A stretch of 64,000 nt of DNA from Ceratorhiza oryzae-sativae (lineage: Eukaryota; Basidiomycota; Agaricomycetes; Cantharellales; Ceratobasidiaceae), in assembly GCA_030998015.1 (NCBI GenBank), contig JARWMV010000017.1, positions 124,001-188,000 on the forward strand, read 5' to 3'. The notes beneath the pieces are model-generated. The model did not search any database, had not been told where the DNA came from, and saw nothing but the letters and a program-made list of their open reading frames with translations. The position numbers were made by a program, and so were the translations under genes. Each line of letters starts with the position of its first letter. Positions within the stretch are counted from its first letter, which is position 1. Positions 1-64,000 of the stretch are shown here, in pieces.

Positions 1-1386
1 CCATACCCGGTCTCGCAAATTCTCCAGCCTTTGCATAGCCATATGGGTTCCCCTGTGCTTCTTCATAACCATAAGCGCCCCCTCCCGGTGTAGACGGCGT
101 GTGGTATCCTCCCGGGGCAACGAAACCGCCGAGACCCGGCTGTGCCCGACCATCGAACCCCCCAAACCCGGGCAGCTCCTTGGGACCTGCGCCAAAGTGT
201 TCTGCTCTCTCCGGGAACTGTTCCGAATACAACAAAAATACGTCGCGAAGGTGTGCGTGGGCAGATGCAAGAGCCATATGAGGAAAGTCGGGATCTGATG
301 TACCTATGGTCACACGCGAATATGTAAATTTCCGGAAAATTCGGTTGCGTGACGACGAACCGTTCAGAGTTGGCAACGAGGTATAGACTGAGCTTGGAGT
401 AGAGATTGTCGCGGCTGTTAGGGCAGGCGTGGTCGGAACGGTCGATGCAGCCATCGAAATGGTGGTACCTGGGGCTGAGGGGAACGGGAAGGCTGTCGAA
501 GGATGTGGCGCCGACGCGTGCTCGTGTAGATCGAACCGTGCGGCTATTGCACGCGGGTATAGCTTTGTTATAAGCTAAAATATAGATCAAATGCAGGAAT
601 GAAGTAAAGTGGGTGAGAAAGCCTGTCACGGCATGATCCCGTCCTGATCTCGGTCGATACTCACCCAGACATCCTCAGCGCGTGTTGTGATGAGCGCTTC
701 CCTCAAGCGTGTTGCTGCGTTATTTGCTGTGTATATATCGCGCCATACGTGCTCGTATGGGGGAGGCGGGATCTAGTTCACAGTCCGCAATTTGCAAACA
801 AATTTCGTTAGCACGCGTGGGAGTCGTAGCGGATGGACAGACTTACGACAAGTGGGCGCGAATTAAACTCGTACTCGGGCTCGTCGACGGGCGTATAGTA
901 TCTGCCGGCATCATCCAGGGGTTAGATCCTGAAAAGGAAGGGGCAAGGGCATGCTCACATTTCCGACTCGTCGATGACGGCGGGCGTCGTTGGCTGCGGT
1001 TGTGTTAGCGACGGAGACTGCGACGGCGGGGTACTCACCATGGACGGGCGGCGAGCAGCCCAGGACGGACGTGCGGCAGAGGTCATGGCGGTGGGTGTGT
1101 CGAACAGGCTCGGTCTGCACGTGCCCGTTAGCAATCAGGTGCAATCCAATTTAACCACTCACTGATCGCTGTAGTCAGCCCCAGGATCAACAGGCGACAG
1201 CGGTGTCGGCGGTATGAACCGAATCGACGGCCGAGACGGGTCGTCAAAGTGCACGCGCCGTCGTCCTGGTGTGCTCGGCGACTGGATCGAAGGCGACGTC
1301 GGCGATCCGACACCGGGCGTTCCTGTAGACAATGAGCTCGGTCGCCGTAGCGCGCCGCTCGACTCACGGGGCGACGGGTACGACAT
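1..1386 (-). CDS. Hypothetical low-complexity protein, 5' part of a multi-exon gene (3' end outside window)
   Basis: I do not recognise the family. Five exons join in phase on the minus strand: 1386–1163, 1114–959, 901–847, 772–665 and 574–1, the last running off the window. The introns (48, 57, 74 and 90 nt) have GT..AG ends, and those after exons 2 and 3 contain a CTAAC-type branch site. The N-terminal part is Ser/Pro-rich with a short basic and acidic stretch (RRRVHFDD). The middle has a tyrosine-rich segment (YYTPVDEPEYEF) followed by a helical-looking stretch. The C-terminal visible part is Gly/Tyr/Pro-rich (GGFDGRAQP, GGGAYGYEEAQG). The start at 1386 is the first ATG of the Ser/Pro-rich frame, but the frame stays open upstream of it, so an earlier start or exon is possible. 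No catalytic motif or membrane segment is visible, so a function cannot be named. Confidence 0.6.
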
Positions 1387-2596
1387 GGTTGATGGCGGTG
1401 GCGAAGGCGAAGGCGTACTCGAGTCACTGCCTTTGTGCTCTCCTGGCGACGACGGCGGGCAGGCTATGTCTTGTTGTGGTAGTCTGGTCCCGGCTCACTG
1501 GGCTCGGTCTTTGCCACATGCCCGGGCGCCTAATTGGGCGCCTACCGCTCTGCAAGGTTCGACTGCCCAGACCGCGACGAGAGCCAGCTCGGCAAGTTGC
1601 AATAATCCGGCTTCCGGTCGAGGATGCGTGGTCAGCGGTGTTATACTCAAATGCGCGTACTGCCTTGACAGGTTCCCTCCTCACGGTCTGCCGGACTCCC
1701 ACCTCCCCCGCTTGCTTTTCAATAAAAGCTAGTTGAGCAAGTTGCCGTGAGCACAAATGCCTGGCTAGCTCCACTATCTTAGCCTGAACCAAGGCTGTTG
1801 GCGCGTAGCTGCCCATATCTACCGGATTCGAATTGGACGGTAGGCCGCCATATCGCCATCTCGGTGTGAAGCACCAAAAGTTTGGAGGTGGCTAGCAAAA
1901 TATGTTTCGAGTAGACTATGACCTAGGAGATGGCGAGGTTGGCATATCCTAACCAATTCAGTTCAGGCTGTTGGTGGTTATGTTGATCGAGAGTATCATT
2001 GACGCCCAGCGTTGGGCCAGGCGACCTACTCTGATATCGCCGGTAGGCGTGAGAAAAATCCTTATAGCGGCACGTCGTCTGGACGCAGCCATAAAATGGG
2101 ATCTTAACGGCAACAGCGACTAACTGCTTAGGGACTTGGAACCTCACAATACGAATAATTATATGCCGAACAGTAATGGGGCTGATGTGTGTTAGTACGC
2201 AAGTTGCTTACTTTCCGAATTGTTACTCTGGAGGATTGTCTGGTGTGCTACGTCCTAACCTACTTCATTTTTACTGAACGCATTGGTATATTTTCAGCGG
2301 CGCTTGCAATGTCGGGCACTCCAGGTCTTCCGAAGTATCGGTTCGTCATGTGAGGCAACAGGAGGCTGGTGGCTGGTGGCTACGAAAAATCTCAGACGGA
2401 ATGTGACCTACAGACGCCTGATAAAGTTGCACGTGGATGTCCGAGTAATTCGCATGGCTCCTCGCTGAATATTTTGTAAGGATAGTTCGTTGATAAAAAT
2501 GATAAAAATACAAAGGTTTATCTATTCGTGTGGATGTCCACATTCCAATATTCACACGTCTACGATTTTTAACTGAGTCTAGATTTCATGGCCAGA
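1387..2596. other. Intergenic, nothing recognised
   Basis: This stretch has no ORF with coding character and no repeat that recurs in the window. Its left edge is the presumed promoter of the leftmost gene. Confidence 0.4.
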
Positions 2597-3475
2597 TCAC
2601 TCCTTTTGGCAGCCGCGTCGTGCCACCGGTACCCTGCACAAACCATTCGATTCCGCAAATGCCCCCGAGTTCATCCAGCTCGGCGTGATTGCCTTGGCAT
2701 CGCGCCGGCTGATCACCTGAGCATCACGATACGGCCTCATAGCAATCGATCGCCTCATCAGCAGTGCAGATACCTCCTCCTCCACATCTCCTGGACTCTT
2801 CAACCACTCTTTCGTCACTTCCCCTCGAATCAGCGCATTCAGAACATGCGTCGCACCATCCAGTGTCGCCATCACCTCCACTCCACTGTTCATGTGCCTC
2901 GACATCACAGGACTAGGACACGGACCCACCGTCGCCTCGTACTCGTGACCCAGAGAGATATGTGCAGCCATCGGACGAAGTGCTACGTTGATCGACGCGT
3001 CGCGGCCAGACAGTCTGATGGGTCGAGCCAGCCGCCGTTGAGCAAGAGGTAGCTGGGACGAGCCAGGTGCGAACGTGCGAACAGCTCGGTCGTATGACGT
3101 CCGAATCACCGATTTCCGGGCCTCGGACATGTAGAGCAGCGATGGAGGCAGACGTCTCATGGGTTTAGTCTGTTGCAAGCTATCAGCCTCCAAGACGAGG
3201 AGCTAGCCAAAGCCATCAGCGTGAGTCTAGCATATAATGGGCAGTATATCGCACCTCTGTATCTGTCATCCCATGGCTGTACATGTCCAGTATATCGCCA
3301 TCGATCAGCTTGTAGAACAGCGCACGGACGGTGCGCTCCTGTCCAAAGGCGACAGCGACCATGTCAGCAATCGGCTCCTAGTAATGACTGTCAGCATATG
3401 TCTCGACCGAGTAGGAGTACAACTGACGATGGCAATGGCGAGTGTGCGCAAGATGGAGGCAGCGATGGAAGACAT
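2597..3475 (-). CDS. Unrecognised three-exon gene, copy P1
   Basis: Three exons are supported by comparison with an inverted copy at 7.3–8.0 kb: 3475–3428, 3377–3255 and 3202–2597, with introns of 50 and 52 nt. The intron ends and the frame are conserved between the copies, while downstream sequence diverges; this supports a real gene. The product starts MSSIAASILRTL, a short hydrophobic lead. It contains a positively charged middle (MRRLPPSLLYMSEARKSV) and a conserved block around SRHMNSGVEVMATLDG. I do not recognise the family. The last ~45 residues (from 2715 down) differ from the other copy, so the C-terminus may be altered by the duplication breakpoint or an unrecognised intron. A TATA-like run lies about 85 bp upstream. 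Identity is open; the coding call rests on copy conservation. Confidence 0.6.
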
Positions 3476-3770
3476 GATGTCAAGAACCGATGGATGGCTG
3501 TCGAATGACTTGAGGAAGGTGGAGGAGAGGAATGTGGTGTGAGTCTCAGACGGCCGGGATATATATACTATTCTGCTGTCGTGTCATGATATGTCAACAG
3601 AACAACAAATGGATGAATGGTGGGGTTGGTGTGAAGGAGATAGACCAGAAATGAATGTGGCAAAGTCACGTGAGGGAAGGAGTGTGGCCACGAAACCAGA
3701 TGGATGTCACATGATTGGAGAGATTGCAGCTGTTTGTTAGATACTCAACAAAAGACCATCCGTTGATTCA
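2716..3770 (-). repeat. Left arm of ~1.05-kb inverted repeat (P1 side)
   Basis: The reverse complement of this arm matches 7023–8024, continued at 12986–13038 beyond the Copia insertion, with only scattered substitutions. The arm covers the P1 gene and its promoter. It ends abruptly at 3770, where homology to the other arm stops. Confidence 0.8.
3557..3570 (-). promoter_or_regulatory. TATA-like element upstream of P1
   Basis: An alternating TA run lies about 85 bp upstream of the P1 start codon. The same run sits at the same distance upstream of the inverted copy P3 (7226–7233). Confidence 0.4.
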
Positions 3771-4041
3771 CGGGTTTAGCAGAGCTGATTATGAGGGGTA
3801 GTTCGGCCCTGTAATAGCCTTGTTCGAGGGCGTGTGGCACACTTCCATGCCGTGAAGCATATATCGCATTGTGTTCTGGTTCAACAGCATTCATTCAGCA
3901 ATATTCTGCGTGTGCTACACTTATTCAATGGTAGGAAAGAAATAATAGCGTTCTTATAGAAATTTGCAGTCAGAGGTCTGGCGTTTAGTCAAAGCGTTGT
4001 GGCTCTTAGACTAGTACTTGCAACAATATGTCCAGACCGTT
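3771..4041. other. Short intergenic stretch, nothing recognised
   Basis: This lies between the inverted-repeat arm and the 3' end of the dehydrogenase gene. I see no feature. Confidence 0.4.
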
Positions 4042-5694
4042 TCATTGCACATTGGAGCGTTGAATTATAAATATCTGAAAATATACATGAGCCATGAAAC
4101 ACCCAAAAAGAGTTGTAAAATACCTCATTTGAATCATCGGAGCTAACAATCAGCTCTCCAGCTTTTGTGAATACTGTTCCGACCGGCCGAATGCACTCGG
4201 TGGGACACCTGGACGTATCAGCCATCCAGACAAGCTTCTCGTATCCCTTGTCCGAGTCTCGTTTCGCCACTGGTTCGCGACCGTCCTCAGTAAACGGAAT
4301 CCGGATTACCGAATATCCTAATCAAAATTTTTGTCAGTAATTCGTCATGTCATGGACGAACAGGTATTACCAATGGGAATATCTCGGTTCCAAGATCCGT
4401 GAAAGCTCGTAAATGCATCATTAATCCATGCCTGGCTCAGCCCAACCTTGCTCGGCCCCTTTGCGCCATAATAAAATACGAGATCAAGAGGCGAAACATG
4501 GGCTTCGAGTGACAACCGGGGGGGTACATTGTTCTTGGGGTTCGCACACCATTCGTCGGTCGGCTTTGCTGGAGGATTTCGAATGGAGAACTGTTCACCG
4601 AGTTTGAAATTGAACTGTGGCCCGTTGGTATTACGGGGCACAGTCGAGCGATTCCAGGCGGTGAAACAGTGAGGATATCCATAGAACTTTCTTTCGAGTG
4701 GTATTTTTTCATTGCCTTCAATGGGTATAACATAGAGTTCATCGGCTAAGAATACGTCAGTAAAAATAACGCTTTATGTGGCAAGAGGCGTACCAGGATT
4801 GTCCTGGTGTACGTCAATACCACGCCAGAACACGTTGTCTGAGCTATTTTCGATATCCCAAATACTCTTGCCATCTCTCGAAAGAGCGATTCCTACTGCG
4901 TTCCGATTCCCCCATGACAACAGTTGACCTTGTTTCCATTCGTAACCTCTTGGAGGAATTTGATCCAGACAGAAGCGACGAATCTGAGCGGTCCCATGGT
5001 TCGGATCGGCTATTGTGAGGATCATAAGCCGAATGTTCTGAGGTGATTTAAGGGTCACTTACCAGCGGCGTCATCAATGTTGCCTGCGGATCCTCGAGAT
5101 ACGATTAGATACCGGGATTTACCTCTGATTGGTGGCTCTAGCAGTAAGGTCCTGGTGACATGGTCTAGAGGCGTTCCGAAATTTAGCCTTTGGGGTTGAG
5201 CGATACCTTTGAACTGTACCTGGAGGGATTGCCCCAACATTTGACATATTATATGCAACGACAATTGGATCTCCGATTACGCTGATAGTGTCCGGATCAT
5301 ACTCCCAGCGGAATACGAACTCCATAGAGCTCGCATATAGGTACTGGAATTTCCCCTCGCCAGGGCCGATCTCGATCCCATGCTCCAGCAGTTCGTTTGG
5401 AACGACTGGCCGTTTCTCCCACCCTACACATGTCGAGTCGTTCCGAAAAGTAAGTGCAGTCACCCCAATGTAACGTTCTACAACTAGCAAATTTTGCTTT
5501 TCATCGATCCGCATGCCCCTGGGTGCGCTGATGTTATTGTAGATGACATGAGCGCTTAAACCGGGGATCGTGGCGGGCTGGTGGGCGAACGAGAGCGTGC
5601 CCAAGGGTTGGCATAGGCCGCCAGATCCAAAAGCATATGATGCCCAGAGTATGAGATATATAGCAATCATATACATAGCGTGGAAGTGAGGCAT
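4042..5694 (-). CDS. Secreted L-sorbosone/glucose-sorbosone dehydrogenase-like protein
   Basis: Six exons join in phase to give ~464 aa: 5694–5220, 5164–5063, 5009–4794, 4745–4371, 4317–4124 and 4074–4042. All introns are 48–55 nt with GT..AG ends. The N-terminus is a hydrophobic signal peptide (MYMIAIYLILWASYAFG). The body matches the six-bladed sorbosone dehydrogenase/soluble quinoprotein glucose dehydrogenase fold. Diagnostic stretches are APRGMRIDEKQNLLVVER, YLIVSRGSAGNIDDAA, the blade NAVGIALSRDGKSIWDIEN, and FTSFHGSWNRDIPIGYSV. The usual late histidine (AFTSFHGSWNR) is present. Members use a quinone cofactor to oxidise sugar-like substrates; fungal relatives are secreted. The length is complete and no frame break is needed. 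It lies alone between the arms of an inverted repeat. The substrate cannot be told from sequence. Confidence 0.85.
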
Positions 5695-6622
5695 ACGCCT
5701 CCACGTTGACTGGGGGGTGGGGGGATTATGTATTGAGCTAACATCTTATTGAAACAGGATGCGTAGCCCTAGAATTTGTCACTTATGAATATACATGAAG
5801 TCCACCGATTGGCATCAACAGAGAACCAGCAAAGATTATATTGAAACAGGGGATTCCGGAAGCAATATTATATGCACGTGTCAACAGGTGAACATGAAAA
5901 CCAAACAAACACCCCAATCGAGCAACTCGGACAGCTGCAAGAAACTCAATCTGGCAGTCATGGTTGCGGCGAAGTATTAGCCTCATTATTGACAAACACT
6001 TACTTGATGTTCTAGATATATGATTGTCATGCATTGAGTTTGAATGCTTCATGGCTTGCCCAGATTGCCCTACTAAGCGCAGCCATGCACGGGCTATTGA
6101 ATACACATGCTCATATAGTTGACCACCACAACATATTGCACTGTTTCATCCTTTCCACACGCAATAGGTCTCCCCCGCTCCCTAATACCCACGTAGGCAT
6201 ACAACAAAGCCGCAGCAATCAACAAAGTAACTATGTTATATGCGTCGGATTGCGTGCTCCGGTGAGCGACGGGCTTCTAACTCTTTAATCAAGTAACACG
6301 GAACCTCAGTTATTTGCACTAGGGGACTCTTACGGGGGGCACATTCAGTGTATTTAGCGAAGTTTTTTGTTGGTCCAGCTCGCGGTAGACAGCGGAACAT
6401 GACGTGTTTTTAGTGATTGGTGTACCACGTTATCCTGGACGCTCGGCCATCAATCCGCTAAACGAAAACTGCGACAACACTAAGAAAGGAATCGCTAAGA
6501 ATACGAATATTAGCTAAACGTCTATATGTGTAAAAGCACTTACATATCTACTCTCGCTCCCCTGTGATCTCATGCCTCCACCATTTACCACACAGACCCC
6601 AATAGCACCCATACGTCCTCTC
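5695..6622. other. Intergenic, nothing recognised
   Basis: Short ORFs occur on both strands, but none has coding character or a recognisable domain. Confidence 0.4.
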
Positions 6623-7022
6623 TTAAAATTCACTGGGTGACTCGAGCCACTTCTTACTCACTGCTCCTCCAGCCAGCGCACCCAGAATCCGCGTGGACCC
6701 TTCCAGCGTCGCAGTCACATGAACTGGCCTCTCCATGAAGTGCAATATCACAGGGCTAGGACACGGTGCAATAGTCGGCTTGTACCCGTGGCCGAGGGGT
6801 ATGTGCGCAGCTGTGGGACGGAGTGAGATGTTAATCGAGGCGTCAAGACCTGAGACCGTGAAGGGGCGCACCAGGTGGCGTTCGGCAGCAGGGAGTTGGG
6901 ATGAGCCAGGTCGAAAAGCGCAGATAGCTCGGTAATATGCGGCGCGAATGGTGTATTTTTGGTTCTTGGAGATATGGGCCAGAGGACACATTTATCCAAA
7001 CATGGACCATACCTAGCGGCGC
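6623..7022 (-). pseudogene. Diverged, 5'-truncated paralogue (P2) of the P1/P3 gene
   Basis: An open stretch of ~120 codons aligns with the third exon of P1/P3 over the blocks RPGSSQLPAAERHLVRPF, LDASINISLRP and GHGYKPTIAPCPSP. Many substitutions show that it is older than the P1/P3 pair. It lacks exons 1 and 2: the matching sequence stops near 7022, exactly where the right arm of the inverted repeat begins, so a rearrangement probably removed its 5' part. It stops after KKWLESPSEF, close to the point where the homology between P1 and P3 also ends. Function is unknown, as for P1. Confidence 0.65.
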
Positions 7023-8024
7023 TGAATCAACGGATGGTCTTTTGTTCAGTATCTAACAAACAGCTGCAATCCCTCCAATCATGTGACATCTATCTGGTTT
7101 CGTGGCCACACTCCTTCCCTCACGTGACTTTGCCACATTCATTTCTGGTCTATCTCCTTCACACCAACCCCACCATTCATCCATTTGTTGTTCTGTTGAC
7201 ATATCATGACACGACAGCAGAATAGTATATATATCCTGGCTGTCTGAGACTCACACCACATTCCTCTCCTCCACCTTCCTCCAGTCATTTAGCAGCCATC
7301 CATCGGTTCTTGACATCATGTCTTCCATCGCTGCCTCCATCTTGCGCACACTCGCCATTGCCATCGTCAGTTGTACTCCTACTCGGTCGAGACATATGCT
7401 GACAGTCATTACTAGGAGCCGATTGCGGACGTGGTCGCTGTCGCCTTTGGACAGGAGCGCGCCGTCCGTGCGCTGTTCTACAAGCTGATCGATGACGATG
7501 TACTGGGCGTGTACAGCCATGGGATCACCGATACAGAGGTGCGATATACTGCCCATTATATGCTAGACTCACTCTGACGGCTTTGGCTAGCTCCTCGTCT
7601 TGGAGGCTGATAGCTTGCAACAGACTAAACCCATGAGACGTCTGCCTCCATCGCTGCTCTACATGTCCGAGGCCCGGAAATCGGTGATTCGGACGTCATA
7701 CGACCGAGCTGTTCGCACGTTCGCACCTGGCTCGTCCCAGCTGCCTCTTGCTCAACGGCGGCTGGCTCGACCCATCAGACTGTCTGGCCGCGACGCGTCG
7801 ATCAACGTAGCACTTCGTCCGATGGCTGCACATATCTCTCTGGGTCACGAGTACGAGGCGACGATGGGTCCGTGTCCTAGTCCTAGGATGTCGAGGCACA
7901 TGAACAGTGGAGTGGAGGTGATGGCGACACTGGATGGTGCGACGCATGTTCTGAATGCGCTGATTCGAGGGGAAGTGACGAAAGAGTGGTTGAAGAGCCC
8001 GGGAGATTTGGAGGAGGAGGTCTC
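7023..8024 (+). repeat. Right arm of ~1.05-kb inverted repeat (P3 side)
   Basis: Inverted match to 2716–3770, covering promoter, exons and introns of the P3 gene. The arm is cut by the Copia insertion and its last ~50 bp lie at 12986–13038. Confidence 0.8.
7226..7233 (+). promoter_or_regulatory. TATA-like element upstream of P3
   Basis: TATATATA about 90 bp before the P3 start codon, mirrored at the P1 copy. Confidence 0.4.
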
Positions 8025-8316
8025 TGTTGAATTTACAATCATATGCGTGTATGTATGCGCATATTTGTTTCTGTTTCGTATCCCCCCTCTCTGATATCAT
8101 GCGCGAGTTCGCGGGAATCCCCCTTCTTCTTCCTTAGTTCTCTACCTTCGTAGTTGAGCTAAGGTATCGTATTTTCTTTCTTTTCTCATGTATTCTATTC
8201 ACACTGTACTCTATAGTACGATTTGTATCTTAGGTACAGTATATATAGTTCTCTACCTTCGTAGTTGAGCTAAGTACGATTTGTATCTTAGCCACAAGTT
8301 ACCTCCCTGCGTGAGA
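8025..8316 (+). repeat. Copia 5' LTR
   Basis: Begins TGTTGAATTTAC and ends CTGCGTGAGA. It holds two internal copies of a TTCTCTACCTTCGTAGTTGA-type repeat and a TATATATA run near its 3' half. Confidence 0.9.
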
Positions 8317-8331
8317 GGTTATGAGCCCCGC
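8317..8331 (+). other. Primer-binding site for half initiator-tRNA(Met)
   Basis: GGTTATGAGCCCCGC directly follows the LTR. It is complementary to an initiator-tRNA(Met)-like anticodon stem-loop (..GGGCTCATAACC). Priming from a cleaved 5' half of tRNA-iMet is known for Drosophila copia and yeast Ty5. Confidence 0.6.
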
Positions 8332-9493
8332 AGCCTCTACTAGTACGAAACCAGAGAGCCCCGTCGACCCGGTAACAGTCCCGCCAGCGATGTCTTCGAG
8401 CCACAAGCCGAGCTACTTGAGCAAGAAGTCGCTCGATGTTCCCGCTCTGAAGAGCGACGGATCTAATTACACGGCATGGAAATTTCGTCAGCAAATGGTC
8501 CTACGCCTACAAGGCCTAGAGGACATCGTTCTCGGAGTCGAGAAACCCCCGGCTGAACTCACCGATGCCGATGCCAAAGACAAATCAAGGTCGAGCGAAT
8601 ATACTGAATCCCTAGCCGAGTGGCTAAAACGCGATCAAGAGGCTCTCGCCCAGATCGCATTGGCGATGGAAGATGAGGCGCTAGCCGATATCGTCGAGGC
8701 CGAAACATCGCAAGAGGCGTGGACGCGAGTCGTCGAAAGGTGGGAAGGGAAGGGAGCTCAATCGATATCCTTCCTGTACCACCAACTAGTCAATACGAAG
8801 ATCGAAGAAGATCATGACATTACCGCAGGTATAAATTCCCTCCGTACGATCGCTTCGAAGATGAAAACACTAGGCGAACCGATTAGCGACTCTATGCTCG
8901 CTCAAATTATAATGAATGCGTTACCTCCATCGTATGCCGTCGTCAGCATGGTCATCCAGACGTCGAATCAATCAGGTTCAATTACCTCCGATTTAGTTAT
9001 AAAGGCTGCATTAGCCGAGGAAGAGCGTCGCAAGAAGGGTCTTGGACTCACCGCGATGTTCACGAGCATTGCCAAGGGCAAAACTGCGACGTCGAAGGCC
9101 AAGGAACAGCAGTCCAGGCAGAGCCCTAAGACCTGTTCCAATTGCGGCAAGCCCGGACACTTAAGGGCTAAATGCTGGGCGAAAGGAGGTGGTGCAGAGG
9201 GCCAAGGACCGTTCCAAAAGCGGCAGTCGCCGAAAGATAAAGGGAAAGACAAGGAGAAACCCAAATCCGGTGATGCGAAACCAAAAGTCGAATCAGCGCA
9301 GATCGCGACGACATTTGTAGCTACGGACGACGTACCAGAGATACCAACGCTATATGCGTTACCTACCCGTAGTCGACGAAGAACAGCCGCATATTGGCTG
9401 TTAGATTCAGGGGCATCTCGTCACATGACCCCTCAGCGCGAATGGTTTTCGATTACCGGTCCCTTGTACCCCGTCCCGGTTCGAGTGGCGTGA
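8321..9493 (+). pseudogene. gag: Copia gag and start of protease (frame-broken after protease motif)
   Basis: The open frame of 390 codons begins at an ATG inside the primer-binding site; the next ATG, before SSSHKPSYLSKKS, is an equally good start. It has the Copia gag architecture: an N-terminal substrate-like segment (NYTAWKFRQQMVLRL), the retrotransposon gag helices, and a CCHC zinc knuckle (CSNCGKPGHLRAKC). The protease active site LLDSGASRHMT follows. The frame then ends at 9493. Related protein sequence (FEWRDGTKIYASAL) continues in another frame just after, so a one-base shift has cut gag from the rest of the polyprotein. Confidence 0.85.
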
Positions 9494-10998
9494 TGGAACG
9501 AAGATATATGCGTCGGCATTGGCCGAATATTGTCACGCTTCGTAATCGCAAGGGTCAGAGACGACGCATATATGGAATCAGTGCTCACGTACCCGATAAA
9601 CGCGAGCCTAATGTCCGTGACCCAGCTCAACGAGCGACAAACAAATGTGCTGTTCCAGAGGGGTATCGGCGCGATCATGATTAGTCAAGATGGCCGAGGC
9701 GACAAGATAGGATGGGTGAGGCAGTCAGGGCAGCTCTACAAAGTGCAGCGAAGGTTACACATACCGATTCTACAGCGCATACAGCCTTCGTAGAGCCAAC
9801 AATAATAACGCGATAGTGATTTTCAAGCCCAAGAATTCGTCGCATATACCGCAACTACAGTCGCGCGAGCAGACCTACCTACCTGGCACCGCCGATTTGG
9901 CCACTTGAACTACAATATGTGCTAGATATGGTCAGTAAAGGCGCGGTTGAAGGTATGGATATAGTAGGAAACGCTCTCCTCCCAAGGCGAAATGCGGCCC
10001 ATGCCTCCAGGGAAGCATACACCGCACCTTTTCCACCGTCCCAATCTCGTACCTCTGAGGTACTCAAGCTTATGCACAGCGATCTACACAGCCCCTTACC
10101 TGTTCAAGCGATCGGAGGATTCCGATATTTCGCTGTCACGATTGATGATAAGTCCCGCAAGATATTTGTGCATTTATTGCGCAACAAGAGCAATTACGCA
10201 GGTCAATTCAAGGACCTCAAAGCATCAATCGAGAATCTTACGGGAAGGCGAATTAAACACTTACGGACAGATGGTGGTGGCGAGTACGGGTCAAACGCCT
10301 TCGAAGCTTTCTTGCGAGCGGAAGGGATCCAGCACCAAAAGACTGAAGTGGATTCATCGGCCAGTAATGGTGTAGCCGAGCAAGCGATACGTACCCTAAA
10401 CGACTGTCAGCGCGCGATGCGATTCGACGCGCATTTACCCGAGAAATATTGGGGTTATGCAATCTTACATGCAGCTCACCTATGGAACGTAACGCCGAAG
10501 AAACGCCTAGATGGCTGAACGCCGAGCGAAGCATTTAGCGGCAAGATCCCAAATGTATCGGGATTACGTACGTTTGGATGCAAGGCCTGGGCTCGTGTGC
10601 CAGACAATATGCGCACGAAACTCCAAGCGCGCTCAATCGAGTGCATATACCTCGGATTCGCTCCTAATAGGAAGGCGCACGTGCTTGCTCAGCGCGGTAC
10701 CAGTCGCATAATCACCTCACGTGATGTAGTCTTTGACGAAGGGCTGGACAATCGGCAGCGCGTGGTTATTGAGGATCATGATGAAAGCCCAACCGATGAC
10801 GATGAGAATAAATCGGATGAATTACCACCCATTCAGATAGAAATTCACTCACCCGAATCATCCAATAAACCACTCGAATCGTCAGAACCCGCGCATATAC
10901 CTGATGAACCAGAAGCCTTACCTTCCGAGAGCCCGGACTTGGAGCCTGAAGATCAGGAAATAGTTGTTTTACAGCCAGATCCGCCGCCGGTGCGTTGA
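9494..10998 (+). pseudogene. pol: Copia pol, post-protease and integrase region, several frame breaks
   Basis: The best-preserved part is the integrase core in the frame 9919–10518. It shows the catalytic D in LMHSDLHSPLP, the second D in LRTDGGGEYGS and the E in GVAEQAIRTLND. Fragments such as SLMSVTQLNERQ upstream and the acidic linker (10597–10998) lie in other frames. At least three shifts are needed to join gag to RT. A functional polyprotein cannot be made from the sequence as given. Confidence 0.8.
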
Positions 10999-11040
10999 TC
11001 CACGCGCGAACGAAGAGCACCAGAACGGTATGGAGCGCAA

Positions 11041-12636
11041 GTGGGCGCCTTAGCGCATACAGACAGACGAGAGGACGAAGAGGCACTTACTGCGATAATA
11101 GAATTGCCGCCTCAGACGTTCAAGGATGCCATGCGTCGTCCAGACGCGAATCTATGGCTTGAAGCGATGACAGAAGAGCTGAAATCGATTGAGCAGCACG
11201 AAGTATGGACGCTCGTGAGCCATCCTATCGACAAAAATGTCGTTAAATGCCGATGGGTTTTCGACTACAAGCGTGGAGCTGATGGCGAGATCGTTCGCTA
11301 CAAGGCTCGATTAGTCACGAAGGGCTTTTCTCAGCGCCCTGGAGTCGATTTTGTCGAAATTTCGTCACCCGTCGCTGCTGCTGACTCCTTACGGACACTC
11401 TTAAGCATCGTAGCCGCTCTAGACCTCGAGCTTCACCAAATCGACGTTAAAACAGCCTTTTTACATGGGGATCTTGATGAGGAGATTTATATGGAGCAAC
11501 CTCCAGGCTTTGTCGAAGGCCTGGAATCTGTCTGGAAGCTCAACAAGGCGATTTACGGTCTCAAACAGGCAGCACAAGCCTTCTATATGCGTCTCAAGAA
11601 AATCCTTGAAGATATAGGATTTAAACGATGCGATATGGATCACTCTGTATTCTGGCTACGCGATGGTGATGAAGTAGCGATTATACTTAGCCATGTGGAC
11701 GATATGCTACTCGCTGGATCGTCTACAGAAATCCTCAATAAGGTTAAGGCTAAAATCGCTGAATCACTTGAAATCGTTGATCTAGGCGAGGCCAAAATGT
11801 TCGTAGGCATCGAAATTGAGCGCGATCGCAGCGCTGGAACTCTCAAGATCTCTCAGCGCCGTTATATCAACGATATTCTTGCTCGCTTCAATATGTCCGA
11901 CTGTAAACCATGCGAAACTCCGATGGCCGAATCTCCCAATCTACCAAAGCTCGAAGCGCCATCGATCGATCGGAACCGCTACCAGCAGCTGATCGGGTCT
12001 CTTATGTATGCTATGATTTCTACCCGACCCGACATCGCATATGCTACTGGTATACTCGCGCAACACGCGATGAATCCTGGCGAAGAACACTGGAACTCCG
12101 GCAAACGAGTTCTCCGCTATCTCAAAGGTACTATGGACTTAGGCATTGTCTATAATCGCTTTTGCGATTTAAATCTGCTTGGATATGTCGACGCTGATTA
12201 TGCCAGCGATAAGCATACAAGCCGTTCGACTACCGGCTGGGCTTTCCTACATGCCGGTGGCGTAATTGCTTACTCATCCCGAAAGCAGCCGACAATTTCC
12301 TTATCAAGTACCGAAGCCGAATATGTCGCCGATGCTAGTGCCGGACGCGAACTTTTATGGATTCGCCAATTTTTATCCGAACTTGGTTTTCTCTCTGAGG
12401 GCGCTACTCCCTTATTCTCGGACAACCAGTCTGCTATGGCCCTAGCTAAGAATCCCGTCAATCATCAGACAACGAAGCATATACGCGTCAAGTATCATTT
12501 TATTCGCGAAGTGATCGCTCTGAAAGAACTCGACCTGCAATATATACCTACAGAGAAACAGCTCGCGGATGCGCTTACTAAGCCCCTAGGACGCCTCAAG
12601 TTTACTCGCTTTGTGTCTGCGATGGGAATGGCGTGA
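11041..12636 (+). CDS. pol: Copia reverse transcriptase and RNase H domain
   Basis: An uninterrupted frame of 531 codons. The N-terminal Copia RT signatures are present (EELKSIEQHEVWTLV, KCRWVFDYKR, ARLVTKGFSQRPGVDF, IDVKTAFLHGDL, IYMEQPPGFV, IYGLKQAAQAFY). The catalytic box is SHVDDML, a Copia YVDDM variant, and D-D is intact. The RNase H part carries GYVDADYASD, SLSSTEAEYVA and LFSDNQSAMALAKNP, with the catalytic acidic residues. It ends 52 bp before the right LTR. This segment would normally be released from the gag–pol polyprotein, which is broken upstream. Confidence 0.9.
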   Translation: MGALAHTDRREDEEALTAIIELPPQTFKDAMRRPDANLWLEAMTEELKSIEQHEVWTLVSHPIDKNVVKCRWVFDYKRGADGEIVRYKARLVTKGFSQRPGVDFVEISSPVAAADSLRTLLSIVAALDLELHQIDVKTAFLHGDLDEEIYMEQPPGFVEGLESVWKLNKAIYGLKQAAQAFYMRLKKILEDIGFKRCDMDHSVFWLRDGDEVAIILSHVDDMLLAGSSTEILNKVKAKIAESLEIVDLGEAKMFVGIEIERDRSAGTLKISQRRYINDILARFNMSDCKPCETPMAESPNLPKLEAPSIDRNRYQQLIGSLMYAMISTRPDIAYATGILAQHAMNPGEEHWNSGKRVLRYLKGTMDLGIVYNRFCDLNLLGYVDADYASDKHTSRSTTGWAFLHAGGVIAYSSRKQPTISLSSTEAEYVADASAGRELLWIRQFLSELGFLSEGATPLFSDNQSAMALAKNPVNHQTTKHIRVKYHFIREVIALKELDLQYIPTEKQLADALTKPLGRLKFTRFVSAMGMA

Positions 12637-12688
12637 AATTCTATTCTTTTCTTTTATCCGTACATTCACGCATAGGATTGAGTGGGCG

Positions 12689-12980
12689 TGTTGAATTTAC
12701 AATCATATGCGTGTATGTATGCGCATATTTGTTTCTGTTTCGTATCCCCCCTCTCTGATATCATGCGTGAGTTCGCGGGAATCCCCCTTCTTCTTCCTTA
12801 GTTCTCTACCTTCGTAGTTGAGCTAAGGTATCGTATTTTCTTTCTTTTCTCATGTATTCTATTCACACTGTACTCTATAGTACGATTTGTATCTTAGGTA
12901 CAGTATATATAGTTCTCTACCTTCGTAGTTGAGCTAAGTACGATTTGTATCTTAGCCACAAGTTACCTCCCTGCGTGAGA
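12689..12980 (+). repeat. Copia 3' LTR
   Basis: Same 292 bp as the left LTR except GTG for GCG in one short stretch. A purine-rich run (GGATTGAGTGGGCG) precedes it as polypurine tract, and GTCTC follows as target duplication. Confidence 0.9.
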
Positions 12981-13169
12981 GTCTCTGCGCTGCTGATGAG
13001 GCGATCGATTGCTATGAGGCCGTATCGCGATGCCCAGGGGATCAATGGGCCCAATGCACAACTGGAGAATCCCAAGCCCGCCAAACCGATCGGATTAAGC
13101 CGCTTGCGAAGAATACCAAGGGTGCATTCATCCCTGAATCTCATGGCACAGCAGACTCAACGAAAATAG

Positions 13170-14770
13170 TAATCCAATCAATATTTAGACATCTGGATAT
13201 TCCAGTATAGACGTCCATACAGATAGACACAATTTTGTATTCTTAGAATGTTTATTAACGAGTTATGTTTACAAAACCCCAGGCACGTGCCTATCTAGAT
13301 CTTCTAGGACTCTACTTGGAACTAGATGAGACATCCAAAAGTCACATAGAATCTGTGCCATTTATTCGATCGCCACCAGCCACTTGTAGCCCACGTGACA
13401 AACGAACCCACGAACGTCAAAACACTCTGAGTATCCACTATTGGACAACACACAAAACTCCTTAGCGACAAACGGAAAATTCTAGGGTCCCAATTGCTTC
13501 ATGTTCCCGAAAAATTGAAGTACAAAAATAAACACCATGTGGTGTCCGCGGCCTCTGTCCCACTATTGTTTGCCCGTGCACTAGTTCCTATAGGACTGCA
13601 AGGTTTCGAGCGACCTATCATCGGCGATTTAACCAAGCGTCAGGGCTATAGCCAGCCTGAATTTCAAGAGCAGCATAACGTCGACAACTCACGCGTGCTG
13701 ACAGTTCACATCGCAGCTCGTTGTCTGACCCTAACTCCCGCATACACAACGAGATTTCCATAGAGACGGCTGCCGAGTGACCCCCCCACAACGTGTGTAT
13801 GGGCATTCTCCTACACCCCCACTCCACAGGCAAATTTCGCTGATTTGCCAGCACACAAAAGGACTGAACGCAATGCGCTGCTTCACCTTGCCGTTACACC
13901 TTCATACTGCCCTATCGGGTCCATGTCTAACCAAGTGACGAATCGGTCGGATATTTTACCTATTTGCACTATAGTGTCTTGGTAGATGCTCAGAGACACA
14001 GGTTTTATTTCAGAACCGAGCTCGTTCTCCCCGCCATGGAGCAGCAGATAGTTTCTCCAGGCTGAACGGGTACAATTATTTGCATTCTAGTTCCGGAATC
14101 ACCATTTGCAGAAGATTAAGCGTGAAGAAATCGCGATCGATCGCTGGGCCATGAGCAAGGTTCCCCACAATGGGCTTGATCGTGGTCGAGAAGATGTCAG
14201 GATCCAAAGGCAGATTTCTAAGATGGCTGATCCAGGGAACGTCAGTTCGCGGTAGACGATGAGCGGCTCGGATTCGTCGGAGCAAAGGGCGGATAATCAG
14301 CCACCAAGACCTAAATAACCCAAGGCTCAGCCAGGAAATTGACGTTGCTTCTTTCAGGTGTTTGAGCGGTTGCGAATTCCCATTTGTCCAAAAAGTGGAA
14401 TCAGAAAGGGGCGCCAGAGCCCGACCCTGCTCTCTTGAAGGGATTCCTGGCGCGTCGCTGTCATTGTCGACGCCACCAACTGCTATTTCGCTTGGTCACA
14501 GTTCAAGTGTTTTTGGCTTTGAAGAATCCAATGCTTAAGGTCACAACATGGGCTACGTGTGCTTGGCGATTGATTGGTTAATTTATGCAACACTGATACA
14601 TCCATGAATAACAGGAAAGCACGAAAGGCCCACAAAAAAAAAAAAAAACACGAAAACAAGAATAACTCATCTACACCCATAACGAAAAGCACAAACTGTT
14701 TTACGATAGCACTACGAATGTTTTACTTGTACCTGGACCATATCACACCAGAATGAACATCTCACTTCTA
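13170..14770. other. Intergenic, nothing recognised; one A-tract
   Basis: No ORF here has coding character. The only distinct feature is a pure A run of ~15 bp at 14635–14649. A short open stretch on the minus strand (14076–14285) has plausible codons but no recognisable match. Confidence 0.4.
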
Positions 14771-15805
14771 CTAATCCATACGTCCAACCAGACTCACCTC
14801 GCCCTCTTCACTTAACCGTAACACCTCGGTCAGATTGATCGAGTCCCGCACTACACCATCCCCGCCGCTCGCCGGTATCGCAGCGGTGAGCACAACATCC
14901 ACGCCCTTGTTCTCGTCCGGGCCGCCGCCCCCGCTCAGCGTCACCTCGCTAGTCGAATTTTGGAAATTTCGTAACCCCCACTTGAGCCTGCCTTCGCTAC
15001 TCCCGAGATGTTCACTAAGATCAATCTCGTGTTCGACGACCGTGAGAGACGAGGTGTTCCAAGTGGTGACAACCACCGCAGGCGATTGGGCCCCGTCCCT
15101 GAACCTCGCGGCTGTCAACAGACTCGTCGGTCGTGGTCTGGGGTAGAGCCCGCGTGTCTGGAGGTCTGGCCATTGAACCACGATCGGGTACACATCCTGG
15201 AGGGCCTTGCTCTGGGTCGTGTCCTCGAAAATCTCGAGACAGACAAAGTTGGATCCACGAAAAAAGTACGCGAGGTTGTCTTGTTCATGATGCAGCATGG
15301 CTGAATCGACTCGATCGAAACAAAGCCCGGGCCAACCCTCCTTGAGAGGTTTTCGAACGTGGGTGACGACAGAGCAGCCGTTTTCGATAAACTTGATTCG
15401 GCCGAACCACTCGCCGCTAAACACGAAAAATTCGCCAGGTCGGGCAGGGACAGGTAAAAACGCGTCGACAAAGGAGAATCCGAGCTCGACTAGACAGTCC
15501 CAGCCGTCTCGGAAATGGCGTGTTCCCGGAAAGACGCGCTCGATGACACCAGATGGGAGGGTGGTGAGAGTGAGGTATCGGTCGGCGGAGAAGAAGGACC
15601 AGTTGCGGGAGCGGGGGTGGTGGACGACCGCATCGACTTTGGTGAGGCCGCCTCGGATGAGTTCCATCTGGTCTATGGATGTTGCTTTGGGCAGATACCC
15701 TGTCTGGGCCGGGTCGGTGTAGAATGACATGTACTGGGTGCCTCGGAAAGCATGGGCGATGGAGCGGTCATTGGCGTATAAATGGCAAAAGGCAACACCA
15801 GACAT
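14771..15805 (-). CDS. Hemopexin-like repeat protein
   Basis: A single coding frame of 344 aa. Four evenly spaced Phe/Tyr–Gly blades are visible: AFRGTQYMSF near residue 19, FFSADRYLTL near 70, VFSGEWFGRIKF near 127 and YFFRGSNFVCLEI near 180. These match hemopexin-type repeats, a four-bladed propeller that binds small ligands or proteins; single-domain members are known in plants and fungi. The ~110 residues after the fourth blade are not recognised. There is no signal peptide, so a cytosolic location is likely. A 48-nt intron (15806–15853, with GACTAAC) lies immediately before the start. An ATG sits just upstream of that intron, so translation could begin one codon earlier. No operon-like context exists. 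Confidence 0.7.
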   Translation of the reverse strand: MSGVAFCHLYANDRSIAHAFRGTQYMSFYTDPAQTGYLPKATSIDQMELIRGGLTKVDAVVHHPRSRNWSFFSADRYLTLTTLPSGVIERVFPGTRHFRDGWDCLVELGFSFVDAFLPVPARPGEFFVFSGEWFGRIKFIENGCSVVTHVRKPLKEGWPGLCFDRVDSAMLHHEQDNLAYFFRGSNFVCLEIFEDTTQSKALQDVYPIVVQWPDLQTRGLYPRPRPTSLLTAARFRDGAQSPAVVVTTWNTSSLTVVEHEIDLSEHLGSSEGRLKWGLRNFQNSTSEVTLSGGGGPDENKGVDVVLTAAIPASGGDGVVRDSINLTEVLRLSEEGEVSLVGRMD

Positions 15806-15856
15806 CTATCATCACGGTTAGTCGATGGGCGACAATCTGATAATCGGACATACCAT

Positions 15857-16499
15857 GGATCGACGCGCAATTGACCAAGAGAGGCAGGAGTGTGTGACTG
15901 GGTCGAGCCGAGGTGCTTAAATGAAAAAATGAGACATAAACAGTGACGTAGGAAATGAAGGGGCCTCACATGACAGAATGTCTGGACAGGGAGCAGCCTG
16001 AGTTGCGTCTAGTCAGGGAGGATTTCGCCAAGTAGGAAAGGCTCAGCTGAAAAAATGCCACCGAGAAAAAGCCTATCAGGTCGGGACCCGGCTGGGTCTA
16101 TATACCGCAGCTCGTGCGGAACCGACGCGGAGCCCACCAGGGATCGACTGAATTCATCCCAACAGGTTGGGGTCGCGATCGTCCCGCAGGGTCTGAACAA
16201 CCGTTGATTGCGAGGGTCCGGCGCGTCGTCTCTCGCCGTGGGCGGGCCACAGCGGCCGAGCACATTCAGTCGCTCCTGACAGTCGTGCGCCCCAACCCAA
16301 CCCGCCTCCAAGAGCCTACAGAGGCATAGCAACTTGACAATCGCCTCACACAGTATGCACGCGCGCCGAGCGAGGTGGCCATTTAATTAACCCAGAATCG
16401 GGCTAGGCCGGAGGGTCGAAAATAAGGTCCCCGTGCATCCGTCATCCAAGGAAGGCCGTCAGCACGCTGACCTGTCTAAACCGCCGGTTCTAGACTTCG
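15857..16499. other. Intergenic (single-copy flank X of the repeat array)
   Basis: No gene recognised. This is the unique sequence directly left of the first A spacer, so it marks the left border of the duplicated region. Confidence 0.5.
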
Positions 16500-17900
16500 A
16501 CGGCTGGGAAAATGAAGCGGAAAGAAGCCAGGGAAGAATGTGGCAATCTACAGGTGGCAAATTTGCATACCAACACGAGGTCGTCATCCGACGCAGGCTG
16601 GAGCTGGATGTAGCGGGTGGTTATCAGCGATAGCGGCCACAAACGAGATCCCCATTACCTCACCCAGTCGAGTCCAAGGCCGCGAGACCACGCCTCGGGG
16701 GAGCATTCTGCCGATGAACAATTGCCGCCGAAGGCTCGAAGACAGGTTGGGGGAAGGGAGATGATCAACAGTCTTCCCGAGGAATGAACAAGCCCGTGAC
16801 GAAATCAGGGCTCGTGTCGATCTTGGCGCACCCATCGCTCTGATATTCCCGGTTTGTATTGACGAATTACCTGAAAAGGGCAACATAGGTGCTGGGCGGT
16901 TAGGAAACGCATTCCTGGGTCCAGCGTCGAGGCCGGAATGTTGGAAGATAATGGGTACATCTGAGAGCAGATCGTCCAGAAGATCACGAACCAAGAGTAA
17001 GCCTACACTCACAGAGGTCCACCCACCGCAGCTGACGACGACCATGCCTTCGCACGCCACAACTCGTGCTCGGCCCTGGTCAGACCACACAATTCCCGAG
17101 CGTGAATCAAATTCGAGGATTTATTCGTTCCCGCTGTTGAATCCCCACGGTGAGGGCTCGAGAGTCACATGCCAACATCCTTACGTCCCCCAGCCAGGCC
17201 CACTGATTGCACACACCTGTCGACTAGCGCTATTGAGCATGATTTCGTGGTCACACCACGCGATTAAGCGGCTATCTAAGCGGCCGGAAGCATAACAAAT
17301 TGGTTAGTTATGAAGAGTAGAATCCCAAGGGAGATCGTACACATTTGGATCACATCCAATCGCTAAAGAGAATGCGTAGTAGGCTACAATATTAACCATA
17401 CTGTCTTGGGTGTAGACGTCTGTGGCGCAAAGGGATGACAGAGAATCCGCTAGTAGGTTAAGCCACTCGACCCTTCTGGTAATCGGGCAAAACGGGGTGG
17501 TTCCTGGACGTAACATCTAGGAACCCGCAGGTTAGGTAGGTTCTAGGACTCGTTCCATGATCACTAGTCGGTTCAGAGTCCACAATCATCCAGTCCAAAT
17601 GCCAGCCATCCACTAAAGAGTCGATTTACGCCTTGTCAATGCTGGTGGCGACGAGAGTGAGCTAGTAGAGCGAGCTGGTTCGGCTGTCATTGGTCGTTCA
17701 CGGCTAGCGAACACACGCTTTGAATATTCATGACCGTAGGCGACAAGACGAAACCCACGAGATGACCGTGGCGGGGTGTATGGTGAATATATTTCTGTGT
17801 TTACAAGCCTCGTCATACCCGCTGGTTGTGGCGAAGAACAAGTCACATGAATTTACAACGGGGTTCGGCACAAGCGCCGAGCATCACGCGCATGGTTAGG
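16500..17900. repeat. Host spacer A, copy A1
   Basis: About 1.4 kb that recurs at 22938–24342 (A2) and 36099–37500 (A3). It begins with ACGGCTGG (16500–16507) and ends with TGGTTAGG (17893–17900), both of which act as transposon flanks elsewhere in the array. A1 and A2 differ by a few bases, while A3 shows about ten further substitutions by eye. A 168-codon open frame on the minus strand (16584–17090, and in A2 and A3) contains apparent intron borders and may be part of a real gene, but I cannot assign it. Confidence 0.9.
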
Positions 17901-20900
17901 CAAGGGGTGCCGGAAAACAGGCGCCGGACATGAAGGGGGGGGGAGGGGGGTAGGCAGGGTCTAGAATTCTCGTTGCTAGGAGTGACGCTCACTGCCGTTT
18001 TGGGCTCGCTTAAGTGGTGGCGATGCGCAAATGAGTCACGTGCTGTGAGGCAGAGTGACGCCGGGAGGGCGCAATCGCCGGTCGGAGAGGCTCCCCCCGA
18101 CGTCACAATGTATGCTAGTTATGGATAGATAGTACCGAGTGACGAATGACTCAGCTGCCGGCGCAGTTCTACCGGACACTGGCTAAACGCGTACTCAAAA
18201 TCATAGTGAATATTGAGTTCGAATATTAAGGCCTTGTGGTATGCGAAAAACGGCAAAAAAATTCTTCCTGCTATGCCCGAGCTCTCTGAAATACCTGCTG
18301 ATATCTACCTATCTCTAGCTAGTAAATGCGAGGAAGTAAAAGTAAAACAGTCCGATGCATCACCAATGCTTGTACGAGCGAAGGTATGCTGCTTCTGTGC
18401 CCAATCGGTAAAGTTGGGCAACGGATCAGCACAGCAGATCACTCTCTCATTCAACATATGTACTCTAGGAAATGCCAACTTACCCAAAGAAACTCAGAGA
18501 AACCAAAAAATCGGCTGCCGTTCCTTTGGAGGACTCTAAAGCTACTGTAGTGGAACTATCGCCCCAAGAGCTCACAGCATCATTAGCGACACACCATGCT
18601 AATTTAATTATCTCAGCGTCGCCCTCTGAGCATGAGCTTCAGTCTCTAGACTACTCAACGCGTCACCCAATATCAGGTGAATCGATGAATTGTCCCGGCG
18701 CTTTCTACGACTATGGCATGTCGATGTTTAGTCACTATCCATGGCACCTACACGACACAAGCTTTCTGGATTATGAGTTTAGCTTCATCGATCCTAAAGG
18801 TCGATTCTTCTATGTCCAAAGTCGCCGATGCGCACAAAAATCTCCTGGATTGGCGCAGCATGTAAGGAGTGTAATCAAGTGGTTTTCAGTCGCCAGTTTC
18901 AGGAACTCTTGAAACGGGCTAATCCAAAAGGTTCACTATCAGGACAAGTAAATACACAATATCGAACATACTCGCAGTTATGTGAATTACTCGAAGATAA
19001 GAATTCACGGATCAATACACTTCAGTTAACTGTACGTGACTAGTTGATATAAATCCATTGTCTCCGATTAATTGGCTATCACCTAGAAAATCTCATCGGA
19101 GCGCCCGCATACAGTCACTCTCTGGGCGTATGGATAACCAAAAACAACTTATGTTCGCGCTTGCGCAACATGATGAGTTTGCAGTTGGCCGAATCATTCA
19201 AACAGCGCTGCGCAATAAAGCAGGTGTTAAGACTGTAGTCAAGCGACTAGCCCTTGCTCACCAGGGCTTATTCAGCCCACGTTTGTTCACTGTAGGTTCC
19301 TATTGTTAGTCAAACCAGAGTATATGCTTAAAAATCTTTAGGAAACTCAGCTTGATGCGTCCGCATTGATATGGAAGATTGGGGGACCACGACTTGCATT
19401 CTCGATGGCTCGAGCACTACACTTACCAAGCGTCAGAACTGTTCGTAAACATGTTCATCTACCACGGTTAAAGCCATGTCTTGGATTCCCAACTGAAGCA
19501 GAAGTTTCTGAGAATATCGAGTCGTTCTTTGGACCCGACACAGCATCATCAGTGCCGATTGCGGTGTTGGTATTTCAGTTTTGATGGACGAAGTGGCTAC
19601 CGAACCTCGCCCTCGCTATAGTTTGAACAGGACGCAGTGGTCGGAATCTGCCGTGAGCACGCAGATTTAGTTCATCTCAGTGACCTAAGTACTCGGTCGG
19701 ATGCTCTAGACTCACTACTTGAAGCGCACTCCACTTTGGAATCAGGTAGTTGTCATCGAGCTGCTGAAGCGACAATGGTTGCCATTGCACGGTTTTGGAA
19801 AATCAGACTATAATGCTTCGATTATCCTAGCCTCTCCTACCTGTAAAACCGAGAAGCATGGCAAGCATGCTGAGTTGATTGGAGTTGTGCTAGATAGCTG
19901 GCGGAAATCACCATATGGTGCTACTGTACACGGAGATATCTGGTGTATATGCACTGACGGCGATGCCGGACGACGTATTGCAATATTTCAGCACTGCATG
20001 ACATCTAGTGTTCGACCTGGCTCAGAATTATATCACTTGTTAGGTCACCTACCGCTTTTCAATCTCTGCTGCGGTCCTAACTATATCACACATGACGGCG
20101 ACTATAAACATGAGGAAAAACGTGCGTATCTGCTGGAGGTATATTGGTAACGTTATAACTGAAACTTGACTTAGGCATGGCTTCAGCTTTACGCTCTCGT
20201 TCAGGAATTATAGTCAATGGAACACAGATCACCCCCAAGATGATGGTTCATTATCTTCGCCAACTCGAAGATCTATCAGAATCTCGAATTCTCTCGTTCT
20301 TTGATGGCACCGACCCTCAAAATGTCCCAAAAGCAAACGCCCTTCTAACAAGCATGTATAATGCATCTCAGCTCCCTTCGATTCTCTCTCAAACAGCTCA
20401 CAAGCCTTTTGCTCTACTGGGCGAAGTTCTTGGGTCATTTGTCGTCCCATATACTACGTTGACAATGTCGCTAAAGCAACAGCTCGTTAGTCTAGCAAAA
20501 TGTGCTCATCTCTTGTTTGCGCTGTACCGCCTAGATGGGACTCGATTCTTAACAGGCAGCTCATTTACGATATACAGGCATCCATCAAGAATGTTTTTTT
20601 CTGTGTTGCAAAAACTCAGCTTGTCAACCCGAAACTGCCGTTTTATCTTCTTCAGACTGGAACTGATCGCTTGGAGTCTCGCTTTGGTACATTTCGAACT
20701 GTCACTAGCGATCGAAACGGCGATATATTGCAGATGTGCGAACGTGCTGCATCAGCACAGCAGATTGACGAAATCTATGCTGCTCGTCCTCGCTGGAATC
20801 GAGTTCCTTACCGTTTATCTATGGATGGCAACTCTGGCATCGATCACACAAATCCGGCCTCATGGAAGGGTGATGTGACTGTAGGGAGTGTCGATTTGTA

Positions 20901-22937
20901 TTCTTGTTGGCTTGATGGTCGATCCGAAGCAGCGAAATCTTAACTTGGGCTGGTGCATCGTTTGAATTCGATCCAGCTGTTCTCTCAATTGAATCCCTTC
21001 AAATCGACGTGATGCGCCCCCATGGAAAGTATCCAGGTATACAGGTGGATACTATCGAAATCAATTCACAGCCTGTTCGGCATGAAGATACTCTGGACAG
21101 TGCTCAAACATTTGTCAGTACATTGACTGAGGAGTCTAGCGACCGAATACAGCCTCTCCGCATTGGTGACGATGAGCTCAGTATTGAGCATTTGCTGCCC
21201 ACAACGCCTAACGAGCCCACTCAGAGTGATAGTAGAAAAGGCTGGATACTTGTCGACGGGCAGCGTGTACATCTTGAATCTGCAGTAAGATATGTTTTGG
21301 GGCTAGAGGGTGGTCCTCGGTCCACTGACCGACTTCGACGTATATGTGGCTATACCCGTTACCTGAACCCTTCGGCTGAGACTCAATCAGTTCTTGGGAA
21401 TGATTTTCATGTCTCAGAGCTGGTAGCAACCTTCTTGTTGGCCCAAATCGAGTTTCAATCGCAATTATACGAGTTACAAATATTCTGGCGCGAGATGGGC
21501 GCATGCTAGAGTCTATTGCCGAAAAACACTTTTGCGAGTCGGGGATTACGCTTTCTGGACAAATACTTGCCATTGAATACGACTGCGGAGTCTGGTACTG
21601 GACCCAAAAGTATGATGGTGTTGCAAAGACAGCGGCTTCTGCTCATCGAAAGCGGAGCTCGGGTGCGGACTTTAGCGCTAGGTTTTCGCTGCCTGTCAAT
21701 CCTTCACTAGTTGAATGGCGTGGCGAGCAGGTCTGGGCATTTGAAGATATTCAATTGCGCGCACTTATGGATGATTTATGGCGTAAATGCGCAAAAGATG
21801 TACCTGAAGACAATATCCCTAGTTGTCAGTCAAGCGCATCGTTCCCGTACCGTAGCTACAATTGTAAGTACACTAACACCTCTACAAGCCGAGCTGTACA
21901 TTAAACCTTCTCACAGCTGAACATGTGTTGTATCACCAAGTCGCCACTGATCATTATTGCAACTCAGCTCGCCCAATCGATGGAACGTGCTTCATTTGTG
22001 GAAAAAAGATCAAGATCAAGCAAAAAAATGCGCATACATGTAGGGCAACATTATTGAGCTTGCAAGCGAACCTCTCTAGCGCACCCAGCTCGGAAGCGAT
22101 GCCGGGAAACGTAAGAGTCTCCTTAATTGCTCCAGCTACAATCTAAATAAAGCAATACAACAGCTAGCCGGATCCCCCTGCGTTTTTCTGCGGCAGAGCA
22201 GGTACATGTCGATCAAATGCAGAGCGACAGCTCCAGCCTACTAAGACGACCCCGAGTTACCTCTAACTGCCCATACAGAGACGCTCTCACATATTCCTCG
22301 TGCCCACGTTCGTCGAAATCGAACCCCTGCACCAACCGGCCGTAGAGTGCCCATGCTGCCCTCCCGAGAGCTCAACGTCTGGACTTACGCACTGCGGTCT
22401 CACATTCTTTGCGATTCATGGCCCCGAAGCGGTTGTCATACAAGATAAAAAACTTCGGGAATACGACCCGACAGAGAGTGAGTTTGAGTGGATGGGTGTC
22501 ACTAGACAGAATCAGCTCGTACAAAACTCAAAACCCTACCAAGCGCAAGCGGGATAACGGACGATCGCGGCCCTTCAAATAATGATAATCAAGTCCAAAA
22601 ACGTCAATGTACAGATTAATTTATTCGTTAACATGCTAGATACATGTTTAAGTCAGTGTCCGTAGAACTGCGCCGGCAGCTGAGTCATTCGTCACTCGGT
22701 ACTATCTATCCCATAACTAGCATACATTGTGACGTCGGGGAGAGCCTCTCCGACCGGCGATTGCGCCCTCCCGGCGTCACTCTGCCTCACAGCACGTGAC
22801 TCATTTGCGCATCGCCACCACTTAAGCGAGCCCAAAACGGCAGTGAGCGTCACTCCTAGCAACGAGAATTCTAGACCCCTGCCTACCCCCCTCCCCCCCC
22901 CTTCATGTCCGGCGCCTGTTTTCCGGCACCACCCCTG
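17901..22937 (+). mobile_element. P-like TIR DNA transposon, copy T1 (recombinant flanks)
   Basis: 5,037 bp. Inverted repeats lie at 17901–18181 and 22654–22937. The left flank is TGGTTAGG and the right flank is ACGGCTGG (22938–22945), so the two sides do not form a target duplication. Compared with T2–T5 it has more than a dozen small insertions and deletions. Confidence 0.9.
18273..22619 (+). pseudogene. P-like transposase, copy in T1 (many indels)
   Basis: Same six-exon gene as described for T5. Small indels break it throughout. Examples are a 5-bp gain near 18430, lost single bases near 18486, 18848, 19554, 20557 and 20935, and a gained T near 19795. The spacing of the lesions over the whole gene is unlike the other copies, which have one to four. 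It is not translatable as given. Confidence 0.85.
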
Positions 22938-24342
22938 ACGGCTGGGAAAATGAAGCGGAAAGAAGCCAGGGAAGAATGTGGCAATCTACAGGTGGCAAAT
23001 TTGCATACCAACACGAGGTCGTCATCCGACGCAGGCTGGAGCTGGATGTAGCGGGTGGTTATCAGCGATAGCGGCCACAAACGAGATCCCCATTACCTCA
23101 CCCAGTCGAGTCCAAGGCCGCGAGACCACGCCTCGGGGGAGCATTCTGCCGATGAACAATTGCCGCCGAAGGCTCGAAGACAGGTTGGGGGAAGGGAGAT
23201 GATCAACAGTCTTCCCGAGGAATGAACAAGCCCGTGACGAAATCAGGGCTCGTGTCGATCTTGGCGCACCCATCGCTCTGATATTCCCGGTTTGTATTGA
23301 CGAATGACCTGAAAAGGGCAACATAGGTGCTGGGCGGTTAGGAAACGCATTCCTGGGTCCAGCGTCGAGGCCGGAATGTTGGAAGATAATGGGTACATCT
23401 GAGAGCAGATCGTCCAGAAGATCACGAACCAAGAGTAAGCCTACACTCACAGAGGTCCACCCACCGCAGCTGACGACGACCATGCCTTCGCACGCCACAA
23501 CTCGTGCTCGGCCCTGGTCAGACCACACAATTCCCGAGCGTGAATCAAATTCGAGGATTTATTCGTTCCCGCTGTTGAATCCCCACGGGTGAGGGCTCGA
23601 GAGTCACATGCCAACATCCTTACGTCCCCACAGCCAGGCCCACTGATTGCACACACCTGTCGACTAGCGCTATTGAGCATGATTTCGTGGTCACACCACG
23701 CGATTAAGCGGCTATCTAAGCGGCCGGAAGCATAACAAATTGGTTAGTTATGAAGAGTAGAATCCCAAGGGAGATCGTACACATTTGGATCACATCCAAT
23801 CGCTAAAGAGAATGCGTAGTAGGCTACAATATTAACCATACTGTCTTGGGTGTAGACGTCTGTGGCGCAAAGGGATGACAGAGAATCCGCTAGTAGGTTA
23901 AGCCACTCGACCCTTCTGGTAATCGGGCAAAACGGGGTGGTTCCTGGACGTAACATCTAGGAACCCGCAGGTTAGGTAGGTTCTAGGACTCGTTCCATGA
24001 TCACTAGTCGGTTCAGAGTCCACAATCATCCAGTCCAAATGCCAGCCATCCACTAAAGAGTCGATTTACGCCTTGTCAATGCTGGTGGCGACGAGAGTGA
24101 GCTAGTAGAGCGAGCTGGTTCGGCTGTCATTGGTCGTTCACGGCTAGCGAACACACGCTTTGAATATTCATGACCGTAGGCGACAAGACGAAACCCACGA
24201 GATGACCTTGGCGGGGTGTATATGGTGAATATATTTCTGTGTTTACAAGCCTCGTCATACCCGCTGGTTGTGGCGAAGAACAAGTCACATGAATTTACAA
24301 CGGGGTTCGGCACAAGCGCCGAGCATCACGCGCATGGTTAGG
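22938..24342. repeat. Host spacer A, copy A2
   Basis: Near-identical to A1. It starts with the ACGGCTGG flank of T1 and ends with the TGGTTAGG target duplication of T2. Confidence 0.9.
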
Positions 24343-24625
24343 CAAGGGGGTGCCGGAAAACAGGCGCCGGACATGAAGGGGGGGGGAGGGGGGTAGGCAG
24401 GGTCTAGAATTCTCGTTGCTAGGAGTGACGCTCACTGCCGTTTTGGGCTCGCTTAAGTGGTGGCGATGCGCAAATGAGTCACGTGCTGTGAGGCAGAGTG
24501 ACGCCGGGAGGGCGCAATCGCCGGTCGGAGAGGCTCCCCCCGACGTCACAATGTATGCTAGTTATGGGATAGATAGTACCGAGTGACGAATGACTCAGCT
24601 GCCGGCGCAGTTCTACCGGACACTG
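24343..24625 (+). repeat. Left terminal inverted repeat of T2 (~283 bp)
   Basis: Matches the reverse complement of 29096–29377 almost base for base up to CCGGACACTG, after which the two ends diverge. It contains a G-rich tract, a CACGTG box and a GACGTCA motif. The equivalent arms exist in all five copies. Confidence 0.9.
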
Positions 24626-24716
24626 GCTAAACGCGTACTCAAAATCATAGTGAATATTGAGTTCGAATATTAAGGCCTTGTGGTATGCGAAAAACGGCAA
24701 AAAAATTCTTCCTGCT

Positions 24717-27700
24717 ATGCCCGAGCTCTCTGAAATACCTGCTGATATCTACCTATCTCTAGCTAGTAAATGCGAGGAAGTAAAAGTAAAACAGTCCGAT
24801 GCATCACCAATGCTTGTACGAGCGAAGGTATGCTGCTTCTGTGCCCAATCGGTAAAGTTGGGCAACGGATCAGCAGATCACTCTCTCATTCAACATATGT
24901 ACTCTAGGAAATGCCAACTTACCCAGAAGAAACTCAGAGAAACCAAAAAATCGGCTGCCGTTCCTTTGGAGGACTCTAAAGCTACTGTAGTGGAACTATC
25001 GCCCCAAGAGCTCACAGCATCATTAGCGACACACCATGCTAATTTAATTATCTCAGCGTCGCCCTCTGAGCATGAGCTTCAGTCTCTAGACTACTCAACG
25101 CGTCACCCAATATCAGGTGAATCGATGAATTGTCCCGGCGCTTTCTACGACTATGGCATGTCGATGTTTAGTCACTATCCATGGCACCTACACGACACAA
25201 GCTTTCTGGATTATGAGTTTAGCTTCATCGATCCTAAAGGTCGATTCTTCTATGTCCAAAGTCGCCGATGCGCACAAAAATCTCCTGGGATTGGCGCAGC
25301 ATGTAAGGAGTGTAATCAAGTGGTTTTCAGTCGCCAGTTTCAGGAACTCTTGAAACGGGCTAATCCAAAAGGTTCACTATCAGGACAAGTAAATACACAA
25401 TATCGAACATACTCGCAGTTATGTGAATTACTCGAAGATAAGAATTCACGGATCAATACACTTCAGTTAACTGTACGTGACTAGTTGATATAAATCCATT
25501 GTCTCCGATTAATTGGCTATCACCTAGAAAATCTCATCGGAGCGCCGCATACAGTCACTCTCTGGGCGTATGGATAACCAAAAACAACTTATGTTCGCGC
25601 TTGCGCAACATGATGAGTTTGCAGTTGGCCGAATCATTCAAACAGCGCTGCGCAATAAAGCAGGTGTTAAGACTGTAGTCAAGCGACTAGCCCTTGCTCA
25701 CCAGGGCTTATTCAGCCCACGTTTGTTCACTGTAGGTTCCTATTGTTAGTCAAACCAGAGTATATGCTTAAAAATCTTTAGGAAACTCAGCTTGATGCGT
25801 CCGCATTGATATGGAAGATTGGGGGACCACGACTTGCATTCTCGATGGCTCGAGCACTACACTTACCAAGCGTCAGAACTGTTCGTAAACATGTTCATCT
25901 ACCACGGTTAAAGCCATGTCTTGGATTCCCAACTGAAGCAGAAGTTTCTGAGAATATCGAGTCGTTCTTTGGACCCGACACAGCATCATCAGTGCCGATT
26001 GCGGTGTTGGTATTTCAGTTTTGATGGACGAAGTGGCTACCGAACCTCGCCCTCGCTATAGTGTTGAACAGGACGCAGTGGTCGGAATCTGCCGTGAGCA
26101 CGCAGATTTAGTTCATCTCAGTGACCTAAGTACTCGGTCGGATGCTCTAGACTCACTACTTGAAGCGCACTCCACTTTGGAATCAGGTAGTTGTCATCGA
26201 GCTGCTGAAGCGACAATGGTTGCCATTGCACGGTTTGGAAAATCAGACTATAATGCTTCGATTATCCTAGCCTCTCCTACCTGTAAAACCGAGAAGCATG
26301 GCAAGCATGCTGAGTTGATTGGAGTTGTGCTAGATAGCTGGCGGAAATCACCATATGGTGCTACTGTACACGGAGATATCTGGTGTATATGCACTGACGG
26401 CGATGCCGGACGACGTATTGCAATATTTCAGCACTGCATGACATCTAGTGTTCGACCTGGCTCAGAATTATATCACTTGTTAGGTCACCTACCGCTTTTC
26501 AATCTCTGCTGCGGTCCTAACTATATCACACATGACGGCGACTATAAACATGAGGAAAAACGTGCGTATCTGCTGGAGGTATATTGGTAACGTTATAACT
26601 GAAACTTGACTTAGGCATGGCTTCAGCTTTACGCTCTCGTCAGGAATTATAGTCAATGGAACACAGATCACCCCCAAGATGATGGTTCATTATCTTCGCC
26701 AACTCGAAGATCTATCAGAATCTCGAATTCTCTCGTTCTTTGATGGCACCGACCCTCAAAATGTCCCAAAAGCAAACGCCCTTCTAACAAGCATGTATAA
26801 TGCATCTCAGCTCCCTTCGATTCTCTCTCAAACAGCTCACAAGCCTTTTGCTCTACTGGGCGAAGTTCTTGGGTCATTTGTCGTCCCATATACTACGTTG
26901 ACAATGTCGCTAAAGCAACAGCTCGTTAGTCTAGCAAAATGTGCTCATCTCTTGTTTGCGCTGTACCGCCTAGATGGGACTCGATTCTTAACAGGGCAGC
27001 TCATTTACGATATACAGGCATCCATCAAGAATGTTTTTTTCTGTGTTGCAAAAACTCAGCTTGTCAACCCGAAACTGCCGTTTTATCTTCTTCAGACTGG
27101 AACTGATCGCTTGGAGTCTCGCTTTGGTACATTTCGAACTGTCACTAGCGATCGAAACGGCGATATATTGCAGATGTGCGAACGTGCTGCATCAGCACAG
27201 CAGATTGACGAAATCTATGCTGCTCGTCCTCGCTGGAATCGAGTTCCTTACCGTTTATCTATGGATGGCAACTCTGGCATCGATCACACAAATCCGGCCT
27301 CATGGAAGGGTGATGTGACTGTAGGGAGTGTCGATTTGTATTCTTGTTGGCTTGATGGTCGATCCGAAGCAGCCGAAATCTTAACTTGGGCTGGTGCATC
27401 GTTTGAATTCGATCCAGCTGTTCTCTCAATTGAATCCCTTCAAATCGACGTGATGCGCCCCCATGGAAAGTATCCAGGTATACAGGTGGATACTATCGAA
27501 ATCAATTCACAGCCTGTTCGGCATGAAGATCTCGTGGACAGTGCTCAAACATTTGTCAGTACATTGACTGAGGAGTCTAGCGACCGAATACAGCCTCTCC
27601 GCATTGGTGACGATGAGCTCAGTATTGAGCATTTGCTGCCCACAACGCCTAACGAGCCCACTCAGAGTGATAGTAGAAAAGGCTGGATACTTGTCGACGG

Positions 27701-29060
27701 GCAGCGTGTACATCTTGAATCTGCAGTAAGATATGTTTTGGGGCTAGAGGGTGGTCCTCGGTCCACTGACCGACTTCGACGTATATGTGGCTATACCCGT
27801 TACCTGAACCCTTCGGCTGAGACTCAATCAGTTCTTGGGAATGATTTTCATGTCTCAGAGCTGGTAGCAACCTTCTTGTTGGCCCAAAATCGAGTTTCAA
27901 TCGCAATTATACGAGTTACAAATATTCTGGCGCGAGATGGGCGCATGCTAGAGTCTATTGCCGAAAAACACTTTTGCGAGTCGGGGATTACGCTTTCTGG
28001 ACAAATACTTGCCATTGAATACGACTGCGGAGTCTGGTACTGGACCCAAAAGTATGATGGTGTTGCAAAGACAGCGGCTTCTGCTCATCGAAAGCGGAGC
28101 TCGGGTGCGGACTTTAGCGCTAGGTTTTCGCTGCCTGTCAATCCTTCACTAGTTGAATGGCGTGGCGAGCAGGTCTGGGCATTTGAAGATATTCAATTGC
28201 GCGCACTTATGGATGATTTATGGCGTAAATGCGCAAAAGATGTACCTGAAGACAATATCCCTAGTTGTCAGTCAAGCGCATCGTTCCCGTACCGTAGCTA
28301 CAATTGTAAGTACACTAACACCTCTACAAGCCGAGCTGTACATTAAATTCCTTCTCACAGCTGAACATGTGTTGTATCACCAAGTCGCCACTGATCATTA
28401 TTGCAACTCAGCTCGCCCAATCGATGGAACGTGCTTCATTTGTGGAAAAAAGATCAAGATCAAGCAAAAAATGCGCATACATGTAGGGCAACATTTATTG
28501 AGCTTGCAAGCGAACCTCTCTAGCGCACCCAGCTCGGAAGCGATGCCGGGAAACGTAAGAGTCTCCTTAATTGCTCCAGCTACAATCTAAATAAAGCAAT
28601 ACAACAGCTAGCCGGATCCCCCTGCGGTTTCTGCGGCAGAGCAGGTACATGTCGATCAAATGCAGAGCGACAGCTCCAGCCTACTAAGACGCTCCGAGTT
28701 ACCTCTAACTGCCCATACAGAGACGCTCTCACATATTCCTCGTGCCCTCGTTCGTCGAAATCGAACCCCTGCACCAACCGGCCGGTAGAGTGCCCATGCT
28801 GCCCTCCCGAGAGCTCGAACGTCTGGACTTACGCACTGCGGTCTCACATTCTTGCGATTCATGGCCCCGAAGCGGTTGTCATACAAGATAAAAAACTTCG
28901 GGAATACGACCCGACAGAGAGTGAGTTTGAGTGGATGGGTGTCACTAGACAGAATCAGCTCGTACAAAACTCAAAACCTACCAAGCGCAAGCGGGATACG
29001 GACGATCGCGGCCCTTCAAATAATGATAATCAAGTCCAAAAACGTCAATGTACAGATTAA
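24717..29060 (+). pseudogene. P-like transposase, copy in T2 (two single-base losses)
   Basis: Exon map: 24717–25472, 25528–25731, 25782–26561, 26615–28305, 28361–28554 and 28608–29060, with introns of 50–55 nt. Compared with T3–T5 it lacks one G near 25991 (exon 3) and one T near 26640 (start of exon 4), each of which shifts the frame. Everything else reads as in T5. Confidence 0.85.
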
Positions 29061-29095
29061 TTTATTCGTTAACATTGCTAGATACATGTTTAAGT

Positions 29096-29377
29096 CAGTG
29101 TCCGGTAGAACTGCGCCGGCAGCTGAGTCATTCGTCACTCGGTACTATCTATCCCATAACTAGCATACATTGTGACGTCGGGGAGAGCCTCTCCGACCGG
29201 CGATTGCGCCCTCCCGGCGTCACTCTGCCTCACAGCACGTGACTCATTTGCGCATCGCCACCACTTAAGCGAGCCCAAAACGGCAGTGAGCGTCACTCCT
29301 AGCAACGAGAATTCTAGACCCTGCCTACCCCCCTCCCCCCCCCTTCATGTCCGGCGCCTGTTTTCCGGCACCCCCTG
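29096..29377 (-). repeat. Right terminal inverted repeat of T2
   Basis: Inverted partner of 24343–24625. One visible difference is CTCCCCCCGACG on the left arm against CTCTCCCCGACG in the complement of the right. Confidence 0.9.
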
Positions 29378-31056
29378 TGGTTAGGTATTGCGCGTAGCTG
29401 GGAATTGATCGGAATCGATTGGTTGAGGTATCGTTGATGTATACTCCACAAGGAATTACTCGAACAAATATGATACACAAAAGAGACGAAGCTCAACTCT
29501 GTTGTATCATTGCTGATGAATACTAGCCCAATTGTATTTGGCGCATCGAAAAGGATATCAAAATTCAAATTCTGATTTACGTGGCATTTCAGCGAGTGAA
29601 GATGAAGGAATGCTAGATTGATGGTGAGCCAGCATCTGGTGGCTGATTCCTTCTAGGAGCAATTTGTGCGCATCCATGTAGGGAACACGAAGGTAACGAA
29701 GGGACGCAGGGAAATTGATTTGGATAAGAGTGCGAAATTATAGCGATAGCTCATCCGCGCAATCATGTGATTGCAAGAAGCGAAGTGGCATCATTGCGTC
29801 CAATGGCGATCGCGTGAACAAATACTAGCGTCGACAATTTGTCATTACTTGAGTTCTCAGTACACTGGGCTTATTAAAGGTGCCGCAGGCATAAAGAAGA
29901 ATGGGTTCTGGGTAGAATCAAGAAACTCATAAAAAGCCTTCAGCCCGAATAGCTCGGTCGCCAGTTGCTGAGTCATGCATATATGCGTGATTTTGGCGCT
30001 AATCATACTCCCGCGGATGAGAGTGTCAGGATGAGGATCAGCTGTGGTTGTAACAAACCTAACCGACGGATCGAGACAGTGCGACACACACGCTACAAGA
30101 TCAATGACCTCGAAGAAAGACAGAGGCGATCAGTTCAAGAAACGCCTTGAGCTCCCTGTTCGGGCGATTAGGCATCTGCTGAGACAGAAATCGCCGACTC
30201 GTCAGGTCCAGGGCGGCCGTGACGTTGAAGTAACTACATCTATGGCTTTTCCTCATGCGGATTAATCTGACATGTGAGCCATCATTCGATCTAAACAGAG
30301 ACCTGCGTCGGCAAGTGGCGCGTCAGTACCTACGCTGGGTGTTGTCGGCGAGTCCAATGCCCAGCACCAAGCTATACTTGCTGAACGGGATACCGGAATT
30401 GAAAATACGCATCGAGAAGAAATGGGATCGGATTCTGTACGAATTGATATGTACCCCCAAGAGCGGGCAGCTAGCGAAGGGTTTGCCACAAATTCGACTC
30501 AAACATGTGAGTTTGTGCTTTCGAATAGTGAAATAACTACTTTACGGAAACGCCTCAATGCTCATCGTCGTCCCTCAGCTTCGAACGAAATCCAGAAGAC
30601 AATAAAAATGAATCCCCATGACCTGGACTCTCTTGAAACGAGCTCGGTAGTACGGGATTCATCTGAAGGCACAGTTACCAAAGGCGTCGTATCCATGGCG
30701 GCCAAATCTTCTCTCGCCGCGCTCTATAATGTCACTCGACTTGTGCCAAATCTTCAGTCTGCAGCCGGGGTAATAATGGAATGTATCAAAAACGTGCCTG
30801 TGAGCTTACCTAATCAACAACAAATTCCAATTGCTGATAGTAGCCAGATGGCTGTCGCTAACCGAAGCGACTATGAGGAGATCGCGTCGGACATTTCAAA
30901 AACAATTAGCACACTAGAGAAACATTTGGGCGAACTGACCACGCAACAGATGGCAGTTGGGCTGGAAGCCACAATCAAGTCAGTTCCGTCGTCATTGGTG
31001 TCGAATGTGACTGATTTGGATGCAGCGAGCTAAAGCTTCAAGGCGAGCGTATCAAA
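29378..31056. repeat. Host spacer B, copy B1
   Basis: About 1.68 kb that recurs at 42540–44224 (B2). By eye it carries at least 20 substitutions and a short deletion relative to B2. It starts with the TGGTTAGG duplication of T2 and ends with GTATCAAA. Its right half encodes the N-terminal part of the NACHT–WD40 protein; its left half contains no gene I can identify. Confidence 0.9.
30278..31033 (+). pseudogene. Duplicated 5' fragment of the NACHT–WD40 gene
   Basis: An open frame of ~250 codons with the same sequence as the N-terminus of the gene in B2 (blocks MGSDSVRIDM, SSLAALYNVTRLVPNLQSAA, RSDYEEIASDISKTI). The frame ends in TAA at 31033. The next host codons (ELKLQGERIK) lie in a shifted frame, a lesion shared with B2 and hence older than the duplication. 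No NACHT or WD40 part follows, because T3 and spacer A3 come next. The in-frame CGA codon that is TGA in B2 is intact here. Confidence 0.75.
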
Positions 31057-34000
31057 CAAGGGGGTGCCGGAAAACAGGCGCCGGACATGAAGGGGGGGGG
31101 AGGGGGGTAGGCAGGGTCTAGAATTCTCGTTGCTAGGAGTGACGCTCACTGCCGTTTTGGGCTCGCTTAAGTGGTGGCGATGCGCAAATGAGTCACGTGC
31201 TGTGAGGCAGAGTGACGCCGGGAGGGCGCAATCGCCGGTCGGAGAGGCTCCCCCCGACGTCACAATGTATGCTAGTTATGGGATAGATAGTACCGAGTGA
31301 CGAATGACTCAGCTGCCGGCGCAGTTCTACCGGACACTGGCTAAACGCGTACTCAAAATCATAGTGAATATTGAGTTCGAATATTAAGGCCTTGTGGTAT
31401 GCGAAAAACGGCAAAAAAATTCTTCCTGCTATGCCCGAGCTCTCTGAAATACCTGCTGATATCTACCTATCTCTAGCTAGTAAATGCGAGGAAGTAAAAG
31501 TAAAACAGTCCGATGCATCACCAATGCTTGTACGAGCGAAGGTATGCTGCTTCTGTGCCCAATCGGTAAAGTTGGGCAACGGATCAGCAGATCACTCTCT
31601 CATTCAACATATGTACTCTAGGAAATGCCAACTTACCCAGAAGAAACTCAGAGAAACCAAAAAATCGGCTGCCGTTCCTTTGGAGGACTCTAAAGCTACT
31701 GTAGTGGAACTATCGCCCCAAGAGCTCACAGCATCATTAGCGACACACCATGCTAATTTAATTATCTCAGCGTCGCCCTCTGAGCATGAGCTTCAGTCTC
31801 TAGACTACTCAACGCGTCACCCAATATCAGGTGAATCGATGAATTGTCCCGGCGCTTTCTACGACTATGGCATGTCGATGTTTAGTCACTATCCATGGCA
31901 CCTACACGACACAAGCTTTCTGGATTATGAGTTTAGCTTCATCGATCCTAAAGGTCGATTCTTCTATGTCCAAAGTCGCCGATGCGCACAAAAATCTCCT
32001 GGGATTGGCGCAGCATGTAAGGAGTGTAATCAAGTGGTTTTCAGTCGCCAGTTTCAGGAACTCTTGAAACGGGCTAATCCAAAAGGTTCACTATCAGGAC
32101 AAGTAAATACACAATATCGAACATACTCGCAGTTATGTGAATTACTCGAAGATAAGAATTCACGGATCAATACACTTCAGTTAACTGTACGTGACTAGTT
32201 GATATAAATCCATTGTCTCCGATTAATTGGCTATCACCTAGAAAATCTCATCGGAGCGCCGCATACAGTCACTCTCTGGGCGTATGGATAACCAAAAACA
32301 ACTTATGTTCGCGCTTGCGCAACATGATGAGTTTGCAGTTGGCCGAATCATTCAAACAGCGCTGCGCAATAAAGCAGGTGTTAAGACTGTAGTCAAGCGA
32401 CTAGCCTTGCTCACCAGGGCTTATTCAGCCCACGTTTGTTCACTGTAGGTTCCTATTGTTAGTCAAACCAGAGTATATGCTTAAAAATCTTTAGGAAACT
32501 CAGCTTGATGCGTCCGCATTGATATGGAAGATTGGGGGACCACGACTTGCATTCTCGATGGCTCGAGCACTACACTTACCAAGCGTCAGAACTGTTCGTA
32601 AACATGTTCATCTACCACGGTTAAAGCCATGTCTTGGATTCCCAACTGAAGCAGAAGTTTCTGAGAATATCGAGTCGTTCTTTGGACCCGACACAGCATC
32701 ATCAGGTGCCGATTGCGGTGTTGGTATTTCAGTTTTGATGGACGAAGTGGCTACCGAACCTCGCCCTCGCTATAGTGTTGAACAGGACGCAGTGGTCGGA
32801 ATCTGCCGTGAGCACGCAGATTTAGTTCATCTCAGTGACCTAAGTACTCGGTCGGATGCTCTAGACTCACTACTTGAAGCGCACTCCACTTTGGAATCAG
32901 GTAGTTGTCATCGAGCTGCTGAAGCGACAATGGTTGCCATTGCACGGTTTGGAAAATCAGACTATAATGCTTCGATTATCCTAGCCTCTCCTACCTGTAA
33001 AACCGAGAAGCATGGCAAGCATGCTGAGTTGATTGGAGTTGTGCTAGATAGCTGGCGGAAATCACCATATGGTGCTACTGTACACGGAGATATCTGGTGT
33101 ATATGCACTGACGGCGATGCCGGACGACGTATTGCAATATTTCAGCACTGCATGACATCTAGTGTTCGACCTGGCTCAGAATTATATCACTTGTTAGGTC
33201 ACCTACCGCTTTTCAATCTCTGCTGCGGTCCTAACTATATCACACATGACGGCGACTATAAACATGAGGAAAAACGTGCGTATCTGCTGGAGGTATATTG
33301 GTAACGTTATAACTGAAACTTGACTTAGGCATGGCTTCAGCTTTACGCTCTCGTTCAGGAATTATAGTCAATGGAACACAGATCACCCCCAAGATGATGG
33401 TTCATTATCTTCGCCAACTCGAAGATCTATCAGAATCTCGAATTCTCTCGTTCTTTGATGGCACCGACCCTCAAAATGTCCCAAAAGCAAACGCCCTTCT
33501 AACAAGCATGTATAATGCATCTCAGCTCCCTTCGATTCTCTCTCAAACAGCTCACAAGCCTTTTGCTCTACTGGGCGAAGTTCTTGGGTCATTTGTCGTC
33601 CCATATACTACGTTGACAATGTCGCTAAAGCAACAGCTCGTTAGTCTAGCAAAATGTGCTCATCTCTTGTTTGCGCTGTACCGCCTAGATGGGACTCGAT
33701 TCTTAACAGGGCAGCTCATTTACGATATACAGGCATCCATCAAGAATGTTTTTTTCTGTGTTGCAAAAACTCAGCTTGTCAACCCGAAACTGCCGTTTTA
33801 TCTTCTTCAGACTGGAACTGATCGCTTGGAGTCTCGCTTTGGTACATTTCGAACTGTCACTAGCGATCGAAACGGCGATATATTGCAGATGTGCGAACGT
33901 GCTGCATCAGCACAGCAGATTGACGAAATCTATGCTGCTCGTCCTCGCTGGAATCGAGTTCCTTACCGTTTATCTATGGATGGCAACTCTGGCATCGATC

Positions 34001-36098
34001 ACACAAATCCGGCCTCATGGAAGTGATGTGATGATGTGGACTGTAGGGAGTGTCGATTTGTATTCTTGTTGGCTTGATGGTCGATCCGAAGCAGCCGAAA
34101 TCTTAACTTGGGCTGGTGCATCGTTTGAATTCGATCCAGCTGTTCTCTCAATTGAATCCCTTCAAATCGACGTGATGCGCCCCCATGGAAAGTATCCAGG
34201 TATACAGGTGGATACTATCGAAATCAATTCACAGCCTGTTCGGCATGAAGATCTCGTGGACAGTGCTCAAACATTTGTCAGTACATTGACTGAGGAGTCT
34301 AGCGACCGAATACAGCCTCTCCGCATTGGTGACGATGAGCTCAGTATTGAGCATTTGCTGCCCACAACGCCTAACGAGCCCACTCAGAGTGATAGTAGAA
34401 AAGGCTGGATACTTGTCGACGGGCAGCGTGTACATCTTGAATCTGCAGTAAGATATGTTTTGGGGCTAGAGGGTGGTCCTCGGTCCACTGACCGACTTCG
34501 ACGTATATGTGGCTATACCCGTTACCTGAACCCTTCGGCTGAGACTCAATCAGTTCTTGGGAATGATTTCATGTCTCAGAGCTGGTAGCAACCTTCTTGT
34601 TGGCCCAAAATCGAGTTTCAATCGCAATTATACGAGTTACAAATATTCTGGCGCGAGATGGGCGCATGCTAGAGTCTATTGCCGAAAACACTTTTGCGAG
34701 TCGGGGATTACGCTTTCTGGACAAATACTTGCCATTGAATACGACTGCGGAGTCTGGTACTGGACCCAAAAGTATGATGGTGTTGCAAAGACAGCGGCTT
34801 CTGCTCATCGAAAGCGGAGCTCGGGTGCGGACTTTAGCGCTAGGTTTTCGCTGCCTGTCAATCCTTCACTAGTTGAATGGCGTGGCGAGCAGGTCTGGGC
34901 ATTTGAAGATATTCAATTGCGCGCACTTATGGATGATTTATGGCGTAAATGCGCAAAAGATGTACCTGAAGACAATATCCCTAGTTGTCAGTCAAGCGCA
35001 TCGTTCCCGTACCGTAGCTACAATTGTAAGTACACTAACACCTCTACAAGCCGAGCTGTACATTAAATTCCTTCTCACAGCTGAACATGTGTTGTATCAC
35101 CAAGTCGCCACTGATCATTATTGCAACTCAGCTCGCCCAATCGATGGAACGTGCTTCATTTGTGGAAAAAAGATCAAGATCAAGCAAAAAATGCGCATAC
35201 ATGTAGGGCAACATTTATTGAGCTTGCAAGCGAACCTCTCTAGCGCACCCAGCTCGGAAGCGATGCCGGGAAACGTAAGAGTCTCCTTAATTGCTCCAGC
35301 TACAATCTAAATAAAGCAATACAACAGCTAGCCGGATCCCCCTGCGGTTTCTGCGGCAGAGCAGGTACATGTCGATCAAATGCAGAGCGACAGCTCCAGC
35401 CTACTAAGACGCTCCGAGTTACCTCTAACTGCCCATACAGAGACGCTCTCACATATTCCTCGTGCCCTCGTTCGTCGAAATCGAACCCCTGCACCAACCG
35501 GCCGGTAGAGTGCCCATGCTGCCCTCCCGAGAGCTCGAACGTCTGGACTTACGCACTGCGGTCTCACATTCTTGCGATTCATGGCCCCGAAGCGGTTGTC
35601 ATACAAGATAAAAAACTTCGGGAATACGACCCGACAGAGAGTGAGTTTGAGTGGATGGGTGTCACTAGACAGAATCAGCTCGTACAAAACTCAAAACCTA
35701 CCAAGCGCAAGCGGGATACGGACGATCGCGGCCCTTCAAATAATGATAATCAAGTCCAAAAACGTCAATGTACAGATTAATTTATTCGTTAACATTGCTA
35801 GATACATGTTTAAGTCAGTGTCCGGTAGAACTGCGCCGGCAGCTGAGTCATTCGTCACTCGGTACTATCTATCCCATAACTAGCATACATTGTGACGTCG
35901 GGGAGAGCCTCTCCGACCGGCGATTGCGCCCTCCCGGCGTCACTCTGCCTCACAGCACGTGACTCATTTGCGCATCGCCACCACTTAAGCGAGCCCAAAA
36001 CGGCAGTGAGCGTCACTCCTAGCAACGAGAATTCTAGACCCTGCCTACCCCCCTCCCCCCCCCTTCATGTCCGGCGCCTGTTTTCCGGCACCCCCCTG
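31057..36098 (+). mobile_element. P-like TIR DNA transposon, copy T3 (recombinant flanks)
   Basis: 5,042 bp, with inverted repeats at 31057–31339 and 35816–36098. The left flank is GTATCAAA (31049–31056) and the right flank is ACGGCTGG (36099–36106). The mismatch marks it as a recombination joint between two different insertions, not a simple insertion. Confidence 0.92.
31431..35780 (+). pseudogene. P-like transposase, copy in T3 (four lesions)
   Basis: Same gene as in T5. It lacks one C near 32406 (exon 2). It has a rearranged short block at 34024–34040, where extra GATGATG-like sequence creates an early stop. It also lacks one T near 34569 and one A near 34688. Exons 1, 3, 5 and 6 are intact. 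Confidence 0.85.
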
Positions 36099-37500
36099 AC
36101 GGCTGGGAAAATGAAGCGGAAAGAAGCCAGGGAAGAATGTGGCAATCTACAGGTGGCAAATTTGCATACCAACACGAGGTCGTCATCCGACGCAGGCTGG
36201 AGCTGGATGTAGCGGGTGGTTATCAGCGATAGCGGCCACAAACGAGATCCCCATTACCTCACCCAGTCGAGTCCAAGGCCGCGAGACCACGCCTCGGGGG
36301 AGCATTCTGCCGATGAACAATTGCCGCCGAAGGCTCGAAGACAGGTTGGGGGAAGGGAGATGATCAACAGTCTTCCCGAGGAATGAACAAGCCCGTGACG
36401 AAATCAGGGCTCGTGTCGATCTTGGCGCACCCATCGCTCTGATATTCCCGGTTTGTATTGACGAATTACCTGAAAAGGGCAACATAGGTGCTGGGCGGTT
36501 AGGAAACGCATTCCTGGGTCCAGCGTCGAGGCCGGAATGTTGGAAGATAATGGGTACATCTGAGAGCAGATCGTCCAGAAGATCACGAACCAAGAGCAAG
36601 CCTACACTCACAGAGGTCCACCCACCGCAGCTGACGACGACCATGTCTTCGCACGCCACAACTCGTGCTCGGCCCTGGTCAGACCACACAATTCCCGAGC
36701 GTGAATCAAATTCGAGGATTTATTCGTTCCCGCTGTTGAATCCCCGCGGGTGAGGGCTCGAGAGTCACATGCCAACGTCCTTACCTCCCCACAGCCAGGC
36801 CCACTGATTGCACCCACCTGTCGACTAGCGCTATTGAGCATGATTTCGTGGTCACACCACGCGATTAAGCGGCTATCTAAGCGGCCGGAAGCATAACAAA
36901 TTGGTTAGTTATGAAGAGTAGAATCCCAAGGGAGATCGTACACATTTGGATCACATCCAATCACTAAAGAGAATGCGTAGTAGGCTACAATATTAACCAT
37001 ACTGTCTTGGGTGTAGACGTCTGTGGCGCAAAGGGATGACAGAGAATCCGCTAGTAGGTTAAGCCACTCGACCCTTCTGGTAATCGGGCAAAACGGGGTG
37101 GTTCCTGGACGTAACATCTAGGAACCCGCAGGTTAGGTAGGTTCTAGGACTCCTTCCATGATCACTAGTCGGTTCAGAGTCCACAATCATCCAGTCCAAA
37201 TGCCAGCCATCCACTAAAGAGTCGATTTACGCCTTGTCAATGCTGGTGGCGACGAGAGTGAGCTAGTAGAGCGAGCTGGTTCGGCTGTCATTGGTCGTTC
37301 ACGGCTAGCGAACACACGCTTTGAATATTCATGACCGTAGGCGACAAGACGAAACCCACGACATGACCTTGGTGGGGTGTATGTAGTGAATATATTTCTG
37401 TGTTTACAAGCCTCGTCATACCGCTAGTTGTGGCGAAGAACAGTCACATGAATTTACAACGGGGTTCGCACAAGCGCCGAGCATCACGCGCATGGTTAGG
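36099..37500. repeat. Host spacer A, copy A3
   Basis: Same layout as A1 and A2, but about ten substitutions by eye distinguish it from A2 (for example at 36597, 36646 and 36778). It starts with ACGGCTGG and ends with TGGTTAGG. Confidence 0.9.
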
Positions 37501-40500
37501 CAAGGGGGTGCCGGAAAACAGGCGCCGGACATGAAGGGGGGGGGAGGGGGGTAGGCAGGGTCTAGAATTCTCGTTGCTAGGAGTGACGCTCACTGCCGTT
37601 TTGGGCTCGCTTAAGTGGTGGCGATGCGCAAATGAGTCACGTGCTGTGAGGCAGAGTGACGCCGGGAGGGCGCAATCGCCGGTCGGAGAGGCTCCCCCCG
37701 ACGTCACAATGTATGCTAGTTATGGGATAGATAGTACCGAGTGACGAATGACTCAGCTGCCGGCGCAGTTCTACCGGACACTGGCTAAACGCGTACTCAA
37801 AATCATAGTGAATATTGAGTTCGAATATTAAGGCCTTGTGGTATGCGAAAAACGGCAAAAAAATTCTTCCTGCTATGCCCGAGCTCTCTGAAATACCTGC
37901 TGATATCTACCTATCTCTAGCTAGTAAATGCGAGGAAGTAAAAGTAAAACAGTCCGATGCATCACCAATGCTTGTACGAGCGAAGGTATGCTGCTTCTGT
38001 GCCCAATCGGTAAAGTTGGGCAACGGATCAGCAGATCACTCTCTCATTCAACATATGTACTCTAGGAAATGCCAACTTACCCAGAAGAAACTCAGAGAAA
38101 CCAAAAAATCGGCTGCCGTTCCTTTGGAGGACTCTAAAGCTACTGTAGTGGAACTATCGCCCCAAGAGCTCACAGCATCATTAGCGACACACCAGCTGCT
38201 AATTTAATTATCTCAGCGTCGCCCTCTGAGCATGAGCTTCAGTCTCTAGACTACTCAACGCGTCACCCAATATCAGGTGAATCGATGAATTGTCCCGGCG
38301 CTTTCTACGACTATGGCATGTCGATGTTTAGTCACTATCCATGGCACCTACACGACACAAGCTTTCTGGATTATGAGTTTAGCTTCATCGATCCTAAAGG
38401 TCGATTCTTCTATGTCCAAAGTCGCCGATGCGCACAAAAATCTCCTGGGATTGGCGCAGCATGTAAGGAGTGTAATCAAGTGGTTTTCAGTCGCCAGTTT
38501 CAGGAACTCTTGAAACGGGCTAATCCAAAAGGTTCACTATCAGGACAAGTAAATACACAATATCGAACATACTCGCAGTTATGTGAATTACTCGAAGATA
38601 AGAATTCACGGATCAATACACTTCAGTTAACTGTACGTGACTAGTTGATATAAATCCATTGTCTCCGATTAATTGGCTATCACCTAGAAAATCTCATCGG
38701 AGCGCCGCATACAGTCACTCTCTGGGCGTATGGATAACCAAAAACAACTTATGTTCGCGCTTGCGCAACATGATGAGTTTGCAGTTGGCCGAATCATTCA
38801 AACAGCGCTGCGCAATAAAGCAGGTGTTAAGACTGTAGTCAAGCGACTAGCCCTTGCTCACCAGGGCTTATTCAGCCCACGTTTGTTCACTGTAGGTTCC
38901 TATTGTTAGTCAAACCAGAGTATATGCTTAAAAATCTTTAGGAAACTCAGCTTGATGCGTCCGCATTGATATGGAAGATTGGGGGACCACGACTTGCATT
39001 CTCGATGGCTCGAGCACTACACTTACCAAGCGTCAGAACTGTTCGTAAACATGTTCATCTACCACGGTTAAAGCCATGTCTTGGATTCCCAACTGAAGCA
39101 GAAGTTTCTGAGAATATCGAGTCGTTCTTTGGACCCGACACAGCATCATCAGGTGCCGATTGCGGTGTTGGTATTTCAGTTTTGATGGACGAAGTGGCTA
39201 CCGAACCTCGCCCTCGCTATAGTGTTGAACAGGACGCAGTGGTCGGAATCTGCCGTGAGCACGCAGATTTAGTTCATCTCAGTGACCTAAGTACTCGGTC
39301 GGATGCTCTAGACTCACTACTTGAAGCGCACTCCACTTTGGAATCAGGTAGTTGTCATCGAGCTGCTGAAGCGACAATGGTTGCCATTGCACGGTTTGGA
39401 AAATCAGACTATAATGCTTCGATTATCCTAGCCTCTCCTACCTGTAAAACCGAGAAGCATGGCAAGCATGCTGAGTTGATTGGAGTTGTGCTAGATAGCT
39501 GGCGGAAATCACCATATGGTGCTACTGTACACGGAGATATCTGGTGTATATGCACTGACGGCGATGCCGGACGACGTATTGCAATATTTCAGCACTGCAT
39601 GACATCTAGTGTTCGACCTGGCTCAGAATTATATCACTTGTTAGGTCACCTACCGCTTTTCAATCTCTGCTGCGGTCCTAACTATATCACACATGACGGC
39701 GACTATAAACATGAGGAAAAACGTGCGTATCTGCTGGAGGTATATTGGTAACGTTATAACTGAAACTTGACTTAGGCATGGCTTCAGCTTTACGCTCTCG
39801 TTCAGGAATTATAGTCAATGGAACACAGATCACCCCCAAGATGATGGTTCATTATCTTCGCCAACTCGAAGATCTATCAGAATCTCGAATTCTCTCGTTC
39901 TTTGATGGCACCGACCCTCAAAATGTCCCAAAAGCAAACGCCCTTCTAACAAGCATGTATAATGCATCTCAGCTCCCTTCGATTCTCTCTCAAACAGCTC
40001 ACAAGCCTTTTGCTCTACTGGGCGAAGTTCTTGGGTCATTTGTCGTCCCATATACTACGTTGACAATGTCGCTAAAGCAACAGCTCGTTAGTCTAGCAAA
40101 ATGTGCTCATCTCTTGTTTGCGCTGTACCGCCTAGATGGGACTCGATTCTTAACAGGGCAGCTCATTTACGATATACAGGCATCCATCAAGAATGTTTTT
40201 TTCTGTGTTGCAAAAACTCAGCTTGTCAACCCGAAACTGCCGTTTTATCTTCTTCAGACTGGAACTGATCGCTTGGAGTCTCGCTTTGGTACATTTCGAA
40301 CTGTCACTAGCGATCGAAACGGCGATATATTGCAGATGTGCGAACGTGCTGCATCAGCACAGCAGATTGACGAAATCTATGCTGCTCGTCCTCGCTGGAA
40401 TCGAGTTCCTTACCGTTTATCTATGGATGGCAACTCTGGCATCGATCACACAAATCCGGCCTCATGGAAGGGTGATGTGACTGTAGGGAGTGTCGATTTG

Positions 40501-42539
40501 TATTCTTGTTGGCTTGATGGTCGATCCGAAGCAGCCGAAATCTTAACTTGGGCTGGTGCATCGTTTGAATTCGATCCAGCTGTTCTCTCAATTGAATCCC
40601 TTCAAATCGACGTGATGCGCCCCCATGGAAAGTATCCAGGTATACAGGTGGATACTATCGAAATCAATTCACAGCCTGTTCGGCATGAAGATCTCGTGGA
40701 CAGTGCTCAAACATTTGTCAGTACATTGACTGAGGAGTCTAGCGACCGAATACAGCCTCTCCGCATTGGTGACGATGAGCTCAGTATTGAGCATTTGCTG
40801 CCCACAACGCCTAACGAGCCCACTCAGAGTGATAGTAGAAAAGGCTGGATACTTGTCGACGGGCAGCGTGTACATCTTGAATCTGCAGTAAGATATGTTT
40901 TGGGGCTAGAGGGTGGTCCTCGGTCCACTGACCGACTTCGACGTATATGTGGCTATACCCGTTACCTGAACCCTTCGGCTGAGACTCAATCAGTTCTTGG
41001 GAATGATTTTCATGTCTCAGAGCTGGTAGCAACCTTCTTGTTGGCCCAAAATCGAGTTTCAATCGCAATTATACGAGTTACAAATATTCTGGCGCGAGAT
41101 GGGCGCATGCTAGAGTCTATTGCCGAAAAACACTTTTGCGAGTCGGGGATTACGCTTTCTGGACAAATACTTGCCATTGAATACGACTGCGGAGTCTGGT
41201 ACTGGACCCAAAAGTATGATGGTGTTGCAAAGACAGCGGCTTCTGCTCATCGAAAGCGGAGCTCGGGTGCGGACTTTAGCGCTAGGTTTTCGCTGCCTGT
41301 CAATCCTTCACTAGTTGAATGGCGTGGCGAGCAGGTCTGGGCATTTGAAGATATTCAATTGCGCGCACTTATGGATGATTTATGGCGTAAATGCGCAAAA
41401 GATGTACCTGAAGACAATATCCCTAGTTGTCAGTCAAGCGCATCGTTCCCGTACCGTAGCTACAATTGTAAGTACACTAACACCTCTACAAGCCGAGCTG
41501 TACATTAAATTCCTTCTCACAGCTGAACATGTGTTGTATCACCAAGTCGCCACTGATCATTATTGCAACTCAGCTCGCCCAATCGATGGAACGTGCTTCA
41601 TTTGTGGAAAAAAGATCAAGATCAAGCAAAAAATGCGCATACATGTAGGGCAACATTTATTGAGCTTGCAAGCGAACCTCTCTAGCGCACCCAGCTCGGA
41701 AGCGATGCCGGGAAACGTAAGAGTCTCCTTAATTGCTCCAGCTACAATCTAAATAAAGCAATACAACAGCTAGCCGGATCCCCCTGCGGTTTCTGCGGCA
41801 GAGCAGGTACATGTCGATCAAATGCAGAGCGACAGCTCCAGCCTACTAAGACGCTCCGAGTTACCTCTAACTGCCCATACAGAGACGCTCTCACATATTC
41901 CTCGTGCCCTCGTTCGTCGAAATCGAACCCCTGCACCAACCGGCCGGTAGAGTGCCCATGCTGCCCTCCCGAGAGCTCGAACGTCTGGACTTACGCACTG
42001 CGGTCTCACATTCTTGCGATTCATGGCCCCGAAGCGGTTGTCATACAAGATAAAAAACTTCGGGAATACGACCCGACAGAGAGTGAGTTTGAGTGGATGG
42101 GTGTCACTAGACAGAATCAGCTCGTACAAAACTCAAAACCTACCAAGCGCAAGCGGGATACGGACGATCGCGGCCCTTCAAATAATGATAATCAAGTCCA
42201 AAAACGTCAATGTACAGATTAATTTATTCGTTAACATTGCTAGATACATGTTTAAGTCAGTGTCCGGTAGAACTGCGCCGGCAGCTGAGTCATTCGTCAC
42301 TCGGTACTATCTATCCCATAACTAGCATACATTGTGACGTCGGGGAGAGCCTCTCCGACCGGCGATTGCGCCCTCCCGGCGTCACTCTGCCTCACAGCAC
42401 GTGACTCATTTGCGCATCGCCACCACTTAAGCGAGCCCAAAACGGCAGTGAGCGTCACTCCTAGCAACGAGAATTCTAGACCCTGCCTACCCCCCTCCCC
42501 CCCCTTCATGTCCGGCGCCTGTTTTCCGGCACCCCCCTG
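37501..42539 (+). mobile_element. P-like TIR DNA transposon, copy T4
   Basis: 5,039 bp with a perfect TGGTTAGG duplication (37493–37500 and 42540–42547). Inverted repeats are 37501–37783 and 42258–42539. It sits at the same A/B position as T2. Confidence 0.93.
37875..42222 (+). pseudogene. P-like transposase, copy in T4 (one frameshift in exon 1)
   Basis: Only one lesion is visible. Near 38194 the sequence reads CACCAGCTGCTAAT where the other copies read CACCATGCTAAT, a net gain of two bases that ends the frame at 38207. All later exons, including the full-length exon 4 (about 39776–41467) and the zinc-finger exons, read as in T2/T5. Confidence 0.85.
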
Positions 42540-44224
42540 TGGTTAGGTATTGCGCGTAGGGAGGACTGGGAATTGATCGGAATCGATTGGTTGAGGTATC
42601 GTTGATGTATACTCCACGAGGAATTACTCGAACAAATATGATACACAAAAGAGACGAAGCTCAACTCTGTTGTATCATTGCTGATGAATACTAGCCCAAT
42701 TGTATTTGGCGCATCGAAAAGGATATCAAAATTCAAATTCTGATTTACGTGGCATTTCAGCGAGTGAAGACGAAGGAATGCTAGATTGATGGTGAGCCAG
42801 CATCTGGTGGCTGATTTCTTCTAGGAGCGATTTGTGCGCATCCATGTAGGGAACACGAAGGCAACGAAGGGACGCAGGGAATTTGATTTGGATAAGAGTG
42901 CGAAATTATAGCGATAGCTCATCCGCGCAATTATGTGATTGCAAGAAGCGAAGTGGCATCATTGCGTCCAATGGCGATCGCGTGAACAAATACTAGCGTC
43001 GGCAATTTGTCATTACTTGGGTTCTCAGTACACTGGGCTTATTAAGGGTGTCGCAAGCATAAAGAAGAATGGGTTCTGGGTAGAATCAAGAAACTCATAA
43101 AAAGCCTTCAGCCCGAATAGCTCGGTCGCCAGTTGCTGAGTCATGCATATATGCGTGATTTTGGCGCTAATCATACTCCCGCGGATGAGAGTGTCAGGAT
43201 GAGGATCAGCTGTGGTTGTAACAAACCTAACCGACGGATCGAGACAGTGCGACACACACGCTACAAGATCAATGACCTCGAAGAAAGACAGAGGCGATCA
43301 GTTCAAGAAACGCCTTGAGCTCCCTGTTCGGGCGATTAGGCATCTGCTGAGACAGAAATCGCCGACTCGTCAGGTCCAGGGCGGCCGTGACGTTGAAGTA
43401 ACTACATCTATGGCTTTTCCTCATGCGGATTAATCTGACATGTGAGCTATCATTCGATCTAAACAGAGGCCTGCGTCGGCAAGTGGCGCGTCAGTGCCTA
43501 CCCTGGGTGTTGTCGACGAGTCCAATGTCCAGCCCCAAGCCATGCTTGCTGAACGGGATACCAGAATTGAAAATACGCACCCAGAAGAAATGGGATCGGA
43601 TTCTGTACGAATTGATATGTCCGCCCAAGAGCGGGCAGCTAGCGAAGGGTTTGCCACAAATTCGACTCAAACATGTGAGTTCGTGCTTTCGAATAGTGAA
43701 GTAACTACTTTACGGAAACGCCGCAATGCTCATCGTCGTCCCTCAGCTTCGAATGAAATCCAGAAAACAGGAAAAATGAATCCCCATGTCTTGGACTCTC
43801 TTGAAACGAGCTCGGTAGTACGAGATTCATCTGAAGGCACAGTTACCAAAGGCGTCGTATCCATGGCGGCCAAATCTTCTCTCGCCGCGCTCTATAATGC
43901 CGCTTGACTTGTGCCAAATCTTCAGTCTGCAGCCGGGGTAATAATGGAATGTATCAAAAACGTGACTGTGAGCTTACCTAATCAACAACGAATTCCAATT
44001 GCTGATAGTAGCCAGATGGCCGTCGCTAACCGAAGCGACTATGAGGAGATCGCGTCGGACATTTCAAAAACAATTAGCATACTAGAGAAACATTTGGGCG
44101 AACTGACCACGCAACAGATGGCAGTTGGGCTGGAAGCCACAATCAAGTCAGTTCCGTCGTCATTGGTGTCGAATGTGACTGATTTGGATGCAGCGAGCTA
44201 AAGCTTCAAGGCGAGCGTATCAAA
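42540..44224. repeat. Host spacer B, copy B2
   Basis: Second copy of spacer B, joined on the right to T5 through GTATCAAA (44217–44224). Its right half (from ~43446) is the 5' part of the NACHT–WD40 gene that continues after T5. Confidence 0.9.
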
Positions 44225-47200
44225 CAAGGGGGTGCGGCCGGAAACAGGCGCCGGACATGAAGGGGGGGGGAGGGGGGTAGGCAGGGTCTAGAATTCTCGT
44301 TGCTAGGAGTGACGCTCACTGCCGTTTTGGGCTCGCTTAAGTGGTGGCGATGCGCAAATGAGTCACGTGCTGTGAGGCAGAGTGACGCCGGGAGGGCGCA
44401 ATCGCCGGTCGGAGAGGCTCCCCCGACGTCACAATGTATGCTAGTTATGGGATAGATAGTACCGAGTGACGAATGACTCAGCTGCCGGCGCAGTTCTACC
44501 GGACACTGGCTAAACGCGTACTCAAAATCATAGTGAATATTGAGTTCGAATATTAAGGCCTTGTGGTATGCGAAAAACGGCAAAAAAATTCTTCCTGCTA
44601 TGCCCGAGCTCTCTGAAATACCTGCTGATATCTACCTATCTCTAGCTAGTAAATGCGAGGAAGTAAAAGTAAAACAGTCCGATGCATCACCAATGCTTGT
44701 ACGAGCGAAGGTATGCTGCTTCTGTGCCCAATCGGTAAAGTTGGGCAACGGATCAGCAGATCACTCTCTCATTCAACATATGTACTCTAGGAAATGCCAA
44801 CTTACCCAGAAGAAACTCAGAGAAACCAAAAAATCGGCTGCCGTTCCTTTGGAGGACTCTAAAGCTACTGTAGTGGAACTATCGCCCCAAGAGCTCACAG
44901 CATCATTAGCGACACACCATGCTAATTTAATTATCTCAGCGTCGCCCTCTGAGCATGAGCTTCAGTCTCTAGACTACTCAACGCGTCACCCAATATCAGG
45001 TGAATCGATGAATTGTCCCGGCGCTTTCTACGACTATGGCATGTCGATGTTTAGTCACTATCCATGGCACCTACACGACACAAGCTTTCTGGATTATGAG
45101 TTTAGCTTCATCGATCCTAAAGGTCGATTCTTCTATGTCCAAAGTCGCCGATGCGCACAAAAATCTCCTGGGATTGGCGCAGCATGTAAGGAGTGTAATC
45201 AAGTGGTTTTCAGTCGCCAGTTTCAGGAACTCTTGAAACGGGCTAATCCAAAAGGTTCACTATCAGGACAAGTAAATACACAATATCGAACATACTCGCA
45301 GTTATGTGAATTACTCGAAGATAAGAATTCACGGATCAATACACTTCAGTTAACTGTACGTGACTAGTTGATATAAATCCATTGTCTCCGATTAATTGGC
45401 TATCACCTAGAAAATCTCATCGGAGCGCCGCATACAGTCACTCTCTGGGCGTATGGATAACCAAAAACAACTTATGTTCGCGCTTGCGCAACATGATGAG
45501 TTTGCAGTTGGCCGAATCATTCAAACAGCGCTGCGCAATAAAGCAGGTGTTAAGACTGTAGTCAAGCGACTAGCCCTTGCTCACCAGGGCTTATTCAGCC
45601 CACGTTTGTTCACTGTAGGTTCCTATTGTTAGTCAAACCAGAGTATATGCTTAAAAATCTTTAGGAAACTCAGCTTGATGCGTCCGCATTGATATGGAAG
45701 ATTGGGGGACCACGACTTGCATTCTCGATGGCTCGAGCACTACACTTACCAAGCGTCAGAACTGTTCGTAAACATGTTCATCTACCACGGTTAAAGCCAT
45801 GTCTTGGATTCCCAACTGAAGCAGAAGTTTCTGAGAATATCGAGTCGTTCTTTGGACCCGACACAGCATCATCAGGTGCCGATTGCGGTGTTGGTATTTC
45901 AGTTTTGATGGACGAAGTGGCTACCGAACCTCGCCCTCGCTATAGTGTTGAACAGGACGCAGTGGTCGGAATCTGCCGTGAGCACGCAGATTTAGTTCAT
46001 CTCAGTGACCTAAGTACTCGGTCGGATGCTCTAGACTCACTACTTGAAGCGCACTCCACTTTGGAATCAGGTAGTTGTCATCGAGCTGCTGAAGCGACAA
46101 TGGTTGCCATTGCACGGTTTGGAAAATCAGACTATAATGCTTCGATTATCCTAGCCTCTCCTACCTGTAAAACCGAGAAGCATGGCAAGCATGCTGAGTT
46201 GATTGGAGTTGTGCTAGATAGCTGGCGGAAATCACCATATGGTGCTACTGTACACGGAGATATCTGGTGTATATGCACTGACGGCGATGCCGGACGACGT
46301 ATTGCAATATTTCAGCACTGCATGACATCTAGTGTTCGACCTGGCTCAGAATTATATCACTTGTTAGGTCACCTACCGCTTTTCAATCTCTGCTGCGGTC
46401 CTAACTATATCACACATGACGGCGACTATAAACATGAGGAAAAACGTGCGTATCTGCTGGAGGTATATTGGTAACGTTATAACTGAAACTTGACTTAGGC
46501 ATGGCTTCAGCTTTACGCTCTCGTTCAGGAATTATAGTCAATGGAACACAGATCACCCCCAAGATGATGGTTCATTATCTTCGCCAACTCGAAGATCTAT
46601 CAGAATCTCGAATTCTCTCGTTCTTTGATGGCACCGACCCTCAAAATGTCCCAAAAGCAAACGCCCTTCTAACAAGCATGTATAATGCATCTCAGCTCCC
46701 TTCGATTCTCTCTCAAACAGCTCACAAGCCTTTTGCTCTACTGGGCGAAGTTCTTGGGTCATTTGTCGTCCCATATACTACGTTGACAATGTCGCTAAAG
46801 CAACAGCTCGTTAGTCTAGCAAAATGTGCTCATCTCTTGTTTGCGCTGTACCGCCTAGATGGGACTCGATTCTTAACAGGGCAGCTCATTTACGATATAC
46901 AGGCATCCATCAAGAATGTTTTTTTCTGTGTTGCAAAAACTCAGCTTGTCAACCCGAAACTGCCGTTTTATCTTCTTCAGACTGGAACTGATCGCTTGGA
47001 GTCTCGCTTTGGTACATTTCGAACTGTCACTAGCGATCGAAACGGCGATATATTGCAGATGTGCGAACGTGCTGCATCAGCACAGCAGATTGACGAAATC
47101 TATGCTGCTCGTCCTCGCTGGAATCGAGTTCCTTACCGTTTATCTATGGATGGCAACTCTGGCATCGATCACACAAATCCGGCCTCATGGAAGGGTGATG

Positions 47201-49262
47201 TGACTGTAGGGAGTGTCGATTTGTATTCTTGTTGGCTTGATGGTCGATCCGAAGCAGCCGAAATCTTAACTTGGGCTGGTGCATCGTTTGAATTCGATCC
47301 AGCTGTTCTCTCAATTGAATCCCTTCAAATCGACGTGATGCGCCCCCATGGAAAGTATCCAGGTATACAGGTGGATACTATCGAAATCAATTCACAGCCT
47401 GTTCGGCATGAAGATCTCGTGGACAGTGCTCAAACATTTGTCAGTACATTGACTGAGGAGTCTAGCGACCGAATACAGCCTCTCCGCATTGGTGACGATG
47501 AGCTCAGTATTGAGCATTTGCTGCCCACAACGCCTAACGAGCCCACTCAGAGTGATAGTAGAAAAGGCTGGATACTTGTCGACGGGCAGCGTGTACATCT
47601 TGAATCTGCAGTAAGATATGTTTTGGGGCTAGAGGGTGGTCCTCGGTCCACTGACCGACTTCGACGTATATGTGGCTATACCCGTTACCTGAACCCTTCG
47701 GCTGAGACTCAATCAGTTCTTGGGAATGATTTTCATGTCTCAGAGCTGGTAGCAACCTTCTTGTTGGCCCAAAATCGAGTTTCAATCGCAATTATACGAG
47801 TTACAAATATTCTGGCGCGAGATGGGCGCATGCTAGAGTCTATTGCCGAAAAACACTTTTGCGAGTCGGGGATTACGCTTTCTGGACAAATACTTGCCAT
47901 TGAATACGACTGCGGAGTCTGGTACTGGACCCAAAAGTATGATGGTGTTGCAAAGACAGCGGCTTCTGCTCATCGAAAGCGGAGCTCGGGTGCGGACTTT
48001 AGCGCTAGGTTTTCGCTGCCTGTCAATCCTTCACTAGTTGAATGGCGTGGCGAGCAGGTCTGGGCATTTGAAGATATTCAATTGCGCGCACTTATGGATG
48101 ATTTATGGCGTAAATGCGCAAAAGATGTACCTGAAGACAATATCCCTAGTTGTCAGTCAAGCGCATCGTTCCCGTACCGTAGCTACAATTGTAAGTACAC
48201 TAACACCTCTACAAGCCGAGCTGTACATTAAATTCCTTCTCACAGCTGAACATGTGTTGTATCACCAAGTCGCCACTGATCATTATTGCAACTCAGCTCG
48301 CCCAATCGATGGAACGTGCTTCATTTGTGGAAAAAAGATCAAGATCAAGCAAAAAATGCGCATACATGTAGGGCAACATTTATTGAGCTTGCAAGCGAAC
48401 CTCTCTAGCGCACCCAGCTCGGAAGCGATGCCGGGAAACGTAAGAGTCTCCTTAATTGCTCCAGCTACAATCTAAATAAAGCAATACAACAGCTAGCCGG
48501 ATCCCCCTGCGGTTTCTGCGGCAGAGCAGGTACATGTCGATCAAATGCAGAGCGACAGCTCCAGCCTACTAAGACGCTCCGAGTTACCTCTAACTGCCCA
48601 TACAGAGACGCTCTCACATATTCTCGTGCCCTCGTTCGTCGAAATCGAACCCCTGCACCAACCGGCCGGTAGAGTGCCCATGCTGCCCTCCCGAGAGCTC
48701 GAACGTCTGGACTTACGCACTGCGGTCTCACATTCTTGCGATTCATGGCCCCGAAGCGGTTGTCATACAAGATAAAAAACTTCGGGAATACGACCCGACA
48801 GAGAGTGAGTTTGAGTGGATGGGTGTCACTAGACAGAATCAGCTCGTACAAAACTCAAAACCTACCAAGCGCAAGCGGGATACGGACGATCGCGGCCCTT
48901 CAAATAATGATAATCAAGTCCAAAAACGTCAATGTACAGATTAATTTATTCGTTAACATTGCTAGATACATGTTTAAGTCAGTGTCCGGTAGAACTGCGC
49001 CGGCAGCTGAGTCATTCGTCACTCGGTACTATCTATCCCATAACTAGCATACATTGTGACGTCGGGGAGAGCCTCTCCGACCGGCGATTGCGCCCTCCCG
49101 GCGTCACTCTGCCTCACAGCACGTGACTCATTTGCGCATCGCCACCACTTAAGCGAGCCCAAAACGGCAGTGAGCGTCACTCCTAGCAACGAGAATTCTA
49201 GACCCTGCCTACCCCCCTCCCCCCCCCTTCATGTCCGGCGCCTGTTTTCCGGCACCCCCCTG
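44225..49262 (+). mobile_element. P-like TIR DNA transposon, copy T5 (inside the NACHT–WD40 gene)
   Basis: 5,038 bp with a perfect 8-bp duplication GTATCAAA (44217–44224 and 49263–49270). Inverted repeats are 44225–44508 and 48980–49262. The insertion splits a coding exon: host codons read ..GERIK on the left and IKAKQLRN on the right. Confidence 0.94.
44600..48944 (+). CDS. P-element-like transposase, best preserved copy (six exons, ~1,359 aa)
   Basis: Exons 44600–45355, 45411–45614, 45665–46445, 46499–48190, 48246–48439 and 48493–48944 join in phase. The residue numbers assume these joins. A Cys/His cluster lies near residues 39–66 (CCFC..H..C). Next come a possible first catalytic D in VLMDEVATEPRPRY (~403), a second in CTDGDAGRR (~526), THDGDYKHEEKR (~572) and DRLESRFG (~748). 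The order DE.., SDG-like, ..KH..KR.. and D.LE..FG.. resembles the P-element/THAP9 transposase core. The C-terminus has a CFIC..H..H finger and a long Cys-rich finger (PCGFCGR..CPCC..H..H). An 8-bp duplication and ends starting with CA fit the P superfamily. One base is missing near 48622 (exon 6), so this copy may lose its last finger. The start at 44600 is the first ATG in a frame that opens just upstream. Confidence 0.75.
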
Positions 49263-52200
49263 GTATCAAAGCTAAACAACTGCGAAATGTGGCCAAGGCA
49301 TACGTTGACGCCGAGGAAGACGCGGAGGATATTGTGCGTTGTTACAGGCAATTGGAAGTGATGCTGCGACAGCTTCAGGTGAGTTATGTTACGCAGGGAG
49401 GAATACAACGAATATGGCCTGAAAATGGCATAGAGCGATGTGATACTCAGCGTGTGGAGGATAACCATGGAGAACTTGAGCCTCGCAAAGGAAAGCTTGA
49501 ATCTGAAGACGGAGAGCCGGATGGTGAGTATACATAGTTACAGTGTATGCACGAGGAATGTTTGATTAAAATCCTTGATACCAGGACAAGCTGTTGCAGG
49601 CCGCGACGGCAGCTCGATATAACTCGGGTGCTTTATCCCACCTGCGCGTGGAATGCACCCCTGGGACTCGCGAGACTCTTCTCCAAGGACTAAGGGACTG
49701 GGCGAGCGACCCCAAAGGTTCAACAATATATTGGATGAGTGGAATGGCAGGGACAGGCAAGACTACCATTGCGTACAGCCTATGCAAACGGCTCGAGTCG
49801 TCTCGTCAGCTTGGTGCTAGCTTCTTTTGCTCTGGGGCTCTACTGGAATGCAGCGATGTTAACCGTATTGTCCCGACAATAGCTCGACAGCTGTCGCAAC
49901 TCTGTCTTCCATACAAGGAGGCACTATTTCAGGCCTTGAATATAGGTCCTGACATAGTTAATCTCAATTTGGCGACACAGTTCGAGAAGCTTGTGTGCGA
50001 TCCATTGATTCGGGTAAAGGATACGCTCCCTGCTGGGCTTTTGGTGGTGGTGATCGATGCCTTGGACGAGTGCAGCCAGCGCCAAGACGCCATGCGGATG
50101 CTAGACGCACTTATCCAATTCGCTGACCACCTACCAATCAAGTTTTTCGTTACATGCCGGCCGGACTCTGGCTTGTTGAACAAAATGTCACCCCTGGGGG
50201 CACACACTATATCCCTATACCACTTGCATAACGTCGAGCAATCGCTGGTTCGGTCGGACATCGAGAGGTATCTTCACTCGAACCTGGCACCTATCGGTGT
50301 TACCACGGCGCAGCTGAAAGCACTGACGAAGCAGACGGGCGAACTCTTCATATATGCATCCACGATTGTGAAATATATCGCACCTCATGATACGTGGTGT
50401 GACCACAAGGAACGATTAGAGGAGATACTAGACATTGATTCTGGTTCGAACAGCAGCCTACTAGGAGAGCTAGATACATTGTATACAACTATCCTTGCTA
50501 CGGCACTGGAGAGGGGAAACAAGCGACCAGTCGAGAAATCCAGGGTTCTGCAAGTACTGCAAACTGTCATTTGTTCGAAAGAGGCCTTGTCCCTGACGGC
50601 ATTGGCACATATACTGGAATATAGAGACACCGAGCAAGCGAGATGTGCTATCGAGTCTTTGAGAGCTGTTCTGAATATTGACGAAGCAACTGGGCTGGTT
50701 TCAGTTTTGCATGCTTCGTTTCCTGAATTTTTGGCCTCTGAATCTCGCTCCGGTAAATTTTACTGTGACCTGCAGCGTTGTAATCATGAGATGGCAGCAA
50801 GGTGCTTCGGAGTTATGGCTCAGCTACTTAGGTTCAACATCTGTGGGCTCGAGTCATCGTATATACTTGATGCGGACGTGCCCAGTCTATCCATTCGAAT
50901 CAGCGAGGTGATTCCAATGCACCTGGAATATGCTTGTAGACATTGGAGCGATCACATGAGATGCGCTGGTATAATGGCAATAGCAGATAGCTCCCTGGGT
51001 CCGATGTTGAGCGAGTTTTTGAGGTCTCGTGTACTCTTTTGGATCGAAGTGACGAACCTGCTACAAGCGAATCAAGCAAGCATAAAGGTTCTGTTTGAGG
51101 GGCTGGCCTGGGTCCGGGTATGGAAACAATTTCATTTCGTTTTGTTGAAGCTCACTGCAGTACAACCAGAGCGCTGGCCTCGACAAGGAGCTTGTAGCGC
51201 TCTATCAAGATGCAATGAAGCTCTTGACAGTCCTTTCAGGTAGTCTAGTGCACAAGAGCACCCCTCACATTTATGTCTCATTAATGGCGCTATGGGACAA
51301 AACCGGACCAATATGGTCATGTTATGGACCCCGATTACGAGGTCTCGCCAATGCCAAGGGCCTAGTCGTCAATCGTAGAGCATCACAAGCACTGGTGACC
51401 TGGAAGACTACCCGAAATGCGAGATCAATGGCGGTGTCACCAAATGGCCGAGTCATTGCTACTGGGTCACTCTTTGGCGAGGTTTGCCTGTGGGAGACAC
51501 ACACTGGCCGTCAGATATCTGCTCCTGTCAGGGGGCATACCAACCGAGTGACCTGCCTAGCCTTTTCGCCTGATGGCGCTTCGTTTGCATCCACCTCATG
51601 GGACGGAGCCATTTGTATCTGGGATGCACAAAACGGCGAGCCAGTTGGCAATCCGATGAAAGGTCCGGAATGGGCTCAATCAATATGCTATGCGCCGGAT
51701 GGTCAACGTATTGCTTCGGGATCTGGTGACCTTACTGTTCGTATCTGGGATGTATCGACTGGACTACAACTCATTTGTATTAAAGAACACACTCAGGCTG
51801 TCTGGTCGGTCGCGTACTCACCTGATGGCAACCGCGTGGTATCTGGATCTAAGGATAACACTATATGCATCTGGGACGCGCAGACTGGGATTCTGCTACT
51901 TGGTCCACTGACAGGGCACACGGACAAGATCTACTCAGTGGCATACTCACCTGATGGCCTCCACATCGTATCTGGATCTGAAGACCAAACAGTTCGTATA
52001 TGGGATGCGAGCACGGGAATCCCAGAGGCCATGCCTTTTAAAGGGCATAATGCCTCTGTTACGAGTGTATCGTACTCGCCAGACAGCAGCTGCATAGTCT
52101 CTGGGTCGAGCGACGGGACTGTGCGTGTATGGGATGGGCGATCAGGGAGCACAATCGCAGGCCCGTTCAACGGATATAACAGCTACATGTCTCCGGTGTT

Positions 52201-53234
52201 CATTCTAGATGGCACTCAGGTTTTGTTTGTCTCGTCCGAAGATAAAGTTTGCATCTGGGATGTAGAAGCAAGGGCTGCAGCCCCGGGTGTGCCAGAAGTC
52301 CAGACAAGTCCGGTTGACCCGTTGCGTTCTCTCCTGACGGCATGCGAATAGTATCTGGCTCTGATAATGGAACGATCTCTATTTGGGATACACTGACTGG
52401 AAACAGGGTGATCGGCCCACTTGTGGCACACTCTCAATGGGTCAGGTCAGTTGCATACTCACCTTGTGGAACTCGGGTTGCCTCCGCGTCGGGTGACAAA
52501 ACAGTATGCATATGGGATACGAACACAGGATCCCTAGTTGGCGATCCATATATAGGACATGAAGACAGCGTTGGTACAATTGTATTCTCGCCCGATGGCA
52601 GTCGAGTGGCGTCTGGCTCCGACGACAAGACGATACATATCTGGGACATAGACTCTCGGGACCTGGTTGCTCAACCTTTCAAGGGCACAGTGCTTGGGTT
52701 AGATCGATATCTTTTTCACCCGAAGGACAGCATATTGCATCGATCTCCGATGATTGTACTATGAGGATTTGGAATATAGAAACAGGAAGCTCAGTAGGCA
52801 ATCCCTTCAAAGCCGGCACATGGGCAATCGCATACTCCCCTGATGGGACTCGGCTTGCATTCGACTATGATGATGACACAATTGCCGTTTGTGACACAGG
52901 GACGGGGAGATTGTGACCGGGCCGTGCAAAGGGCACTCAGAGCCCGTTTTTTCTATTTGCTTCTCTCCAGACAGCCAATACATTGTCTCTGGCTCTGCGG
53001 ATCAATCAATCCGGGTTTGGAATGCGCACTCTGGAGACCAGGTCACCTGTGTATCGTTTGCACATACCGGCTGGGTCCGCTCGCTTTCGTTTTCTCATGA
53101 CGGAAAATATATTGCTTCTGGCTCTGAAGATGGCTCAATACGTGTATGGGACGCCAGTACCATCACTTCCACAACGGCCAATGACTCAAACTGGGAGGAA
53201 TTAGATACACCACAGTTCACTCGATTTTTTCCTG

Positions 53235-53350
53235 GCGCTGTCCAGGCGGGATGGGGCGGGACAGGACGGGGCGGGGCGGGACAGAGCGGGATGGCGCAGG
53301 GACGCGTCTGGGATAATGCTCGAGGGACAGGGTGGGACAGGTTCAGGAAA
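53235..53350. repeat. G-rich subterminal repeats of the CACTA-like element
   Basis: Irregular tandem units of GGGACGGGGC / GGGATGGGGC type. The C-rich counterpart lies at 55385–55440 in inverted orientation. Confidence 0.6.
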
Positions 53351-53590
53351 TTCGGCATCCCGCGCTGTCCTTCCCTGTCCCGCGATATCCTTCCTTATCT
53401 AGCGTATCATGTAATCTAAAATAATTACTATTATTCGTTTATAGTCAGTACATGCCCAGAACGATAAGTCTCCACCCAAGCCAGTCGTGGCGGTAGCCAA
53501 TCCCTCGTTTTTCAGTCTCGAGAACTGGTTCGGCGCCGTGAAAAACAACAAGATGGTAGGTCAACACGCGGTCACATAAAGAACAGGCGC

Positions 53591-54746
53591 ATGAACTCAC
53601 TTCTTGCTTGGTTTCTCCCCCATCACCATACACAAACCAAAGTGGCTCCCCAATCGAGGCCTGAGACGACTGCGCATCAATCCCAGTCCAAATCAAAGCC
53701 GACTAAGAATCACTCGTACTTACGGCCCAAGCTTGGTGGTTCGAATATGCGCAAACTGTGGGTTCAGGCCTCCAGTCACAAAGTAGCTGAAGGTCAGCAA
53801 TCAAATCAGAATATATGCGTATTATTTGCTCACCAGTTCTCTAAATTCCGTGGCAAGGGACAGGCTAAAGGGAGTTCGAGCGACAAAGACAAGTCTGGAT
53901 GCGAAGGCGAGGGAAACAAAATTGCTGGAGAGGATGAAAAAGGTGATGATGGTGACAATTGTGATTCGAGCAGGGGTGGGAACAATCAGGACCTAGACAT
54001 TGGTGAGGAAGATGAGCTGCAATATTATGGTGAGAGAAAGTGTGCACTTTGTGTCATTATTCTAGACCAAAATGACAACCCTGTTCCTATGGAACAGATT
54101 GCAGTAGTGTTGAAACGCCCTTGCCTTTCTGCCAAGCGCAGAAAAGATTCTGCCACCCAAGACCCCCAAAAAGCGTCAGACCATTGAAGACGAGAGTGAC
54201 GAAGGAGAGCTTACCCAATCTGTTAAGGCCCCAAAACACCAGCGACGTATCAAGAGCGATGTCGATTTCCAGAAGAAGTCTGAGCCAAGTGTCCAACGCG
54301 AGTTCCTGGATAGCCTGAGTGATGAACAGATATTTGCACACTTCAAGGCTCTTACCTGGGTTGAGCACAAGAAGTACACTACACAAAAAGAGACAAATAC
54401 ATTTGAGGATAGTGTTGGAAGGCACAAGCGCCAGATGTTAATGAACACACAAGCAAATGCTGTAAGTAATAGGTTGCTTATTTCAGCGCATATAGCTCAC
54501 CTTTTGCAGCTTTTTACAAAGCGGTGCAGTGCTTGCAAGGGAACGCCTGTTGAAGGCAAGGATTTCAACCCTGCGTTTGCCAAATCCATGCAATATGTTA
54601 ATCCAAGTAGTAAAAGGCATATCATTCGGATCGAGCCACAATGGATTGCCGAAGGAGTAACCAGTCATGGAGGCACAGGTACAGGTTGTTGTGAACTAGA
54701 GCAAGACAAGCCACTAGCATATTCCATTTCCACATCGTCTGTTTGA
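53591..54746 (+). pseudogene. Unrecognised coding fragment inside the CACTA-like element
   Basis: Coding-like sequence on the plus strand lies in two frames: an acidic Gly/Asp/Glu-rich part (53870–54110) and a charged part with DESDEGELTQSVKAPKHQRR. A 44–50 nt intron with a CTCAC..TTTTGCAG end near 54460–54510 would join it to a segment with CSACKGTPVEGKDFNP. I do not recognise the protein. It may be the second gene of the element or captured host sequence. A frame change near 54120 is needed to link the parts. Confidence 0.4.
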
Positions 54747-55147
54747 TTAGGAATTTCAAGTGGAGTGGGAGAGAGCCGGGGGCGAGGGAGAGAACCAAGT
54801 GAGGGAGGAGTGAAGCGCCGAGGAGAGCCATGTGAGCCACACGAGCCATGCACAGAGCCAGGGCTGAAACGAGAAGGACCAGCATTATTAGCCACCAGCG
54901 CACTCTCGCTGCTGTCGATTGCAGGATGTATTTCTCCATAAATGTTCAAGTGTTTTGCAATGGTGGCGGGCGGGAAGTCCTTCTCGAGTTTGCAGCAGTT
55001 GCAGTCGCACGGCTTTCGATCGAGACCCAGGAGTGTGTTAACGCTAATTTTCCGCTGTGAAATAGTTAGCGACCAGTCTCTTTATGTCCTCATACCCACT
55101 CGTTTCGCTTCCGCCACCGCCAGTTGCATCGTCTCGTCGTCGTCCAT
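54665..55147 (-). CDS. N-terminal remnant of a TNP2-type (CACTA) transposase
   Basis: Two minus-strand exons: a start at 55147 (MDDDETMQLAVAEAKR), a 45-nt intron with GCTAAC and CACAG, then RKISVNTLLGL down to a stop at 54665. The cluster C-D-C-N-C-C..KHLNIYGE resembles the Cys-rich segment that precedes the TNP2 transposase in CACTA elements of mushrooms and relatives. A Ser/Pro-rich stretch follows. The catalytic region is absent, so this is a leftover of an internally deleted element. The assignment rests on the cysteine pattern plus the 3-bp duplication. Confidence 0.55.
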
Positions 55148-55655
55148 GTTTGGTAAAATGATGTATTCGGTCTATGTAATCGGTACAATAATTACAGGTA
55201 AATTTTTACGCGTTTTCCGAGCAACTGTGGAGTCTGTCGTGGTCGTGGTCGTGGTCAAGAGCAGGTTATGCGTCGGCGACGAGTTGCCTTAGCAGGATTG
55301 GCGGCCAATTGGCAATTCCGTCGATCCTCCTATACGATGTCCTATGACGGACATCCACGCGCTTTCCCGCCAGGTCCTGTGGCTGCCCACCTCTGTCCCA
55401 CCCTGTCCCGTCCCGTCCCGTCCTGTCCCGCCCCATCCCGCCTGGACAGCGCCGGGAAAAAATCGAGTGAACTGTGGTGATAAGGACGGGTGGGCGGTGC
55501 ATCGTGACGGCACTCGTTTGTTCTGGGTGCCCGATGATCTACGAAATCGACTTAAGTGGCCTCAGAATGTGGCGGTAGCCCATCCACACGGGGCTTGGGA
55601 ACTAGACTTGACAGGTGCCTATGTGGGGACAGCATGGAAACAGTGCTATATTTGA

Positions 55656-56156
55656 GAATAGTTTGTAAATAATGCTGCGATGTGCAATCAATTCCCTTTC
55701 AGAACAGCTCGATATTGCAGTCGATTGTACATGGAAAACCCTGGATCATAATACGTCACTTATTTCTGTATATTATTTATGTACTCTACGGCGCCACGAT
55801 CTTCTATTTTTTTAAGAGTGGAGCAGAATCATGGTCGCCTATACTAAAGGGGCCCAAATGTGATGCAGAAATTCGCGATTGGCACTGAGGTCCCACAGCC
55901 AAAAGGGGCCCACCCATGCGTTCCTAAAAAGAGACATAGTGGGTATACAGTGATTTATTCTTGGTAGGTTCGCAGAGAATATAATCTTTTAACCCATCCT
56001 GGCCGCCGCCGTATCCCCTGTGTGTGGGCCGCTAGGTTTTTATGCCACCCAACGTTCGACCGCTGGGGTCACCCCCACAAGCACACCCCGTTTCGTAAAT
56101 TCGATGACGAGTATAAATTAGATAGTAACATAACGGTCAGTAGACCAAATATAGCT

Positions 56157-56206
<50 letters not shown>

Positions 56207-56815
56207 CGCTTCTTTAGAGTAATACTTCACCTATTTTATGACGGCTTGCTATCAGGTTACTTTGCGATGACTCTACAGGATGAAGTCGAGAAGGTCTGGG
56301 CTCTGGCATTACCACAAAAACATATTGGACAAATGAGTGGCTCGGTTAGCAAAACAGGAAATTAGGGCGGTGTTTCGCAGAAGCAGTGAGCAACGTGGGG
56401 AGCCCGAGAAGGGGTCAGAAGCACTCTTACACAACTGAACCACAAGGAAACCCCACGTGATGCCAAGAGCCAAGACAAAAGAGCAAATGGCGGTCATGCG
56501 TCGCGGTGGTGAACGCGCGGTTAAGCTGACTGTACTCAGGCCTTCGAAGCCCAATGATGCCTTTGTGGTGAACAAGTAAGAATCGGACCACACGGGAGTT
56601 TAACTTCGAGCATCGGCTGAACTTGGTTCTTGGGACATCGTGGCTAAGCTGGCGAATAGGAGCCGACAGCGGCTGCATGGCTGTTGACATCCTTGTGCTG
56701 TGAGGCCAAACTATGTCCACGCGTACGTCAACCACATAAAAAGACCTCATCTACTATAAGATCTCATGCTTAGGCTGAACCTGCCACCCACTCCCATACC
56801 CAACCGATAGCAGCA
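55656..56815. other. Intergenic; microsatellite only
   Basis: No gene recognised between the NACHT–WD40 terminus and the aminopeptidase. Open frames across the microsatellite are poly-Asn artefacts. Confidence 0.5.
56156..56207. repeat. (AAC)n microsatellite
   Basis: About 17 uninterrupted AAC units. Confidence 0.95.
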
Positions 56816-58308
<1,493 letters not shown>

Positions 58309-59321
58309 GAGGTTGTACGGTTGAGGTCGTAGTTCACACACTTAACTGCTTCGGGACAACGGTGATATTGAATCGAATGCTTTTAAGAATAAGAAAATTA
58401 TGGAAAAAGTTGAGCGCGAGGTAGCAAATATGGGATAAACATATTTACCGTGAGTCCATGAAACGGAAAGTGAGCGTAGGTGTGCATATATACATGTGGC
58501 GTGACGTCGTGGGCGATATTCGATAATCGAAAAGCCCATGTAGTGCAAAACGCAGATGCAACGGTGGGGCTCACGGAAACATACCATACGATAAATTATA
58601 CAAGTCATGACTGTGTGCATTAGCACATACAACGTGCAGTATCATATGTTGAACGAGATCATGCGCTGACAGTATTCAAGCGCATATAGCCCGCTATCCG
58701 ATGCCACCCACGTATTTCTTGGTTCGCTATATATAAATCATTGTGTTCGTTTATATTACAATGCCAGTCCAGCCTGTTCGTCAGTATCATGCAGTCAGCC
58801 CCAAGCGCCAGCAACCGCTTCCCACGCACCAAAACGCTATTGCTCATATAGGCGTAATATTTGCTTCTACATGATATTCGATACAATTTCTACATTTCCA
58901 AAACGTCCCCAAGTCAACAAGGGTATGGCGGTGTCGCGGATTGGGATCACCCCCTGACCAAAAATATACGCCATGAGGACCAGATTCCAAGAAGATGTAC
59001 CCTCGTCGATTCATTTCAATGCTATGGTAAAGCAACAACACAGTATGACGTACAACAAATCGATAATATATACGCTCATCGCCCACCACTGACTCATCCA
59101 TAGTGGATCATTCTGGATTATTGTGTCAACGGGAACTACCTCAAACTTCTACCCATTGCTCGATCAACCTCCGGCGTTGCTCAGATCGTGGGATAACAGT
59201 ACAATCGAATGGTACAGGGTGTCTGCACTAATTAGCCCAAAGGGGGTGGTTTGTATGTGGTGTACGTACGAGACTAGTAAGCTCTTTTCCGTCTTCCCTT
59301 CCGGGACAGGTTTACCCGGCG
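58309..59321. other. Intergenic, nothing recognised
   Basis: The region lies between two convergent genes. No coding or repeat signal is visible. Confidence 0.4.
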
Positions 59322-61391
59322 TCACACGAAGCTAAAAATGGTCAAAAAGCTGCTTGCCATAATAAACAAGCTTGAATCGGCGAGGTACGCGCCAGGACAA
59401 TCTCTGCATACAAGGTGAGAATGCTAGCTGTTCGTTGAATAGAGCTTAATCTTACCGCCTGCCGAACCCGAACGAAGGGGCTGCTGGAACCGTTGTGTTC
59501 ATGAAGCGCTCTGGAATAAAATCTTGGGGCTCTGGGTAAACACTTGGATCATTGCTCATGGCCCTGTTAATGGGCATACATCGGGTTCATTTCTCGAGGA
59601 TCTACTAGCAGCTGAAAATCTTACCAGAAGTTTCCAATGCTAGTTAGTTTAGTTCACCCCGGCTCGATTACCAAAGTCTAAACGATAATGGGAGGGGTTA
59701 ACTCACACTATGGCTCCTTTTGGAATCGTGTAACCTCTGTATTCGTTGTCCTGAGTGCAAGCGCGCGGAAGCCCTACAGTCCAAGGACACGAGGTTTATC
59801 CTATGGGAACGGCTGGGGAACTCCCAATAGAATCTACTTACCTAGGGGAGCTACCGGCCGCCATCTCAAAACCTCCTTGAGGATAGCGTTCACATATGGC
59901 AAGGATTCACGGTCGCTCAGCTCAGGCAACCGATCCTCCCCCAGTACTGCGTCGAGTTCAGCTTGCGCCTTTTTCTGTACTTCAGGGTGCAAGACCATTG
60001 CCAGAACGAACATCATTACGCTTGCTACTGTCTGCAAAAAATGTTTTTCAGTCCGGAAAGATGGGAAGGAAAGGTATATATATAAAGAAAAACACTAACC
60101 GAATCTGCCCCAGCTTCACAAACTCGCCCAGTGAAGTAATGGTTAAGATAAGGAATTCGGATACGCACCAACGTATAAAGTCCCCACCACCCAACGAATG
60201 AGATCCTCCTCCTCCATGGCTTGATATTTCGATGAATAGTCCATGCCTAAATCCGTGAGCAGGTTCTTGAGAATCGAGGGTGATGCGCCACGAACGGGCT
60301 GTCAAAGTGCATAGACCGCATGTCAGAACTATAGTTCACCAAACATTGATCGCACAGATCTTGACCATTTGTGATTTGGTCCAATCGAATGGCTCATTTA
60401 TTGCTCTCTCCTTTTCGGCTCGCCAGAGATTGGCCTTGCGTTTCCAACCAGCTCCAGGGAACCATGAAGGTACATATTTTAACCAGGATATTGTGTTAAC
60501 ATAAAAGTCTGTGGTAAATGATCGTGATTAGGAGATCGATCTAGCCCGATGGTATGTTATCTCACTTGCGGGCATCGCTGCTTGACAAATGTGAAGAGCG
60601 GCCGATTCCACGAGTTGGATTAAATAATCAGATGGATACGAGGCTTCATATCCATACACAGATGAGAGTATCATTGCTGCGGTCATCCTGCGATTAAGGG
60701 TGATTCAGTACTATGCACCAGAAAACGGAAGGTTGAGAATGTTACCACCGGGCCTCCTCAGCGATATTGTCTGGACGATAAAGCAACCGTTGCATCGTCG
60801 ATCTTACTTGCTTTACCATCCTGGGCCAAATGTCTTTGCCTGCGTTTGGATGCAATGCTGCTTGAGTCATCGCACGTTGAATCCTCCATCGCTCTCCGTA
60901 TCGAAGAAAGCCTGTGACCTTGCCCCACCCCAAGCTATATCCATTATATGATTGGTCACGCGGACCGATATGTATACTAGGTTGTTAGAACGCGGCTTAC
61001 AGTCTGTCATCGTTTAACATGGGTAGTTCCGGTCTGTCTGAGTAGATGGCCCCTCGCCTGCTCAAGAGATCTCTGGCCACTTCAGCCGAGTTTAGGACCA
61101 CGATAACTTGACCAAACACGGTAAAAGAAATTAAATCGCCTTGTTCATGCGCATATAAACACGGTTGATGGAGCGCATTATCAGAGACATTGACTTACTC
61201 TTTAATTCCTGTCCAATATTTCTGTACGTAATATGTTCATCAGAAAATGGCAATTGGAACAGATGTCCAATGATGGGATATCCTCTAAGAGAAGGAGGGA
61301 GCGGCCGTGCGGGATTTCGTCTTCTCGAGAACAGAAGGCAAAGGACAAGAACCCCTAGCAAAATGAGGGCGGTCGTTGTTCGATCATACAT
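59322..61391 (-). CDS. Cytochrome P450 monooxygenase (OrdA-like), 12 exons
   Basis: Twelve exons join in phase to ~470 aa: 61391–61199, 61139–61001, 60934–60746, 60687–60566, 60508–60345, 60298–60169, 60113–60100, 60031–59842, 59773–59707, 59639–59625, 59563–59456 and 59403–59322. An N-terminal membrane anchor ([14 protein letters not shown]) and a Pro-rich hinge ([17 protein letters not shown]) place it in the ER membrane. Other marks are helix C WRIQR, the I-helix AGADST, ExxR in [12 protein letters not shown], and the haem loop FGFGRRDCPG. Exons 7 (14 nt) and 10 (15 nt) are micro-exons; exon 7 encodes most of AGAD. Only ~24 residues follow the haem cysteine, fewer than usual. Similar sequence (GKPVPEGKTEKSLLVS) continues in another frame, so the C-terminus may be frameshifted. 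The substrate is unknown. Confidence 0.9.
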
Positions 61392-62335
61392 GGTGCGTGT
61401 TCAGATGCTGGGTCAATCGCAAGGAGGGGATACCCATGTGTGTGGGTACTGCCGCTGCGTCCTACTTAAATCCAACAGATCATAGCGTGGTGATTTCGGT
61501 TATGTGCTATTCCTGTTTCGATATCGGGAATTTCCTGCATCGATCCTAAGGAGCAAATATAGATTTGCGCTGGCGCCACGCAGCAAACATCCCCGCCTGA
61601 TGAGAAGCAAAATTAACGGAATGCACCCGATTTCATGCCATTTACCGCGTGCACATACCAGCATTTAATAAAAGTGCAAATCCAGATATGACTAGTCGCG
61701 TTAGGTTATGTGTTTTCCCGGAGGCCAGCGGGGATTGCCCGTAGATAGAGAATTCTTGCCACTCTGATATGGGTGAAACAAACGTATTTAGTAAAGATGC
61801 ACCCCATCATGGGTAGGGCTGTGGATCTTGATATATCTTTGCGCCGCAAGGCCACGAGGTGAGGCGTGTGCGAATGATAGGAGTAAATGCTATACATAGG
61901 GGCCAATCATATGTGCATACCAGTGTCGATCGGAACCGAGCTACGGGATCCAAGAACGGAGTATAGCGGGGTTGAGAAGAAGATTCCAAATAAAACCCTA
62001 TTTGGGCCATGGGGTGACGTGTGGGAGGTGGCAACCTCATACTAAACGCAGGCATCAGATCTCCAGCTCGCCTTGCTAAATAGTACACCATAAACACTGC
62101 CATTCATTGCGAACAGCGCGCGACGAAATGAGTTGAGCACAATCAATGCTTAAATAAATGTAGATAATTTAATAGCAGACATTTGAGTAGATCAACAAAA
62201 GAATTTTGGTCTCGGAATATCTATGCCCACAATTTTCAGCTCAAACAAATATGAAACGTGAGGTCGTGCAAAACAGCCCGCGGGACTACACGAGCAATAG
62301 TGAAGCAGGGAATCTCCCGGCCCCTGGCGTACACA
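61392..62335. other. Intergenic, nothing recognised
   Basis: Upstream region of the P450 gene. Short open frames lack coding character. Confidence 0.4.
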
Positions 62336-62350
62336 TCACGTGCGCACGTC
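62336..62350. repeat. Target-site duplication of LINE, left copy
   Basis: TCACGTGCGCACGTC, repeated exactly at 63106–63120. Confidence 0.9.
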
Positions 62351-63105
62351 TTTTTTTTTTGCATACATATTTGGAGACCTACACGAACACAGGGTCGAAC
62401 CGGTCATAAGAAGAACAAACACCACGTCCGAGAGAGCAGAAAACAGCGCACAGAGGGCGGAGCGGGGGACAGAGGTCAAACGGCCTGAAGGCGTACTAAA
62501 GACAGAGAACGGTCACGAGGAGGCACAGAAAACTAACAAACGAGACGGTCACGGGGGAAGCGAAAAGCGCCAGAGTCCTTGAGAAAATCGATTAGGGCCC
62601 AGAGGCCTTTCATCGTGCCAAATACTTTCGCCATCTCTATCGAGAGGGAGCCTTTACGGAGTAGCCATCGTGACTCTGAATGCAGGGGGCAGTCTTGGAG
62701 CACGTGCTTGATCGTCTGGAGGGTGGTGTCGTCGCAGGGACACGAGGAGTCTGGGGGGTCGTCGTGGTTGTAAGATCGATGCCTAAGCGAGTAAGCGCCA
62801 GAGAAGCAATGGCCGATTATGACTTGGATGAGGCGGCATTGAAGCTCACGTCCTCTCATCTCGGCTAGGGGGCCTCTGAACCTGTTGTGTATAGGGTGTA
62901 ATTTCCAGGTGGGCGGTTTGGGGAGGGTAAGTTGGACGTGAGGCGAGTGCCTGGAAGACTTCCACCGTGAGGCCCAGGCCCGGACAACTTTGGCTTTGGA
63001 TCTAGACTTGATCCATGTGATGGTGCGGTTGAATATGGGTGTGGGCGTGAGTTGCCCTGCCACGTTCGCGATAGTGTCGGCGAGCACATTTCCGGGGAAG
63101 TCAGC
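62351..63105 (-). mobile_element. 5'-truncated LINE (non-LTR retrotransposon)
   Basis: 755 bp on the minus strand, ending in a ~10-nt poly(A) (T run at 62351–62360) and flanked by a perfect 15-bp duplication. Only the C-terminal end of the second open frame and the 3' untranslated part are present, which is the usual result of incomplete reverse transcription. Confidence 0.9.
62533..63105 (-). pseudogene. C-terminal end of LINE reverse-transcriptase protein (RNase H end and zinc knuckle)
   Basis: The frame is open from the truncation point to the stop at 62533 (~190 codons). It starts with DFPGNVLADTIANVAG, the end of a LINE-type RNase H (GN..AD). It ends with the C-x-C-x9-H-x4-C knuckle (CPCDDTTLQTIKHVLQDC) typical of fungal LINEs. 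Reverse transcriptase and endonuclease are absent, so it cannot act alone. The frame itself is unbroken, which fits a recent insertion. Confidence 0.85.
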
Positions 63106-63120
63106 TCACGTGCGCACGTC
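63106..63120. repeat. Target-site duplication of LINE, right copy
   Basis: Identical to 62336–62350. The shared 15-mer contains CACGTG and a GTGCGCAC palindrome. Confidence 0.9.
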
Positions 63121-63826
63121 GCGCACAGGGCTCGCTGACCTGCGCGCGCGTGTTTTTCGTCCCACCGCCTTCCCAAGACAGATTTTCTTTTTTGTTCTTA
63201 TGATGTTGCCGCCTTTTTTGGCCCTGCCACACCCAGCCCTGCGAGTCGCTCTCGCGGTCTGGGCTCTAGTCACTCCTGTGCCTTCGGGGCCGTGGGCGTC
63301 CCCCACTCTCACTGGAGGGGTTGAAAACGGCAGCATCATGGGACCATCCTAGACTTCGCATAATCTAACAAATGCAAATATAGATCTAACGCCATCAGAC
63401 GATCTATATACATTTCTCGCATATATCCGGGCTGGACGCTATCGCTGGCGCCTGCCTCAGTATGCGATTGGCAGAAGTAGAACTTATATCTCAAACAAGG
63501 ATTCCTTGTAGGTTTTTTTATTGTAGAACTCGAAGCTGTAAGAAAACCTATCGTTCACTTGCTAAGACTTGTAGAGCGTTATCTCTTGTACCAAGTGTCT
63601 CTCTTTAGACTTACTAGTATGGCTCAAATCACTGAGAAGCCATCCATATTCCCCCATCATATTTCTACCCATCGCTCAATCAATTTACGATAGTCCTCAG
63701 GCCGGGAGGGTTACGACACTCTCGAACGGAACAGGACGACTGTGTCCATTAGTCGGAGCAGCTCCGCCGCGCGTGGCTCACTTGCGAGACCAGAAGGCTT
63801 GTGTGGGTCTTTGCTTCAGGAGCGGG
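63121..63826. other. Intergenic, nothing recognised
   Basis: No coding signal is visible. The part next to 63827 resembles the region after the haem loop of the other P450, in decayed form. Confidence 0.4.
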
Positions 63827-64000
63827 TTATCCTGGCGGGCCCGCGACACTATAGATGGTCAGAAAGGTGCTTGCCATGATAAAGATGCTTGGTTCAGCAA
63901 AGTGGGACCCAGGACAATCACTGTGGAAGTGATTAGCGGGTGGGAGCTGAGAGAATCCGCTGCAACTGTACGATCTTCCAAAACCAAAGGACGGGGCTTC
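63827..64000 (-). pseudogene. 3' end of a second cytochrome P450 (continues beyond window)
   Basis: Two exons, 64000–63972 and 63920–63827, are separated by a 51-nt intron at the same place as in the P450 at 59.3 kb. They give [14 protein letters not shown], then HFAEPSIFIMASTFLTIYS. A TAA at 63827 lies in frame where the paralogue has an AAA codon in a shifted frame; matching codons (PAPEAKTHTSLLVS) follow the stop. The C-terminus is therefore probably shortened by a nonsense change. The rest of the gene is outside the window, so activity cannot be judged. Confidence 0.7.

Follow-up and report, generated by a model that had tools for sequence, protein, structure and literature searches.

Rearrangements seeded by transposon ends have been described in several systems. 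Paired Ac/Ds elements of maize (hAT superfamily) generate tandem direct duplications by reversed-ends transposition, and Zhang et al. use one breakpoint at which both the element and its footprint are missing to separate this process from homologous exchange (PMC3744419). Hybrid element insertion, a term applied to the Drosophila P element (PMC3744419) and defined in work on Galileo (PMC2775673), relies on two ends from different transposon copies. Galileo itself, from Drosophila buzzatii, belongs to the P superfamily and has 7-base target duplications; its inversions arose between opposed copies, and its copies are chimeric (PMC2775673). Within Dikarya, the superfamily is represented by the rust elements P-1_PSt and P-1_MLP, with 8-base target duplications reported for Melampsora elements (PMC3164196). 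A review on transposons and tandem arrays treats the subject, in the parts relevant here, in general statements only (PMC9659126).

Here we describe a fungal array that resembles each of these systems in part. It lies in a 64-kb stretch of DNA (hereafter the window; C17:124001-188000 in an assembly of 48.8 Mb and 253 contigs), in which five near-identical copies of a 5.04-kb transposon, T, alternate with repeated blocks of ordinary DNA, A and B. With Galileo the array shares the superfamily, long inverted repeats and an origin that can be read from exchanged target duplications; here, however, the duplications are 8 bases long, the copies are direct and the product is a tandem duplication, and the T copies are too alike to tell whether they are chimeric. 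The rust elements are, like T, P-superfamily members from Dikarya, but the host of T is most likely a relative of Rhizoctonia and Ceratobasidium, and the account of the rust elements, as far as it bears on this point, mentions no array (PMC3164196). Compared with maize, the element is P rather than hAT, the host is a fungus, a further exchange step is involved, and the reciprocal deletion was not seen (PMC3744419).

Layout of the array and its surroundings

Sequence comparison within the window resolved the order of elements to the base as X-A1-T1-A2-T2-B1-T3-A3-T4-B2-T5-Y, with all A, B and T copies on the + strand. X is joined to A1 (16500–17900) without a transposon, leaving ACGGCTGG at 16500–16507 as an uninterrupted (empty) site; at this boundary there is a single ACGGCTGG and we found no T, no footprint and no remnant of a T end. 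The indel-noisy T1 (17901–22937) carries TGGTTAGG on its left and ACGGCTGG on its right, and is followed by A2 (22938–24342), which differs from A1 by 2 substitutions and 3 gap runs. T2 (24343–29377), with TGGTTAGG on both sides, separates A2 from the first B copy, B1 (29378–31056). Next come T3 (31057–36098), flanked by GTATCAAA on the left and ACGGCTGG on the right, and A3 (36099–37500), a second, allele-like version of A. T4 (37501–42539) again has TGGTTAGG on both sides, B2 (42540–44224) is a second, allele-like version of B, and T5 (44225–49262) closes the array with GTATCAAA on both sides. The A copies (from 16500, 22938 and 36099) each begin with ACGGCTGG, the B copies (from 29378 and 42540) with TGGTTAGG, and Y, from 49263, with GTATCAAA.

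Two random 8-mers of the window agree by chance at a rate of 6.5e-5 (200,000 draws), and the perfect pairs at T2, T4 and T5 are therefore not chance. Each flanking 8-mer also has further occurrences in the window: 59809 (+) and 15500 (−) for ACGGCTGG, 1948 (−) for TGGTTAGG, and 30783 and 43951, inside B1 and B2, for GTATCAAA. An earlier note on this DNA had given the flanks and unit coordinates exactly to the base, and had taken T2, T4 and T5 for true insertions and T1 and T3, whose left and right flanks differ, for joints; our comparison agrees on each count. Its description of a 13.16-kb tandem duplication is right as to unit lengths (13,161 and 13,164 bases), but what we see is not one unit copied: A and B differ between the units, T hardly.

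Several other features surround the array. To the left of A1 lies a CVNH-domain frame (14771–15805, − strand). Farther left, a copia-type LTR element (8025–12981) has gag and reverse transcriptase frames between two 293-base direct repeats that differ at 1 base, and a 1,004-base inverted repeat (2767–3770/7023–8026; 97% complementary, no indels) ends where this element starts. Directly right of T5 are NACHT and WD40-repeat frames (49594–52351), and a 2.27-kb element with 84-base inverted ends (53208–55479) has many full or partial copies in the genome at 86–99% identity.

The T element and its copies in the genome

T is a P-superfamily cut-and-paste transposon that was recently active: it combines an 8-base target duplication with terminal inverted repeats (about 283–289 bases long in all five copies of the array) and a transposase with a P-element fold. 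The duplication is perfect in five of seven copies (T2, T4, T5 and those on contigs C12 and C27), the other two being the joints T1 and T3. In T5, an open frame of 261 aa (45689..46474, + strand) aligns with relatives over the N-terminal half of their catalytic region, and in these relatives reading continues into the next frame; a second frame of 576 aa (46501..48231, + strand) holds the remainder of the transposase. The best relative of this second frame (7,995 candidates scored), from Ceratobasidium sp. AG-Ba, is 77% identical, and among the 49 relatives listed, the organism-named sources are all Ceratobasidium or Rhizoctonia, a group to which the host itself most likely belongs. Searching Pfam with the three main T5 frames matched no family and PDB sequence searches found nothing; three of seven relatives matched PF21787 (TNP-like RNase H), with E values of 0.006–0.09 that all fall below the cut-off. 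Literature searches that paired P elements either with Agaricomycetes or with Rhizoctonia and basidiomycete found no papers. Five more distant frames, 29–31% identical to the T transposase, lie on C11, C53 (twice), C253 and C235 (L056–L060), and are perhaps other P-type families in the same genome.

A genome sequence search located T at no fewer than seven places, at least two of them—on C12 and C27—outside the array. The C12 and C27 copies have perfect but different duplications, CCCAGGCC and GGCTAAGT, respectively. The C12 copy is a single substitution away from T2, and likewise from T4. The C27 copy (L036, C27:22970-29504) has 17 differences from both and is interrupted by a 1.49-kb insert. 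This insert shows, by eye, direct terminal repeats and a short flanking duplication; it is possibly a small non-autonomous LTR element. When the genome was searched for the pattern of the T end, 58 matches came up, compared with 27 for a reversed control; by position, 11 of the 58 are ends of known T copies. As to the spacers, the genome search found A at three or more places, with all full-length copies within the array, and B at two or more, full-length only in the array, besides two further matches of 43–46 bases.

Origin of the joints

The earlier note had derived the array from X-A-T-B-T-Y by two unequal exchanges. We modelled this path symbolically, over three to four exchange rounds with at most five or six T per chromosome, and in variants that added T-less chromosomes and exchanges inside A or B. 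Exchange between only the two visible insertions (A/B and B/Y) never yielded a T|A junction: whatever stands to the right of a T stays there through an exchange, and in X-A-T-B-T-Y only B and Y stand in that place. The idea of array growth seeded by a transposon was right in kind, and the array was made at transposon ends, but the path proposed for it is incomplete. Both T1 and T3 precede A at ACGGCTGG and X/A1 is uninterrupted, so something placed a T end at X/A. A third event is thus required there: either an unseen T insertion on another chromosome, or reversed-ends transposition.

Several features of the array match the latter. The copies at A/B and B/Y, both on the + strand, form two direct elements with their inner ends facing; T1 retains an old duplication at one end while its other end abuts a new flank; and X/A1 has neither element nor footprint. 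So too in maize, the duplication starts exactly at a transposon end, the outer breakpoint is without element or footprint, and one element keeps its old 8-base duplication on one side next to a new flank on the other (PMC3744419). The ends of different T copies acting together to rearrange nearby DNA would also recall hybrid element insertion (PMC2775673; PMC3744419); in the symbolic model, however, that process gave X-A-T-A-B-T-Y or X-A-T-B-T-A-T-B-Y, each without a T seen here. The short end scars suggest that T itself drove the duplication.

The 13.16-kb step has the layout of homologous exchange, with T1 before A2, T3 in the middle and T5 at the end. Here T3 joins the left flank of T5 to the right flank of T1—exchanged target duplications that, by the logic applied to Galileo, identify T3 as an apparent exchange product under either route. 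The A1-T1-A2 step does not have an element at each end of its unit, there being no T before A1, a gap that the symbolic model excuses if the exchange partner carried no T at X/A. The T copies are too alike for chimerism of the joint elements to show, T2–T5 lying 0–3 substitutions apart and T1 being noisy.

Tentatively, and somewhat short of calling it probable, we favour a T insertion pair followed by reversed-ends transposition at X/A and one unequal exchange between haplotypes. T inserted in direct orientation at two sites 1.7 kb apart, as its perfect 8-base duplications show, giving X-A-T-B-T-Y. During replication, the two inner ends (the right one of T(A/B), the left one of T(B/Y)) most likely acted as one transposon, which would have integrated at the X/A copy of ACGGCTGG in the sister chromatid, with X-A1-T1-A2-T2-B-T-Y and a reciprocal X-T-Y deletion as products. 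This single step would leave X/A1 empty and give T1 its observed flanks. The reciprocal chromosome was not seen in a genome search of this assembly, where the part of X that starts at 14537 has no match outside the window. An unequal homologous exchange between T(B/Y) and the T1 of another chromosome, presumably of a haplotype 1–3% diverged, would then have created T3 and the 13.16-kb step. The T copies are younger than the divergence of A and B, so T was probably copied between the two backgrounds, by gap repair or gene conversion.

Divergence between units and rival explanations

Between A2 and A3 there are 14 substitutions over 1402 positions (1.0%), and between B1 and B2 there are 43 over 1679 (2.6%) plus one 6-base indel, whereas T2 and T4 show 0 substitutions and 5 gap runs over about 5035 bases (Fisher tests against T2–T4: p about 9e-27 for B and p about 5e-10 for A). 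T3 and T5 differ by 3 substitutions and 8 gap runs, and any two of T2–T5 by 0–3 and 5–8, respectively. T1 differs from each of these by 7–9 substitutions and 27–31 gap runs. Small indels also occur in A1, starting at 17148, but are absent from the next two repeat pairs of the window by length. T1 and late A1 accordingly have the look of an unpolished stretch, and this noise lowers our trust in T1, for which read support may be thin. Repeat-induced point mutation was rejected, by eye, as the source of the B divergence because neither direction of change is exclusive and transversions make up 10 of the 43 differences.

That A and B differ and T hardly does points to two haplotypes among which T later spread or was homogenised. 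In R. solani AG8-1 and AG8-3, the two nuclear haplotypes are reported to be 96.8% and 98.1% identical at about 50 Mb each (PMC12774589), and the divergence between our units is of the size of this difference (1.9–3.2%). One background seems to comprise A1 and A2, probably with B1 because of its position, and the other A3 with B2. The units look like two haplotypes with a younger T, brought together either by real exchange between homologues or by an assembler join at T. Independent insertion at the same base of both backgrounds, where T2 and T4 share their 8-base site, is improbable, so T was probably copied across, by conversion or repair; T4, at the exact site of T2 in a diverged background, needs conversion. 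A3 appears to stem from the other haplotype, yet has T at its left end, and an extra interhomologue exchange or conversion is therefore needed. A hint of it is that 13 of the 14 A3–A2 substitutions are A3-specific and all 13 lie beyond alignment column 498 (p about 0.002 for 498 columns at the A start without such differences, a post hoc value that used 14 sites, 13 being the better count). An extended version of our favoured account—seeding by a P-superfamily element through reversed-ends transposition, together with base-for-base copying of T, by transposon-limited gap repair into matching sites, into a second nuclear haplotype 1–3% diverged whose units now stand in tandem—seems to us distinctly unlikely as a whole.

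The same divergence would fit an assembly join, a doubtful reading but the foremost of the alternatives: heterokaryon haplotypes A2/B1 and A3/B2 would have been strung together at the near-identical 5-kb T, with X and Y collapsed and a real locus per nucleus something like X-A-T-A-T-B-T-Y. Besides the AG8-like scale of the unit differences and the indel noise of T1 and late A1, the assembly has the size of a single haplotype set of about 50 Mb, and near-identical second copies are missing where we searched. Window positions 14000–16499 match only themselves, except for the first 537 bases (a 99% copy on C6); 401 bases of Y match themselves and four places at 65–77%; and 3 kb of C233 match only themselves. 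Two further searches carry little weight: one with 10 kb of Y scored 39 of 116 candidates, the window itself being absent among the matches listed, and in one with a C30 stretch, the first 1.7 kb of which is a repeat, 40 of 829 candidates were scored. With no second haplotype kept at X (from 14537), the 401 bases of Y or C233, an assembler join could give the 13.16-kb step, and part of the array could be an assembly error. Against this, an assembler should reuse only junctions present in reads and should not have invented the T|A junctions, which must then exist somewhere; A2 is like the first allele and has T on its left, so that A1-T1-A2 is no simple two-haplotype join; and the C27 copy keeps its 17 differences, so that any flattening of T copies by the pipeline was incomplete.

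Exchange alone could replace reversed-ends transposition if a third insertion, T0, had existed at ACGGCTGG (X/A) on some chromosomes, a route we consider unlikely. Exchange of T(A/B) with T0 would give T1, that of T(B/Y) with T0 or T1 would give T3, and a T0-less chromosome would stand at the left. In the symbolic model, two exchanges suffice for the observed order when T0-bearing and T0-less chromosomes coexist, but with T0 on every chromosome it was not reached within three (chromosomes being limited to six T). In its favour, the flanks bear the signature of exchanged duplications and ACGGCTGG is as long as the target sites of T; however, no X–T junction was found, the sole match of X from 14537 on being the window, in which A1 follows it, and A1 and A2 are almost identical though expected from two different chromosomes. 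Far less credible is an array of some age, whose A and B copies would have drifted apart once duplicated while conversion within the array kept T alike. It accounts for the unequal divergence without haplotypes, and excision of T with repair from a second copy in the array, as in P elements, would renew only T. But the C12 copy, on another contig, is equally close, for which recent transposition is the simpler account, and B differences first appear 21 bases (the indel) and 79 bases (a substitution) from the T boundary, so that conversion tracts would have had to stop repeatedly near the ends of T.

The favoured sequence of reversed-ends transposition and exchange is of a known kind, and the array would be a new instance of it. 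Should the join be an assembly error, it is a useful warning that, in heterokaryons, what looks like a tandem duplication can be produced by an active transposon of 5 kb. If the array is real, the target duplications of one transposon family separate aberrant transposition (T1) from homologous exchange (T3)—two mechanisms with similar products—in a readable natural case. The locus also adds a P-superfamily element with near-identical recent copies in the Rhizoctonia/Ceratobasidium group, and its near-identical transposons between diverged spacers offer a testable case of transposon-limited homogenisation between haplotypes.
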